DNA of 64,000 nt from Porphyra umbilicalis (taxonomy: Eukaryota; Rhodophyta; Bangiophyceae; Bangiales; Bangiaceae): the NCBI GenBank assembly GCA_002049455.2, contig KV918992.1:62001-126000 (forward strand), written 5' to 3'. Of the stretch, positions 1-64,000 are shown in pieces. The notes under the pieces were generated by a model. It had not been told where the DNA came from, did not search any database, and was given only the letters and a program-made list of their open reading frames with translations. Position numbers and translations under genes: made by a program. Every line of letters starts with the position of its first letter. The stretch's first letter is position 1.

Positions 1-620
1 CGCTGCCATGGGACAACCCGCCGGCCATGGGCACATCCACCGCGGGTGGGGAGATTGCCGTGAGGCGGCCGCCGAGTCGGACCGTCAACCGTCTTTGTCG
101 CAAATCGCGTCGCCGCACGCTGCGTCGCCCCCCCCGCCGCCGCCCACCGGCGCACCCCGCCGGCTGGCGCGGCGGGTGTGGCGACGACGGCCACGAGGCG
201 GCCCGCGCGCGCAGCTGCACCGCCGCCCGCCGCCGCCCCGCCCCGCCGCGGGGCCGCCCCGCCAGCGGCCCAGGGGCCGTGACCGCGACAGACGCGGCGA
301 CCGGCGGGCGGCGGTGGCAACGCCGCCGCGGCGGCGCGGCGGCGGCCGGGGAGGGGGACCACCCCCCCCCGCGCCGCCGCGCGTGCAGCATGCAAAAGCC
401 GGGGGGGGGGGCGCGTCGGCGGCGGCAGCGGCCGCCGGGGGGCGCCCGCCACGTGCGGGCGGCCGCCGGGGGGGGGGGGCGCGGCGCGCGCCGGGGGTGT
501 GCCACCCGCGCCCGCGTCGAGCGCCGATTCGCGACGCGGATCAAGCGGATGGACATTGGCGCCACGACGGTGGCGCGGCGGTGCGGCGGTGGTGGGTCGT
601 CCACGGCTCGCGCCGGCGCG
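1..620. other. GC-extreme stretch with no supportable gene
   Basis: Almost pure G/C with runs of C or G near 359, 403 and 470. All frames are open only because stop codons are rare at this composition, and the translations are arginine/proline/glycine-rich low complexity with no recognisable domain on either strand. I see no gene here that I can support. Confidence 0.5.
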
Positions 621-893
621 CTAGTGTCTATTCTACTGCTCCCGAGGCTCAAATGAGGCTCCCTCTCATATGGCCTGGAAAGGCGCCCTTTTTGGGGTGT
701 CTGGGGCACCCCCTCCGAGTTTTCATCGTACACAGCCGCCGAGTTGGCCCATAGGTGAGTGGACTGCGCCGAGTCCAGATCTATTCTCAGAAAGAGCAGC
801 CGAGGCCGGGAACATGGTCACAGAGAGGCATCGAAAACAGCCTCAAATGAGGGGAATCGGCTCAAATGAGGCGGCCAGTAGAATAGACACTAG
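621..893. mobile_element. Short non-autonomous DNA transposon (MITE-like) with terminal inverted repeats
   Basis: The 273-bp segment starts CTAGTGTCTATTCTACTG and ends with its exact reverse complement, giving 18-bp perfect terminal inverted repeats. If the outermost TA is taken as target-site duplication, the repeats begin GTGTC, as in small TA-inserting elements. The inside holds three copies of CTCAAATGAGG and no coding capacity. It is less GC-rich than both flanks. A diverged, truncated relative lies in opposite orientation at 45389-45733, so this is a dispersed family. The superfamily cannot be settled from one copy. Confidence 0.8.
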
Positions 894-989
894 CAGACGG
901 CGCGCGCCCACGGAGCGGATCGCCCGCCCTCCTCGACGTCCTCGCGGGGCAGCGGTCGGCCGCTCGCGGGCGTGGCGGCGCCGTCCACC

Positions 990-2240
990 ATGACCGATCG
1001 CTCCCGCATCCGGTATCGCATCCACCCCCCGACGTCGCCGCTCCCCGCGGCCGTCGCCGCCGCCGCGGCGTCGTCGGTGCTCTTCCCCCACCGCATCCAG
1101 CTTGTGCTGCCACTCCCCCCCCCACCGCGGCGGCCTCTTGCGCCTCGTCTGACACCCCCACCTCACCACCCCCGCCCCCACCCCCACCCCCACCCCCACC
1201 CCCACCGCCGAGGTACACGCTGCTGCGGGACGTCCCCCTGACCGCCCTCCTCTCCCCCGCGTTGCACGCGGCCAACGGTGGGCTCTCTGTCCTCCCCGCC
1301 GCGGCGGCGCTCGACCGCGCCAACAGCTTTTGCGTGGCGCCCGCCGCCACCCCCACCCTCCGCCTGTCGGTCGACAAGGACACGTACGTCGGCCTCGGGG
1401 TGGCGGGCGGTCGGGCGCTCCGCGGCGACCACGCGGTCGCCACCGCCGGCCGCCGCTACGCCGTCGACGTGCCGCTGCCGGTGGCGTCGCCCAAAGTCGC
1501 CGCCCGCCTGACGTGGTGCCTCGGCCGGGCGCGCGTCGGCGGCGTCGACGCGCTCGCCGCCGTGGGGGGGGGGGGGACGTCGCCCTCCCGCCCCCCGTCG
1601 CCGCCGCCGTGGGGGGGGGGTGGCCCGCCGCGTGTGTGGGGTGACGACCGAGACGGCGGCGGCGGCGGCGGTGTTGGATGCGGGGCGGCTGCTCGGCGCG
1701 GCGGCGGCGGTCCGGGGGGGGGGGGGGGGGGGGGGGGGGGACGCCATTGCCGAACTCGTCGACTGGCTCGGCGTTGTGGCCGCCGCGGGGGTGGCCGCCG
1801 CCGCCCCGCGCCTCGCGCCGGCCGCCGCCGATGGGGGGGGTGACATCACCGCCGGCGCGGGGGGTGCGGCCGCCGCCGCCTCCGCCAGTGTGGCCGACCC
1901 CCGCGCGCCGTCGCCCTTTGACTATGACTATGCCGCCGCCCTGCCCGCCGACCACGCGCTGCGGACGACCACCTACACGGGCTTCCTGCACCCGACGACC
2001 GCCGCGGCGGTGGCAGAGGTGGCCACCGCCAGCGTGGCGGCGGGCGCCGCCCCCTGGGCCGCCGTCACCGTGATGGGCGCGGCGGACGCGCCGCTCCTCC
2101 ACAAGCCGGGCGGCGTCGACCGGGCGGCGGGATCAGAGCCGGCGGCGGGCGCGTGGGGGGGGGACGGGGGGGTCACCATCCTCGCCGTGGCCGGGGGGGG
2201 GGGGGTCGTCGCGACGCTCCTGGCGGGGTGTGACATGTGA
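990..2240 (+). CDS. RPP40: RNase P/MRP protein subunit p40-like (RPP40), frame broken in homopolymers
   Basis: Likely subunit of nuclear RNase P/RNase MRP, which act in tRNA 5'-end and rRNA processing. The start ATG at 990 sits in CCACCATGA. Recognisable blocks in order: a LLRDVPL..LLSP segment near 1225, SVDKDTYVGLG near 1368, a RLTWCLG segment near 1510, LVDWLGVVA near 1755, YTGFLHP near 1975 and PWAAVTVMGAADAP near 2055, ending at TGA 2238-2240. These match the order of conserved blocks in RPP40, including the tryptophan before the hydrophobic strand and the G-A-D-x-P motif. The blocks lie in three frames: one switch falls in the C-rich tract 1100-1215, another between 1566 and 1620 beside G runs. 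Homopolymer miscounts or small introns explain this better than a dead gene, because conservation resumes after each switch. It overlaps the tail of the opposite-strand L17 frame. Confidence 0.72.
1174..1207. repeat. CCCCCA microsatellite
   Basis: About five head-to-tail CCCCCA units within the RPP40-like gene. This is where the reading frame of the conserved blocks changes, so unit or C-run miscounting is a likely cause. Confidence 0.85.
1714..1740. repeat. Homopolymer of 27 G
   Basis: Uninterrupted run of 27 guanines inside the RPP40-like frame, read as nine glycines. The frame is the same on both sides. Confidence 0.9.
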
Positions 2241-3019
2241 GGCGGCGGGCGGTGGGGGGGCGGCGCCGAGGCGCACGCGCGCGCGCGTCGGGGCGGGTGG
2301 GCGCGACAAGACGCACGGGTGGCTGGACAAGTGCAAACGTACGAAACCGCGACCAGTGGACAACGCGACGAGGGGTGCACGCAAACCAACGGCAACAACA
2401 GGCAAAACAACGACAGACGCCAGCAGCACTCGATTATGGCCGCGCGCCTTCCGACGCGGTCCCCGCACCCCCCTCCGCGGCCGCCTCTGCCATGGCCGGC
2501 ACGTCTCTCCGTAGGACGCCCGGCGCCCCCCCGCCCCCCCCCTCCCGCCCCCGCCAGCCCCCCCAGCCCCCGCCCGAGCTCCCGCTGCACCCCCCGCCGC
2601 GCCGCCGCCGTGGCCTTGCGCTCCGCCCGCGCCGCCACCTGCGCGGACGTGAGGATGCTCTTGGAACTGCCGACGAGCTCCACCACCGCCAGCGGCGCAT
2701 TGTCCCCCCGCCGGTTGCGGGTGCGGAGGACGCGCGTGTAGCCGCCCGGGCGGTCCGCAAAGCGGGCGGCAACGGCGCCAAACAGCTTCATCCGCGCGGC
2801 GGGCGTCGGGAGGAGCCCCCCCGCGCGCCGCCACGCGGCGGGCGACGCGGATTTGCCGAGCGTAATGACCTTGTCGGCGTAGCGGCGGAGCTCCTTGGCG
2901 CGCGCCACCGTCGTTTCAATGACCTCGTGTTCGAGGAGGGAGGCGGTGAGGTTGCGGAGCATGGCCATCCGGTGGGCCGTGTTGCGGGAGAGCGTGCGGT
3001 GCGTCATGCCATGGCGCAT
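1973..3019 (-). CDS. MRPL17: Bacterial-type ribosomal protein bL17, organelle (probably mitochondrial)
   Basis: Large-subunit ribosomal protein near the peptide exit tunnel. The start ATG at 3019 gives MRHGMTHRTLSRNTAHR, followed by a MLRNLTASLLEHEVIETT block, AKELRRYADKVITLGK, then GGYTRVLRTRNRRGDNAP and a terminal VELVGS. This is the complete bL17 fold signature over about 117 residues (2671-3019). The frame stays open to 1973, which would give 349 residues and overlap RPP40 antisense. Beyond about residue 150 the sequence is G/R-rich low complexity unlike any L17. G/C runs at 2520-2550 could shift the true frame to a stop at 2434, so the real C-terminus is uncertain. No obvious targeting peptide precedes the core, as in some short mitochondrial L17 proteins. 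Confidence 0.88.
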   Translation of the reverse strand: MRHGMTHRTLSRNTAHRMAMLRNLTASLLEHEVIETTVARAKELRRYADKVITLGKSASPAAWRRAGGLLPTPAARMKLFGAVAARFADRPGGYTRVLRTRNRRGDNAPLAVVELVGSSKSILTSAQVAARAERKATAAARRGVQRELGRGLGGLAGAGGGGRGGAGRPTERRAGHGRGGRGGGCGDRVGRRAAIIECCWRLSLFCLLLPLVCVHPSSRCPLVAVSYVCTCPATRASCRAHPPRRARACASAPPPHRPPPHMSHPARSVATTPPPPATARMVTPPSPPHAPAAGSDPAARSTPPGLWRSGASAAPITVTAAQGAAPAATLAVATSATAAAVVGCRKPV

Positions 3020-3402
3020 CGTGGAGAGGGGGGCGCGGCGGGGGGGGGGGGGTGCGGCGGGCAGGAGGGAAGAAGAAGCGGATGAACGAGCGGCGAGCGG
3101 AAAGCGGGGGTGGAGGTGTAAAGGAACGAAGAGGGTGTAGTGGTGGGGTAGGACAAAGAAGGGGGGGGAGAGGGCAGGGCACCAACGATCGGCAACGATG
3201 ACGATGAGCAGGCGGCACCGCGGAGCAGTCGGCAGTTTGAGACTGGCCCTCGTCTTTTTCAAGCTTCCGTACGGATCACATGACCCATGACCAGATTTTA
3301 GTTTTCGATGCGGGCTCGACGCACAGCTCTTCCTGTGCCGACTTTTGCGCGGCCACCAGCACGGTCGCGTCTGCCTCTGGCAACAAAAGCAGCACAAGCG
3401 CT

Positions 3403-3535
3403 TATTGTGCTTCTCACAAAAACTGGATCCGCAACATCCGCTTCAGCATCATGAACCGCCCCCAGAGCCAATGAAACAGTGATTTTGCAACGGAAGCTGA
3501 TGCACCGAGGTCCAGTTTTTGTGAGAAGCACAATA
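3403..3535. repeat. Inverted repeat, 25-bp perfect arms
   Basis: Left arm 3403-3427 (begins TATTGTGCTTCTCAC) and right arm 3511-3535 are exact reverse complements, separated by 83 bp. It lies directly beside a second, independent inverted repeat. It looks like a foldback element or the remains of a small transposon. Confidence 0.9.
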
Positions 3536-3542
3536 CCCAACT

Positions 3543-3610
3543 GCGACGCTTGACAGAGTCTTTGGGAGCCATGGTTCTCCGTGGCCCCCAAAGACTCTGT
3601 CAAGCGTCGC
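3543..3610. repeat. Inverted repeat, 24-bp perfect arms with tight loop
   Basis: Left arm 3543-3566 (begins GCGACGCTTGACAGAG) and right arm 3587-3610 are perfect reverse complements. With one mismatch the pairing extends into the 20-nt spacer, leaving a small loop. As RNA this would form a very stable hairpin of more than 24 bp. Confidence 0.92.
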
Positions 3611-4856
3611 TTGTACGCGTACAAAGCAAGTGCCACCGGTCTGGCTTTCGACCTGGCGTGATGACGCTCTCCCCGCTTGAGCTGGGAGAGCGTTGGTTGC
3701 CGTCAAAGTACTACTACCACGTCAACCAGGCGCAACCCAGCGGACACGGCACGTCCCGATTAATCATGTCGCCTCTTTCGATCACCTGCCGACTGTTGAG
3801 AGTGTGGACCGGCGTGTCGTGCAGACGTCAGCGAAGGCGGGATCCACACCGTATCCTGGACTCTGGACCGCTCTGCCACAGGACCAGGGTGCTTTCAAGA
3901 CGGGTGCTTCACAGCTTTGGTCGATGGCACTCCGGTTGCAAACAAGTATCGGTAACGATGGAGCAATCCTGGGCAACGGTCAGCTTCACGTAATGCCGTA
4001 GCCGTCACCAACGCCGGCGTCGCACGGCTCCGACACCAATACGCGGCCTGGAGTAGCGCAACTGCCATGGATTGACAAACAGAAGCGGACATGTCAAGGG
4101 GGCATAAAACGCACATACACGGAGAGCGCGTACATCCGCCAGTCAGTCTGGTTGTCAAGGGCAGCCGACGCCGTTTCGTGCTGCAGAGCGCTTCTCTTAC
4201 TGGGCCAGGACGACGGCGAAGGAACTGTGGTCACATGGCGCAGCAGCAAGTCCAGTGGCGGGTCGGAAATAGCCGTCGAGGTTGCACGCGAGGCGTACAT
4301 CGGGGCCACATGCCCACATACGTACGCCCTGTCAAAGTCGCCACTGCCACCAACACCCAGAAAGTACACTGCGGCCGCCACCCCGTCTTGCCGGTTGTGT
4401 GTGTCCTCGCCATCACAGCACATCGCCTCACCCTGAACAGCGGCTGCAGAGCAGCGTGGTCACCCAAGCACAACGTCCACTCCTGAGCACGGATGACGCA
4501 GGGTCGTCTATAATGGCCACGCCGGGTTCCAGGCGATGGTCATCCAGGGGGGAAGGGAAAGAGAAACAGAACAAAAAAAAAAAACCACCCCGCCCGCTGC
4601 GCCGACGGCCAAGCCGGCAATGCCGGTGAGGCCCCGTCCATGCGCCAACCGCCACCGGTCACGTGACCGGACCAGCGTGACGCCCAACGAGCGTGGGTGC
4701 CCCACCCAACCATCGGCACAAGGCCCAAGCACGTCCACCGAGGCCGAGTCGGTGAGCACCGGCCAGAGGTGAAGCCGGAACTGGACTCGGGGTGAGGCCA
4801 CACGCGGTGCGTACGAGCCCCCTACTCTCTAGATGACACCATGGCGCCAAACACAA

Positions 4857-4877
4857 ACACACACACACACACACACA
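4857..4877. repeat. AC dinucleotide microsatellite
   Basis: About ten AC units immediately downstream of the OGT stop codon on the minus strand. Confidence 0.9.
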
Positions 4878-4881
4878 GCCA

Positions 4882-7800
4882 TCACGTGACAGAGGTCGGA
4901 AGGGCGGAGCAGACGTCCACCCCCTCAATGGACGCCGGAGGCAGCCCGCAGCTGTACCGCTCCCACGCCGCCCAGTACAAGGCCTCCGTGTTGCGCACCC
5001 AGCGTGTTGTGTCAAACAGCGGGGAGCTGCGAGCCCGTGCAATGCGCCGCCGCAGGCGTGCCAGCCGGTTGTTGCCGAGGAACGGAGCGCTTCCGTCCGA
5101 GGCCCCAACCCCTTGGGGAGAAACCTGCGCAAACTCCACCGCCATCCGCTCATAGTCTGTAGCACAGTGGGCGACGAGCTCGGGCACGCCTGCCGCCGTC
5201 AGGATCGACGCCGCGACGCGCGACGCCTGGGACATGCCGGGAAGCGTCAGGAGCGGGATGCCCGACCAAAGCGCGTCGGTCGCAGTGGTATGGGCGTTGC
5301 AGACGGGGGTGTCTAGGAAGAGGTCACCCAGCGCACACCGCGCAATGTGCTCGGCCTTGTCGCATACATCCTGTGGGGGTAGAAGAGCAAAAAAGCAAAA
5401 GAGCAGGCACAGCAGATGCACCGCGGGGCGTTCAAAATGCATTCGAGCAATAGACGACTAGTCAGTCGCGCCGTTCCCAACATCATACAGGCCATTAATG
5501 ACAAGCAGCCCCACAAAGGAAAGAAAAAAGTCACCCATCGAAGTTCCACAGCGACCCCAGAGGCGACGTGCACGTACCGTAAAGATGATCGTGTCGGCCG
5601 GCATCCCGTGCGCAGCCGCTGCAGCCCGAATACGCATCTCCGCGTCAGCAGGAAACCGCAGGAGCCACAGTTTGGCGTGCGGACACGCGCGCAGAATGCG
5701 CGCCCAGCTGCAAAACGTTACCGCGTCGATCTTGTACAACTGATTGAAGTTGCAAAAAAGGAACGTGTTTTCCGGCAGCCCATAGCGAGCGCGACTGACG
5801 GGCGGCGGCGTCGCCGGTGCCGACCCTGGTGGCGCCCGACTCGTCACCGCGCTCGTCGCCGCCGACTGCGCGTGATCGCACACGAAGTACGAGTGCGGGT
5901 GGAGGAGCAGCGCCTCCGCGTAGGTGTAGGCGCGCGTTGACGGCGGGGTGACGATGCGGTCGGTCAGCGCGTAATCAATACTGCGCGCCGCGAGGGTGCC
6001 CGCAAACCCCATGAACGACACCTGCACGGGCGCCGGGCGGAGGGCAAACAGTTCGGAGCGGGCGCCCTTGGTGTACCCATTGGCGTTGACGAGCACGTGG
6101 ATGCCGTCGGCGGCAATCGCCGCCGCCGCTGTAGCCGTATCCATCCCGGATATGTCCCGAAAGTGTTCAGCCTGCGTCTCGATGGTCGTCCGCCACTGCG
6201 AGCCGTCGCCGGGGGTGAGTGCGTAGCAGTAGCATTCGACGGCACAGCCGGTCCCATGGAAACCGTAGATGGAGCGCGTCAGGTGGGCGTACGGGTGGTT
6301 GACAAAATCTGAAGAAACGTAGCCGACGCGTAGGCGATGGGGGCGGCGCGAGTCAATACACGGGGGCGCACTGGCGGCACCGGCAGCGGCCACGGGGCCA
6401 CTATCAGGAAGGTACGAACCGCCATTCAATGACAGTCCCGCCGTCAGTGGCGGTAGATAGCCCGGCGGCGGTGCACCGCCGCCCGCCCCACCCAATTGAC
6501 GTGCCGAGCACACGTCCACGTGAGGGCGTGGGGGCGCCCATGACGGACGCGGTAGGCGCACGTGCGGGTAGGCCGCGCACGTGCGGCGCAGCGGGGGCAT
6601 CCACACCTGTACGGCCCGCGGGAGCGCTGCGACCAGCGCCTCGGCGTAGACGGCGTAAGCAGCGGCCAGCGCCCGAAACGTCGACGACTCAAGGGGGTAG
6701 ATGAGCGCGTGAAAGGGCTGCACCACCGGCAGGGGCGGTAGCGCTGCCGCTGTGATGACCACCCCGTCGACGGCAGGAGGGAGGGGCGCCACCGCAGCGG
6801 CGGCAGCGGCGGCAGCAGAGGCCGCGGAGGCTCTCGGCGCGGAGGCGACCGCGGTCGGTGCGCCGTAACCTGGCGGCACGACCGACGTGGCCGAGAGGGA
6901 AACGCCGGGGGGTTGATGCTGAAGCGGCGTGTACCGGGGATGTGGCTCCACACCGAGCGTGACGCCCGAACAAGCCGGGTACTGCAAGTGCTGCTGCTGG
7001 CGTTGTTGATGTTGATGGCTGGCCAACACTGCCTGCTGCTCATGGTACACCCGCTGCTGCTGGTGCTTGAACTCCCGCAGGCGCTCCTGCTCTGCATCGA
7101 CCGCCGCTAGCTGCTGCCGCTGCCGCAGCGCCGCCTCCAGCTCCACCTGCACCTGCCGCGCGTGCAGTTCTGTGAAGGAGGCGCGCAACTGCGCGGGCAG
7201 CCCGCCGCCGCCGCCGCCTCCGCCGCCCCGCCCATATGGTTCCGCCGCTAACGGCAGCGTGGGAAGGCCCGCCACCGCCGCCGCCTCGGCCGGCAGCGCG
7301 CGTGCCCGCATATCCGCAAGCACCGTCGGATGAGCGAGGCGGGCGACCACTGGGGATGCGAAAAAGTTGGTGAGCACCGCATCGACGATCGCGACCAGCT
7401 GGGGCATCCGCGCGTCGCGCCCCACCCAATCGCACACATGTGACTGCGCGTGAACGAGTTGACAAAATGCCTCCTCCGAGGTCGGCGCCAGGCCCAGCGA
7501 CGCCAGGTACACTCCGATGCTCTGGTTGACGTGCCCGCAATCCTTAAGGTTGTTGGCGAGTGCCAACATCGCGACTGCACAATTGGGCACCGCCGCCGCT
7601 GCCGCGCGCGCGTGTGGCAGCGCCTCTTCCAGCTTGCCGGTATCCCGAAGGGCAGCCGCCAGACCATACGCCGCCGCTGGGGAGCCCGAAGAGTAGCTCC
7701 GTGCGGCGCGCAAGTGCGGCAGTGCGCGGATGGAATCGCCCATTTCCCGCAACAGCGTGCCGATATTGGTGTGGGCTGCAACGAGCACCTCCCCCGCCGG

Positions 7801-9681
7801 CTGCGTGCTACACACATACGCAGTCCCAGAGAGGACGGCGGGCTTGGCCGCCGCGGTGCTCAGCGTTAGCCGGCCGGTGGCTGGGAGTTGCGGTGCTCCG
7901 TCGAAGGCGCCACCGACTCCGTCGACAAGCGCCGGCGGGCACGCCAGGGCGGTTGCGGAGCTCGCGCTCTGAATGGCCTGCAAGTACGTCTGCAGCGCCT
8001 CGTGAGTGCGACCGACGACCCGCAGCTCGTTGCCAAGGTTGTTGAGCGCGTGCGCGTGCGTTGGGGCCAGTGACAGAGCCGCGCGGAAGGAGGCTTCCGC
8101 GTCACATGCCAACGGCGTCGGCATCGACGCGACCGCCCCAGAGGCCGCCGCCGCTGCCGCAGCCGCCGCCGTCGCTGCCGTTGTTGTTGCTGCTGCCGCA
8201 GAAGCTACCGAGTCGGTGGCCAGAGCCCCACGGAGGACCACCCCCAGGTTGTTGTGCGCGTCGGCAAACGACGGACACAGGCGGACGGCTTCCCGAAGGT
8301 GCGCAATAACTGTCGCAGACGGGGACGCCACCAACGCGGCTGCAACCGCATACGCGTAGTGCGCTTCGGCGGCGAGAGGGCACACGCTCAGGGCGGCTTG
8401 GAGGGCGGGTAGTGCGGCCGCCGCCCGGCCCAATCTCAAAAGACCGATGCCGACAAGGTGGGCGGCCGAGTAGAGGGCGGCCTCGGGGCCGACGCTGTTG
8501 ATGCACCCGGCCGCTACCGCCGAGGAGACGGTGCTCGCTGCAAGAGTGTACAACTCCACCGCCTGGGCAGCCTCCCCGCGGGCCTCATAGTCGGCGGCGG
8601 AGCGCACCCACTGGATGAGGAGAGATTCGGTAGTGGGCGCCGCGCCGCCAACAGACGGGTAGGCTCCGTCATACAAACTCGGTCTCGGCGCCTGTTGTGG
8701 CGGGTGACCGTATGCGGGCGTGTAGGCGGGAGCGGCCACGGGCAGCCCGCCCGTGGGGTGGTGGGGGTGGTGCGCCAGCATCGGATGTGGCGATGGAATG
8801 GCTGCCGCCCCGGTGGCCTGCGCGTACAGCTGTGAGTGTGCCGACAGGTGTGGTTGTTGTGATGGAAGGTGCGTCTGCAGCGGCTGCAGCAGCGGGTGGT
8901 GCAGTGGCTCCACCGGCACCGCTCTGGCGGCGTCGTGCACAACCCCGCTGTGCACTGCCGCGGCATGACCAGCCAGCATGCCATGCCCCCCAACGGCCCC
9001 GACGTCCACGGTCAGCCCGTACGAAGGGTATGCCGAAGACGGTTGCAGCAGTGTCGAGGTTGTCATTTCCCCCCCACCGGCGCCGTGGTTATCCTCCCAC
9101 GGCGACAACCCGCCAGCTGAAGCGTACATGGGGAGTGACGCTGCCTCCGTTGTACTCTGCAACCCGCAATGGTATGCCCCCTCGCCAGTGCCCGAGTACG
9201 GTGCCGTGTGTGCCGATGCCACCCCGACCCCGTACGAGCCGCCGACCGACACAGCGAGCGTCTCATAGGGCTGCGCCACCGCCCCGCTATCAGCCGCGTA
9301 CGACGCCACCGTCGCCCCCCTATCCGACGCGTAGGCGGCAGCCGCAGGAGCCGCGCCAGACGTCGCATACGGCGCGTAGGCCCGCGACCCACCCGGCGGC
9401 CGTAGTGGGGCAAGGTAAGTAGAGCCGCCCTGCGGCTGCGCCGGTGGCGGCAGAAGCAACGATGGCGGCAAGAGCACCCCCCCGCCCGCCGCAACCCCTC
9501 CTCGAGGAGACACCCGCAAATACGTCGATTCCTCATCGTACACCAGAGGGGAGGTGGTCCCTGCCGCAGGAGTAGCGCCAGCGACCACGCCGTAGTCACC
9601 GTCAGCGGCGTCCCCCCTCCTGTCCCGCCTACCGCCCTGCCCCGCTGGTGCTGCCGGCAGAGGGGTCGCATCCCCCCCCAC
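4882..9681 (-). CDS. OGT: O-GlcNAc transferase (SPINDLY/OGT family), TPR + GT41, two exons
   Basis: Transfers GlcNAc (or fucose in SPINDLY types) from a nucleotide sugar to Ser/Thr of nuclear and cytosolic proteins. Exon 1 is 9681-5578, intron 5371-5577 (donor GTACGT, acceptor CCCACAG, 207 nt, phase 0), exon 2 5370-4882; total about 1,530 residues. Residues 1-350 are low-complexity (Q/A/Y/P-rich, with His runs). TPR repeats follow to about 750, including a HALNNLGNELRVVGRTHEAL unit. A Q-rich insert precedes the catalytic domain. That domain shows RVGYVSSDFVNHPYAHL near 1120, NANGYTKGARSELFALRPAP, and NFNQLYKID near 1314 with the UDP-contacting lysine. Exon 2 carries LFLDTPVCNAHTTATDALW. All key catalytic and UDP-binding positions known for human OGT look retained. 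The frame begins at a GTG (9681) with no in-frame ATG just upstream, so the N-terminus may lie in another exon or further downstream. Confidence 0.95.
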
Positions 9682-12224
9682 AAACGATGACCCCCGCGAA
9701 AGTCGGGCGAGGCGCTCTCTGAGAGCGCGGCCGACAAGAGCTCGTGGGCGAGCGGCAAGCGCGGCGGCCGCCGTGGCGACAACCCCGCCGAGTACCAGGT
9801 GCCGAGCCCCTCAGAGCGCCGCACTCCGCCCCGACTCTCAACGCCGCCAACGCCGCGGTAGCGCCGACGGGGCTCCTCCTCAACCACCCCAAGGCCGCCA
9901 ACCGAATGGGGCGGCACCCCCGCCCCATAGTACAGCACCGCCGCCATGGTCAACTCGGCGTCGCCGGCGTCGGCGCCGGCACGCCCCACCTGCCGGCCGC
10001 TCCGGTTGCGGGCGATGGTCCGGCCGCGTTCCCGCGGCGCACACAAAAAAAGTCTCTTGCCGTCCGGTCTCTGTCGTCATCTGCTGCGCATGCTCCGCCG
10101 CGGTCGCCGTACTGGCTGTCTGTCCACGACAGGGTGACGCGTCACGCATCAGAGGGGGAGCAAGCCTCCCCGCCGGTAGCGTCGCCGGACGCTGGGCACA
10201 GACGCGGCGCGTGGCGCATGGTCAGCCGCCTACGCAGCGGTCGCCAACCACCAAAGCCGGGAGGGAGGGAAACGGGGAGGACGGCGGCGGGGGGGCGTGG
10301 GTGGAGCGGCCCCAAGAGTGGGGGGGGGTGTGCTGGCCGAAGCGGCGAACAAGGGTGATAGGGGTCCTGACGGGGCTGGCGGGGCACAGACACCACCCAC
10401 GGGTTGTCCGCCCACGGGGATCCCGTTGTGCTCAGCAGGGCACCCCCCGACCAAACCCGTCGAGACCACTGCGCCACCGCCGGTGGTCACGGCGGTGACG
10501 GCGCTCGGGGACAGGCGACCGCTGGGGGGCACTGGCGCTGCGGGTCGCTGCGGCGCGCGCGGATGGGTCGCACGGAGCCCGGTTGACGGTCACCCAATCG
10601 GGTCGTTTGCCCAGGCCACAACACTGCAAAGGGGCAGCGCGCGCCGTGGCGTGCAGACTTTTGGGTGGGGCAACGGCGGTGACCAGTCAGTGGCCGACGC
10701 CGACAAGTTTAGCCCTCGCTTTGGGGGAGGCTCGGTCGGCTGTCGGCCGCGCTCACCACCTGGCAGAGCTGTGTGGGGCATCGGAGGGGAGCAGCGAATC
10801 TCCCGGCTACTGTCGTGTGGGCCATGAGGACATCAGCAAAGACACGCCAATAAGCGGGCAGAGAGGCAACGTTAAGGGGGGTCCATTGCTGTGAACATGG
10901 CCAGTGTCAAGAGCTCACGCAAGTGGAAGCATTTGTACTATGGAAAATTGAAAATTCCTTCGAAAGTGTCAAGCAGAACTTTGCACGGGGCTTACTTCTT
11001 GGAAAAATTCTCGCTCGTGCACCGTTGTTGGCGACAGGATCTCTGGAAGGCCACCCAGCAGCTGGGAAGACAGCAGTGCCGGCACCTCATCGCTACATCG
11101 TCAGAAACCGTGTGCCGCCGGACGAAGAGCGAACTCGCCCGGACGGAACCGAACGAGGCAAATCGTCGTGCAGTCGTCTGCGGCTGCGTTCGGAGAACGA
11201 ACCCCAACCATTCGCTTGTTTTGTTTGGGCGCTTACGACACCTCCCACAAGAGGCAAGGGAGCGGGGTGCTGTGTGCGACCACACAGGCGCCTTCAAAGC
11301 CGCGCGTCCGGCGTCGAGGGGCAGGCAAGGCAGCTCCACGAGGCCGCCCGGACCCTCCGTCCTGACAGTCAGTCATCCAACCAACCACAGGCCTTCCTGT
11401 TTCCCCTATCCGAATCACGAGCTGACCGCACCACGTTTTTGGATGGCGGACACGTACTTGCGGACACATTGCGGCCCTCTCGCTGCAGTACTCAGCCGGA
11501 GGCTGTCTCAAGCAACAGCAGACGCATCTCTTCTCAGAAATCCCGGGCGCTCCAGAGCATTCCATCGGTCCTGTCGCTCTTATGCAACTAACGATGCTAA
11601 TAGCTACGGCGAGAGTCACCACGACCTGGAAGCGAAACCATTGGCCGTCGGAGCACCTGACACTCGTCATTGGGCCAATAAACAGTCGGTATCGAGCGTG
11701 GCTACAGGTGGCTCACCGACTTCCTCAGGCTCGCGGTGTGCCTACCTTCGGTCTCCCGGCGACCCAGTTCGCCGAGCACGCGCTACAACGGGCACGTCTG
11801 CCACAGTCCGCAACCGTAACAGCCAACCTCGGCGCCTGGAATTGGGGAGGTGGCGTCTCGTCCGGGCGACGAATGTCACGGTTGCCGTTGCTTTCGCGGC
11901 TCTCGTCACCTGAGAGACGGGTTAGCGGCGACGTCGGGGTGAGGGGGCAGAGGCAGCACGGGAGCATCCCGCTCACAACAGTGTCGGCGGACATGGTCGG
12001 CATTGCTCGTGAGATGGCTCGGCGGCGGCGGTCGCGGCAGCTTTCGTAGCCACCTCCACCGGTGCGTAGCAGGCAGGGGGTGCGAAAGGCAGAAATACAG
12101 AACAGTCGAGGAGGTGCGACTCATTGTGGAGGCTGCCGTCGGGGGTTGGCTTTGGTGCTCAAGTTATATTGTACAAGGCGTGATAGGCATTGCAAAGAGT
12201 AACGAACAAAGCAGGTCCCTCAAG
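9682..12224. other. Intergenic region, no supported gene
   Basis: GC-rich to about 10.87 kb, then noticeably more balanced composition to 12.2 kb. The plus-strand frame at 10897-11913 is open for about 338 codons but has no domain, repeats or compositional features I trust. I did not find terminal inverted repeats for the neighbouring transposase here, although its 3' boundary should lie in this stretch if the element is complete. Confidence 0.4.
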
Positions 12225-15200
12225 CTACGGCGCGTCCATGATACTGTTCGTTGTCCACGGGAAAAACACGTTAGTGAAGAATCGCTCCCGGCGCCGCTCG
12301 TGCGGCGTGTCGGGGGTCGTTGCAGGAGTTCCGAGTAGTCCCCAACGCTGGCCAAGATCCTCGAAATCTGGAACCACGTGCTCCAACCGCACCACGTTCG
12401 AAATCGGGACGAGGTCGAGCGCAGGGAACCCCGTCAGCGGGTCCATCACCCACTTGTACCGGCGGCACTTGAACTGCGACAAGACGCAGGTCGGTAGGTG
12501 GTCAGCCAACTCCATCCTTTGGACAACCAGTACCTCGCGGCGCATACCGCTCACGGCGCGCACGAGCAACCGAGCGAGGCCCAGCTGCGGCTCTGCAGCG
12601 CCGCCGGGCACGACGTAGTACACGTGGTCAAACCACGGCTTGCGGTACAACACGGGTGCTGCGCGGACGAGCTGTGGCACGGATTGAGCGCGCCACGGGA
12701 GCATCGCGTCAATCTTGAAGGTGTTGACAACGACAAGCTGGTGCACGTCCGCGGCGCCAAGCAGGATCGGCAGCTGCTGCAGTCGCCCGTCATCCGCCGC
12801 CGCGGCGTCCCCGACAGTAACGCGTCGCCCGGAAAGCCGGACGCGTTTCCGCTTCCTCGCCAACCCGCCCCCGTCGATCGATATCTCTGCGTCGCTACCG
12901 ACGCTTGGCTCGGCCGCTGCGCTGTCGGCTACGACGTGCTCCATCGCCTCTAGGACATCAATGTCCTCCTCACTGTCCTCCTCCAGATCGTCCGTCTCGG
13001 CCACGTCGCCCTCCGCTCGAAAATCGAGCTCCATCGCCGCGTCTTCGTCGGTCGCCTTGGCCGCATCAGTTCCACCGTCGTCGACTCCGTCTGGGTCGGC
13101 TCGGCCGGCAGCACCGCCCACGATAACTCCTCCGAGCTCTGCATCACCGCTATCCGTCGGATGCTCGCAACCGACGGACCCGCCTTGAACTTCAGCGGCG
13201 GTAGCCTTGTCGGCCAAGTCGGACTCGATGATGTGCGACAGGGTCTGCTCGCACCGGAGCATCTGGACGGTGAAGGAGGCCTCCTGCTTGTTGGTGTTTG
13301 TCCACATGATCTTGATGAGCTTATGTAGAGACTCATTGACGCTTGTATCTGCCTCTATGACGTTGCCGCGCAGCAGTAGCTCATCGAGGAGGTGGTACGC
13401 CAGGGTGTGCATCTTAGTGGTATTGACCGGACCAAGCAGCACCCGGACGTACTTGGTTACAAATGCATAGGCCTCGTCCGCCAACTGCTGCGACTCGGAC
13501 TGGGTCATTGAGTACCCCACCTCCTGGTTATCACCGCAGAGCTTGCCCATGATGGAGGCGGCAAGGCAGACGACCTCGACGACGGCGTCGTGCATCGGCT
13601 TCTCTCCGAAGACCTCCTTGTACTCGCGGTCCCTGTCAGACACGGTCGGTACTGGGGCCTCGTCCTCGGCCTCCTCGCCTCCTGAGCACGTGTCATCCGT
13701 GCCAGCGTCGCTGTAGGCCGCGCTTGATGCGTCGCTGGGCTCGTCACTAGATGCGACGCTCGTCGCGTCGTCACTGTCGGTGAACGATGACTCGGCATTC
13801 GCGTGGGCGTGCGCCCCGTGGGAATCTACCCGTCGGAGAGTGCGTCGCCCAGCACCGGGCGAGGAGTTTCGGCGCCGCTTTCGTCCCAGGAACGGCTCAT
13901 TAGAACAGGGTAGGCGCCGAGAGACCCCCCCAGCCACCATGTGCATCAGAACGACCAGGCCGTGCCGCCAGGAGCGCCCGGTGAATGTAGACTGCTTCAC
14001 ATGCGTACCGACCAGGTAGCTGCAATGTCAATACAAGACAAGCAGAGGTTGCGCGCCAGACAAGAAAGCGGGCTCGCGTCAGAAAGTGAAAAGGGGCGAG
14101 ATGGCAGTGGGCGCCGGAACACGGGCCCGTGGACCGGTATACTCAATGCCACGAAAACCACTCGCAGGAAGTAGCGACAATAAAAGACAAGCACCAGCAG
14201 CGACGCACGCCCCTCGACAAGACTCTTCAAAAAAACGTACCCTGGTGCCACTGTCGACGCATCGGACAGCCGCCCAACGTGGCGGGAGCGCTCACTCATG
14301 GCCACAATGGTCTTCTTCCATGGCCCCCACCGAGCAAAGCCGCCTTTGCAAAGGACTTTGAGTAACGCGGGAATCTTTTTGGCAAGCACACGGATGACTC
14401 CCAGCTTCATGACCTGCGTGCAGGCAGACAAGCACCACATAGATAGAGGCAAAGTGGGGCGTACACACAGTACCAACTGTCAGAATCAGGTGCGTCATGT
14501 AGCAACATTCGTCAATGGGGCCACGCAGCAGAATGGGAAGCTACAGACCCACACTCATCAACGACGCGGCGCGGTCGGTACAAAGAGCTGAGCCAAACGT
14601 ACGTGGAGCATATCAAAGCCAAAAATATCATAGAGCCCCAATGACCCGGTGCCAAGACCGTGCACGGCGGCCAGGGCGGGTACGATGGGCACAAGTGACG
14701 TGTCGGCGGCTAGGTGATCGAGGAACACCCGGCTAGCTCCCTTTTCGCGGTGCTTGGCAGCTTGCAGTTGGAGCTCGACGTTGTCGAGCACCTCACGGCG
14801 GCAGGAGTGTGCGTCAGCGCACCCAGCTTCGGCCTTGTCGACCATACAATGGGAGCACTGAAAGGTGCACCCGCTAAGTTTGAGCCCGAGGAGGTGGCGC
14901 TCTTCGGGCTGGTCGGCCGCGTACAAGATGATACGCGGGACGGCGAGGACGGGCCCGATGCGTGGCAGGTCCCACACCGCTCCCTTGGCGCTTGTATTGA
15001 TGACTCCTTCGAGCAGCACAGAAAGACAGCGCTGTAGCACCTCGTCTAGCAGCATGCGCACCCGGTAGATTTCGTCAACGTCCTCGCTAGCTGCTTTGAT
15101 GTGGGGAATGTAGCCGACGGTAAGCCACTGCACCTTCCCTGTGAGAATATTCGGGAAGCGCACTCGGATAGGGTACGCGTAGTGGGCTGCTCGGCATGTA

Positions 15201-17110
15201 TCAGATGGCAAGAGAATAATGAGCAGAAGGACATCGAAGAAACTTGCATGTCAGCAAAGAGCGGGTGCAGGCAACCAGAACTCGAAGGACCACCACACCA
15301 AACAGAGCCAGGCCGTAGCGCGCTCGGTCTTGACACAAGCGATACAAACGAAGGTTCAACAGGTAAACGGACAGTCAAGGATAGTACTGTGCGTCACAAT
15401 GGACATACCGTTGTTCCACGACACGAGTGTCGCGTCGGAAAATAGCTGGATACCGAGGGTAAACACTTGGAGCAGCCTACCATTGTGCGTCTTGTTGGCG
15501 TGGAGCTTGTCGACGCTCTCCTGCTCTGTCATGTAGAGGTCACCGTTGAGCGAGTCGGTGCGCAGCACCGAGTGGTCGGCCGCAAAGCGACGTTTTCCTC
15601 GGAGGCACAGGGCCGTCGCCTTCATGAACGCGTCGAGGGCAACGATCATCACGTCGCGGCTGTAAAAGAGGTAGGTGTCAGTGCCCGACTTGATCTCTGT
15701 CCGGCGCCACTGCTGCTCGTGTAGGCAGCGGTTGGCCTCGCCCTTGAGGGCGGACACAAAGGCCGACGCCTTGGGGAAGGCGGACTCGACCGGCCCGTCC
15801 ATGCTCTCGAGCTTGGACAGCGCCTCTTGGAGCGCCTCAATGTCCCGCCTTCTCTTGCTCGACTTCTTTTTTGACGTGCGCGTTGGCGCGACGCCATCGG
15901 CATGAGGCGCCTGCCCGTCCTCGTGGCCAACCGATCGATTGGCAGGAGGCTCGCCGCCCGATGCCGGCTGTGCGCTCGGTGCCGCCGCCGAGCCGCCGGT
16001 TGGCGCAGAGTGACTCCCCTGCACAGGTCCCGTGTCTTCAGAGAGAAGAGAGGCAAAGACCTTTGCGTCGTCAGGCTTGGCAGTTGAGGCGAGCATCGCA
16101 AGGGCGGCGTGCAGCGCCTCCTTGTTGTTCTTGGGCCGTCGCTTTTGCCGCGTTGGCCGGCTTTGATGAGAGTCCTTGGCTGCCCGAGGTTTGTCGTCCA
16201 TCAAGTTGTTCGGTCCGTCATTGTCCATAGTCGCGGGGACGGGGGCTGCCGACGGGTTAGCAGTACCCGAGTCGGAGTCCGATGACTCGTCCGACGACGA
16301 CTCATCAGAAACGACGGCGCGCACCACCGACGCAGCGGCGCGCTGCATGCGCAAGGCCGCACGCTCTGCAAGCACCGTCGTGTGGTAGTATTCTGCGCGC
16401 GCCTTTACAGACAGGCCTCTGCCGCCTGCGGAGAGCGCAAACATGCGCATCGCCTTCAGCTCGTCAGTGACAAACAGCGACGGACGGCCCCCTCGCTGCT
16501 GCGGGACGACTGGCTCGGTCCGCTCCAGGTCCCCGAACGCCTTGTAATATTCGTGAACCAGTGCCGGCGTACCCGTCGCCGGCTGTTCGTCCTTCAGCAT
16601 GGAGTTGTCGTCACCGCCCTGCGGCTGACCTCCGCTGCCATCGTCGGCCCAAGAAGGATTGGCGCCAGCGGTTCTTGCGGCGTTCGCGTCGCCACCTCGC
16701 GGTCGGGGCTCGCCACCAGGTAGAAGTTGGCCAAACTGTCCAGCCGCGCCGCATGCCGCCAGGGCGGGTGTCCCACCATGAGGCGCCACAACCCACGAGG
16801 GAGCGAGCATGCCCGCGCCATTACCAACAGGAGCAGCGCCGTGAGCCTCGACGTGCTCAGCGTGGTAGCGCAGCTTGTGTTGAATGAGGTTCGCACTAAA
16901 GCGCACGGGCTGGAGGCAGATGTCGCAAACTACACCGTCCACGGCCTCGGCCGTAGCGCTGGCCTCGGCCGCCGCCGGTGCAGGGGCGACCTTGGCCGTA
17001 GTGACCGCGTTGGCGGCCTCGGCCGCAGCAGCCGCGGCATCCGCATTGGTGGCCTGGGCAGCCGCCGCACTACTGGCGGCTTCGGAAAACGTCGCGGCAT
17101 TGACGTCCAT
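12225..17110 (-). CDS. CACTA/Plavaka-type (TNP2-like) DDE transposase, four exons
   Basis: Cut-and-paste transposase of the CACTA clade. Exons on the minus strand: 17110-15409, 15186-14603, 14413-14241, 14019-12225. Introns of 222, 189 and 221 nt have donors GTATGT, GTACGT, GTACGT and acceptors GAGCAG, ACGCAG, TTGCAG; phases agree and give about 1,417 residues. Domains in order: Ala-rich start; a C2H2 finger (CDIC-x12-H-x4-H) near residue 60; Ser/acid and Lys-rich linkers; first catalytic Asp in FSDATL (about 558), followed across the intron by AHYAYPIRVRFPNI; GYIPHI; a CxxC finger; second Asp in GFDMLH|VMKLGV (about 759); a third acidic residue, Glu in NESLHKLIK (about 1048); acidic and nuclear-localisation-like segments at the C-terminus. 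The frame is open upstream to a GTG at 17188; ATG 17110 is chosen as the first ATG. The gene looks intact, so the element may be or recently have been active. Confidence 0.88.
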
Positions 17111-17189
17111 TGCCACCGACCAGTTGGCGGCCGCGGCTGAACACGCATCGGCGGCCTCGCCTACCGACGCATCAGAGGCCTCCTCCACC

Positions 17190-18300
17190 GAGTGGGCGGC
17201 CGCCGCCGATGGTCAACCTTGGCGACCTCGACAGACCTCCCGCCGGCACACGACCACCACCGGCCCAATCCACAGCCGCACGCCGGTCCTTCGGAGAGCA
17301 CAGGCGACGCCTGCGCGATGGCGGCGGCGCGCGTCGTCCGCGGCGCCCCCCGCGGATGCTCAACCAGAACGGCCTCAAGCGACCGCCCGCAAGCACACCA
17401 GCCCCATGGGCCCACGCCACGCCCGCGCGTCGGCTCGACAGACGGCATGGCGGACGCCGACGTGGCGCCCGTGCGTGTGGTCCGCAGCGCGTCGACGACG
17501 AATCGTCCGTGCGTGTGGTCCGCAGCGCCCCCCTCGCGCATGCCCCACCGGCGCGGCCTCCAGCGACCGCCCGCCAAGCACACGAGCACCACCGGCCCAA
17601 TCCACAACAGCGCGCCGGTCTGACAGACCGCACAGGTGACGCGGCCGTGGCAGCGGTGCGTGGGTCAGCAATGCCTCCCGTGGATGCTCCACCAGAACGG
17701 CCTCAAGCGACCGCCCGCAAGCACACCAGCCCATGGGCCCCCGCCACGCCCGCGCGTCGGCTCGACTGACGGCATGGCGGACGCCGACGTGGCGCCCGTG
17801 CGTGTGGTCCGCAGCGCGTCGACGACGAATCGTCCGTGCGTGTGGTCCGCAGCGCCCCCCTCGCGCATGCCCCACCGGCGCGGCCTCCATCGACCGCCCG
17901 CCAAGCACACGAGCACCACCGGCCCCATCCACAACCGCACGCCGGTCCGACAGACCGCGCAGGTGACGCGGCCGTGGCAACGGTGCGTGGGTCCGCAACG
18001 CCCCCCGCGCATGCTTCACCGGCACGGTCTCGAGCGACCGCCCGCAAGCGCACCAGCCCCATTGGCCCATGCCGCGCCCGCGCGTCGGCGCGACAGACGG
18101 CACGGGGGACACGGCCGTGGCAGCGGGGAGTGGGTCCGCAACGCCCCCCGCGCATGCTTCACCGGCACGGTCTCGAGCGATCTCACGCAATAACGCCAGC
18201 CCAATGGACCCGCGCCGCGCCCGCGCGTCAGCTCGACAGACGGCACGGGGGACGCCGAGGTGGCGGCGGTGCCTCTCGTCAGCGGCACCAGCCGCGAATG
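17190..18300. repeat. Imperfect tandem repeat block upstream of the transposase
   Basis: Units recur with the shared core CGACCGCCCGCAAGC(A/G)CACCAG followed by CGCCCGCGCGTCGG and GACGGCA. Clear matches start near 17375, 17705, 18035 and (diverged) 18175, with an alternating sub-unit that includes CGACGACGAATCGTCCGTG at 17500 and 17825. Every frame is open on both strands, so ORFs here are not evidence of genes. Position directly upstream of the transposase suggests subterminal or promoter-associated repeats, which are typical of CACTA elements. Confidence 0.8.
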
Positions 18301-19370
18301 CTCCACGGGCGCGCCCCCGATCGAGCGCTGACCGCGGTGGGTTCTGCCGCCCGCATCAGACGCCGCCAGCCATCGCAAGGCGCATCTTGCAATTGCGACA
18401 ACGCAACGTCGCCGGCGCAGGCCGCCGGACGCGGCGGGGATGCCCACCGCAGTCGCAACTGCCGTCTTGGTGTCCTTCACGGGCCTCAATGGGACAGATG
18501 TCAGGGGCACGGTTTGACCGGCGCCGTCACGCACCACCGAGGAGGGCGCGTGCAGTGGCCAGCTTGTCCCAATCGTGGCCCCGGGTCGAGCCTCCTACGT
18601 GTGCCAACTCACCAAGGGGGGTAGAGGGTGGCAAGAGAAGCGACACGACCGCAGCGAACGGCCCGTACCCCCGCAAGCGCACACCAGCACGCGGCGACGG
18701 CGAGTGGTGCCCAGAAACCGGTGGGCTGGTCCTGCCCGCTGGCAAGGAGGGTGTGAAGGGACAGTCAGCGAGAGGGACGAGCGGCTCCTGCCCCTGGAAG
18801 CTGCCAAAGACGACACCCCGGCTGGAGGAGGCGTCTGCTGCAGACGGCGCGAGCCCCACACCGGTCACACGTGTTCGTTGCCTGAAGCAGAGGGACAGAA
18901 AAGCAGGCTGCTGTGCAGAGGTCAGGGGACCCAGCTCGCCTGGCTCGTGCGCGGTGGCCTCGGCGCGACGACAGGACACCACGCGCGCTGCGGTCGCGAG
19001 GGACCCCGATCCGGCCGCATTCGACTTGGAATTGTCATTAAGACCTTCCAATTTGGTTCGGCGGCGACACGAATTTGACACGCAGTTAGAGCGGCGTCAC
19101 TGCCGATCGAAGGAGCCCGTGAGCAACAGCCCGTCGTTAGGCAGAGCGCCCGCGCAGGCGGCGGTCTGCCAGGCAGCCTGTCCGGCTGCCGAGCGCCTCC
19201 CAACACATTCGACCAGCAAGGGCATTGTTCGGGGACGCCACCTCGATGAAGACCTCATGCTCGGCGCCTGTCGCCTGCCACACTGAGCGAGTAGGACCTC
19301 GAGACGTCTTCTTCCAAGCGAACGCCGGCATCTGTTCATCGACGCCGACAATCCCCCACGCGTCCCCACC
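18301..19370. other. Region between repeat block and plus-strand gene, nothing recognised
   Basis: Mixed GC-rich sequence with open frames on both strands but no domain-like translation. It probably contains the promoter of the gene starting at 19371. Confidence 0.4.
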
Positions 19371-20732
19371 ATGGCGGGCAAGGGCAAGAAGCACGTCCAC
19401 CTGCCCGCCCCTTCCCCCCCTCCCACCGGTCCACAGCGGTCGACCGGTCGCTTTTCGACGACAGCCCCCAAGGCCTTGCGCCGTCTGGTGACTAGCGGTC
19501 GCGTGCCGGGACAGGCTGCAACGGCTGACGCGGATGCACCACGGACCATGACGACGGGCGCAGCTTCGGGCCAAGGGGCTCGTAGGCGGGGGCAGTCGGA
19601 GGCGGCGGCGGCTACGCCGGCGCGAGTGGCTTCGGCGGATTTGCCGACCGGGCCAGTAACGCGAGCTGCTGCTCGTCGCCATGGCATTGCCCTTACGGGG
19701 TTTCCAGCCGCGGCCGTCACCTCTACGACCACCTCTGCAACGAGAACCGTCCCCAGTGTGATTGGTGTCATCACCCGCGCAGCCGCAGCACGCCTCCGTC
19801 GCGCGGCAGCGGTGACTACTTACCGGGATGGCGTCGGCGGCGACGGCCGTGCGCAGACGGCCAGCGCCGATGAAGACGCCACACAAGTACCGCACGTGTC
19901 GCCCAGCGGCCGCGCCAACATGAGAGGTGCTTCCAGGCGTGACCGCCGCGCGCGCTCCGGGGGCCAGGCTGCCCACGCGGCGACAGCCGGTAGTGGGCGC
20001 CGTCCTGCGGCTGCTCGGGGTAGCAGCGCGGCCGGTCGCAGTGGCCCTGAGCTTCCGGCGTTGGCGCCGTCGGCGACCCCTTTGTCGCCCAATGCGGCCG
20101 ACCCTCAGGTGAATCGCTCCGCTTTGCGTCGCGATGCGCCCTCTCGAAACGGTCGTACTCCCAGTCCTCAAGAAGAGAAGCCGACTGCTGCCAACCGGGC
20201 GCTGCCGCCGGATGTCGCGGCGCGCCTTAAGGTCGTTGCTGACTCTCATGCGCGAGCGAGGGCAGCTGCAGCCGTCGTCAAGGCTGAGCCGCCTCCGGCG
20301 GTGGCAGCCGTCGTTTCTGCCGCCATCGTGCAGCCGCAGGAACCAGCAGCAGCCGCGGCGCGGACTTTCGTGTCGCAGCCTGCCGGGCCATCCATCGCCG
20401 TCACTGTCAAAATGGAGACACTGCCATTTGCGGCTGATCAAGTGGCGAGCGACACTTCATGTGAGAAGATGTGGCCTGCGGCTGGTGCCGGCGATGTGAC
20501 GGCGCCTGCCCGTCTGCCTGCCCCTCCCACCACGCGGTCTGCATCTCTCTCGCCTGCCGCTCCTGATCTCATCGCTCCTGCCGTTGCGCGTTACCTCACA
20601 ACACCCATCACAGCTGGGCCCGATGGTGTCGGTTCCCCAGCGTGGTCAGGCACGGGGGACACCTCAGCGAGGAGCACTGGCGCGCGGGGGGGTCGGAAGA
20701 AGGCGACACCTCGTCGTTATCCGTATGCGTAG
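19371..20732 (+). CDS. Hypothetical protein, Ala/Ser/Pro/Arg-rich, 453 residues
   Basis: I do not recognise this protein. ATG at 19371 has a strong context (CCCACCATGGCG) and the single frame ends at TAG 20732. The N-terminus is basic (MAGKGKKH), and most of the protein is a low-complexity mixture of A, R, S, T and P with scattered basic clusters. It ends in a basic tail (GGRKKATPRRYPYA). No membrane segments or signal peptide are visible. The composition suggests an intrinsically disordered nucleic-acid-binding or nuclear protein. It is divergent from the transposase across the repeat block and co-directional with the next gene, so it could be accessory cargo of that transposon, although a host gene is equally possible. 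Confidence 0.5.
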   Translation: MAGKGKKHVHLPAPSPPPTGPQRSTGRFSTTAPKALRRLVTSGRVPGQAATADADAPRTMTTGAASGQGARRRGQSEAAAATPARVASADLPTGPVTRAAARRHGIALTGFPAAAVTSTTTSATRTVPSVIGVITRAAAARLRRAAAVTTYRDGVGGDGRAQTASADEDATQVPHVSPSGRANMRGASRRDRRARSGGQAAHAATAGSGRRPAAARGSSAAGRSGPELPALAPSATPLSPNAADPQVNRSALRRDAPSRNGRTPSPQEEKPTAANRALPPDVAARLKVVADSHARARAAAAVVKAEPPPAVAAVVSAAIVQPQEPAAAAARTFVSQPAGPSIAVTVKMETLPFAADQVASDTSCEKMWPAAGAGDVTAPARLPAPPTTRSASLSPAAPDLIAPAVARYLTTPITAGPDGVGSPAWSGTGDTSARSTGARGGRKKATPRRYPYA

Positions 20733-21487
20733 GGCCGCCACTGCCGTGACAGTCGGCATAGACGGCCGGGTGCGACTTGGATGACATATCATCCAGTGGG
20801 GTAGCATTCCCAGTGAACGCGTCCCATTTGTACAATGATCAAATCAAATTGTTACTCCGGTTGGGGGACTTGTTTTTGTCGCCTTCGCACCGAGCGGTCG
20901 CTTTGCCAAAAATCTGAGCCGTGACCGGCCCCGGGACCGCACTCTGCGACACGCCCTGCGCGAGCCGCTGCCGCGCGGGTCGACGGTCCGTCCGTGCGTA
21001 CAACGCCAAGTGCAGCGCGCTTGCCGGCCAGCTGACAACCGGTGCGGGCTCCTCGTTACGTACCTGTGCCTTTTTGCTGCCCGGTGCGTCCGTCACGGTC
21101 TCCTACGCACCGGGGAGGAGGCCAAGCTGCGGGCTCAGTGCCCTGCGTCCGCGCCGGCGGTGGCAATAATGGCGCATTTACCCTGCAGTGTGTGCCTTGG
21201 AGCAGCTCGAGCGGTCTTGGGCGGCCCAAGCCACCCTGTAGCCTACTGTAGCAGAAGGACGACACGTGCCCCTTGCCCTTTTTGACGGAGCGCCTAGCGC
21301 CTGCAGCGTGTGCGTCGCTGGCCGGACCGGACTCTCACCGGCACACGTCTTGCTGAACCGGACCGGCGAACGGCGACGGGTGCGGTCCTTGCGACTTGTG
21401 CGGCACGAGTCCCCGAGACCAAGACCTGCACGCACCGGGTCCTCCCACGCGACGCCTTCTACGACATCTGCGACGAGCGCCATCCTC
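20733..21487. other. Intergenic region, nothing recognised
   Basis: Moderately GC-rich. No supportable gene; probably the terminator of the preceding gene and promoter of the next. Confidence 0.4.
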
Positions 21488-24228
21488 ATGACTGATGGAA
21501 GCCCCCCCCCCCCCCCCCCCGCCCAGCTGCGCTGCCCGGTCTTCGGGACTTGCCCCCGCCTGTGACGGCGGCGGAGCGAAGCGGTCTGCGGTTGGAGCCT
21601 GACAATGCATTCTACCTCAACGCGGCGGCCGCTTCCAAGGCGGCCAAGAAGAAGGAGGCCGACGCCAAGGCACTGGCAAGAAAACTCGCAGCAGCAGCGA
21701 AGAAGGCGGCGGCGGCGTCGGCACGAGCTCAAAAGGCGGCCGAGACGGTGAGGGCCCGTGCGGGGGGGGGTCTCCCGCCGGCCCGCGCGCGCTCGCTTGT
21801 CCGGGCGCCACTGGCACGTCCAACCGATCCGGTAGGCGCTCCACGGCCGTCGGCCCCATCCTCCTTCCCCACGGTCGGAGCACGTGCCCCGTCCACCGCT
21901 CCTACGCCTTCGTCTAGTACGGCCCTACCCGTATATCCCGCTGCGGCGTCGACGACCCCTTCGGCGGCACCAATGGAGCTGGTTCCAGCGGCGGCACCGC
22001 CGTCCCTACCTCCGACGGCCTCGACGGCGCGTGTCCCGCGTGCGCCCACGGAGGACGATGTGGCAGCCGTCGCTGCCCGTGCCGCCGCGGCCGCTGTGAT
22101 CGACGCATCCTCCCCCCCCGATTCCAGCGCGCTCCTCGGGGGCGGGTCGCGTGCCACGCAGCAGTGCAGCTGTACCATTGCCCGCATGGAGAAGCGCGTG
22201 CTCGACCGGTTGGACGAGGTTGAAGCGGCCAACAAGAAGAGGATGGTGGCGTTTGGGAAGCGCGTCACGGCAGTGCGCTTGGACACAACCTCAACTAAGT
22301 CGCAGGTGGTGGCCATCAAGACTGGCATGACTGGAATGCGTCAAACAACCAACGCCATCAGCACGGCTGTCTCCCGTGGCGCCGTGGCCATGCGTGACCT
22401 GGCTGCTGCGATCGAACTGCGGGGCGCCGGCGGCGGTGCCTCCTCTAACGATGCCATTGTCCCAGTCCCGTCCAACACCGCCAGATTTTTCGACACGCCT
22501 CGTGTGGCGTCATGGACCAAGCAAATGGTGGTACGTTTCTTGCCTGCCGCGCAATCTTTCTGTGTTGTCCGATGTGTTTTCTGTGCCAATGGACGAATGC
22601 ACCAACTAACGCCTACGAGTATCCCGCTCGTACCACGTGCTGCTGCTCGGTGTATACCTGTTGTCTGACCCCCTTCTCGGCGCGCAGAAGGATATCCGTG
22701 CGGAGGTTACCGCCGAGTTTTTGGCGGGAAACGTGTGGCCTCCGGCATCTAGCAACCGAGAGATGTATGCTCGGCACTTGCACAAGAAGTTCAACTTCCC
22801 TGGCGGTATGCCCGAGGCGCGGCTGATGCTGATGAAGGAGATTCTTACCCCGTGCGACCCCGCGCGCAACCATGGGAGCACCTCCAGGAAGCTCCCTGTC
22901 CACCGGGTCTTGCGGCTCGCCGTGCCACACTTCCACCGTGCCGTGCTCGAGGCGGCGACGAACGGGTTCATTGAGTGCACTTCAAGCATGCTCAAGATTG
23001 GCTGGAAGGGGGACAAGGGTCAGAAGAAGAACGTGTGGCAGATGACAGCCGCCCAAGCTAAGCAGTGCCTCGTTGGGATGTGGTGGATCACAGACGATGT
23101 GGGGCGGGAGGCGCTCTTTGCCGCTCTTGGCAGCGCCCTGGCCAAGATTAAGGGGCTGAACGGCGTCATGATCGAGGCGTCCGAGTCGCGGCGGCGGTAC
23201 TACAAGGTGCTCTACTCGGTCCATGTTGCCGTCGCCGCAAAGGTGCGTGACATGGGTCCGTATTCCGCCTCTCGTTTCGTTCCTATGGCATACTTTGCGC
23301 CAGTGCACCGCGCTATGCTGTTCCCGGTATGGGTCCCTAACTGGCATCACACAGCATGCGTTTCTTGTGATCCTGTGCTCACCTGGCGTGCCTGTCCCTC
23401 TGCTTTGCTCTGAAGGCGTCTTTCTCTTTTTCTCCGCACAGGTCTTCATTTCTTTGAATGCAATGGCGGGGTATCCCCCGTTCACGGCCAAGGGCGGCAA
23501 TGTCGACGAGGCCTACCGAAAAGTGTGGGGCGTCTGCATGCAGCTGGCTGACGGCAACCTCAAGAAGACGAAGATGGAGTATAAGGGTCTGGAGCTTTTT
23601 AGACGGGGATGACACCAGAAGGGCGGATGTGGTTGGATTCAACGAGGCCCGCCTTCGGGCCACGCGAGCGCAGGTCATGGCCACCGCGGTGGCAGCGGGT
23701 GACATCTCAACCGCTGCGGCCGCTGCAACGCGGACTGCCAGAACAGCAGCCACGGCAACAACTGCTGGTCGGGCGTTAGCTGCTCGTGCCGCGGGGGGCG
23801 CCACACGCCCCACCCCCTCGACAAGTCGACCTGGTGAGGCTCCCTCGGCGGCTTCCTGCCGCCCAAGTTCGGTCAACTTGTCTGATGCCGGCGCTCGAGC
23901 TGCAAGTCGTGGCGCTGGTCCCGCTAGAGCATCCGCGTCCGCGCCATGTCATGTTCCCTCTGGCGCCCTCGGAGGAACTGGGACTGGTGACACCCACAAC
24001 GGTTCTCCTGGAGCAGCCGGTACGGCCGCGGCCGCTGCTGCTGCCGCTGCGGCCGCCGTCGCAGCTGCTGATACCGGCGACGCCGAGGCTATGGCGGCTG
24101 ACGAGGCCGCCACTGCTGCTGCAGCCGCTGCTGCGGCGGCGATAACAGCGGGGGACGACTTGGAAGATGAAGATGCAGAGGAAGAAGACGACGACGCTGA
24201 AGACGACGACGATGAGGATGACTGGTAG
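21488..24228 (+). CDS. Hypothetical three-exon gene with coiled-coil segment and acidic tail
   Basis: Not recognised. Probable exons are 21488-22530, 22688-23242 and 23442-24228; introns of 157 and 199 nt have donors GTACGT and GTGCGT, acceptors GCGCAG and CGCACAG, both phase 0. ATG 21488 reads MTDGSPPP into a C20 run (21502-21520 region) where the frame must slip by one to reach the long frame. Exon 1 has an Ala/Lys helical stretch (KAAKKKEADAKALARKLAAAAKKAA) in part, then a likely coiled coil with RMEKRVLDRLDEVEAANKKR. Exon 2 encodes a compact hydrophobic domain containing KLPVHRVLRLAVPHFHRAVLE and a tryptophan-rich MWWITDD. Exon 3 meets TGA at 23610 unless the T5 run at 23596-23600 is one base too long; in the alternative frame it continues to a strongly acidic end (EEEDDDAEDDDDEDDW). 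Could be transposon cargo or a host chromatin-type protein. Confidence 0.55.
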
Positions 24229-24995
24229 GGTGAGGGGGATGAGTCGGTCGGTGTGGTGGTGGTGTGAACCGAGGAGGTCCAGGGTGGCGACGAGTGGAGT
24301 GGATGAATGCGTGGCGATTGTGGGCACTGCTGTCTGTGGAGACCAGCGTCCCCCCCTTCTGTATGTGTGACGGCAGGATGTACGTGGGCGCTTGTTTTTG
24401 CTTGTATCTTTCTTGGCATGCGCCGCGACAACAGCTGCAGCAGTGGCGGCCGTGCACAGTGTCGTGCCGCATGCCCCTAGCCGCGTGACCTGCCCATCTC
24501 GCCGGCTGACACCTGGACTCATTAGCAAGGCAGCTTGGTCAGAGCCACGGCCCTTAGTAACCTCCAGCTAATGGTGCTTCCAACTACTCCCTTCTTGACA
24601 CCTTGAAAAAGCAAACTGATACTGTCAGCAGCTGGGCGGGCGTATTCGATTCCTCGAAGCCGCCCCCGACACGCTGTTGCTGGACCGCACACCCTCCCGC
24701 ACGATGCGCGTTTCGTCCTTTCTGACGAACGCCAACCGATGAGGCGAACGATTTCATTTTCGTTCTGAGAATGTTCCCTGCACAAAAACAGAACGGAATC
24801 GCGGATCGTCTGGTGGTACCCTCTCTTTGACGATCTGCGATCACCCTCAGCCGTGGGCATAAACGAGGGAGGGCCTCGGCTTGCTGGAGAGCATCCCCAC
24901 ACAGCTCCTGTGGACCTACGCAAAATGGTATCCTCTCCCATGTCACCGCCCGAACGAAGGGGGACGCTCCACCAGGCTTTACCGATAGTAGCTAA
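24229..24995. other. Unique flank between acidic-tail gene and giant element
   Basis: Single-copy sequence of lower GC content. No gene recognised. It forms the left host flank of element copy 1 and ends at a sharp boundary where homology between the two element copies begins. Confidence 0.5.
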
Positions 24996-25039
24996 ACCAG
25001 TAGTCACCTCTGGAAGAGGTGAGGAGCGAAGCTCCCTAT
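24996..25039 (-). ncRNA. Candidate Fanzor guide RNA scaffold at element end (omega-RNA-like)
   Basis: Directly after the Fanzor stop (TGA, 25042-25040), the minus strand reads GGAGC-TTC-GCTCC and then CACCTCT-TCC-AGAGGTG, two adjacent hairpins of 5 and 7 bp. These are followed by ACTACTGGT, the last element bases before unique DNA. In TnpB and Fanzor systems, the guide RNA scaffold overlaps or follows the 3' end of the nuclease gene, and the guide is copied from DNA just outside the element. Position and structure fit, but expression is not shown by sequence. The first predicted guide bases outside this copy would be TTAGCTACTATCGG. Confidence 0.5.
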
Positions 25040-26836
25040 TCACACCCCACGAGATGAACCTGGTGAACAGTCTACGATTACCCGCTCGAGGCGGCTCGAA
25101 GACGAGTGGCTGCGTCCCACGGCTGGCGCGGGGCTGGCAGCAGCCATCTGGCCGACGTTACTCGTCGCCAGGTCACCGCTTGCCGACGCAGCAGCTGCGT
25201 CGTGCGCCCCGTCTGCCACCACACCCAGCGCCTCTAGCCGCACCGTTGGCGCCGCCACTGGCACGGCCGTGGGGGCCGTCCCGGCCTCCGCGACCGCCGG
25301 GGTCGTCCCGGCCTCCGCGACCGCCGGGTCGGTGACGACAGGCCGGCGCCAACGCTCCCACGACGTGGGTGAACAGCGCGTCCACCCGTAGCCGGCCTCG
25401 TAGGTACCCGCGTCGATCGCAGCCGCGTGCCGCGTCGCCTGGACTGGGTCTTCCTGGGGTGGCGCGCGTGACACTGTGTACCCCCGGATGTGGGGGTAGA
25501 TTCTTCGACCCTGCATGCTCTTGATGGCAATCTTGGACATGTTGCGCGCCGCGTTGGTGTCTCGCCCGACGTACGTCGCGGGACACGCGACGTTGGTGCA
25601 CAGCTTGACCCCCCACAGCGCCAGCGGGTCGGTCCCAAACGCCCACTTGCTGTGAGCCGCAATCGCCTGCAGCACCTTTGTCCGCACCGCCTCTGCGTGC
25701 TCTTTGGCGCGCTGGGCAGCCGCACCGTCGCGTGGACCCGACCGACTGCCGGTCGTCACACCCCGTCGCGCGCGCCGGCCGCCGCGGAGGGGCGAGGCGC
25801 GCTTGGCCGCCGACGCCGACGCGCGATGCGCGCAGCTGCTTGCCGCCTTGAGGGGCGTCAGGTCGACCGGCGAGTCGGGCGACACGTACGTGTTGCACAA
25901 GCCGTGACCGCACTCGGCGCACGTCTGGCTCGTATTGTGCTCGTCCACGTACACGAGGTGCACGTGTTTGGCCATGCGCCGCACGAGGTCGACGCTGCCG
26001 GCGCGCGGCCGACACCGCCCAATGGCCAGCACCGCCTTGGTGCCGTCCACCGTGCGCCGCAGGAGCCCACCCGTCATGCGGCGGGCCAACTTTGCCGCGT
26101 ACCGGTTGCGCTGGATGAGGGCGTGCAGGCGCGCCTTCCGCCGGCCCGACGTCGCGGCCGCCCCGTACGCCGCCTGATAGGCGTCTGTGTAGGTGCGGGC
26201 GATGCGCGCAGTGGCCGCCACCAGCCACGCGCCCCACGAAGCGACTTTCAGGGAGCACCCGGCCGTCAGTGACCCGCGCGACACGTCGGGATTGGTCGCC
26301 GCCCACGCCGCCACCGCTGCCGCCTCGGCGCGCCTCGTCATACCGGCGCCGGTCGCCTCGCGGTACGCGCCTTTGGAGACGACCAGCGTCGCCCCCGCCG
26401 GCGGAGCGCGCGCGCGCGGTCTCGTGGTCGTGGCCGCGCGCCGGAGGGCGGCGCACAACACCCGCAAGCGGTCTGTCGACGGCAGCGGCGTGCCAGGCAC
26501 ACCAGGCTGCGGGGGCTCTGTCGGCGCACCGGCGGCGGCCGCAGCCGCCGCGCGCTATGCGTTGCGCGTCGCCGCCGCCGCCCGTTTCGCGGTGCGCGCC
26601 GCGCTGTGCCAGACGCGCGCAGCGTGTCGGTGGCCCCCGACCGACAGGGCGTGCCACGCCTTCTCTGCGTTCGCTGCCGCCTCAGCCTTGGCGCCTGCGT
26701 TGGCGGCCGCGTCGGTCGACGCTTTGAACAGGGCCGCCTCGCCCATCCACACACACACGTGGTTGTGGAGGCGCCACGGTTGGACGCCGCCGTCGTTGAC
26801 CGCGGCGTGTGCGAGCGCGCGCAGGCGCGTCAGCAG
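25040..26836 (-). pseudogene. Fanzor C-terminal half, copy 1 (interrupted)
   Basis: RNA-guided nuclease of the TnpB/Fanzor family. This segment has the hallmark C-terminal signature: VDEHNTSQTCAECG near 25940, with the TS pair, the first CxxC and a nearby acidic pair, then after an insertion of about 100 residues C-x4-C and GRDTNAARNM near 25560, the RuvC-III aspartate. The frame carries a TAG stop at 26557-26555 where copy 2 reads through. It is then severed at 26836 by a hAT-like insertion. A His/Pro/Val-rich tail follows the RuvC domain to the TGA at 25040. Together with 27801-31330 it would make a protein of roughly 1,770 residues. As it stands this copy cannot make full-length protein. 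Confidence 0.85.
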
Positions 26837-27792
26837 CAGGGGCTTTTGAATCTGTCACTTTTCATAGAATCTGAATATACTCCAGTTGCGCTGACGTGCA
26901 CTCAGATTTGAGTTTTTGATGATATCATGTATCTGGATTCGGATCTGACCTCGTCGGTCGGATTCAGGATCAGCATTATATTCGGATATGTTATCGCTCC
27001 GATTTCGATTATAATCTGTGTACCTAGAGTGAGTATATTCCGTAGGAGGACACTGCTGCGCAAATAGGGATCGACGCATGTACCAACGAGAGGTTGTCCG
27101 ACGACGCCGCCAACACAGTCTAGCGCCAGCCAACGTACGTTTTGAGGTGGTCTCAATCTCCTGGGAAACTGGAGTGGTATGGTGTACCTGCACAATTCCA
27201 GCGTGCAAACTAAAAGCTACAATCTCGTTGTCGGACACAGAAAGATTTGTGGTGCTGCGGGCAGTGCTCTCCAAGTCACGATGAGCGCTCGTCGGGGTGC
27301 AACAGTGGTCGACGCTGGAGGGTGTTTTGACAGCAAAGAGGCGCAGTTTTTATGCGACGAGAAGCAGGGCGGCAGGGCTGCTCCTTACGCGAAGGGGATA
27401 GGATCATGCTGCGGATACCCAAACACCTTCACGTCGTGGTCCGGGCATCCGGCTCAGGTGTGCCAGACACATTTCTCTCTTAGTTGCGAAGGTCCAGCCC
27501 CTATCGCATATCTGGTAGCCAACATTGGCATCTTGTTCGCCTGCGGCGTCGCAAGGGCTGCCTCAGACTGTTGTTGTAGCGCACAGCCGATTCCGGGAGT
27601 CGGATAAACTCAGGCAAAGTATCGCCACTCTGATTACATTATATCCTGACCTCAGAGAGTTATTAAGGCACATTATAATCGTCGGTGCATGGACAGAGTA
27701 CATTAAGAATACGCAGCTACGGCATGAATCTGGATATATCCGAGTATACTGTGCGGATATATCTAGCTGAACTTTATCCACCTCAGCCCCTG
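26837..27792. mobile_element. Non-autonomous hAT-like transposon inserted in Fanzor copy 1
   Basis: The 956-bp insertion is absent from the matching position of copy 2 (about 47574). It is bounded by the 8-bp direct repeat GTCAGCAG (26829-26836 and 27793-27800). Its ends are CAGGGGCT and the reverse complement AGCCCCTG, an 8-bp terminal inverted repeat with the CAGGG start common in hAT elements. It is much more AT-rich than its surroundings and holds repeated motifs such as GGATTCGGATCTGA, GGATTCAGGAT and CGGATATAT near its ends. No transposase ORF is present. Confidence 0.93.
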
Positions 27793-27865
27793 GTCAGCAG
27801 CGGCCGCCGGCCGTCGGGGCCGCTCGTCCCCCGCTTGCGGGCGACCTCTTTCCGCTGCGCGGGCG

Positions 27866-30800
27866 TCAGCCACTCATCGCCGTATGCCGGCTGCGTGTAC
27901 CGCGGCCGCTTGGGCGGGTCGGGGGGGGGGGGGGGGGCAGCGCAGCAGCCGGCTGCGTCGGTGCGTCCTCCAAAGGCGGCACAGACGCCTGTGCCGCCGG
28001 TGTGGCCGCCGGCGGGCCCCCGACCAGAGCTGTACGACTCTGCTTTGGGGGAGATCCCTCCGCCCCGGTCGACGCGCCGAGCGCGCCACGGCCGCGCTTT
28101 TTGGTCGTCCCGCACACCGCGTCACCGCCGCCGACGGGTAGGCCCGCCGCGGTGGTCTTGGCCGCACAAACAATCTGGGCCACCGTTGCACGCAGCGTGT
28201 CGACGGTCGGCAGTAACCGACCGCTGCGCCGCACGTGGCACTCTGCAGCTGCGGTCGCGGCCATGGCCGCCCGCGCGAGCGCGTCGGCCGCAACCCGCAG
28301 CGCCCGATACGCCCGGTACGCGTGCAGGTGCGGTGCCGGTGAGAGCGCAAACGGCACTGCGCCGGGGCAGTAGGCAGCGACGATGGACGCGACGCCCGGG
28401 TCCCACCCGACAAAGACGAGCGCCTTGACAGCGTCGGGCGCAAACGCCATGCAGTCGAGCTGCGTCCGCACGCTCGCCGTCTCGGTCGGACCCCCCCCCC
28501 CGCGACCGTCAATGGCCGCTCTGCGGCGCGCCCGCCGAGCGGCCGCTGTCGACGCTGCAGTGGCGGGGTGTCGTATCGTAAAGTGCACGCCGACGCCGTC
28601 CGACACAATGGAGGGGCCAACGACCGTCGAGGCGTGGATGATGCCCGCGCGGCGGAGCAGCGCCTGCACGACCAAACCGTCGGGCGTCTGTGGTGGGATT
28701 GAACCCCCGTGGACCGCCAGGCGCTTGCGGAGCAGCGCGCCGCTGACGCGCGCGTACCCGGTGCACGTAGCAACTCGGCCAGGTGACGTGTCGGCCGCCT
28801 CGATGCCGGCGCCGACGCACAGGGCCTGGGCATAGTGCAGCAACGGGTAGACGTGCAGCGGTCGCTGTCGCAGGGCCAATGTGTCTAGGTGCAGCAGCGA
28901 GCGCCGCCGACCGCCGCCATCCGGGTACACGAGGACGGTGTCGTAGGCCAGCGCCGCGGCGGCCGCCATGGCAGCCCCATGCGCCGCAGACACTTTACCC
29001 GCCGGCCACTTGAACGACGGCGGGCGCGTGCCGTCGGCGGCTTCCAGGCCGGCAACGAGGACCGCAATCAGTGCCGCGCGGGGGTGCCCGTCTGACCCGC
29101 CCGGGGTCTGCGGGTAGACCGCGAGGACGATGCACTTTGCAATGGCCTTGACCGCCGACGTGACGTGCGTCACATAGTGGTTTTCAAACGACGTTGCGAC
29201 GGTCGCCCAGCCGCCCGTGTCGGGCGGACTCGGCAGCAGCGTGCTGCACGGCAGCTGCTCTGGCTCGGTTACGGCCGCCGCCACTGCCGCAGACGCGGCA
29301 ACAAAGGCAGTGTAATCGCCGTCGCCGGTTGCCGCCTTGACGTCCGCACGTGGCTTGGCTTGCGCGCGCCGCCCCGAGCAAGAGACACACGCCCGCCGGG
29401 GGGCGCCGTCAAACGCGTGGACACCGCGACACGAGACGGTCGAGGCAACCTGCTTCCACGCAAGCCCGAAGCTGCCCGTCAGCGACGCCGGCACGACCGC
29501 CATAAACTCATCGAGCGTGCGTCGGCCGCCGCCATCACCACCCGCACCCAACCCGCCGCCACCACCGTCGACGCGCTCGAGCAGGTACCGCATCGTGCCG
29601 TCCATAACAATGAAGACGAGGCGCAGATGCTGCGTCTGCGCCGTTGCCAACTCTGTCAGCGCAGCCGCACCCGCCACCGCATTGGTGTCGGCCTCGGCAG
29701 ACGCCTCGGTCTTGCGACGAGCCGAGGTGGTCGGCGGGCGTCCGGCTGGCGGCGGGCAGTTTGTGGGCGGCGCCGGGAGCCTTCGCCGCCAGACGCCAAA
29801 AAACCGGTCGACCGACACGGCCACAGTCGTCGTCACCTCCCCGGTCATGCGGTACTGGTCGGCGCACGCCAAGTCGCGGCCGCGGTCCTCATTGTGGTCT
29901 GACCAGCCGTGGGTGACGGCACGCAGCGGACACGCTGCGCTGGCGCGCGTGTGGCCGCGCGCATGGCAGGCACCGCACCTGGTACGGCCGCTGCCAGCCG
30001 CGGCGCCCTTCGCCGCCCGGGCGGCCGCCACGCGCGCCGCGTGCGCAGCCTTGGCGGCTGCGTCGGCTGGACACGTCCGCATATAGTGCCCCGTCGCCCC
30101 GCAGCCGCCACAGTGGCGTCGACTAGAGCGCTTGCCGCCGCCGCTCGCAGGCGCGCCCCCTGCGCCGGCACCCGCGTCGTCGCCCGGGTGGTCCCCCGCG
30201 TCGGGGGTTGCCATGGGGATCAAGCCCTTGGCCGCGGACAAGACGCTGCTTGCGGCGTGCCGGGCGCGCGCGCGCAGGCGCCGACAGGCGACCACCGCGG
30301 CATTGTCGGCGGCTGTCGCAGCGCCGGCGGCAGCGTCTGCCGCGCCGCCGTCCCCAGGGACGGCAGCGGGTGGTTGGTGCGGCGGCACGGTCACCGCGTC
30401 AACGGCTCGCAGCACTGCGGTCGAGGCCGCCTCGGCGTCGCCCAGCGCTGCCGACGCGTACGACGTAGTGCCCCGCGCGTGCACGGGGTTTGCTGCGAGC
30501 AGCTTGGCCAGCAGGGTGCTCGCGTCTCGCAAGGGGCCCACCGGCCCCACGTCGCCGGCCGCCTCGCACGCGGCGGCGGCGGCGGCGACTTCGACCGTCG
30601 CGGACCGCACGGCAGACGCGGCACATTGTCGCGCGGCGTCTCCGTGGCCGCCGGCCTTGATGGCCGCGTCCCCGCCGGTCGCACCCAGACGCGTGACGGC
30701 GTCGTCACGGTCGAGGTCCTTGTCGACGGGTCCGTCGACGGGGCCGTCCCCGCCCCCGCCGTCCCCACCGCCGCTCCCACCAGCTGTCTGTGGGGCGGGG

Positions 30801-31330
30801 TCGGTCACTGGTGCTGACGGGAAGGGCACCCCGCCTGCCACACGGGGGTCGTTGGGGACACTCGCCGACGGCGCGGGGCGCGCGGGGACGCCCCACGTTG
30901 CTGGTGGGCGACTGTCGGGGGCACCCCCACCCACCCGAGGGAGCAGACCGCCGTGGTCGCCGCCAATCGCCGAGGCGCGAGAGTCGTCGCCGGGACCGCC
31001 CGCGGTAACGACTCTGGTGGTCGCGGCCACGGCCCGTGCGCCACCGCCAGCGGTGCCCCCACCCGCGGACCCGTTGCCGCCTGCCACACCCGCACCACCG
31101 CCCGCCATCATGGCTGACGGCCGCGCCCCGGTGGGGCCGCGACGCGCTCGCAGCGCCGTCGACGTGCCGGGCGCCTCTTCCTCGTCTGTGGACGACACGT
31201 CGTCTGCGTCGGTGCCGGGTGTCGCCCCAATGCCCCCCAGCGGGACGGTGCCGCACGCACCGGCGCCGGTACCAGACGACCGACGCGAGTGTTCGCTGCT
31301 GGCGACGGACGGGGGTGCGTCCACGCGCAT
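27866..31330 (-). CDS. Fanzor N-terminal part with zinc knuckles and RuvC-I, copy 1
   Basis: Open frame of about 1,150 codons from ATG 31330; it stays open upstream to a GTG at 31420. The first 390 residues are disordered (A/G/P/D). Two CCHC zinc knuckles follow: CGGCGATGHYMRTC (about residue 404) and CGACHARGHTRASAAC (about 455). A folded region contains RFFGVWRR, FIVMDGTMRYLLE, and CxxC finger CVSC. It ends with the RuvC-I motif LVFVGWDPGVAS (about residue 973). A proline-coding C run (G17 at 27921-27937 on the plus strand) separates this frame from the frame encoding the RuvC-III half; the tract has the same 17-nt length in copy 2, with two substitutions. Neighbouring DNA has a TATA box at 31711. 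Zinc knuckles N-terminal to a Fanzor suggest extra nucleic-acid binding; that is inference. Confidence 0.75.
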   Translation of the reverse strand: MRVDAPPSVASSEHSRRSSGTGAGACGTVPLGGIGATPGTDADDVSSTDEEEAPGTSTALRARRGPTGARPSAMMAGGGAGVAGGNGSAGGGTAGGGARAVAATTRVVTAGGPGDDSRASAIGGDHGGLLPRVGGGAPDSRPPATWGVPARPAPSASVPNDPRVAGGVPFPSAPVTDPAPQTAGGSGGGDGGGGDGPVDGPVDKDLDRDDAVTRLGATGGDAAIKAGGHGDAARQCAASAVRSATVEVAAAAAACEAAGDVGPVGPLRDASTLLAKLLAANPVHARGTTSYASAALGDAEAASTAVLRAVDAVTVPPHQPPAAVPGDGGAADAAAGAATAADNAAVVACRRLRARARHAASSVLSAAKGLIPMATPDAGDHPGDDAGAGAGGAPASGGGKRSSRRHCGGCGATGHYMRTCPADAAAKAAHAARVAAARAAKGAAAGSGRTRCGACHARGHTRASAACPLRAVTHGWSDHNEDRGRDLACADQYRMTGEVTTTVAVSVDRFFGVWRRRLPAPPTNCPPPAGRPPTTSARRKTEASAEADTNAVAGAAALTELATAQTQHLRLVFIVMDGTMRYLLERVDGGGGGLGAGGDGGGRRTLDEFMAVVPASLTGSFGLAWKQVASTVSCRGVHAFDGAPRRACVSCSGRRAQAKPRADVKAATGDGDYTAFVAASAAVAAAVTEPEQLPCSTLLPSPPDTGGWATVATSFENHYVTHVTSAVKAIAKCIVLAVYPQTPGGSDGHPRAALIAVLVAGLEAADGTRPPSFKWPAGKVSAAHGAAMAAAAALAYDTVLVYPDGGGRRRSLLHLDTLALRQRPLHVYPLLHYAQALCVGAGIEAADTSPGRVATCTGYARVSGALLRKRLAVHGGSIPPQTPDGLVVQALLRRAGIIHASTVVGPSIVSDGVGVHFTIRHPATAASTAAARRARRRAAIDGRGGGGPTETASVRTQLDCMAFAPDAVKALVFVGWDPGVASIVAAYCPGAVPFALSPAPHLHAYRAYRALRVAADALARAAMAATAAAECHVRRSGRLLPTVDTLRATVAQIVCAAKTTAAGLPVGGGDAVCGTTKKRGRGALGASTGAEGSPPKQSRTALVGGPPAATPAAQASVPPLEDAPTQPAAALPPPPPPTRPSGRGTRSRHTAMSG

Positions 31331-31710
31331 GGCGTCGTTCCGGCGAGCACGGGCGTGCCCGCCGACACCCGCCGCGTCAGGGACGCGGGGAGTGGGGCCT
31401 GTCGAACAAACCCCGCACACAAGGGTGTGTCGCCTGCCTCAGAGGCGTACGGGCACTGTCACCCGGGTCGGCCATACCCCAACGTACCACGCGCCGTACA
31501 GGCGGGGGGCACCACGGCGGGTGACACCGTCTACCGGCCGGGGTGGGGGAGGGGGGCAGGCGGGGGCGTGCGGCTGCAGCCGCGCTCAACAAGGGGGGGG
31601 CGGCGCGCACGAGACGCCCCGCGCCGCCGGCACGCGCGGCGGCGGGGGGCGTCGGCCCAGTGTGCGCTGTTGCGCCTGCTGGTGCCGCCCATCGGTCCGG
31701 TCAGTGGCGC

Positions 31711-31717
31711 TTTTATA
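31711..31717 (-). promoter_or_regulatory. TATA box of Fanzor gene, copy 1
   Basis: Minus strand reads CCTATAAAAG, an ideal TATA box, 381 bp upstream of ATG 31330. It is preserved in copy 2 at 51472-51478. Confidence 0.6.
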
Positions 31718-32984
31718 GGCACGCGTACGGGTGCCGGCGGCACGAGCGACATGGTAGACGCTGCGACACGACACGGTACGGACCGTCACGGTGTGACGGA
31801 CGGGGGCGCGGCACCCATTGCGCTGCTGCGCAGCGGTGTGCCGAGATCGGCGCGGTGCGCCACCAGCCGCGCGCACGCACGTGGTCTTTGCGCGGCGCTG
31901 GGGCGGCTGCAGGCCCCACACGGCTCGCCTATGCGGGGTGCCCGATGCGGCGCGTCGCCCAAACAGAGGCAGCGGCGGCCGACCGGCGTGCGTGACAGCG
32001 TGCACGCGACAGGGGCGCCACGGGCGCGTTGGGTGTGGCTACAAACGAGTACATTGTGTCACACATGGGACCGACATTCCGCGGTCACGGCGCTCGCGAA
32101 TGGTCGGAAGTTGTGGAAAGCGCCTTGTATGTCTGTAAGCGCGCGTCTATCGGTGCGCCACCAGAGATCGTCATATCGCCATATATATTGTCTATTACCC
32201 CTCGCAAAACTTGACCCTCACAGGCCTCCAACTCACATGGCAGGACAGTGCGGCCGTTCCATCAGCCGGATGCATCGGCCGTGCCAGACAACACCCACCA
32301 CGCCCGTTGTGGCAGGGTGGCGCTGCAGCCACCATCTCCCACCGCTGCGTTCAGTGACTGGTACTGCACGGCACTTGGCCCTGGGTAGGCGCGCCCGCGG
32401 GGGGTTCGTGAGCAGGACATGGCATGCTGGTTAGGTGGGGGGGGGGGTGGTAGGAAGTATGGGCTGGCGCCGGGAGGCTCTGGGATGCTCGTGCGCGTGT
32501 GGTGGGGCCGTTCGCACCGTGCGGTAGGATCGACGGCTGCGCCCGTCGTCGTGCCCGTGCTGTGGTGGCACCGTCATTCCCCGTTGATCAGACACCCCTG
32601 CGGGGTTGCTGCCACACCCGTTTGAGCCGGCTACTTTTTCCCAGGTCGTCGCCGGAAGGGCCCTGCCCGGTACAACCAACGGCGGTTGGGGTGTGCAGCA
32701 GTCGCCAGACCGCCTGGCATGGAGCGAAAAAGTGCCTCGATCGCCAGTCTGTGGGCCTCCGTCGGCCGCCTCGCTTGAGTGGTATGTGTCTGTCGGCGAC
32801 GAGGCACGCGGCGGGTACTGGCTACTGTGGTGCACCGAAGAAGGGGGTTGGGGGGTGCGTGCACTGCACAAAGCGCGCCCCCACCGGCAAGGGCCCAAAC
32901 AGCGTCGTCGCGTCGTCCGGGGCAGAGGGGGTGTCCGCCACGTGAGGCCCCATGGGGCCGCGCGCCCCGCGCGCACGGGCCCGA
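31718..32984. other. Element spacer, no supported gene (copy 1)
   Basis: Conserved between copies but with indels in copy 2 near 32290 and 32850. The plus-strand frame ending at 32214 (ATG-less, about 61 codons) is identical in both copies, and another around 32640-32900 reads a tryptophan-rich segment; neither has a credible start or domain. An AT-rich patch lies at 32168-32215. Confidence 0.4.
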
Positions 32985-33340
32985 CGTGCGCCCGCGCGCG
33001 CCTATAAGAGGGGTGCGTCGCGACCCGCCGCTGCGTCGCGTGGGTGCCGGGCAGTCGCGTCGCCGGGTGGCTGCACGGCGCCGCGCGCCCTGCGGGCGGG
33101 GGCCCGACGTGCGCCCGCGCGCGCCTATTAAAGGGGTGCGTCGCGGCCCGCAGCTGCGTCGCGTGGGTGCCGGTCGGACGCGTCGCCGGGGGTGGCTGCA
33201 CCGCGCCGCGCGCCCTGCGGGCGGGGGCCCGACGTGCGCCCGCGCGCGCCTATAAAAGGGGTGCGTCGCGACCCGCCGCTGCGTCGCGTGGGTGCCGGGC
33301 AGTCGCGTCGCCGGGTGGCTGCACCTGCGGCGCACCGGCT
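32985..33340 (+). promoter_or_regulatory. Tandem array of three TATA-box units, copy 1
   Basis: About 123-bp units repeat head to tail, each with CGCGCGCCTATAAAAGGGG-type sequence followed by TGCGTCGCG. TATA elements are at 33003 (TATAAG), 33126 (TATTAAA) and 33251 (TATAAAA). Orientation is plus, toward the small ORF at 33972. Copy 2 has four units. Each unit looks like a complete core promoter. Confidence 0.7.
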
Positions 33341-33971
33341 CCTGCTGCCCCTGCGGCGCACCAGCTCCTGGCCCCGTGTCTGGGGCCGGATCGTCCCTGT
33401 CCCTGCGCCCGTGGTGCGGCGGTTGGCCGCGGGGCGACCGGTGCGTGGCCTGATGTTTTTTCTAAAGTACCGTTGTTATCGGATTTCGTTTTTCACATTC
33501 TGGGTGGCACCCCCCTGACTTGCTCGTACACGCAAGTGTCTGCCAGGGTCGTGCGTCACAACGTCGACATTCGTGATTGACATGGTGCACCCTCGTTGGG
33601 GGTATCTCCCAGTTATATATCACCCTGATATAAAACTGGAGCTTATCGAACCGGATATTGACTGTCCACTGTAGCGCTCATCGAAATATTTGCGCATTCC
33701 GACCTTCGGAAATCGGTGACAGGCTATGAAACAGAGTGTGCGGTCGAGATTTCGATACACCAAGAAACGGTTGGATCTGTGTACGGTATCGCGGCGCGAC
33801 GAACCGTGACCGCGGCGTACGCGTACGACTGGCATTGACGCGAGTGGGTGTCTGCTGCTGCTCTCTCTTCGGTGCCCAACGAGGACTGTGTCACACCTGC
33901 CCGGCGCACTGTCGTACCCCCCCGCAAAAGGCCACATACCGGGTGGCACCGCGGTTCCAGACGGAACGGTC

Positions 33972-34292
33972 ATGTCGATCGGAAATCTTTTCGCATTCCG
34001 TGATTCCATTGGTCCACGTTTGCTAAATGGTTATTGCCACCACTCTACAACTGCCGCCTTTGGCGGGTCAGCGTGTAATGAATTTTGTCTCTCCAACCAA
34101 CCGCCCCTCACTCTGACGGGGTTCAAGGGCAAGCACACGTTGTCATGGAGGCAAAAGCCGAGCGACCTTTTCGAGTACATCCCAGTGCAACGCAAACCGC
34201 CAAACTACTCTAATGGTACTTGGTCCCAAGTGTACTTCAAGGGACTGCTACGCACAATGGTGGAGCGGGCCGACTTGCCGTCCGCCGCCTAG
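33972..34292 (+). CDS. Small conserved ORF, 106 residues, unknown function (copy 1)
   Basis: Not recognised. ATG at 33972 begins MSIGNLFAFRDSIGPRLL, and the frame ends at TAG 34292. The composition is protein-like and differs from the GC-driven shadow frames around it: it has three cysteines and aromatic clusters such as FEYIPVQRKPPNYSNGTW. Copy 2 preserves the frame with one substitution (N to H after RLL). The frame is open upstream to 33888 without an ATG, so an upstream exon fed by the TATA array is possible. It converges on the LRR gene and shares a CTAG with its stop codon. Confidence 0.4.
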   Translation: MSIGNLFAFRDSIGPRLLNGYCHHSTTAAFGGSACNEFCLSNQPPLTLTGFKGKHTLSWRQKPSDLFEYIPVQRKPPNYSNGTWSQVYFKGLLRTMVERADLPSAA

Positions 34293-35092
34293 TGCGCGTC
34301 GGGCGCCGCACCGTTTGCGCTCGCGGCGTCGCGCGCGCGCGTCGCGTTCTTTGCACCGCCCGCGTCGGCTGCCGCTACCGTCGCGTCGTCAGCGGGCGAC
34401 GCCAGGTCCGCATCTATCCGACGAGGCACCGGCGGCAGGTCCTGGAGCGACTGCAGGGGTGGCGGTGGCGGTGTCGGTCGACGCGTCGGACCAGTGTGCC
34501 AACGGCGTGCAGTGGCCGCAGCCGCCCAGGCGGGGTCCTCGCAAGCCGCGTTGTGGCGCACGTCGACGGCCTGAACGGTCGACGGCACAGCCGAAACGGT
34601 GGCAACGGCGGTGAGCACGTTGTTGGACAGATCCAACACTACCAGGCTCGGCACGCCCCTGCGTGTCAGAGCCGCGGGCCACCCTTGCAGCCGGTTGTTG
34701 GACAGGTTGAGGACAGCCAGTTGCTTCATGGGCGCTGTCGGCATAGTCGCGACCGTCAGCCCACAGTGGCTCAGCCGCGCGTGCTCGAGCGTGGGCGCGA
34801 GCGCAGCCAGCACGGCCGTGGGGAAGTCGTCCAATGCGTTGTGGGAAACGTCCAAGACGCGCACACGCCACCGCGCTTCCATTGCCAGCCAGCCGACATC
34901 TCGGATGCTGTTGTGGTGCACAAAGACGCCCCACACGGGCGCGCCCGTCGACTGCAACAGCTGCTTGATGGCCTCCACGACCTCGGCCCGCACGTCAACC
35001 GCCTCCTTAATCCCCATGTGGGAGATGATCCACTTGCCCTTGTGCTCACGAATCTGTTGGACCACCGCGCCGGCGGCATCGTCGGTATCCAT
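34289..35092 (-). CDS. Leucine-rich repeat protein, copy 1
   Basis: Likely protein-protein interaction module. ATG 35092 (MDTDDAAGAVVQQIREHKG) gives 267 residues; the frame is open further up without a better ATG. After about 60 residues come at least four LRRs with the LxxLxLxxNxL pattern: VRVLDVSHNALDDFP, a LEHARLSHCGL unit, LAVLNLSNNRLQGWP and LVVLDLSNNVLTAV, followed by VQAVDVRHNAACEDP. The C-terminal 70 residues are Pro/Ala-rich. No signal peptide or membrane span is visible. A TATA-like TACTTAAA lies at 35263-35256. Copy 2 is intact and nearly identical. The role inside the element is unknown. Confidence 0.82.
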   Translation of the reverse strand: MDTDDAAGAVVQQIREHKGKWIISHMGIKEAVDVRAEVVEAIKQLLQSTGAPVWGVFVHHNSIRDVGWLAMEARWRVRVLDVSHNALDDFPTAVLAALAPTLEHARLSHCGLTVATMPTAPMKQLAVLNLSNNRLQGWPAALTRRGVPSLVVLDLSNNVLTAVATVSAVPSTVQAVDVRHNAACEDPAWAAAATARRWHTGPTRRPTPPPPPLQSLQDLPPVPRRIDADLASPADDATVAAADAGGAKNATRARDAASANGAAPDAH

Positions 35093-35439
35093 CGCACGGG
35101 CAGAGGCGTCGGCCGTGACCGCGTCCGCACGATCTGGGGGGCGCGCGACGCCAGACGGGTCGGCCGCGAGCAGCACACACACGCCGCGTGCGGCCGACGC
35201 GCGACCACACGCGCAACGGGTGGCGGGCGACCCCCGACGGGACGTGCCGACGCCGTTTAAGTAGCCGCGCGGGGGCGCACAGGCCGCCACCGGTCAGACG
35301 CAGTGGCAGCGCGCGCGCGCACGCGCCCGTCCAGACGCGTGCGTGTCGCTCAAGTGGCCGTGCAGGTGGGCGGCCGCCGGCGGCACCGCTCCCACCAGAG
35401 CAAACGTGGGCCGTCCCAAGTGCGACACAGTCGTGCATC

Positions 35440-35690
35440 CAACAGCGCGGGTGCTGGGGTCAACTTTTGGAGACGTCGCCTGGGGCGCGACCTTTTCAAA
35501 AGGCGACCCCATTCCCCAGACGAGGGTTTCCACAAGAAAAACGACCCCCCCCACCTCGGACGGCCACTCTGGGGCGTCTGCCGCGCACCCACGGACGGTG
35601 GGGCCCTGCACCACAATCCAATGGAAAACCTGCCAGAGTTGACTCTGGCAATCTCTGAGGTTTTACAGTAGCCTGGGGGGCGACGTTTTC
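35440..35690. repeat. Single unit of 193-bp minisatellite (copy 1)
   Basis: One unit with TGCCAGAGTTGACTCTGGCA, a perfect inverted repeat with 8-bp arms, followed by GGTTTTACAGTAGCCTGG. Copy 2 carries four units at the same place. The core is shared with the larger minisatellite at 43.06-45.39 kb. Non-coding. Confidence 0.85.
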
Positions 35691-35981
35691 AAAACTCAAC
35701 CAAACCTGCGCACCATGGGCACAGCTACGCGCCGCAGGGCTGTGCAGACGCAGCGGAAAGGACTGAGTCGGGTGACGAAAAACATTGAAAAGCCCGTCAG
35801 AGAACCAGGCCCACTCGACGGTCAGAGACAGACGCTGTCCCCACGGTGTTGCTTCCCCCACGCGACACGACCCGCCGAGGCGCTGGTGAGGCGCGACTCC
35901 CCCACCGAAAAAGACACCTCGGCAAGGGATCGTGTGGTCCACACCGGCGTGCTTGCAAGGTCGCGGCCAACACGGTCGCAC

Positions 35982-36452
35982 CTATCGAGTCCCCGGAGAC
36001 GCAGGCGGCGATGGACGATTCCGACCGACCGTCTTGAGGGAGGCGGTCTTGGTCGCCTCCTCGGCGTCGGCAACGGGTGCGCGGCGATTGCGCTTGGTCG
36101 CAGAGCCCGCAGCACCGACTGATGCCGCGGGCGGCGCGCCAGCCGCGAAGGCAGCACGTGTGCGCTTGTTGCCGGCGCCGGCAACGGATGCGCGGCGGTG
36201 GCGCTTGGTCGCAGAGTCGGCAGCACCGTCTGATGCGCCAGCACCATCGGGTGCACGTGGGCGCTTGCGGCCGACACCAGTCGCGGATGCGTCGGATCGC
36301 AGTGCGTGTGCAGGGGCATCGGCAGACGCCGAGCGTTCCGCACCGTCAACCACACCCGGGTCGTCGTCCAGGGTGCCACCGAGTTCACGCGGGGTCACGG
36401 CCAGGAGGGAGAGCATCACCAGCGCTTGCGCCTCCACCGCCTCGCGGGTCAT
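35982..36452 (-). CDS. Small basic repeat protein, nuclear-localisation-like motifs (copy 1)
   Basis: Not recognised. ATG 36452 (MTREAVEAQALVMLSLLAV) gives 156 residues. After a short helical start the protein repeats a basic module: SATKRHRRASVAGAGNKRTRA, then SATKRNRRAPVADAEEATK, with GRKRPRAP earlier. The K-R-x-R-R clusters resemble nuclear localisation or DNA-binding tails. A TATA box lies 160 bp upstream at 36615-36610. The frame and motifs are preserved in copy 2, which argues for a real gene. Confidence 0.5.
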   Translation of the reverse strand: MTREAVEAQALVMLSLLAVTPRELGGTLDDDPGVVDGAERSASADAPAHALRSDASATGVGRKRPRAPDGAGASDGAADSATKRHRRASVAGAGNKRTRAAFAAGAPPAASVGAAGSATKRNRRAPVADAEEATKTASLKTVGRNRPSPPASPGTR

Positions 36453-36609
36453 TGGTGGGGTGGGAACGACGCACGCGCGCGTCGCCCCGGGGTGTTGTTG
36501 GTGGGTGCACGCGGTCCCGCAGGCCGGTCGGGCCACCGCCGAGCGCTGAGCAGACGAAACGCGCACACGTCGCCGGCGGGGGTGGTCTGCAGACTGGGCA
36601 GCGGACCCT

Positions 36610-36615
36610 CTTATA
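36610..36615 (-). promoter_or_regulatory. TATA box of basic repeat protein gene, copy 1
   Basis: Minus strand GTTTATAAGAGG, about 160 bp upstream of ATG 36452; preserved at 57061-57066 in copy 2. Confidence 0.55.
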
Positions 36616-36820
36616 AACACCGCCAGGAGGCGTCGAGACAAGAAAAAAAAGGGGGCCGCCGCGCACGGCCGCCGTCCGGTCGTGCGCGGCGGTGATCAAA
36701 TCTACAAAACCCGTCGCAATTGGCCAACAAACACTCGCGCCACGTGCCACCACACGCCCTGTCTGTCGGTTGCACTCGGGGCCCCCTGCCTGGACGGCAC
36801 GCACGCGCGTCACGCACGGG

Positions 36821-37738
36821 TCACCCAACTTGGGACTTGGCCATAGACTCATCCCAGTCGAGAATGCCATTGCGCCACGAGCGGAGGAACTGTTGCCACG
36901 AGTCACCGGAAGTGGGACCGACCCAATACTGCTCCTCTTGGTCCGGGCCCCAACGTTCGAGCCACAACCGAGACCGGCCGACGTCCGACTCTCGGAGGTA
37001 TGCGTCCGCAGCGGCCAGTAGAAAGGCACCGCACAAGTTGCCGTGGGTTTGCGGCCCGACGGTGATGCGGTGCACTGGCGTGGCACTGACAAGCGTCTCG
37101 ACCAGGTGCTGTCGATCGCCAGCGGCGACCGCCTTGTGCACGCGAAACATGTCGAGAATCCAGGAGCGCACAACGGCAACGACGTAGCGCTCGTGGTCCC
37201 ACAGCGAGCGAAACGAGTTGAAGACGAGGAAGTGACACGGTGCGTCGGGAACGGGCGGGGACGTCGGTGGCGGCGCCCACGCTGCCTCACGGCCACTGTC
37301 GTGGGTGCTCTCCGCCACCGCCGTGTGAAGCACAGGGAGCAGCGCAGGTGGGTTGACGACGACCAAAAGGAACCAGTGATCCTCCATGACGACTGGCAGT
37401 AGAATGTGTGATTGGTCGAAAATGTCGCGGCGCAGGAACTGGTGGAAGTTGGTGCAAAACGGGTGCCACGGATCTGTGGCCCACTGGCCCACGGACGGGG
37501 CACGCGAGCCCGTCTGTCGCTCGCCGCTCTCTCCGCCGAGCATGCGCCCGACGACGGCGCTGTCCACAATCCACGTCGCGGACGAGGTGGCCATGTCGGC
37601 GGAGAGGGTCAGGAGCGCGGTGAGTAGTGCATTGACAATGTCGTCGGTAAAGTCGCGGCCGAGGAGGACCCCGTTGATGATAGAGCGCGGCGCGGTGTGA
37701 CGTGGCCAAAGAACGATCTTATCAGGAGCGCGCGGCAT
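36821..37738 (-). CDS. Ulp1/C48-like cysteine protease, copy 1
   Basis: Probably a SUMO/ubiquitin-like protease-fold protein. ATG 37738 (MPRAPDKIVLWPRH) gives 305 residues. The Ulp1 pattern is visible in order: an early tryptophan/hydrophobic block, MEDHWFLLVVVNP (catalytic His before W), CHFLVFNSFRSLWDHE (the position normally Asp is Asn here), and TVGPQTHGNLCGAFLLAAADAYL (oxyanion Gln, nucleophile Cys followed by Gly). About 55 residues at the end are Trp-rich. The Asn in place of Asp occurs in both copies. Such proteases are frequent in large DNA transposons and in large DNA viruses. A TATA box lies 171 bp upstream. Confidence 0.65.
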   Translation of the reverse strand: MPRAPDKIVLWPRHTAPRSIINGVLLGRDFTDDIVNALLTALLTLSADMATSSATWIVDSAVVGRMLGGESGERQTGSRAPSVGQWATDPWHPFCTNFHQFLRRDIFDQSHILLPVVMEDHWFLLVVVNPPALLPVLHTAVAESTHDSGREAAWAPPPTSPPVPDAPCHFLVFNSFRSLWDHERYVVAVVRSWILDMFRVHKAVAAGDRQHLVETLVSATPVHRITVGPQTHGNLCGAFLLAAADAYLRESDVGRSRLWLERWGPDQEEQYWVGPTSGDSWQQFLRSWRNGILDWDESMAKSQVG

Positions 37739-37908
37739 GGCGGCAACCAACGGCAACGACGGGCCGGCACGTGCACTCGACGCTCGGGCACCAACGTGCT
37801 GCGGCGGGCGTCTCGTCTGCACCACTCGTCGCGGGAGTGCACCGCCCGCGGGCTGCCGGCGACAACGGAACGTGCACGGCCACCACCGCCGTGCTTTGTC
37901 GAGCCTTT

Positions 37909-37914
37909 CTTATA
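37909..37914 (-). promoter_or_regulatory. TATA box of Ulp1-like gene, copy 1
   Basis: Minus strand GCCTATAAGAAAGG, 171 bp upstream of ATG 37738; preserved in copy 2 at 58360-58365. Confidence 0.6.
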
Positions 37915-38175
37915 GGCACCGCCGGCGACCGACCGCGCCACGTGCCGGATTCACAGGCAGGTCGGAAGGGACGGGGGCTGCAATTGTGAAAAGCATATTG
38001 GCAGGGCCAACGGTGGCCGGTGTTCTACCCACCCTAAAATCGACAGTCTTTTGGCACCACACGCAAAGCGCAAACAGGGGAGCACCACTGACATTCGAGC
38101 AGCAACGGTGGGGTGGGGTCACAAAAAAACAGCAGCCCACGAACACACAAGCGCACACTGCCGATATTGTATGCG

Positions 38176-41100
38176 TCAGGCCGTCGACGTGGAGGTGAAA
38201 CTGCCCTCTGAGCTCGACCCAGATGAGAAGCCCTCCGAGTCGGATGATGAGGAGGTGCTGGAGGAGGATCCCGAGGGGGAGCCACCGGCCTCGCACTCCA
38301 CATCCTTGGCGCTCGCCGCACGTTGCCCGTCCGAGTCGGACGATGGCTGCGCTTCGGATGGGAGTAGCCGGACCATCCTCGACAATGTCGCGTCGCGGGG
38401 CGGTGCGGTCATCCCAGCCAACGCCGTGTGGGCACGAAGCGTCGGCCTCGCCGGCTTGGGGGAGGGCACGACGCGGGCGCTGGTCGCTTCCAACTCCCCA
38501 GGGTCAAACGCCCGCAGGCTGACGTGCGCCTGGGCCGCCGCTGTCAGCGCCTCCATGGCAATCGTCATGCCCGGGGCACGCTCCGAGCCGCTGACCCCGT
38601 CCACAACCCGATGGCCACGAATGCCTCCCTGTGCCAGGTGCAGCTCGTACACAGCGCAGGCTCCGCCTCGCAGCGGAGGCGCGTCTGGTAGGTTGGAATG
38701 CGTGCGCCGCAAGACCATGGTGACCACGTCGTCGGCTTCGACCCCCGAGTACATGACCGCGGCGCGCGCCACGACCTCCCGACTGGCGTACGCGTAGTGG
38801 AGGTCCTGGCGGATGAACGTGACGGAGAAGGGGGGCAGGACCGCAAGTGTAGACGACGCCCCCCACTCAATGACATGCGCGTTGGTCGCCGTGACGAGCG
38901 CCACAAAGTTGCCGTCTGCTCGTACGGTCGAAAACTCTGGCGCCACGATCGGGTCCGGCTGCCCATAGTAGAAGGACGGACTGCGAACCGCGTCAGAGGC
39001 CGTCACTCGCACGTGACCACCCCCGGCCTCGACGCGGCGTTCTTCGACCACGGGTCGGGCGTCCTCCTGCTCGTGTGCGGCACGGAACGCCGCCGTCAAG
39101 TGGTGAAAGATGCACGCAATCAGGAGGTCCACCTTGGCGGCGGCAGGCCGGTCCTTGTCTGCCACACGGCGGCTGTAGTGTATGGTGACAAAGGCGTCCG
39201 ACGCCGATCGAGAAGCGGCGGTCAACACCTTGACGTCCCCCTCCGACTTGGCCGTCGCGCCAGCCAGCAACGTCCACAGAGCAGCCGCGACGTCGTGACC
39301 GACGGCCCCCATGGTCGTTATGTCTGCGAGGTGGTCCAGCGTGACCCACCCTCGACTGAACAGCAGGGTCGCCCTCGCACTGAAAAAAGCGGCCGCCGCG
39401 ACCCCGCCCTCAACGCGTTCGTGTGTGAGCTCCGCCGGGCGCTCGCCAACGGCAGTCAACGGTCGCATCCGCTGCAGCAGGCCCCACGTCCGGACGCGCC
39501 CGTCGACGGCCAGCCAAAACGGGCGACGGACCGCCAGCCTCGCACGGTGGTTCGTCGGCACGAGCACACTGAAAGCGGGAGTTGTCAGCACACCCATGAG
39601 CGACGGACCATCGCGCTCGGCAGCGGACGCAACCGCGCTGGAACCACAGGCCCACTCGCGGCGAAACCAGTTGGCGTCCTCTGCGCTCGCCGTGGGGTGC
39701 GCGTACACGTGCACAGGGACACCGCTCGCACCTCGAGGGCGACGGTGCCGCACACCCCCCGTGCGTGTCGTCGGGAGAATGGCATCCGTCGCTCGCCTGC
39801 CACGGGTCGAGCGGGTCACACGCGCCGCCTGTTCGTTTCGAAGAGGGGAACGCGCCCGACCAGGTGTGACTTCGACAACCTCGGGAGACCGCCCGCGCCG
39901 CGTCGCACCCTTGCCAGACACTGGTGGACGCCTCTTTCGCTGAGCAGCACCAGGCGTGGTGCGAGCAGAGGCACGTCGAGAACCGCGTGACAGCGGCGAC
40001 GCGCCATCCGGCGACTCAGTCGCGCGCCTCGCGGCCGACGTGGCAAGCGCCGTCGCGGGTGTCGTGGGAGGCTCGCCACCATTCGCACCGTCACCTGCCC
40101 GGGCACGTCCGCCTCGGTCGTCCACGTGAGAGTTCCCGGTGGGGTCCAGGCCGTGTGCGTCCATCCGGCCATGGGTGTCGTCCCCATCACCGTCGCCAGA
40201 GGCGCCACCGTCAGACACGAGGGGGGTACCGGGCGGGCCGTCGCCACCAGAGCCCCCACCGTCCCCACCACCGTCGCCAGAGGCCGCACCGTCAGCCGCA
40301 CGGGGTCCGGTGCCGGCGGGCCCGTCCCCATCACCGTCGCCAGAGGCGCCACCGTCAGACACGAGGGGGGTACCGGGCGGGCCGTCGCCACCAGAGCCCC
40401 CACCGTCCCCACCACCGTCGCCAGAGGCCGCACCGTCAGCCACACGGGGTCCGGTGCCGGCGGGCCCGTCCCCACCACCGTCGCCAGAGGCCGCACCGTC
40501 AGCCGCACGGGGTCCGGTGCCGGCGGGCCCGTCCCCACCACCGTCACCAGAGCCGTCAGCCGCACGGGGTCCGGTGCCGGCGGGCCCGTCCCCACCATCG
40601 TCGCCAGAGGCCGCACCGTCAGCCACACGGGGTCCGGTGCCGGCGGGCCCGTCCCCACCACCGTCGCCAGAGGCCGCACCGTCAGCCGCACGGGGTCCGG
40701 TGCCGGCGGGCCCGTCCCCACCACCGTCGCCAGAGGCCGCACCGTCAGCCGCACGGGGTCCGGTGCCGGCGGGCCCGTCCCCACCACCGTCGCCAGAGGC
40801 CGCACTGTCAGCCGCACGGGGTCCGGTGCCGGCAGGCCCGTCCCCACCACCGTCGCCAGAGGCCGCACCGTCAGCCACACGGGGTCCGGTGCCGGCGGGC
40901 CCGTCCCCACCACCGTCGCCAGAGGCGCCACCGTCAGACACGCGGGGGGTACCGGGCGGGCCGTCGCCACCAGCGGCATCCGCCAAACCCCACTGGTCGG
41001 CAGCCTCAAGATCACGACACGCAAGCTCGTCCCCGGTTGGTACACGAACCACAGGTAGTGGCCCTGACGACGTCTTTTGAAAAAAGACCATAAAGCTCTG

Positions 41101-42413
41101 CGAGTCCTCGCCGTCAAGGTGGGCAAGAGCCTCGTCAACCTCCGGGCCGAGCGCGGGCGCATTGGCATCCTCTTCGTCGGCCGCGTCTGCGTCGGAGGCG
41201 CATGGCAGACCAGGGACGACCCACGGCACAATGGGCGGGTGCTCGGAATCCTGCCGGAGCGCGTCCACAAGGTCGCCGCGCAAGGCATTCCCTTGGGCCT
41301 GAAACAGCCCGTCACTGTCCTCCTCAACAGATGACGGCGGGGGAGCGAGGTGGCGAAACGTGGACACCAAACGGTCCTCAACCGACGGGTACAGCACATC
41401 GGCAGCAGGCCCCGGATGCAGCGCCAACACCTCCTCCAGCGATCTCCCGGCGATCACCGCAGCTTCCGTCATGCCCCGCACAAAGGGAACAAAGGAGTCG
41501 CCAATACGCTTGGCTAGGGCGACCGTCAGGGTGGGGTGATCGGCCCCCTCCCAGGGTCGAGGCGTGTCGCCATCAATACCCATGTGCACGTCGTACCACG
41601 CCTCATACACGCGCAGCAGCACGCAGCGAACTTGGTCCCGCTCGTCGGCCGACGAGTCAGGGGCGAGAGGCTTGCGCAGGCTTGGGGCGCCCAACACCGT
41701 CAGACTGTAGCGGTAGTGAGGGTAGGTGGGTGGCTCAAAGCGGCCCTCCTCCAGAGTCTTCCCCAGAAACTGTAGCGCCCTGGGGCTCTCCAGAAAGGTA
41801 AAGACAGCCTTGACCAGCGTCTCAACGGCCTTACGTCGATCAACAAATGTCCTCGGCACCTCCCTGCAAGAGACGTACAGCTGCTTGGTGGTGTACCCAG
41901 CGGCATACTCGGCTGCACTGCTGATGCTGAGCGCAATGGCAGTCTCCGCCGACCAGGCTCGGAAGAACATGAGGTTGGTGGTGATGCTGTCGTACGCCGT
42001 CGTGCGTGCGATGTTGTGGCCTTATCGTTGTACTCCATCGCCAGAAGGGCGCGCATGGAGTCACAGAGCGAAACGCTCTGCTCATCTTGGTCGACAATGA
42101 CGAGGGCGCGAATGATGTCCTCTGCACCCAAGATACCCTCCCGCAGCGCTTGAAGGATCGCGCTCACACGATGACCGCCGTCGCATGGAATGAAGAAGGA
42201 CGGGTCCTCACGGTCGAGGCACAAGATCGGTGCATGCGCCTGTGGCAATGTGCGATATCGCCGAATGGTTGCCAGGATGTCACGAACCAATGAGCTGGAC
42301 TGACGGCGGGGCATCAGATCCGGAATGCGCAGGCTTCCGACCTTCACATCGCGCAAGACAGTGGGGGGCAGGGGCACCGACCCGCCGGCCGCGCCAGCCA
42401 GAGACGCCGCCAT
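38176..42413 (-). pseudogene. ParB/DGQHR-like large protein gene, copy 1 (1-bp frameshift)
   Basis: Same gene as the intact one at 58627-62430. ATG 42413 begins MAASLAGAAGGSV. The frame breaks at 42023/42024, where GGCCTTATCG replaces GGCCTTGATCG of copy 2; the remaining 1,260-codon frame continues to 38176. The N-terminal motif IPCDGGHRVSAILQAL resembles ParB/Srx and DGQHR nucleotide-binding or nuclease folds. The middle carries a 12-unit Gly/Asp/Ala repeat, then a basic region, a long conserved C-terminal domain and a Ser/Glu tail. Whether the single deletion is biological or a consensus error cannot be told from sequence alone. Confidence 0.7.
40160..40985. repeat. In-frame 63-bp VNTR in ParB-like gene, about 12 units (copy 1)
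   Basis: Encodes repeats of GTGPRAADGAASGDGGGDGPA (21 residues) with variant units (SDGGAS, VADGAAS, one short unit). Copy 2 has about five units. Long open frames on the plus strand across this block are shadows of the repeat. Confidence 0.9.
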
Positions 42414-42500
42414 GACACTCTCAGCGTCGCACGGTTGAGGGGGTGGGGGGGTTGAGAAGCACGACGCCGTCTCGGGGTGTGACAGGTGCGGCACCACGGG

Positions 42501-43000
42501 GTCCGGTCCGTAACCCGACTGCGCGGGCACGCACAGGGTCCAGGTTTTATATAGGCCGGTGGCACACCAGTGGTCGGTCGGCACACCACGCTCAAGCAGT
42601 GTCCGCAACCCCCCCACGTCCCGACCCTCCCCCACGCGGCCACCGCGGGTGCGGCCTGGGGACACCCCTGCGCGTCACCAGCGGGTCCGGTCCGTAACCC
42701 GACTGCGCGGGCACGCACAGGGTCCAGGTTTTATATAGGCCGGTGGCACACCAGTGGTCGGTCGGCACACCACGCTCAAGCAGTGTCCGCAACCCCCCCA
42801 CGTCCCGACCCTCCCCCACGCGGCCACCGCGGGTGCGGCCTGGGGACACCCCTGCGCGTCACCAGCGGGTCCGGTCCGTAACCCGACTGCGCGGGCACGC
42901 ACAGGGTCCAGGTCTTATATAGGCCGGTGGCACACCAGTGGTCGGTCGGCACACCACGCTCAAGCAGTGTCCGCAACCCCCCCACGACGCGACTTTCCCC
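42501..43000 (-). promoter_or_regulatory. Tandem array of three TATA-box units upstream of ParB-like gene, copy 1
   Basis: 184-bp units starting at 42501, 42685 and 42869. Each has on the minus strand GGCCTATATAAAACCTGG (the third TATATAAG), at 42553-42545, 42737-42729 and 42921-42914. The nearest TATA is about 135 bp upstream of ATG 42413. Three complete core promoters in series point into one gene. Confidence 0.75.
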
Positions 43001-43059
43001 CAGGGGGCGGCCTCGGAGCACCCCCGCGCGTCGGTGGTGACCCCAGCCCCCTCAAGGAC

Positions 43060-45388
43060 GCCGGTGGGGCCCCCTCAGAGCACCCCCCCCAGATGGGTCG
43101 CAGTACCACAATCCTATGGAAAACCTGCCAGAGTTGACTCTAGCAATACCGTTGGTTTTATGGTAGCCTGGTGGGCTACCAACATGATAACCTGCAGAAT
43201 CAACCACCGCGACGTGGCTACCGGGGGGCGGCCTCCCCAGCCCCCTCAAGGACGCCGGTGGGGCCCCCTCAGGAGGCCGGTTGGGCCCCCCAGGAGGCCG
43301 GTGGGGCCCCCTCAGAGCACCCCCCCCCAGATGGGTCGCAGTACCACAATCCTATGGAAAACCTGCCAGAGTTGACTCTACCAATACCGTTGGTTTTATG
43401 GTAGCCTGGTGGGCTACCAACATGATAACCTGCAGAATCAACCACCGCGACGTGGCTACCGGGGGGCGGCCTCCCCAGCCCCCTCAAGGACGCCGGTGGG
43501 GCGCCCTCAGAGCACCCCCCCCCAGATGGGTCGCAGTACCACAATCCTATGGAAAACCTGCCAGAGTTGACTCTAGCAATACCGTTGGTTTTATGGTAGT
43601 CTGGTGGGCTACCAACATGATAACCTGCAGAATCAACCACCCCGACGTGGCTACCGGGGGGCGGCCTCCCCAGCCCCCTCAAGGATGCCGGTGGGGCCCC
43701 CCCAGGAGGCCGGTGGGGCCCCCTCAGAGCACCCCCCCCCAGATGGGTCGCAGTACCACAATCCTATGGAAAACCTGCCAGAGTTGACTCTAGCAATACC
43801 GTTGGTTTTTTCGTAGCCTGGTGGGCTACCAACATGATAACCTGCAGAATCAACCACCCCGACGTGGCTACCGGGGGGTGGCCTCCCCAGCCCCCTCAAG
43901 GACGCCGGTGGGGCCCCCTCAGGAGGCCGGTTGGGCCCCCCCAGGAGGCCGGTGGGGCCCCCTCAGAGCACCCCCCCCAGATGGGTCGCAGTACCACAAT
44001 CCTATGGAAAACCTGCCAGAGTTGACTCTACCAATACCGTTGGTTTTATGGTAGCCTGGTGGGCTACCAACATGATAACCTGCAGAATCAACCACCGCGA
44101 CGTGGCTACCGGGGGGCGGCCTCCCCAGCCCCCTCAAGGACGCCGGTGGGGCCCCCTCAGAGCACCCCCCCGCAGATGGGTCGCAGTACCACAATCCTAT
44201 GGAAAACCTGCCAGAGTTGACTCTACCAATACCGTTGGTTTTATGGTAGCCTGGTGGGCTACCAACATGATAACCTGCAGAATCAACCACCCCGACGTGG
44301 CTACCGGGGGGCGGCCTCCCCAGCCCCCTCAAGGATGCCGGTGGGGCCCCCCCAGGAGGCCGGTGGGCCCCCTCAGAGCACCCCCCCCCAGATGGGTCGC
44401 AGTACCACAATCCTATGGAAAACCTGCCAGAGTTGACTCTACCAATACCGTTGGTTTTTGGTAGCCTGGTGGGCTACCAACATGATAACCTGCAGAATCA
44501 ACCACCCCGACGTGGCTACCGGGGGGCGGCCTCCCCAGCCCCCTCAAGGACGCCGGTGGGGCCCCCCAGGAGGCCGGTTGGGCCCCCCCAGGAGGCCGTG
44601 GGGCCCCCTCAGAGCACCCCCCCCAGATGGGTCGCAGTACCACAATCCTATGGAAAACCTGCCAGAGTTGACTCTACCAATACCGTTGGTTTTATGGTAG
44701 CCTGGTGGGCTACCAACATGATAACCTGCAGAATCAACCACCCCGACGTGGCTACCGGGGGGCGGCCTCCCCAGCCCCCTCAAGGACGCCGGTGGGGCCC
44801 CCTCAGAGCACCCCCCCCAGATGGGTCGCAGTACCACAATCCTATGGAAAACCTGCCAGAGTTGACTCTACCAATACCGTTGGTTTTATGGTAGCCTGGT
44901 GGGCTACCAACATGATAACCTGCAGAATCAACCACCCCGACGTGGCTACCGGGGGCGGCCTCCCCAGCCCCCTCAAGGACGCCGGTGGGGGGGGGGGGCC
45001 CCCCCAGGAGGCCGGTGGGGCCCCCTCAGAGCACCCCCCCCAGATGGGTCGCAGTACCACAATCCTATGGAAAACCTGCCAGAGTTGACTCTACCAATAC
45101 CGTTGGTTTTATGGTAGCCTGGTGGGCTACAACATGATAACCTGCAGAATCAACCACCCCGACGTGGCTACCGGGGGGCGGCCTCCCCAGCCCCCTCAAG
45201 GACGCCGGTGGGGCCCCCCCAGGAGGCCGGTGGGGCCCCCTCAGAGCACCCCCCCCCAGATGGGTCGCAGTACCACAATCCTATGGAAAACCTGCCAGAG
45301 TTGACTCTACCAATACCGTTGGTTTTTTGGTAGCCTGGTGGGCTACCAACATGATAACCTGCAGAATCAACCACCCCGACGTGGCTAC
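43060..45388. repeat. Minisatellite, 11 units of about 195-245 bp (copy 1)
   Basis: Each unit contains ATGGAAAACCTGCCAGAGTT followed by GACTCT, then GGTTTTATGGTAGCC and the hairpin GGTAGCCTGGTGGGCTACC (7-bp arms). Length differences come from a variable number of AGGAGGCCGGTGGGGCCCC blocks. No gene; apparent ORFs are repeat readings. Confidence 0.92.
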
Positions 45389-45733
45389 AGGGCGTGCGTC
45401 CTGGGGGGACCCCTGTGTGTCGGCGTGTCTTGGAATGCCCTGCATGTATGTCCTGGGCGTGCCCTGGGCACGCCCAGAGCACCCTCCAAGAGATAGGCTG
45501 CCACTGTGAAACCATATTGCCTGCCTCGGCTGCTGAAGGAGTGATGTTGTCTCAGCGCAGTCCAATTAGCAATGCACGAACTGGGCGACTCTGTGAGATG
45601 AATCCTTGCAGGGGGTGCCCCAGACACCCAGTAAAATTGCGTTTCCAGGCCATATGAGAGAGAGCCTTATTTGAGCTTCATCAGAGCCTGATTTTGGCGT
45701 GGGCAGAATGGACACCAGGCAGTGANAATGATC
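45389..45733. mobile_element. Diverged, truncated MITE relic between the two giant elements
   Basis: The reverse complement matches 621-893 over most of its length: CTCTCTCATATGGCCTGGAAA, GGGTGTCTGGGGCACCCCCT, TGGACTGCGC and GCAGCCGAGGC align in order. One terminal repeat remains as GTGTCCATTCTGCC; the other is missing. Base 45726 is an N. Contains no gene. Confidence 0.75.
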
Positions 45734-45777
45734 ACCAGTAGTCACCTCTGGAACAGGTGAGGAGCGAAGCTCCCTAT
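45734..45777 (-). ncRNA. Candidate Fanzor guide RNA scaffold, copy 2
   Basis: Same two hairpins as copy 1. GGAGC-TTC-GCTCC is identical; the outer hairpin has one substitution (CACCTGTTCCAGAGGTG) that leaves a 5-bp stem. Predicted guide bases outside the element begin GATCATTN, unlike copy 1. Confidence 0.45.
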
Positions 45778-47700
45778 TCACACCCCACGAGATGAACCTG
45801 GTGAACAGTCTACGATTACCCGCTCGAGGCGGCTCGAAGACGAGTGGCTGCGTCCAGCGGCTGGCGCGGGGCGGGCAGCAGCCATCTGGCCGACGTTACT
45901 CGTCGCCAGGTCACCGCTTGCCGACGCAGCAGCTGCGTCGTGCGCCCCGTCTGCCACCACACCCAGCGCCTCTAGCCGCACCGTTGGCGCCGCCACTGGC
46001 ACGGCCGTGGGGGCCGTCCCGGCCTCCGCGACCGCCGGGGTCATCCCGGCCTCCGCGACCGCCGGGTCGGTGACGACAGGCCGGCGCCAACGCTCCCACG
46101 ACGTGGGTGAACAGCGCGTCCACCCGTAGCCGGCCTCGTAGGTACCCGCGTCGATCGCAGCCGCGTGCCGCACCGCCTGTACAGGGTCTTCCTGGGGTGG
46201 CGCGCGTGACACGGCGTACCCCCGGATGTGGGGGTAGATGCTCGGACCCTGCATGCTCTTGAGGGCAATCTCGGACATGTTGCGCGCCGCGTTGGTGTCT
46301 CGCCCGACGTACGTCGCGGGACACGCGATGTTGGTACAAAGCTTGACCCCCCACAGCGCCAGCGCGTCGGTCCCAAGCGCCCACTTCCCGTGAGCCGCAA
46401 TCGCCTGCAGCACCTTTGTCCGCACCGCCTCTGCGTGCTCCTTGGCGCGCTGGGCAGCCGCACCGTCGCGTGGGCCCGACCGACTGCCGAACGTCACACC
46501 CCGTCGCGCGCGCCGGCCGCCGCGGAGGGGCGAGGCGCGCTTGGCCGCCGACGCCGACGCGCGATGCGCGTAGCAGCTTGCCGCCTTGAGGGGCGTCAGG
46601 TCGACCGGTGAGTCGGGCGACACGTACGCGTTGCACAAGCCGTGGCCGCACTCCGCACACGTCTGGCTCGTATTGTGCTCGTCCACGTACACGAGGTGCA
46701 CGTGTTTGGCCATGCGCCGCACGAGGTCGACGCTGCCGGCGCGGGGCCTGCACCGCCCAATCGCCAGCACCGCCTTGGTGCCGTCCACCGTGCGCCGCAG
46801 GAGTCCACCCGTCAAGCGGCGCGCCAGCACCGCCGCGTACCGGTTGCGCTGGATGAGGGCGTGTAGGCGCGCCTTTCGCCGGCTCGACGTCGCGGCCGCC
46901 CCGTACGCCGCCTGATAGGCGTCTGTGTAGGTGCGGGCGATGCGCGCAGTAGCCGCAACCAGCCACGCGCCCCACGAAGCGACTTTCAGGGAGCACCCGG
47001 CCGTCAGTGACTCTCGCGACACGTCGGGATTGGTCGCCGCCCACGCCGCCACCGCTGCCGCCTCGGCGCGCCTGGTCATACCGGCGCCCGTCGCCTCGCG
47101 GTACGCGCCTTTGGAGACGACCAGCGTCGCCCCCGCCGGCGGGGCGCGCGCGCGCGGTCTCGTGGTCGTGGCCGCGCGCCGGAGGGCGGCGCACAACACC
47201 CGCAAGCGGTCTGCCGACGGCAGCGGCGTGCCCGGAGCACCAGGCTGCGGGGGCTCTGTCGGCGCAGCGGCGGCCGCCGCAGCCGCCACTCGCTCTGCCC
47301 TGCGCAATGCCGCCGCCGCCTGTTTCGCGGTGCGCGCCGCGCTGTGCCACACGCGCGCAGCGTGTCGGTGGCCCCCGATCGACAGGGCGTGCCACGCCGT
47401 CTCTGCGTTCGCTGCCGCCTCAGCCTTGGCGCCTGCGTTGGCGGCCGCGTCGGTCGACGCTTTGAACAGGGCCGCCTCGCCCATCCACACACACACGTGG
47501 TTGGGGAGGCGCCACGGTTGGACGCCGCCGTCGTTGACCGCGGCTTGTGCGAGCGCGCGCAGGCGCGTCAGCAGCGGCCGCCGGCCGTCGGGGCCGCTCG
47601 TCCCCCGCTTGCGGGCGACCTCTTGCCGCTGGACGGGCGTCAGCCACTCATCGCCGTATGCCGGCTGCGTGTACCGCGGTCGCTTGGGCGGGTCAGGGGG
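45778..47700 (-). CDS. Fanzor C-terminal half, copy 2 (uninterrupted)
   Basis: Continuous frame of about 640 codons from the proline tract to TGA 45780-45778; the frame is formally open to 48576, but upstream of the tract it is a shadow. It starts with PDPPKRPRYTQPAYGDEWLTP, runs through an Ala-rich helical region (MGEAALFKASTDAAANAGAK), a WGAWLVAATARIARTYTDAYQ helix, VDEHNTSQTCAECG, an Arg-rich insertion, and the C-x4-C/GRDTNAARNM end of the RuvC-III/zinc-finger module. This is the best-preserved version of the catalytic C-terminus in the window. It lacks RuvC-I, which lies upstream in another frame, so full activity would require frameshift correction or an intron at the proline tract. Confidence 0.85.
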   Translation of the reverse strand, partial: PPDPPKRPRYTQPAYGDEWLTPVQRQEVARKRGTSGPDGRRPLLTRLRALAQAAVNDGGVQPWRLPNHVCVWMGEAALFKASTDAAANAGAKAEAAANAETAWHALSIGGHRHAARVWHSAARTAKQAAAALRRAERVAAAAAAAAPTEPPQPGAPGTPLPSADRLRVLCAALRRAATTTRPRARAPPAGATLVVSKGAYREATGAGMTRRAEAAAVAAWAATNPDVSRESLTAGCSLKVASWGAWLVAATARIARTYTDAYQAAYGAAATSSRRKARLHALIQRNRYAAVLARRLTGGLLRRTVDGTKAVLAIGRCRPRAGSVDLVRRMAKHVHLVYVDEHNTSQTCAECGHGLCNAYVSPDSPVDLTPLKAASCYAHRASASAAKRASPLRGGRRARRGVTFGSRSGPRDGAAAQRAKEHAEAVRTKVLQAIAAHGKWALGTDALALWGVKLCTNIACPATYVGRDTNAARNMSEIALKSMQGPSIYPHIRGYAVSRAPPQEDPVQAVRHAAAIDAGTYEAGYGWTRCSPTSWERWRRPVVTDPAVAEAGMTPAVAEAGTAPTAVPVAAPTVRLEALGVVADGAHDAAAASASGDLATSNVGQMAAARPAPAAGRSHSSSSRLERVIVDCSPGSSRGV

Positions 47701-50700
47701 GGGGGGGAGGGCAGCGCAGCAGCCGGCTGCGTCGGTGCGACCTCCAAAGGCGGCACAGACGCCTGTGCCGCCGGCGTGGCCGCCGGCGAGCCCCCCACCA
47801 GAGCTGTACGACTCTGCTTTGGGGGAGACCCTCCGCCCCGGTCGACGCGCCGAGCGCGCCACGGCCGCGCTTTTTGGTCGTCCCGCACACCGCGTCACCG
47901 CCGCCGACGGGTAGGTCCGACGCGGTGGCCTTGGCCGCACGAATAATCTGGGCCACCGTTGCACGCAGCGTGTCGACGGTCGGCAGTAACCGACCGCTGC
48001 GCCGCACGTGGCACTCTGCAGCTGCGGTCGCGGCCATGGCCACCCGCGCGAGCGCGTCGGCCGCAACCCGCAGCGCCCGGTACGCCCGGTACGCGTGCAG
48101 TTGCGGTGCCGTTGAGAGCGCAAAAGGCACTGCGCCGGGGCAGTAGGCAGCGACGATGGACGCGACGCCCGGGTCCCACCCGACAAAGACGAGCGCCTTG
48201 ACAGCGTCGGGCGCAAACGCCATGCGGTCGAGCTGCGTCCGCACGCTCGCCGTCTCGGTCGGACCCCCCCCCCCGCGGCTGTCACTGGCCGCCCTGCGGC
48301 TCGCCCGCCGTGCGGCCGCCGTCGACGCGGCAGTGGCGGGGCGTCGTATCGTAAAGTGCACGCCGACGCCGTCCGACACGATGGAGGGGCCAACGAGCGT
48401 CGAGGCGCCGATGATGCCCGCGCGGCGGAGCAGCGCCTGCACGACCAAACCGTCGGCCGTCTCTGGTGGGATGGACCCCCCGTGGGCCGCCAGACGCTTG
48501 CGGAGCAGCGCGCCGCTGACACGCGCGTACGCGGTGCGCGTGGCGGCTCGGCCGGGTGACGTGTCGGCCGCCTCAATGTCGGCGCCGACGCACAGGGCCT
48601 GGGCGTACTGCAGCAACGGGTAGACGTGCAGCGGCCGCTGTCGCAGGGCCAACGTGTCTAGGTGCAGCAGCGAGCGCCGCCGACCGCCGCCATCCGTGTA
48701 CACGAGGACGGTGTCGTAGGCCAGCGCCGCAGCGGCCGCCATGGCAGCCCCATGCGCGGCAGACACATTGCCCGCCGGCCACTTGAACGACGGCGGGCGC
48801 GTGCCGTCGGCGGCTTGCAGGCCGGCAACAGGGCCGCAATCAGTGCCGCGCGGGGGTGCCCGTCTGACCCGCCCGGGGTCTGCGGGAAGACCGTGAGGAC
48901 GATGCACTTTGCATGGCCTTGACCGCCGACGTGACGTGCGTCACATAGTGGTTTTCAAAGGACGTTGCGACGGTCGCCCAGCCGCCCGTTTCGGCCGGAC
49001 TCGGCAGCAGCGTGCTGCACGGCAGCTGCTCTGGCTCGGTCACGGCCGCCGCCACTGCCGCCGACGCGGCAACAAAGGCGGTGTAATCGCCGTCGCCTGT
49101 TGCTGCCTTGACGTCCGCACGTGGCTTGGCGTGTGCGCGCCGCCCCGAGCAAGAGACACACGCCCGCCGGGGGGCGCCGTCAAACGCGTGCACACCGCGA
49201 CACGAGACGGTCGAGGCGACCTGCTTCCACGCAAGCCCGTGCTGCCCGTCAGCGACGCCGGCACGGCCGCCATAAACTCGTCGAGCGTGCGTCGGCCGCC
49301 GCCTCCACCACCCGCACCCAGCCCGCCGCCACCACCGTCGACGCCCTCGAGCAGGTACCGCATCGTGCCGTCCATGACAATGGAGACGAGGCGCAGATGC
49401 TGCGTCTGCGCCGTTGCCAACTCTGTCAGCGCAGCCGCACCCGCCGCCGCATTGGTGTCGGCCTCGGCAGACGCCTCGGTCTTGCGACGAGCCGAGGTGG
49501 TCGGCGGGCGTCCCGCTGGCGGCGGGCAGTCTGTGGGCGGCCGCGGGAGCCTCCGCCGCCAACGCCAAAAAACCGGTCGACCGACACGGCCACCGTCGTC
49601 GTCACCTCCCCCGTCATGCGGTACTGGTCGGCGCACGCCAAGTCGCGGCCGCGGTCCTCATTGTGGTCCGACCAGCCGTGGGCGACGGCACGCAGCGGAC
49701 ACGCTGCGCTCGCGCGCGTGTGGCCCCGCGCGTGACACGCACCGCACCTGGTCCGGCCGCTGCCGGCACGGCGCCCTTGGCCGCCCGGGCGGCCGCCACG
49801 CGCGCCGCGTGCGCAGCCTTGGCGGCTGCGTCGGCTGGACACGTCCGCACATAGTGCCCCGTCGCCCCGCAGCCGCCACAGTGGCGTCGACAGAGCGCTT
49901 GCCGCCGCCGCTCGCCGGCGCGCCCCCTGCGCCGGCACCCGCGTCGTCGCCCGGGTGGTCCCCCGCGTCGGGGGTTGCCATGGGTATCAAGCCCTTGGCC
50001 GCGGACAAGACGCTGCTTGCGGCGTGCCGGGCGCGCGCGCGCAGGCGCCGACAGGCGACCACCGCGGCATTGTCGGCGGCTGTCGCAGCGCCGGCGGCAG
50101 CGTCTGCCGCGCGCCGTCCCCAGGGACGGCAGCGGGTGGTTGGTGCGGCGGCACGGTCACCGCGTCGACGGCTCGCAGCACTGCGGTCGAGGCCGACTCG
50201 GCGTCGCCCCGCGCTGCCGACGCGTACGACGTGGTGCCCCGCGCGTGCACGGGGTTTGCTGCGAGCAGCTTGGCCAGCAGGGTGCTCGCGTCTCGCAAGG
50301 GGCCCACCGGCCCCACGTCGCCGGCCGCCTCGCACGCGGCGGCGGCGGCGGCGACTTCGACCGTCGCGGACCGCACGGCAGACGCGGCACATTGTCGCGC
50401 GGCGTCTACGTGGCCGCCGGCCTTGATGGCCGCGTCCCCGCCGGTCGCACCCAGACGCGTGACGGCGTCGTCACGGTCGAGGTCCTTGTCGACGGGTCCG
50501 TCGACGGGGCCGTCCCCGCCCCCGCCGTCCCCACCGCCGCTCCCACCAGCTGTCTGTGGGCGGGCCGGTCACTGGTGCTGACGGGGGGGCACCCCGCCGG
50601 GCACACGGGGGTCGTTGGGGACACTCGCCGACGGCGCGGGGCGCGCGGGGACGCCCCCCGTGCTGGTGGGCGACTGTCGGGGGCACCCCCACCCACCCGA

Positions 50701-51091
50701 GGGAGCAGACCGCCGTGGTCGCCGCCAATCGCCGAGGCGCGAGTGTCGTCGCCGGGACCGCCCGCGGTACCGACTCTGGTGGTCGCGGCCACGGCCCGTG
50801 CGCCACCGCCAGCGGTGCCCCCACCCGCGGGCCCGTTGCCGTCTGCCACACCCGCACCACCGCCCGCCATCATGGCTGACGGCCGCGCCCCGGTGGGCCG
50901 CGACGCGCTCGCAGCGCCGTCGACGTGCCGGGCGCCTCCTCCTCGTCTGTGGACGACACGTCGTCTGCGTCGGTGCCGGGTGTCGCCCCAATGCCCCCCA
51001 GCGGGACGGTGCCGCACGCACCGGCGCCGGTACCAGCCGCGCGACGCGAGTGTTCGCTGCTTGCGACGGACGGGGGTGCGTCCACGCGCAT
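47701..51091 (-). pseudogene. Fanzor N-terminal part, copy 2, multiply frameshifted
   Basis: Homologous to 27866-31330. The same motifs are found (zinc knuckle CGGCGATGHYMRTC near 49880, RuvC-I LVFVGWDPGVAS near 48180), but they are spread over at least six overlapping frames. Indels relative to copy 1 lie near 47830, 48830, 48915, 49240, 49560, 49770, 49890, 50115, 50565 and 50900. Several are outside homopolymers, so decay or poor consensus quality are both possible. Confidence 0.8.
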
Positions 51092-51471
51092 GGCGTCGTT
51101 CCGGCGAGCACGGGCGTGCCCGCCGACACCCGCCGCGTCAGGGACGCGGGGAGTGGGGCCCTGTCGAACAAACCCCGCACACAAGGGTGTGTCGCCTGCC
51201 TCAGAGGCGTACGGGCACTGTCACCCGGGTCGGCCATACCCCAACGTACCGCGCGCCGTACAGGCGGGGGGCACCACGGCGGGTGACACCGTCTACCGGC
51301 CGGGGTGGGGGAGGGGGCAGGCGGGGGCGTGCGGCTGCAGCCGCGCTCAACAAGGGGGGGGCGGCGCGCACGAGACGCCCCGCGCCGCCGGCACGCGCGG
51401 CGGCGGGGGGCGTCGGCCCAGTGTGCGCTGTTGCCCTGCTGGTGCCGCCCATCGGTGCCGGTCAGTGGCGC

Positions 51472-51478
51472 TTTTATA
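51472..51478 (-). promoter_or_regulatory. TATA box of Fanzor gene, copy 2
   Basis: Minus strand CCTATAAAAG, identical to copy 1. Confidence 0.55.
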
Positions 51479-52739
51479 GGCACGCGTACGGGTGCCGGCG
51501 GCACGAGCGACATGGTAGACGCTGCGACACGACACGGTACGGACCGTCACGGTGTGACCGACGGGGGCGCGGCACCCATTGCGCTGCTGCGCAGCGGTGT
51601 GCCGAGATCGGCGCGGTGCGCCACCAGCCGCGCGCACGCACGTGGTCTTTGCGCGGCGCTGGGGCGGCTGCAGGCCCCACACGGCACGCCTATGCGGGGT
51701 GCCCGATGCGGCGCGTCGCCCAAACAGAGGCAGCGGCGGCCGACCGGCGTGCGTGACAGCGTGCACGCGACAGGGGCGCCACGGGCGCGTTGGGTGTGGC
51801 TACAAACGAGTACATTGTGTCACACATGGGACCGACATTCCGCGGTCACGGCGCTCGCGAATGGTCGGAAGTTGTGGAAAGCGCCTTGTATGTCTGTAAG
51901 CGCGCGTCTATCGGTGCGCCACCAGAGATCGTCATATCGCCATATATATTGTCTATTACCCCTCGCAAAACTTGACCCTCACAGGCCTCCAACTCACATG
52001 GCAGGACAGTGCGGCCGTTCCATCAGCCGGATGCATCGGCCGTGCCAGACAACACCACCACGCCCGTTGTGCGGGTGGCGCTGCAGCCACCACCTCCCAC
52101 CGCTGCGTTCAGTGACTGGTACTGCACGGCACTTGGCCCTGGGTAGGCGCGCCCGCGGGGGGTTGGTGAGCAGGACATGGCATGCTGGTTAGGTGGGGGG
52201 GGGGGTGGTAGGAAGTATGGGCTGGCGCCGGGAGGCTCTGGGATGCTCGTGCGCGTGTGGTGGGGCCGTTCGCACCGTGCGGTAGGATCGACGGCTGCGC
52301 CCGTCGTCGTGCCCGTGCTGTGGTGGTACCGTCATTCCCCGTTGATCAGACACCCCTGCGGGGTTGCTGCCACACCCGTTTGAGACGGCTACTTTTTCCC
52401 AGGTCGTCGCCGGAAGGGCCCTGCCTGGTACAACCAATGGCGGTTGGGGTGTGCAGCAGTCGCCAGACCGCCTGGCATGGAGCGAGAAAGTGCCTCGATC
52501 GCCAGTCTGTGGGCCTCCGTCGGCCGCCTCGCTTGAGTGGTATGTGTCTGTCGGCGACGAGGCACGCGGCGGGTACTGGCTACTGTGGTGCACCGAAAAA
52601 GGGGGTGGGGGGTGCGTGCACTGCACCAAAGCGCGCCCCCACCGGCAAGGGCCCAAACAGCGCCGTCGCGTCGTCCGGGGCAGACGGGGTGTCCGCCACG
52701 TGAGGCCCCAAGGGCCGCGCGCCCCGCGCGCACGGGCCC
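51479..52739. other. Element spacer, no supported gene (copy 2)
   Basis: Counterpart of 31718-32984 with a few short deletions. Frames that differ between copies because of these indels argue against a long gene here. Confidence 0.4.
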
Positions 52740-53215
52740 GACGTGTGCCCGCGCGCGCCTATAAAAGGGGTGCGTCGCGGCCCGCAGCTGCGTCGCGTGG
52801 GTGCCAGGCAGTCGCGTCGCCGGGTGGCTGCACCGCGCCGCGCGCCCCGCGGGCGGGGGCCCGACGTGCGCCCCGCGCGCCTATAAAAGGGGTGCGTCGC
52901 GGCCCGCAGCTGCGTCGCGTGGGTGCCCGGCAGTCGCGTCGCCGGGTGGCTGCATCGCGCCGCGCGCCCCGCGGGCGGGGGCCCGACGTGCGCCCGCGCG
53001 CGCCTATAAAAGGGGTGCGTCGCGGCCCGCAGCTGCGTCGCGTGGGTGCCAGGCAATCGCGTCGCCGGGTGGCTGCACCGCGCCGCGCGCCCCGCGGGCG
53101 GGGGCCCGACGTGCGCCCGCGCGCGCCTATAAAAGGGTGCGTCGCGACCCGCCGCTGCGTCGCGTGGTTGCCAGGCAGTCGCGTCGCCGGGTGGCTGCAC
53201 CTGCGGCGCACCGGC
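52740..53215 (+). promoter_or_regulatory. Tandem array of four TATA-box units, copy 2
   Basis: TATAAAA at 52760, 52882, 53005 and 53128, spaced 122-123 bp, each in CGCGCCTATAAAAGGG context. One unit more than copy 1, and here all four TATA boxes are perfect. Confidence 0.75.
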
Positions 53216-53844
53216 TCCTGCTGCCCTGCGGCGCACCAGCTCCTGGCCCCGTGTCTGGGGCCGGATCGTCCCTGTCCCTGCGCCCGTGGTGCGGCGGTTG
53301 GCGGCGGGGCCACCGGTGCGTGGCCTGATGTTTTTTCTAAAGTACCGTTGTTATCGGATTTGTTTTTCACATTCTGGGTGGCACCCCCCTGACTTGCTCG
53401 TACACGCAAGTGTTGCCAGGGTCGTGCGTCACAGCGACGACATTCGTGATTGACATGGTGCACCCTCGTTGGGGGTATCTCCCAGTTATATATCACCCTG
53501 ATATAAAACTGGAGCGTATCGAACCGGATATTGACTGTCCACTGTAGCGCTCATCGAAATATTTGCGTATTCCGACCTTCGGAAATCGGTGACAGGCTAT
53601 GAAACAGAGTGTGCGGTCGAGATTTCGATACATCAAGAAACGGTTGGATCTGTGTACGGTATCGCGGCGCGACGAACCGTGACCGCGGCGTACGCGTACG
53701 ACTGGCATTGACGCGAGTGGGTGTCTGCTGCTGCTCTCTCGTCGGTGCCCAACGAGGACTGTGTCACACCTGCCCGGCGCACTGTCGTACCCCCCCGCAA
53801 AAGGCCACATACCGGGTGGCACCGCGGTTCCAGACGGAACGGTC

Positions 53845-54165
53845 ATGTCGATCGGAAATCTTTTCGCATTCCGTGATTCCATTGGTCCACGTTTGCTACA
53901 TGGTTATTGCCACCACTCTACAACTGCCGCCTTTGGCGGGTCAGCGTGTAATGAATTTTGTCTCTCCAACCAACCGCCCCTCACTCTGACGGGGTTCAAG
54001 GGCAAGCACACGTTGTCATGGAGGCAAAAGCCGAGCGACCTTTTCGAGTACATCCCAGTGCAACGCAAACCGCCAAACTACTCTAATGGTACTTGGTCCC
54101 AAGTGTACTTCAAGGGACTGCTACGCACAATGGTGGAGCGGGCCGACTTGCCGTCCGCCGCCTAG
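53845..54165 (+). CDS. Small conserved ORF, 106 residues, unknown function (copy 2)
   Basis: Counterpart of 33972-34292 with the same start, length and TAG stop. One residue difference (RLLHGYC instead of RLLNGYC). Function unknown. Confidence 0.4.
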   Translation: MSIGNLFAFRDSIGPRLLHGYCHHSTTAAFGGSACNEFCLSNQPPLTLTGFKGKHTLSWRQKPSDLFEYIPVQRKPPNYSNGTWSQVYFKGLLRTMVERADLPSAA

Positions 54166-54965
54166 TGCGCGTCGGGCGCCGCACCGTTTGCGCTCGCGGC
54201 GTCGCGCGCGCGCGTCGCGTTTTTTGCACCGCCCGCGTCGGCTGCCGCTACCGTCGCGTCGTCAGCGGGCGACGCCTGGTCCGCATCTATCCGACGAGGC
54301 ACCGGCGGCAGGTCCTGGAGCGACTGCAGGGGTGGCGGTGGCGGTGTCGGTCGACGCGTCGGACCAGTGTGCCAACGGCGTGCAGTGGCCGCAGCCGCCC
54401 AGGCGGGGTCCTCGCAAGCCGGGTTGTGGCGCACGTCGACGGCCTGAACGGTCGACGGCACAGCCGAAACGGTGGCAACGGCGGTGAGCACGTTGTTGGA
54501 CAGATCCAACACTACCAGGCTCGGCACGCCCCTGCGTGTCAGAGCCGCGGGCCACCCTTGCAGCCGGCTGTTGGACAGGTTGAGGACAGCCAGTTGCTTC
54601 ATGGGCGCTGTCGGCATAGTCGCGACCGTCAGCCCACAGTGGCTCAGCCGCGCGTGCTCGAGCGTGGGCGCGAGCGCAGCCAGCACGGCCGTGGGGAAGT
54701 CGTCCAATGGGTTGTGGGAAACGTCCAAGACGCGCACACGCCACCGCGCTTCCATTGCCAGCCAGCCGACATCTCGGATGCTGTTGTGGTGCGCAAAGAC
54801 GCCCCACACGGGCGCGCCCGTCGACTGCAACAGCTGCTTGATGGCCTCCACGACCTCGGCCCGCACGTCAACCGCCTCCTTAATCCCCATGTGGGAGATG
54901 ATCCACTTGCCCTTGTGCTCACGAATCTGTTCGACCACCGCGCCGGCGGCATCGTCGGTATCCAT
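54162..54965 (-). CDS. Leucine-rich repeat protein, copy 2
   Basis: Counterpart of 34289-35092: ATG 54965, 267 residues, same LRR series (VLDVSHNPLDDFP, VLNLSNSRLQGWP, VLDLSNNVL). Asparagine changes at repeat positions (N to P, N to S) compared with copy 1 are conservative for the fold. Frame intact in both copies, suggesting recent duplication or selection. Confidence 0.82.
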   Translation of the reverse strand: MDTDDAAGAVVEQIREHKGKWIISHMGIKEAVDVRAEVVEAIKQLLQSTGAPVWGVFAHHNSIRDVGWLAMEARWRVRVLDVSHNPLDDFPTAVLAALAPTLEHARLSHCGLTVATMPTAPMKQLAVLNLSNSRLQGWPAALTRRGVPSLVVLDLSNNVLTAVATVSAVPSTVQAVDVRHNPACEDPAWAAAATARRWHTGPTRRPTPPPPPLQSLQDLPPVPRRIDADQASPADDATVAAADAGGAKNATRARDAASANGAAPDAH

Positions 54966-55342
54966 CGCACGGGCAGAGGCGTCGGCCGTGACCGCGTCCG
55001 CACGATCTGGGGGGCGCGCGACGCCAGACGGGGCGGCCGCGAGCAGCACACACACGCCGCGTGCGGCCGACGCGCGACCACACGCGGAACGGGTGGCGGG
55101 CGACCCCCGACGGGACGTGCCGACGCCGTTTAAGTAGCCGCGCGGGGGCGCACAGGCCGCCACCGGTCAGACGCAGTGGCAGCGCGCGCGCACACGCGCC
55201 CGTCCAGACGCGTGCGTGTCGCTCAAGTAGCCGTGCAGGTGGGCGGCCGCCGGCGGCACCGCTCCCACCAGAGCAAACGTGGGCCGTCCCAAGTGCGACA
55301 CCGTCGTGCATCCAACAGCGCGGGTGCTGGGGTCGACTTTTG

Positions 55343-56145
55343 GAGACGTCGCCTGGGGCGCGACCTTTTCAAAAGGCGACCCCATTCCCCATACGAGGGT
55401 TTCCACAAGAAAAACGACCCCCCCCACCTCGGACGGCCACTCTGGGGCGTCTGTCGCGCCCCCACGGACAGTGGGGCCCTGCACCACAATCCAATGGAAA
55501 ACCTGCCAGAGTTGACTCTGGCAATCTCTGAGGTTTTACGGTAGCCTGGGGGGCGACGTTTTCAAAAGGCGACCCCATTCCCCATACGAGGGTTTCCACA
55601 AGAAAAACGACCCCCCCCACCTCGGACGGCCGCTCTGGGGCGTCTGTCGCGCACCCACGGACAGTGGGGCCCTGCACCACAATCCAATGGATAACCTGCC
55701 AGAGTTGACTCTGGCAATCTCTGAGGTTTTACAGTAGCCGGGGGGGCGACGTTTTCAAAAGGCGACCCCATTCCCCAGACGAGGGTTTCCACAAGAAAAA
55801 CGACCCCCCCCACCTCGGACGGCCACTCTGGGGCGTCTGCCGCGCACCCACGGACGGTGGGGCCCTGCACCACAATCCAATGGATAACCTGCCAGAGTTG
55901 ACTCTGGCAATCTCTGAGGTTTTACAGTAGCCTGGGGGGCGACATTTTCAAAAGGCGACCCCATTCCCCAGACGAGGGTTTCCACAAGAAAAACGACCCC
56001 CCCCACCTCGGACGGCCACTCTGGGGCGTCTGCCGCGCACCCACGGACGGTGGGGCCCTGCACCACAATCGAATGGATAACCTGCCAGAGTTGACTCTGG
56101 CAATCTCTGAGGTTTTACGGTAGCCTGGGGGGCGACGTTTTCAAA
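55343..56145. repeat. 193-bp minisatellite, four units (copy 2)
   Basis: The core palindrome TGCCAGAGTTGACTCTGGCA recurs near 55505, 55698, 55891 and 56084, exactly 193 bp apart. The unit also carries TTTTCAAAAGGCGACCCC and AAGAAAAACGACCCCCCC. Copy 1 has one unit, so the array has expanded or contracted since duplication. Minus-strand ORFs of 103 codons across units are repeat artefacts. Confidence 0.93.
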
Positions 56146-56433
56146 ACTCAACCAAACCTGCGCACCATGGGCACAGCTACGCGCCGCAGGGCTGTGCAGA
56201 CGCAGCGGAAAGGACAGAGTCGGGTGACGAAAAACATTGAAAAGCCCGTCAGAGAACCAGGCCCACTCGACGGTCAGAGACAGACGCTGTCCCCACGGTG
56301 TTGCTTCCCCCACGCGACACAACCCGCCGAGGCGCTGGTGAGGCGCGACTCTCCCACCGAAAAAGACACCTCGGCAAGCTATCGTGTGGTCCACACCGGC
56401 GTGCTTGCAAGGTCGCGGCCAACACGGTCGCAC

Positions 56434-56904
56434 CTATCGAGTCCCCGGAGACGCAGGCGGCGATGGACGATTCCGACCGACCGTCTTGAGGGAGGCGGTC
56501 TTGGTCGCCTCCTCGGCGTCGGCGACGGGTGCGCGGCGATTGCGCTTGGTCGCAGAGCCCGCAGCACCGACTGATGCCGCGGGCTGCGCGCCAGCCGCGA
56601 AGGCAGCACGTGTGCGCTTGTTGCCGGCGCCGGCAACGGATGCGCGGCGGTGGCGCTTGGTCGCAGAGTCGGCAGCACCGTCTGATGCGCCAGCACCGTC
56701 GGGTGCACGTGGGCGCTTGCGGCCGACACCAGTCGCGGATGCGTCGGATCGCAGTGCGTGTGCAGGGGCATCGGCAGACGCCGGGCGTTCCGCACCGTCA
56801 ACCACACCCGGGTTGTCGTCCAGGGTGCCACCGAGTTCACGCGGGGTCACGGCCAGGAGGGAGGGCATCACCAGCGCTTGCGCCTCCACCGCCTCGCGGG
56901 TCAT
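56434..56904 (-). CDS. Small basic repeat protein (copy 2)
   Basis: Counterpart of 35982-36452: ATG 56904, 156 residues, MTREAVEAQALVMPSLLAV start and the same SATKRxRR modules. The frame is open upstream into the protease region because of an indel near 57030, which is not meaningful. Function unknown. Confidence 0.5.
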   Translation of the reverse strand: MTREAVEAQALVMPSLLAVTPRELGGTLDDNPGVVDGAERPASADAPAHALRSDASATGVGRKRPRAPDGAGASDGAADSATKRHRRASVAGAGNKRTRAAFAAGAQPAASVGAAGSATKRNRRAPVADAEEATKTASLKTVGRNRPSPPASPGTR

Positions 56905-57060
56905 TGGTGGGGTGGGAACGACGCACGCGCGCGTCGCCCCAGGGTGTTGTTGGTGGGTGCACGCGGTCCCGCAGGCCGGTCGGGCCACCGACGAGCGCTG
57001 AGCAGACGAAACGCGCACACGTCGCCGGGGGGGTGGTCTGGAGACTGGGCAGCGGACCCT

Positions 57061-57066
57061 CTTATA
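57061..57066 (-). promoter_or_regulatory. TATA box of basic repeat protein gene, copy 2
   Basis: Minus strand GTTTATAAGAGG, 157 bp upstream of ATG 56904. Confidence 0.55.
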
Positions 57067-57271
57067 AACACCGCCAGGAGGCGTCGAGACAAGAAAAAAA
57101 AGGGGGCCGCCGCGCACGGCCGCTGTCCGGTCGTGCGCGGCGGTGATCAAATCTACAAAACCCGTCGCAATTGGCCAACAAACACTCGCGCCACGTGCCA
57201 CCACACGCCCTGTCTGTCGGTTGCACTCGGGGCCCCCTGCCTGGACGGCACGCACGCGCGTCACGCACGGG

Positions 57272-58189
57272 TCACTCAACTTGGGACTTGGCCATAGACT
57301 CATCCCAGTCGAGAATGCCATTGCGCCACGAGCGGAGGAACTGTTGCCACGAGTCACCGGAAGTGGGACCGACCCAATACTGCTCCTCTTGGTCCGGGCC
57401 CCAACGTTCGAGCCACAACCGAGACCGGCCGACGTCCGACTCTCGGAAGTACGCGTCCGCAGCGGCCAGTAGAAAGGCACCGCACAAGTTGCCGTGGGTT
57501 TGCGGCCCGACGGTGATGCGGTGCACGGGCGTGGCACTGACAAGCGTCTCGACCAGGTGCTGTCGATCGCCAGCGGCGACCGCCTTGTGCACGCGAAACA
57601 TGTCGAGAATCCAGGAGCGCACAACGGCAACGCCGTAGCGCTCGTGGTCCCACAGCGAGCGAAACGAGTTGAAGACGAGGAAGTGACACGGTGCGTCGGG
57701 AACGGGCGGGGACGTCGGTGGCGGCGCCCACGCTGCCTCGCGGCCACTGTCGTGGGTGCTCTCCGCCACCGCCGTGTGAAGCACAGGGAGCAGCGCAGGT
57801 GGGTTGACGACGACCAAAAGGAACCAGTGATCCTCCATGACGACTGGCAGTAGAATGTGTGATTGGTCGAAAATGTCACGGCGCAGGAACTGGTGGAAGT
57901 TGGTGCAAAACGGGTGCCACGGATCTGCGGCCCACTGGCCCACGGCCGGGGCACGCGAGCCCGTCTGTCGCTCGCCGCTCTCTCCGCCGAGCATGCGCCC
58001 GACGACGGCGCTGTCCACAATCCACGTCGCGGACGAGGTGGCCATGTCGGCGGAGAGGGTCAGGAGCGCGGTGAGTAGTGCATTGACAATGTCGTCGGTA
58101 AAGTCACGGCCGAGGAGGACCCCGTTGATGATAGAGCGCGGCACGGAGTGACGTGGCCAAAGAACGATCTTATCAGGAGCGCGCGGCAT
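57272..58189 (-). CDS. Ulp1/C48-like cysteine protease, copy 2
   Basis: Counterpart of 36821-37738: ATG 58189, 305 residues. His (MEDHWFLLVV), Asn in place of Asp (FLVFNSF), Gln and Cys (PQTHGNLCGAF) are all retained. Substitutions relative to copy 1 are few and mostly conservative (for example V to G before VAVVRSW, L to F in DAYFRESD), which suggests the fold is preserved. Confidence 0.65.
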   Translation of the reverse strand: MPRAPDKIVLWPRHSVPRSIINGVLLGRDFTDDIVNALLTALLTLSADMATSSATWIVDSAVVGRMLGGESGERQTGSRAPAVGQWAADPWHPFCTNFHQFLRRDIFDQSHILLPVVMEDHWFLLVVVNPPALLPVLHTAVAESTHDSGREAAWAPPPTSPPVPDAPCHFLVFNSFRSLWDHERYGVAVVRSWILDMFRVHKAVAAGDRQHLVETLVSATPVHRITVGPQTHGNLCGAFLLAAADAYFRESDVGRSRLWLERWGPDQEEQYWVGPTSGDSWQQFLRSWRNGILDWDESMAKSQVE

Positions 58190-58359
58190 GGCGGCAACCA
58201 ACGGCAACGACGGGCCGGCACGTGCACTCGACGCTCGGGCACCAACGTGCTGCGGCGGGCGTCTCCTCTGCATCACGCGTCGCGGGAGTGCACCGCCCGC
58301 GGGCTGCCGGCGACAACGGAACGTGCACGGCCACCACCGCCGTGCTTTGTCGAGCCTTT

Positions 58360-58365
58360 CTTATA
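58360..58365 (-). promoter_or_regulatory. TATA box of Ulp1-like gene, copy 2
   Basis: Minus strand GCCTATAAGAAAGG, 171 bp upstream of ATG 58189. Confidence 0.6.
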
Positions 58366-58626
58366 GGCACCGCCGGCGACCGACCGCGCCACGTGCCGGA
58401 TTCACAGGCAGGTCGGAAGGGACGGGGGCTGCAATTGTGAAAAGCATATTGGCAGGGCCAACGGTGGCCGGTGTTCTACCCACCCTAAAATCGACAGTCT
58501 TTTGGCACCTCACGCAAAGCGCAAAAAGGGGAGCACCACTGACATTCGAGCAGCAACGGTGGGGTGGGGTCACAAAAAAACAGCAGCCCACGAACACACA
58601 AGCGCACACTGCCGATATTGTATGCG

Positions 58627-61600
58627 TCAGGCCGTCGACGTGGAGGTGAAACTGCCCTCTGAGCTCGACCCAGATGAGAAGCCCTCCGAGTCGGATGATG
58701 AGGAGGTGCTGGAGGAGGATCCCGAGGGGGAGCCACCGGCCTCGCACTCCACATCCTTGGCGCTCGCCGCACGTTGCCCGTCCGAGTCGGACGACGGCTG
58801 CGCTTCGGATGGTAGTAGCCGGACCATCCTCGACAATGTCGCGTCGCGGGGCGGTGCGGTCATCCCAGCCAACGCCGTGTGGGCACGCAGCGTCGGCCTC
58901 GCCGGCCTGGGGGAGGGCACGACGCGGGCGGTGGTCGCTTCCAACTCCCCAGGGTCAAACGCCCGCAGGCTGACGTGCGCCTGGGCCGCCGCTGTCAGCG
59001 CCTCCATGGCAATCGTCATGCCCGGGGCACGCTCCGAGCCGCTGCCCCTGTCCACAACCCGATGGCCACGAACGCCTCCCTGTGCCAGGTGCAGCTCGTA
59101 AACAGCGCAGGCTCCGCCTCGCAGCGGGGGCGCGTCTGGTAGGTTGGGATGCGTGCGCCGCAAGACCATGGTGACCACGTCGTCGGCTTCGACCCCCGAG
59201 TACATGACCGCGACGCGCGCCACGACCTCCCGACTGGCGTACGCGTAGTGGAGGTCCTGGCGGATGAACGTGACGGAGAAGGGGGGCAGGACCGCAAGTG
59301 TAGACGACGCCCCCCACTCAATGACATGCGCGTTGGTCGCCGTGACGAGCGCCACAAAGTTGCCGTCTGCTCGTACGGTCGAAAACTCTGGCGCCACGAT
59401 TGGGTCCGGCTCCCCATAGTGGAAGAACGGACTGCGAACCGCGTCAGAGGCCGTCACTCGCACGTGACCACCCCCGGCTTCGACGCGGCGTTCTTCGACC
59501 ACGTGTCGGGCGTCCTCCTGCTCGTGTGCGGCACGGAACGCCGCCGTCAAGTGGTGAAAGATGCACGCAATCAGGAGGTCCACCTTGGCGGCGGCAGGCC
59601 GGTCCTTGTCTGCCACACGGCGGCTGTAGTGTATGGTGACAAAGGCGTCCGACGCCGATCGAGAAGCGGCGGTCAACACCTTGACGTCCCCCTCCGACTT
59701 GGTCTTCGCGCCAGCCAGCAACGTCCACAGAGCAGCCGCGACGTCGTGACCGACTGCCCCCATGGTCGTCATGTCTGCGAGGTGGTCCAGCGTGACCCAC
59801 CCTCGACTGAACAGCAGGGTCGCCCTCGCAGTGAAAAAAGCGGCCGCCGCGACCCCGCCCTCAACGCGTTCGTGTGTGAGCTCCGCCGGGCGCTCGCCAA
59901 CGGCAGTCAGCGGTCGCATCCGCTGCAGCAGGCCCCACGTCCGGACGCGCCCGTCGACGGCCAGCCAAAACGGGCGACGGACCGCCAGCCTTGCACGGTG
60001 GTTCGTCGGCACGAGCACACTGAAAGCGGGAGTTGTCAGCACACCCATGAGCGACGGACCATCGCGCTCGGCAGCGGACGCAACCGCGCTGGCATCACAC
60101 GCCCACTCGCGGCGAAACCAGTTGGCGTCCTCTGCGCTCGCCGTGGGGTGCGCGTACACGTGCACAGGGACACCGCTCGCACCTCGAGGGCGACGGTGCC
60201 GCACACCCCCCGTGCGTGTCGTCGGGAGAGTGGCATCCGTCGCTCGGCTGCCACGGGTCGAGCGGGTCACACGCGCCGCTTGTTCGTTTCGAAGAGGGGA
60301 ACGCGCCCGACCGGGTGTGACTTCGACAACCTCGGGAGACCGCCCGCGCCGCGTCGCACCTTTGTCAGACACTGGTGGACGCCTCTTTCGCTGAGCAGCA
60401 CCAGGCGTGGTGCGAGCAGAGGCACGTCGAGAACCGCGTGACAGCGGCGACGCGCCATCCGGCGACACAGTCGCGCGCCCCGCGGCCGACGTGGCAAGCG
60501 CCGTCGCGGGTGTCGTGGGAGGCTCGCCACCATTCGCACCATCACCTGCCCGGGCACGTCCGCCTCGGTCGTCCACGTGAGAGTTCCCGGTGGGGTCCAG
60601 GCCGTGTGCGTCCATCCGGCCAGCGGGCCCGTCCCCATCACCGTCGCCAGAGGCGCCACCGTCAGACACGAGGGGGGTAGCGGGCGGGCCGCCGCCACCA
60701 GAGCCCCCACCGTCCCCACCACCGTCGCCAGAGGCCGCACCATCAGCCGCACGGGGTCCGGTGCCGGCGGGCCCGTCCCCATCACCGTCGCCAGAGGTGG
60801 CACCGTCAGACAGGTGGGGGGTACCGGGCGGGCCGTCGCCACCAGAGCCCCCACCGTCCCCACCACCGTCGCCAGAGGCCGCACCGTCAGCCGCACGGGG
60901 TCCGGTGCCGGCGGGCCCGTCCCCGTCACCGTCGCCAGAGGTGGCACCGTCAGACAGGTGGGGGGTACCGGGCGGGCCGTCGCCACCAGCGGCATCCGCC
61001 AAACCCCACTGGCCGGCACCCTCGAGAGCACGACACGCAAGCTCGTCCCCGGTTGGTACACGAACCACAGGTAGTGGCCCTGACGACGTCTTTTGAAAAA
61101 GGTCCATAAAGCTCGGCGAGTCCTCGCCGTCAAGGTGCGCAAGAGCCTCGTCAACGTCCGGGCCGAGTGCGGGCGCATTGGCATCCTCTTCGTCGGCCGC
61201 GTCTGCGTCGGAGGCGCATGGCAGACCAGGGACGACCCACGGCACAATGGGCGGGTGCTCGGAATCCTGCCGGAGCGAGTCCACAAGGTCGGCGCGCAAG
61301 GCATTCCCTTGGGCCTGAAACAGCCCGTCACTGTCCTCCTCAACAGATGACGGCGGGGGAGCGAGGTGGCGAAACGTGGACACCAAACGGTCCTCAACCG
61401 ACGGGTACAGCACATCGGCAGCAGGCCCCGGATGCAGCGCCAACACCTCCTCCAGCGATCTCCCGGCGATCACCGCAGCTGCCGTCATGCCTCGCACAAA
61501 GGGAACAAAGGAGTCGCCAATACGCTTGGCTAGGGCGACCGTCAGGGTGGGGTGATCGACCCCCTCCCAGGGTCGAGGCGTGTCGCCATCAATACCCATG

Positions 61601-62430
61601 TGCACGTCGTACCACGCCTCAAACACGCGCAGCAGCACGCAGCGAACTTGGTTCCGCTCGTCGGCCGACGAGTCGGGGGCGAGAGGCTTGCGCAGGCTTG
61701 GGGCGCCCAACACCGTCAGACTGTAGCGGTAGTGAGGGTAGGTGGGTGGCTCAAAGCGGCCCTCCTCCAGAGTCTTCCCCAGAAACTGTAGCGCCCTGGG
61801 GCTCTCCAGAAAGGTAAAGACAGCCTTGACCAGCGTCTCAACAGCCTTACGTCGAGCAGCAAATGTCCTCGGCACCTCCCTGAAAGAGACGTACAGCTGC
61901 TTGGTGGTGTACCCAGCGGCATACTCGGCTGCACTGCTAATGCTGAGCGCAATGGCAGTCTCCGCCGACCAGGCTCGGAAGAACATGAGGTTGGTGGTGA
62001 TGCTGTCGTACGCCGTCGTGCGTGCGATGTTGTGGCCTTGATCGTTGTACTCCATCGCCAGAAGGGCGCGCATGGAGTCACAGAGCGAAACGCTCTGCTC
62101 ATCTTGGTCGACAATGACGAGGGCGCGAATGTTGTCCTCTGCACCCAAGATACCCTCCCGCAGCGCTTGAAGGATCGCGCTCACACGATGACCGCCGTCG
62201 CATGGAATGAAGAAGGACGGGTCCTCACGGTCGAGGCACAAGATCGATGCATGCGCCACTGGCAATGTGCGATATTGCCGAATGGTTGCCAGGATGTCAC
62301 GAACCAATGAGCTGGACTGACGGCGGGGCATCAGATCCGGAATGCGCAGGCTTCCGACCTTCACATCGCGCAAGACAGTGGGGGGCAGGGGCACCGACCC
62401 GTCGGCCGCGCCAGCCAGAGACGCCGCCAT
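58627..62430 (-). CDS. Large protein with N-terminal ParB/DGQHR-like domain, intact (copy 2)
   Basis: ATG 62430 (MAASLAGAADGSVPLPP) gives 1,267 residues; the frame is open further up through the promoter repeats, but those codons lie upstream of TATA boxes. Residues 1-150 contain IPCDGGHRVSAILQAL, an aspartate-Gly-His-Arg motif as in ParB/Srx and DGQHR folds, then AMEYNDQGHNIARTT. A helical region to about 480 follows. Next is a VNTR of Gly/Asp/Ala units (about 600-700), a basic stretch (RASARTTPGAAQRKRRPP), a conserved C-terminal domain (about 780-1150, with FRREWACDASAV, FVTIHYSRRVADKD, NAHVIEWGASS, ITKs absent) that I do not recognise, and a Ser/Glu tail. Function is unknown; nuclease, partition or DNA-recognition roles are possible. 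It is the best candidate for the element's own mobility or maintenance factor, by elimination. Confidence 0.62.
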   Translation of the reverse strand: MAASLAGAADGSVPLPPTVLRDVKVGSLRIPDLMPRRQSSSLVRDILATIRQYRTLPVAHASILCLDREDPSFFIPCDGGHRVSAILQALREGILGAEDNIRALVIVDQDEQSVSLCDSMRALLAMEYNDQGHNIARTTAYDSITTNLMFFRAWSAETAIALSISSAAEYAAGYTTKQLYVSFREVPRTFAARRKAVETLVKAVFTFLESPRALQFLGKTLEEGRFEPPTYPHYRYSLTVLGAPSLRKPLAPDSSADERNQVRCVLLRVFEAWYDVHMGIDGDTPRPWEGVDHPTLTVALAKRIGDSFVPFVRGMTAAAVIAGRSLEEVLALHPGPAADVLYPSVEDRLVSTFRHLAPPPSSVEEDSDGLFQAQGNALRADLVDSLRQDSEHPPIVPWVVPGLPCASDADAADEEDANAPALGPDVDEALAHLDGEDSPSFMDLFQKTSSGPLPVVRVPTGDELACRALEGAGQWGLADAAGGDGPPGTPHLSDGATSGDGDGDGPAGTGPRAADGAASGDGGGDGGGSGGDGPPGTPHLSDGATSGDGDGDGPAGTGPRAADGAASGDGGGDGGGSGGGGPPATPLVSDGGASGDGDGDGPAGRMDAHGLDPTGNSHVDDRGGRARAGDGANGGEPPTTPATALATSAAGRATVSPDGASPLSRGSRRASARTTPGAAQRKRRPPVSDKGATRRGRSPEVVEVTPGRARSPLRNEQAARVTRSTRGSRATDATLPTTRTGGVRHRRPRGASGVPVHVYAHPTASAEDANWFRREWACDASAVASAAERDGPSLMGVLTTPAFSVLVPTNHRARLAVRRPFWLAVDGRVRTWGLLQRMRPLTAVGERPAELTHERVEGGVAAAAFFTARATLLFSRGWVTLDHLADMTTMGAVGHDVAAALWTLLAGAKTKSEGDVKVLTAASRSASDAFVTIHYSRRVADKDRPAAAKVDLLIACIFHHLTAAFRAAHEQEDARHVVEERRVEAGGGHVRVTASDAVRSPFFHYGEPDPIVAPEFSTVRADGNFVALVTATNAHVIEWGASSTLAVLPPFSVTFIRQDLHYAYASREVVARVAVMYSGVEADDVVTMVLRRTHPNLPDAPPLRGGACAVYELHLAQGGVRGHRVVDRGSGSERAPGMTIAMEALTAAAQAHVSLRAFDPGELEATTARVVPSPRPARPTLRAHTALAGMTAPPRDATLSRMVRLLPSEAQPSSDSDGQRAASAKDVECEAGGSPSGSSSSTSSSSDSEGFSSGSSSEGSFTSTSTA
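60620..61000. repeat. In-frame VNTR in ParB-like gene, about five units (copy 2)
   Basis: Alternating SDGATSGDGDGDGPAGTGP and AADGAASGDGGG units; copy 1 has about 12. Unit loss or gain is in frame. Confidence 0.88.
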
Positions 62431-62517
62431 GACACTCTCAGCGTCGCACGGTTGAGGGGGTGGGGGGGTTGAGAAGCACGACGCCGTCTCGGGGTGTGAC
62501 AGGTGCGGCACCACGGG

Positions 62518-63005
62518 GTCCGGTCCGTAACCCGACTGCGCGGGCACGCACAGGGTCCAGGTCTTATATAGGCCGGTGGCACACCAGTGGTCGGTCGGCA
62601 CACCACGCTCAAGCAGTGTCCGCAACCCCCCACGTCCCGACCCTCCCCCACGCGGCCACCGCGGGTGCGGCCTGGGGACACCCCTGCGCGTCACCAGCGG
62701 GTCCGGTCCGTAACCCGACTGCGCGGGCACGCACAGGGTCCAGGTCTTATATAGGCCGGTGGCACACCAGTGGTCGGTCGGCACACCACGCTCAAGCAGT
62801 GTCCGCAACCCCCCCACGTCCCGACCCTCCCCCACGCGGCCACCGCGGGTGCGGCCTGGGGACACCCCTGCGCGTCACCAGCGGGTCCGGTCCGTAACCC
62901 GACTGCGCGGGCACGCACAGGGTCCAGGTCTTATATAGGCCTGTGGCACACCAGTGGTCGGTCGGCACACCACGCTCAAGCAGTGTCCGCAACCCCCCCA
63001 CGACG
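62518..63005 (-). promoter_or_regulatory. Tandem array of three TATA-box units upstream of ParB-like gene, copy 2
   Basis: Minus-strand TATATAAG at 62570-62563, 62753-62746 and 62937-62930, spaced 183-184 bp, in GGCCTATATAAGACCTGG context. Same unit number as copy 1. Confidence 0.75.
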
Positions 63006-63059
63006 CGACTTTCCCCCAGGGGGCGGCCTCGGAGCACCCCCGCGCGTCGGTGGTGACCC

Positions 63060-64000
63060 CAGCCCCCTCAAGGACGCCGGTGGGCCCCCTCAGAGCACCC
63101 CCCCCCAGATGGGTCGAAGTACCACAATCCTATGGAAAACCTGCCAGAGTTGACTCTACCAATACCGTTGGTTTTATGGTAGCCTGGTGGGCTACCAACA
63201 TGATAACCTGCAGAATCAACCACCCCGACGTGGCTACCGGGGGGCGGCCTCCCCAGCCCCCCCAGGAGGCCGGTGGGGCCCCCTCAGAGCACCCCCCCCA
63301 GATGGGTCGCAGTACCACAATCCTATGGAAAACCTGCCAGAGTTGACTCTACCAATACCGTTGGTTTTATGGTAGCCTGGTGGGCTACCAACATGATAAC
63401 CTGCAGAATCAACCACCCCGACGTGGCTACCGGGGGGCGGCCTCCCCAGCCCCCCCCAGGAGGCCGGTGGGGCCCCCTCAGAGCACCCCCCCCCAGATGG
63501 GTCGCAGTACCACAATCCTATGGAAAACCTGCCAGAGTTGACTCTACCAATACCGGTTGGTTTTATGGTAGCCTGGTGGGCTACCAAATGATAACCTGCA
63601 GAATCAACCACCCCGACGTGGGGGGCGGCCTCCCAGCCCCCTCAAGACGCCCGGTGGGTGGCCCCCTCAGAGCACCCCCCCCCAGATGGGTCGCAGTACC
63701 ACAATCCTATGGAAAAACCTGCCAGAGTTGACTCTAGCAATACCGTTGGTTTTATGGTAGCCTGGTGGGCTCCAAAATGATAACTTGCAGAATCAACCAC
63801 CCCGACGTGGCTACCGGGGGGCGGCCTCCCAGCCCCCTCAAGGACACCGGTGGGGCCCCCCCAGGAGGCCGGTTGGGCCCCCCAGGAGGCCGGTCGGGCC
63901 CCCTCAGAGCACCCCCCCGGATGGGTCGACGTACCACTATCCTATGGAAAAACCTGCCAGAGTTGACTCTACCAATACCGTTGGTTTTATGGTAGCCTGG
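63060..64000. repeat. Minisatellite, at least five units, running off the window (copy 2)
   Basis: Same unit as 43060-45388; cores near 63143, 63340, 63534, 63722 and 63958. The last three units contain extra single-base indels (AAAAACC, a shortened CGACGTGG-GGGG junction), suggesting weaker consensus toward the end. Confidence 0.9.

Follow-up and report, generated by a model that had tools for sequence, protein, structure and literature searches.

Two colinear segments of the Porphyra umbilicalis genome

The window analyzed here is a stretch of 64,000 nucleotides from Porphyra umbilicalis, the edible red seaweed laver, covering positions 62,001 to 126,000 of the forward strand of contig KV918992.1 in assembly GCA_002049455.2. 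Two of its segments, 24996-45402 (copy 1) and 45734-64000 (copy 2), are colinear at 94-98% identity, and their left ends start at the identical base in differing flanks. This bears out the pair of segments described in the original prediction, and the end base is common to other loci. A single N at position 45726 is an assembly gap at which copy 1 is cut off, and the contig ends 60 bases beyond the window, where copy 2 stops, leaving both copies without a right end. Because the N is an assembly gap, adjacency of copy 1 and copy 2 is unsupported, and the earlier picture of two neighboring copies was wrong.

Each copy opens with a gene for a Fanzor, an RNA-guided nuclease that cuts DNA, described below. 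Farther right, both copies encode on the minus strand an LRR protein recognized by a profile match (34292-35293 in copy 1, 54165-55166 in copy 2) and a Ulp1-like cysteine protease (36824-37909 and 57275-58360; PF02902, Peptidase_C48), which has further copies in the genome. Between these two in copy 1, a predicted minus-strand ORF of 190 aa (35825-36394) has no NCBIfam match, and a 193-bp array near it counts about one unit in copy 1 and four in copy 2 (55351-56146). A large minus-strand protein (38179-42021 and 58630-62874) comprises an N-terminal part containing DGGHR, repeats and a C-terminal part. Its ParB/DndB-like match is weak (PF14072, E=0.25, far under the cut-off), and structure models reach a pLDDT of 37 for the N part and 34 for the C part. 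The right half of the element, beyond the window copies, adds a DNA methyltransferase and two CDC48/AFG2-like AAA ATPases. According to ORF prediction, genes point away from central minisatellites: those of the left half read on the minus strand, the main ones of the right half on the plus strand. With about 8,000 candidates scored per protein, relatives numbered two for the ParB-like part (JGI), one for the C-terminal Fanzor ORF (JGI) and one for the methyltransferase, in P. umbilicalis itself. From the gene set originally proposed, the Fanzor, LRR and Ulp1-like members hold, the ParB/DGQHR-like assignment is weak, and the basic repeat protein was not separately identified.

The tandem promoter arrays that had been predicted are present in the window copies and bear TATA motifs. 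A 125-bp array on the plus strand has one exact TATAAAA in copy 1 (32957-33333) and four, spaced 122-123 bp apart, in copy 2 (52714-53209), while a 184-bp promoter-like array on the minus strand (42488-43002 and 62505-63018), upstream of the large protein, has a TATATAA per 183-184 bp. Next comes a minisatellite of 195-238-bp units (43046-45402 in copy 1; from 63057 to the window end in copy 2), formerly taken for the terminus. It is internal: element DNA lies to its right on the plus strand (45403-45725, truncated by the N), and the same sequence runs past the array in C22, in C25 and, through window position 45725, in C88, which rules out a right end at the minisatellite. A candidate right end at L048:9650 was likewise ruled out, as four other copies go on with shared sequence.

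Ends, copy number and size

The left end of copy 1 (24996-25035, plus strand) consists of ACCAGTAGT followed by the hairpins CACCTC-tggaa-GAGGTG and GGAGC-gaa-GCTCC. That of copy 2 (45734-45773, plus strand) has one mismatch in the first hairpin, and just 7 bp of flank (45727-45733) separate it from the gap base. The assembly-wide search for copies called for in the original prediction found at least 40 matches to the first kb of the element (40 of 112 candidates scored); allowing at most one mismatch, it returned 83 left-end hits vs 2 in the control and 172 right-end hits vs 0. The left end begins at the same first base, after unrelated flanks, in 28 of 30 fetched loci, and the right end reads ...CTAGAAGCTTCGCTAA followed by a TNA-type flank. 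In 35 fetched left ends, the first hairpin is perfect in 27 and the second in 29; the first is imperfect in L013 (=L033), L015, L023 and L096, the second in L011, L030 and a 97-bp miniature, and both are absent from L095, L097 and L098.

Where one contig contains both ends, elements span 14-65 kb, with one more of 97 bp and a doubtful one of 84 kb, so the size of about 20 kb first suggested was not borne out. Right ends are about twice as numerous as left ends, and pairing was seen in only 15 of the 100 listed (of 172 right ends). Of the ends, the miniature (C188:16783-16879) keeps only ~27 bp on the left and ~17 bp on the right. Judged by codon composition only, a 14.2-kb element has no clear coding beyond the Fanzor. 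Together these two elements suggest that ends in cis are sufficient for movement.

Integration without target duplication

None of the nine paired insertions has a target duplication (junction matches 0-2 nt). Among 26 right flanks, two of them from C293, which has a pair of ends facing one another, position +3 is A in 25 (binomial P ~1e-16 vs host-flank base frequencies) and position +1 is T in 22 (P ~3e-12 on the same basis). In the left flanks (n=28) the strongest position is only A in 14, and the base preceding the left end is A in 10. The insertion in C60 has uninterrupted paralogous sites in C20, C83, C13 and C325 (84-88%), joined at AAA|TG; no such sites were found for the other 8 of 9 insertions, and the empty-site mapping that had been proposed thus succeeded at one locus.

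The locus belongs to a family of giant mobile elements whose ends are fixed and which insert without duplicating the target; they range over 14-65 kb, with a 97-bp miniature besides. The original claim of a Fanzor-bearing mobile element stands: its ends are consistent, it occurs in many copies within different flanks, and one insertion has uninterrupted paralogous sites. The claim falls as to size and right boundary. The element also appears undescribed, as had been proposed: the literature searched, which misses most subscription papers, contains no description of it or of a Fanzor in Porphyra umbilicalis.

The Fanzor gene and a shared left module

In copy 1, the C-terminal Fanzor ORF (25043-26554, minus strand, stop to stop) contains TSQTCAEC (25910-25933) and RDTNAARN (25541-25564), and the stop codon (25040-25042) lies 44 bp inside the element end. 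The N-terminal ORF (27869-31438, minus strand) has a CCHC zinc knuckle (PF15288) and a GWDPG (28394-28408) that we read, from its sequence, as the putative RuvC-I motif of the Fanzor. We infer that the two ORFs form one gene, joined via an intron or frameshift. The copy 2 C-terminal ORF (45781-48657, minus strand, 959 aa stop to stop) has an upstream part that overlaps the other reading frame. A later insertion (26829-27800), which we take to be hAT-like, breaks the copy 1 gene; it has the ends CAGGGGCT...AGCCCCTG and an 8-bp duplication, GTCAGCAG. Sequence related to this insertion occurs in C5.

Both copies carry TSQTCAEC...C-x4-C...RDTNAARN, in agreement with the Fanzor/TnpB signature [TS][TS]xx-C4 zinc finger-x(5,50)-RD (PMC3627910, PMC10711439, excerpts). 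The same excerpts place the RuvC-I Asp, in its DPG form, 125-275 residues ahead of the zinc finger. GWDPG, present in both copies, lies ~500 codons upstream of the zinc finger in another frame, a distance that exceeds the published range unless an intron is removed. PF07282 scores 27.2 bits on the copy 1 ORF (cut-off 26.3) and 21.6 bits, under the cut-off, on that of copy 2, which counts against the assignment, and there is no Fanzor or TnpB chain among the PDB matches. A pN/pS of ~0.7 indicates weak constraint only and counts against the explanation that we favor below.

A TATAAAA stands upstream of the Fanzor on the minus strand (31711-31717 in copy 1, 51472-51478 in copy 2), and 33 bp farther upstream there is a boundary at 31750-31753. 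Sequence to its left is ~95-97% shared with the B-type copies C334, C5, C3, C274 and C141; to its right there is no long DNA match to them, only short ones near 72%. The left end, Fanzor and promoter are 93-99% identical over the first kb across element types, and the Ulp1 proteins of types that share this module are only 30-33% alike. The left end, Fanzor and promoter have thus probably been swapped between element types as a module. A solo 5.8-kb Fanzor transposon ending at 31753 was considered and ruled out, because the compared B copies run coherently through the junction.

How the element may move

Family scans of window ORFs and element ORFs found no transposase for the element, and because no moving enzyme was found, we could not place it in a known transposon family. 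Judging from its ends, we hypothesize movement through single-stranded DNA, whether HUH-type, rolling-circle or peel-and-paste, driven by an enzyme that acts in trans or goes unrecognized. The Fanzor, its stop 44 bp from the left tip, would make an omega RNA that terminates at that tip and takes its guide part from the host left flank. It could then recognize the empty site beside the TNA motif, which on the Fanzor sense strand directly precedes the target at its 5' side, and cut it; this would favor keeping the element or copying it back, as has been suggested for TnpB. An omega RNA at a transposon end and a parallel with peel-and-paste have been described for other Fanzors (PMC10432273, excerpt). 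We give this explanation as a whole, from the element family through single-strand movement to targeting by guide and TNA, about an even chance of being right. Two folding results, neither of them significant, count against it: no DNA hairpin was found at the right tip when folded in context (z +1.06), and the left 120 nt, folded as RNA, show no unusual stability (z -1.30). No HUH enzyme could be linked to the ends, as the Y1 transposase profile (PF01797) had 0 hits in the P. umbilicalis genome, with 5 of 14 control genomes positive, and the contigs of the 15 paired elements have no RepHel.

A giant non-autonomous Helitron2/Helentron or proto-Helentron, with RepHel supplied in trans and genes gained by end bypass, is conceivable but on balance doubtful. 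Read along the Fanzor strand, the element begins with TT; AGCGAAGCT lies 2-3 nt in from the 5' tip, and its inverse, ~29 nt short of the 3' tip, immediately precedes a hairpin, as in Helitron2 (PMC3627910, excerpt), and a Fanzor1 is described there in a non-autonomous Helitron2 of Chlamydomonas. The layout is right, but the repeat is only 9 bp, the right-tip hairpin is not seen in the fold, and the 97-bp miniature lacks the left inverted repeat. The absence of target duplication and the A|T site in C60 also fit, as does the 3' end of the opposite strand, CTAA mostly followed by T, which matches CTRR. Canonical Helitrons, however, have a 5' TC, a 3' CTRR with a 3' hairpin and an A|T target (PMC3627910 for the ends, excerpt); here CTAA then T (22/26) occurs at one tip only, the other tip is ACC, and A precedes the left end in just 10/28. 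RepHel domains are present in the genome (28 matches, 27 above cut-off, several in long open frames), but two high-scoring copies (C18 and C195, 99.3% identical) have a different end, GCCCACGGGCACTAG|T, and none is tied to the right ends among the 100 listed (of 172), with one possible case in C170 (RepHel at 94.3 kb, right end at 109.6 kb). Further, the excerpts of published descriptions do not give TNA flanks as targets of Helitrons, and full-length gene acquisition by Helitrons is described as exceptionally rare (PMC6431247, excerpt).

Alternatively, the element may represent a new autonomous class of giant eukaryotic transposon that moves as single-stranded DNA by an unrecognized enzyme of its own, with the terminal Fanzor, directed by a guide from the flank and the TNA motif, re-homing it to the empty donor site and the Fanzor end being traded as a module from lineage to lineage. 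This would be the giant eukaryotic equivalent of the IS605-TnpB cycle, and we consider it unlikely; the enzyme candidates would be the ParB-like protein, the methyltransferase, the AAA pair and Ulp1.

Quite improbable is a Crypton- or Starship-like element whose tyrosine (or serine) recombinase, among the unassigned genes, is too diverged for Pfam. The tens of kb, the cargo genes and the lack of a long duplication agree with such an element, and the large protein and several ORFs are without an assigned domain. As a rule, such recombinases leave the two junctions with a short core sequence in common, but here no shared core is seen and the constraint is on one flank only. Pfam finds no recombinase domain in the scanned ORFs, and movement of the 97-bp element, and probably of the 14.2-kb one, would still depend on action in trans.

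Methyltransferase, Ulp1-like and AAA genes with divergent gene order are virus-like features, and all are present here. Fanzors are also found in large DNA viruses (PMC3627910, excerpt). Even so, remnants of an integrated large DNA virus, amplified with the host, are very improbable: no relatives of the C-terminal Fanzor ORF or the methyltransferase were confirmed in IMG/VR, the Pfam matches of scanned ORFs include no capsid or polymerase, and transposon-like ends occur at 83 places. Segmental duplication of ordinary host DNA, which the original prediction had set against its own claim, has nothing beyond the high identity of the two window copies in its favor and virtually no chance of being correct, being refuted by many further copies with a consistent, identical end base, unrelated flanks and uninterrupted paralogous sites (one insertion).

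Under the single-strand, Fanzor-targeted explanation, one sequenced alga would offer ~80 left ends, each with its own candidate guide, besides ~170 right ends, of which the ones inspected have a conserved flank motif. Explicit predictions exist for the guide (left flank) and the adjacent motif (TNA), and the uninterrupted site is explicit for one insertion, providing a test bed for the question of whether eukaryotic Fanzors aid transposon persistence as TnpB does. The family also brings multi-gene elements measuring tens of kb into the red algal repertoire, and their movement may involve a new enzyme.

Comparison with known systems

The terminal inverted repeats and target duplication of DDE transposons (hAT, EnSpm, MuDR etc.) were not found at the element. 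Starships and other giant transposons are alike in size and cargo; no Starship captain-like domain occurs among the Pfam matches of scanned ORFs, and there are no target repeats at the junctions. IS200/IS605 elements (TnpA Y1 + TnpB) are alike in their hairpin ends, lack of duplication and one-end target motif, and the Porphyra element likewise has no duplication and a target motif on one flank only. The nuclease gene in IS200/IS605 reads toward the opposite end, another point of resemblance. IS200/IS605 elements are small insertion sequences, whereas the Porphyra element measures tens of kb and its genome yielded no Y1 transposase. Fanzors themselves are reported to descend from IS607 TnpB (PMC10711439, excerpt).

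Among Fanzor-bearing elements, CMe-1A of Cyanidioschyzon is also from a red alga and present in many copies, with duplications undetermined and a length of ~3 kb (PMC3627910, excerpt). Fanzor elements in families with known Helitron ends resemble the Porphyra element in lacking a RepHel of their own and, as far as its left-tip hairpins and 9-bp repeat go, in hairpins at the ends and asymmetric inverted repeats. Those elements share ends with known Helitrons and can have 7-19-bp duplications, whereas the Porphyra element has no end-sharing partner found, no duplication, a length of mostly 14-65 kb and several full-length ORFs. The Spu-1 elements of Spizellomyces (Saito 2023, PMC10432273, excerpt) are alike in their transposon-borne Fanzor, an omega RNA at the end, which for the Porphyra element is a predicted one, and no transposase found between the ends. 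Spu-1, however, is a ~2.1-kb locus with inverted repeats, and the Porphyra element lacks simple terminal inverted repeats and carries a multi-gene cargo.

Two incomplete copies of a dispersed element

The window occupies bases 62001-126000 of C232, one of 665 contigs in the 83.8-Mb assembly. BLAST of the window against itself recovered the two long colinear segments of the original prediction, as blocks from 24996 (copy 1) and 45734 (copy 2) at 94-98% identity, and the copies do begin at the identical base in differing flanks. A single N at 45726 interrupts copy 1, and C232 terminates 60 bases beyond the window, cutting copy 2, so both copies are incomplete and their adjacency is unproven. Across 28054-33539, one or two bases present in copy 1 are missing from copy 2 at many positions, and the reverse holds at a few; these losses may be assembly errors, which we suspect because copy 2 lies near the contig end. 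The Fanzor of copy 1 is broken by a 964-bp insertion (26829-27800) that appears hAT-like and non-autonomous, with an 8-bp duplication, GTCAGCAG, and short inverted ends, CAGGGGCT/AGCCCCTG. Related sequence adjoins Fanzor sequence in contig C5. Left of the element lies a tandem repeat array (17222-18253; periods near 143, 185 and 327 bp), and the minus strand at 5458-9681 holds a large unbroken O-GlcNAc transferase-like ORF with TPR and glycosyltransferase family 41 domains.

Both ends of the element recur

The first kb of copy 1 has at least 40 genome matches at 93-100% identity (40 of 112 candidates scored). The element starts at the same base, ACCAGTAGTCACC, in 28 of 30 fetched loci, one of which (L004) has one change within this sequence, and the upstream DNA is unrelated; the exceptions, L024 and L025, match from base 25 only. 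A left-end 16-mer has 83 genome matches at ≤1 mismatch, 70 of them exact, compared with 2 for a control. Of 35 fetched left ends, 27 have a perfect first left-tip hairpin and 29 a perfect second one; L013 and L033 are a single place, and L095, L097 and L098 resemble other families.

The minisatellite predicted to be terminal (43046-45402) proved internal: the 320 bp that follow are found again in C22 and C25, and the alignment of locus L049 (C88) runs on to 45725. Tracing the element through C272, C22 and C31 to a common boundary gave a right terminus, ...CTAGAAGCTTCGCTAA, followed by unrelated DNA in 17 of 18 fetched loci (with a change in C363); C21 diverges at this boundary and has its own end 0.6 kb further on. 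The right-end 16-mer has 172 matches at ≤1 mismatch (84 + 88; control 0). Of these, 100 exact ones were listed. A correctly ordered left end lies within 100 kb of 15 of the listed ones, compared with 4 where the orientation is opposite and 7 where the order is wrong. The paired elements measure 14.2, 16.9, 20.4, 21.0, 22.1, 33.3, 36.1, 40.3, 48.5, 52.4, 60.7, 63.0 and 65.0 kb, plus a 97-bp miniature (C188:16783-16879) and a doubtful 84.4 kb in C5; some include gaps or nested insertions, and C55 may pair otherwise. Right ends outnumber left ends genome-wide (172 vs 83), a surplus that a second, unseen kind of left end, copies with a single end, or breaks in the assembly could explain. At C293:12624-12658, two right ends point toward each other across three bases, one element having inserted at another's tip.

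Gene content and central arrays

In the left half, the minus strand encodes a Fanzor in two ORFs, an LRR protein, an Ulp1-like protein and a large protein containing the motif DGGHR. The first three were predicted correctly, whereas the ParB/DGQHR-like assignment is weak, the best family match of the large protein being DndB, far below cut-off. The right half, read from loci L037, L048 and L063, contains an N4/N6 DNA methyltransferase (853-aa ORF; best PDB relative RsrI, E=1.7e-4), a first AAA protein recognized by Pfam scan only, a second AAA protein closest to PDB chains of AFG2/CDC48, and a 436-aa ORF with no family assigned. Among the protein-database candidates scored, the methyltransferase has one relative, BU14_0070s0059 of Porphyra umbilicalis.

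The main genes thus face away from central arrays A and B, with B inverted relative to A and 63-69% similar. The second central array (L036:2692-4153, L036:6293-10000 and L049:3022-10000) consists of ~220-bp units, more than 30 in the fetched part of C88. Two promoter-like arrays with regular TATA spacing were found, as anticipated. Upstream of the large protein, TATATAA recurs each 183-184 bp in both copies; in the other array, copy 2 has four TATAAAA 122-123 bp apart, of which copy 1 retains one.

In 8 of 28 loci, no stop interrupts the Fanzor C-half frame over the 2.5 kb fetched. Nine Ulp1 loci at ≥93% identity lack stops (C25 in two pieces), and one more, at 75%, has three. Raw pN/pS was 0.71 for Ulp1 (nonsense 0 of 85 changes, 9 loci) and 0.72 for Fanzor-C (nonsense 13 of 717, 28 loci), values indicating weak constraint on both.

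The left end and Fanzor may form an exchangeable unit

A divergent Ulp1, 30-33% identical to that of the window's element type (type A), occurs at seven loci on six contigs (C5 twice, C334, C33, C274, C62 and C8). Despite this divergence, left ends in C5, C334, C33, C274 and C8 are 93-99% identical over the first kb. In C334 and C5, 95-97% identity to the window ends 33 bp upstream of the Fanzor TATA box, at 31750-31753, and C3, C274 and C141 show the same drop. Together these observations suggest that left end, Fanzor and promoter are exchanged as a unit. Counting against a simple swap, C33 drops from 95% identity at the left end to 85% near the boundary, and the related C62 has diverged to 75-84% on both sides. 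C141 and C274, classed as type B, share the right tip described above. In C56 the left part of Fanzor and the final 287 bp at the right end survive, and codon composition reveals no clear coding between them.

Junctions and candidate mover

No target duplication was found in 9 of 9 pairs (five pairs have no matching letters, two have one and two have two). The right flank has T at the first position in 22 of 26 junctions and A at the third in 25, two of the 26 being the facing ends in C293; the strongest left-flank position is A at -6 (14 of 28). When flanks were joined, those of C60 matched uninterrupted paralogues in C20, C83, C13 and C325 (84-88%), differing at the join in A-run length and neighbouring substitutions; the other eight gave no uninterrupted site among 61 matches (40 scored of 895 candidates).

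GCGAAGC, which forms an unusually stable DNA mini-hairpin, lies near both tips; a DNA fold program showed no right-tip hairpin. The miniature keeps tens of bases at each tip. The terminal logic is more consistent with single-strand transfer than with DDE or site-specific recombination, given the absence of duplication and of simple terminal inverted repeats, the one-tip hairpins, the one-flank motif and the miniature's short tips.

RepHel Helitrons in C18 and C195 (loci L084 and L085, respectively) have 1732-aa open frames, are 99.3% identical, end in ...GCCCACGGGCACTAG before a T, and were probably recently active. Another RepHel match (C170:94279-94878) lies 15 kb inward of a right end of the element family at C170:109557; it may lie within an element and, if so, could be the missing mover.

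Comparison with known systems

In a search of mainly open-access papers, we found none joining Porphyra umbilicalis and Fanzor, and no such element among the papers listed on Fanzor (40 of 82), giant transposons (15 of 53) and related subjects. We rate this giant Fanzor element, with no mover recognized among its genes, as a new form of a known kind of element. Should Fanzor work as TnpB does, its RNA would end at the left tip with adjoining host DNA as guide, and the empty-site motif, 5′ of the target on the same strand, would be TNA, as obtained by reverse-complementing the right flank. The Helitron2/Helentron layout agrees with the subterminal repeats (PMC3627910, PMC4067079); unlike the element, two high-scoring RepHel copies of the genome, those in C18 and C195, have another 3′ end. 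The IS200/IS605 layout agrees with the one-sided motif and the Fanzor position, but no Y1 enzyme was found in the genome. Since each fits in part, we propose by analogy that the element works like Helitron2/Helentron or IS200/IS605, rather than being a member of either.
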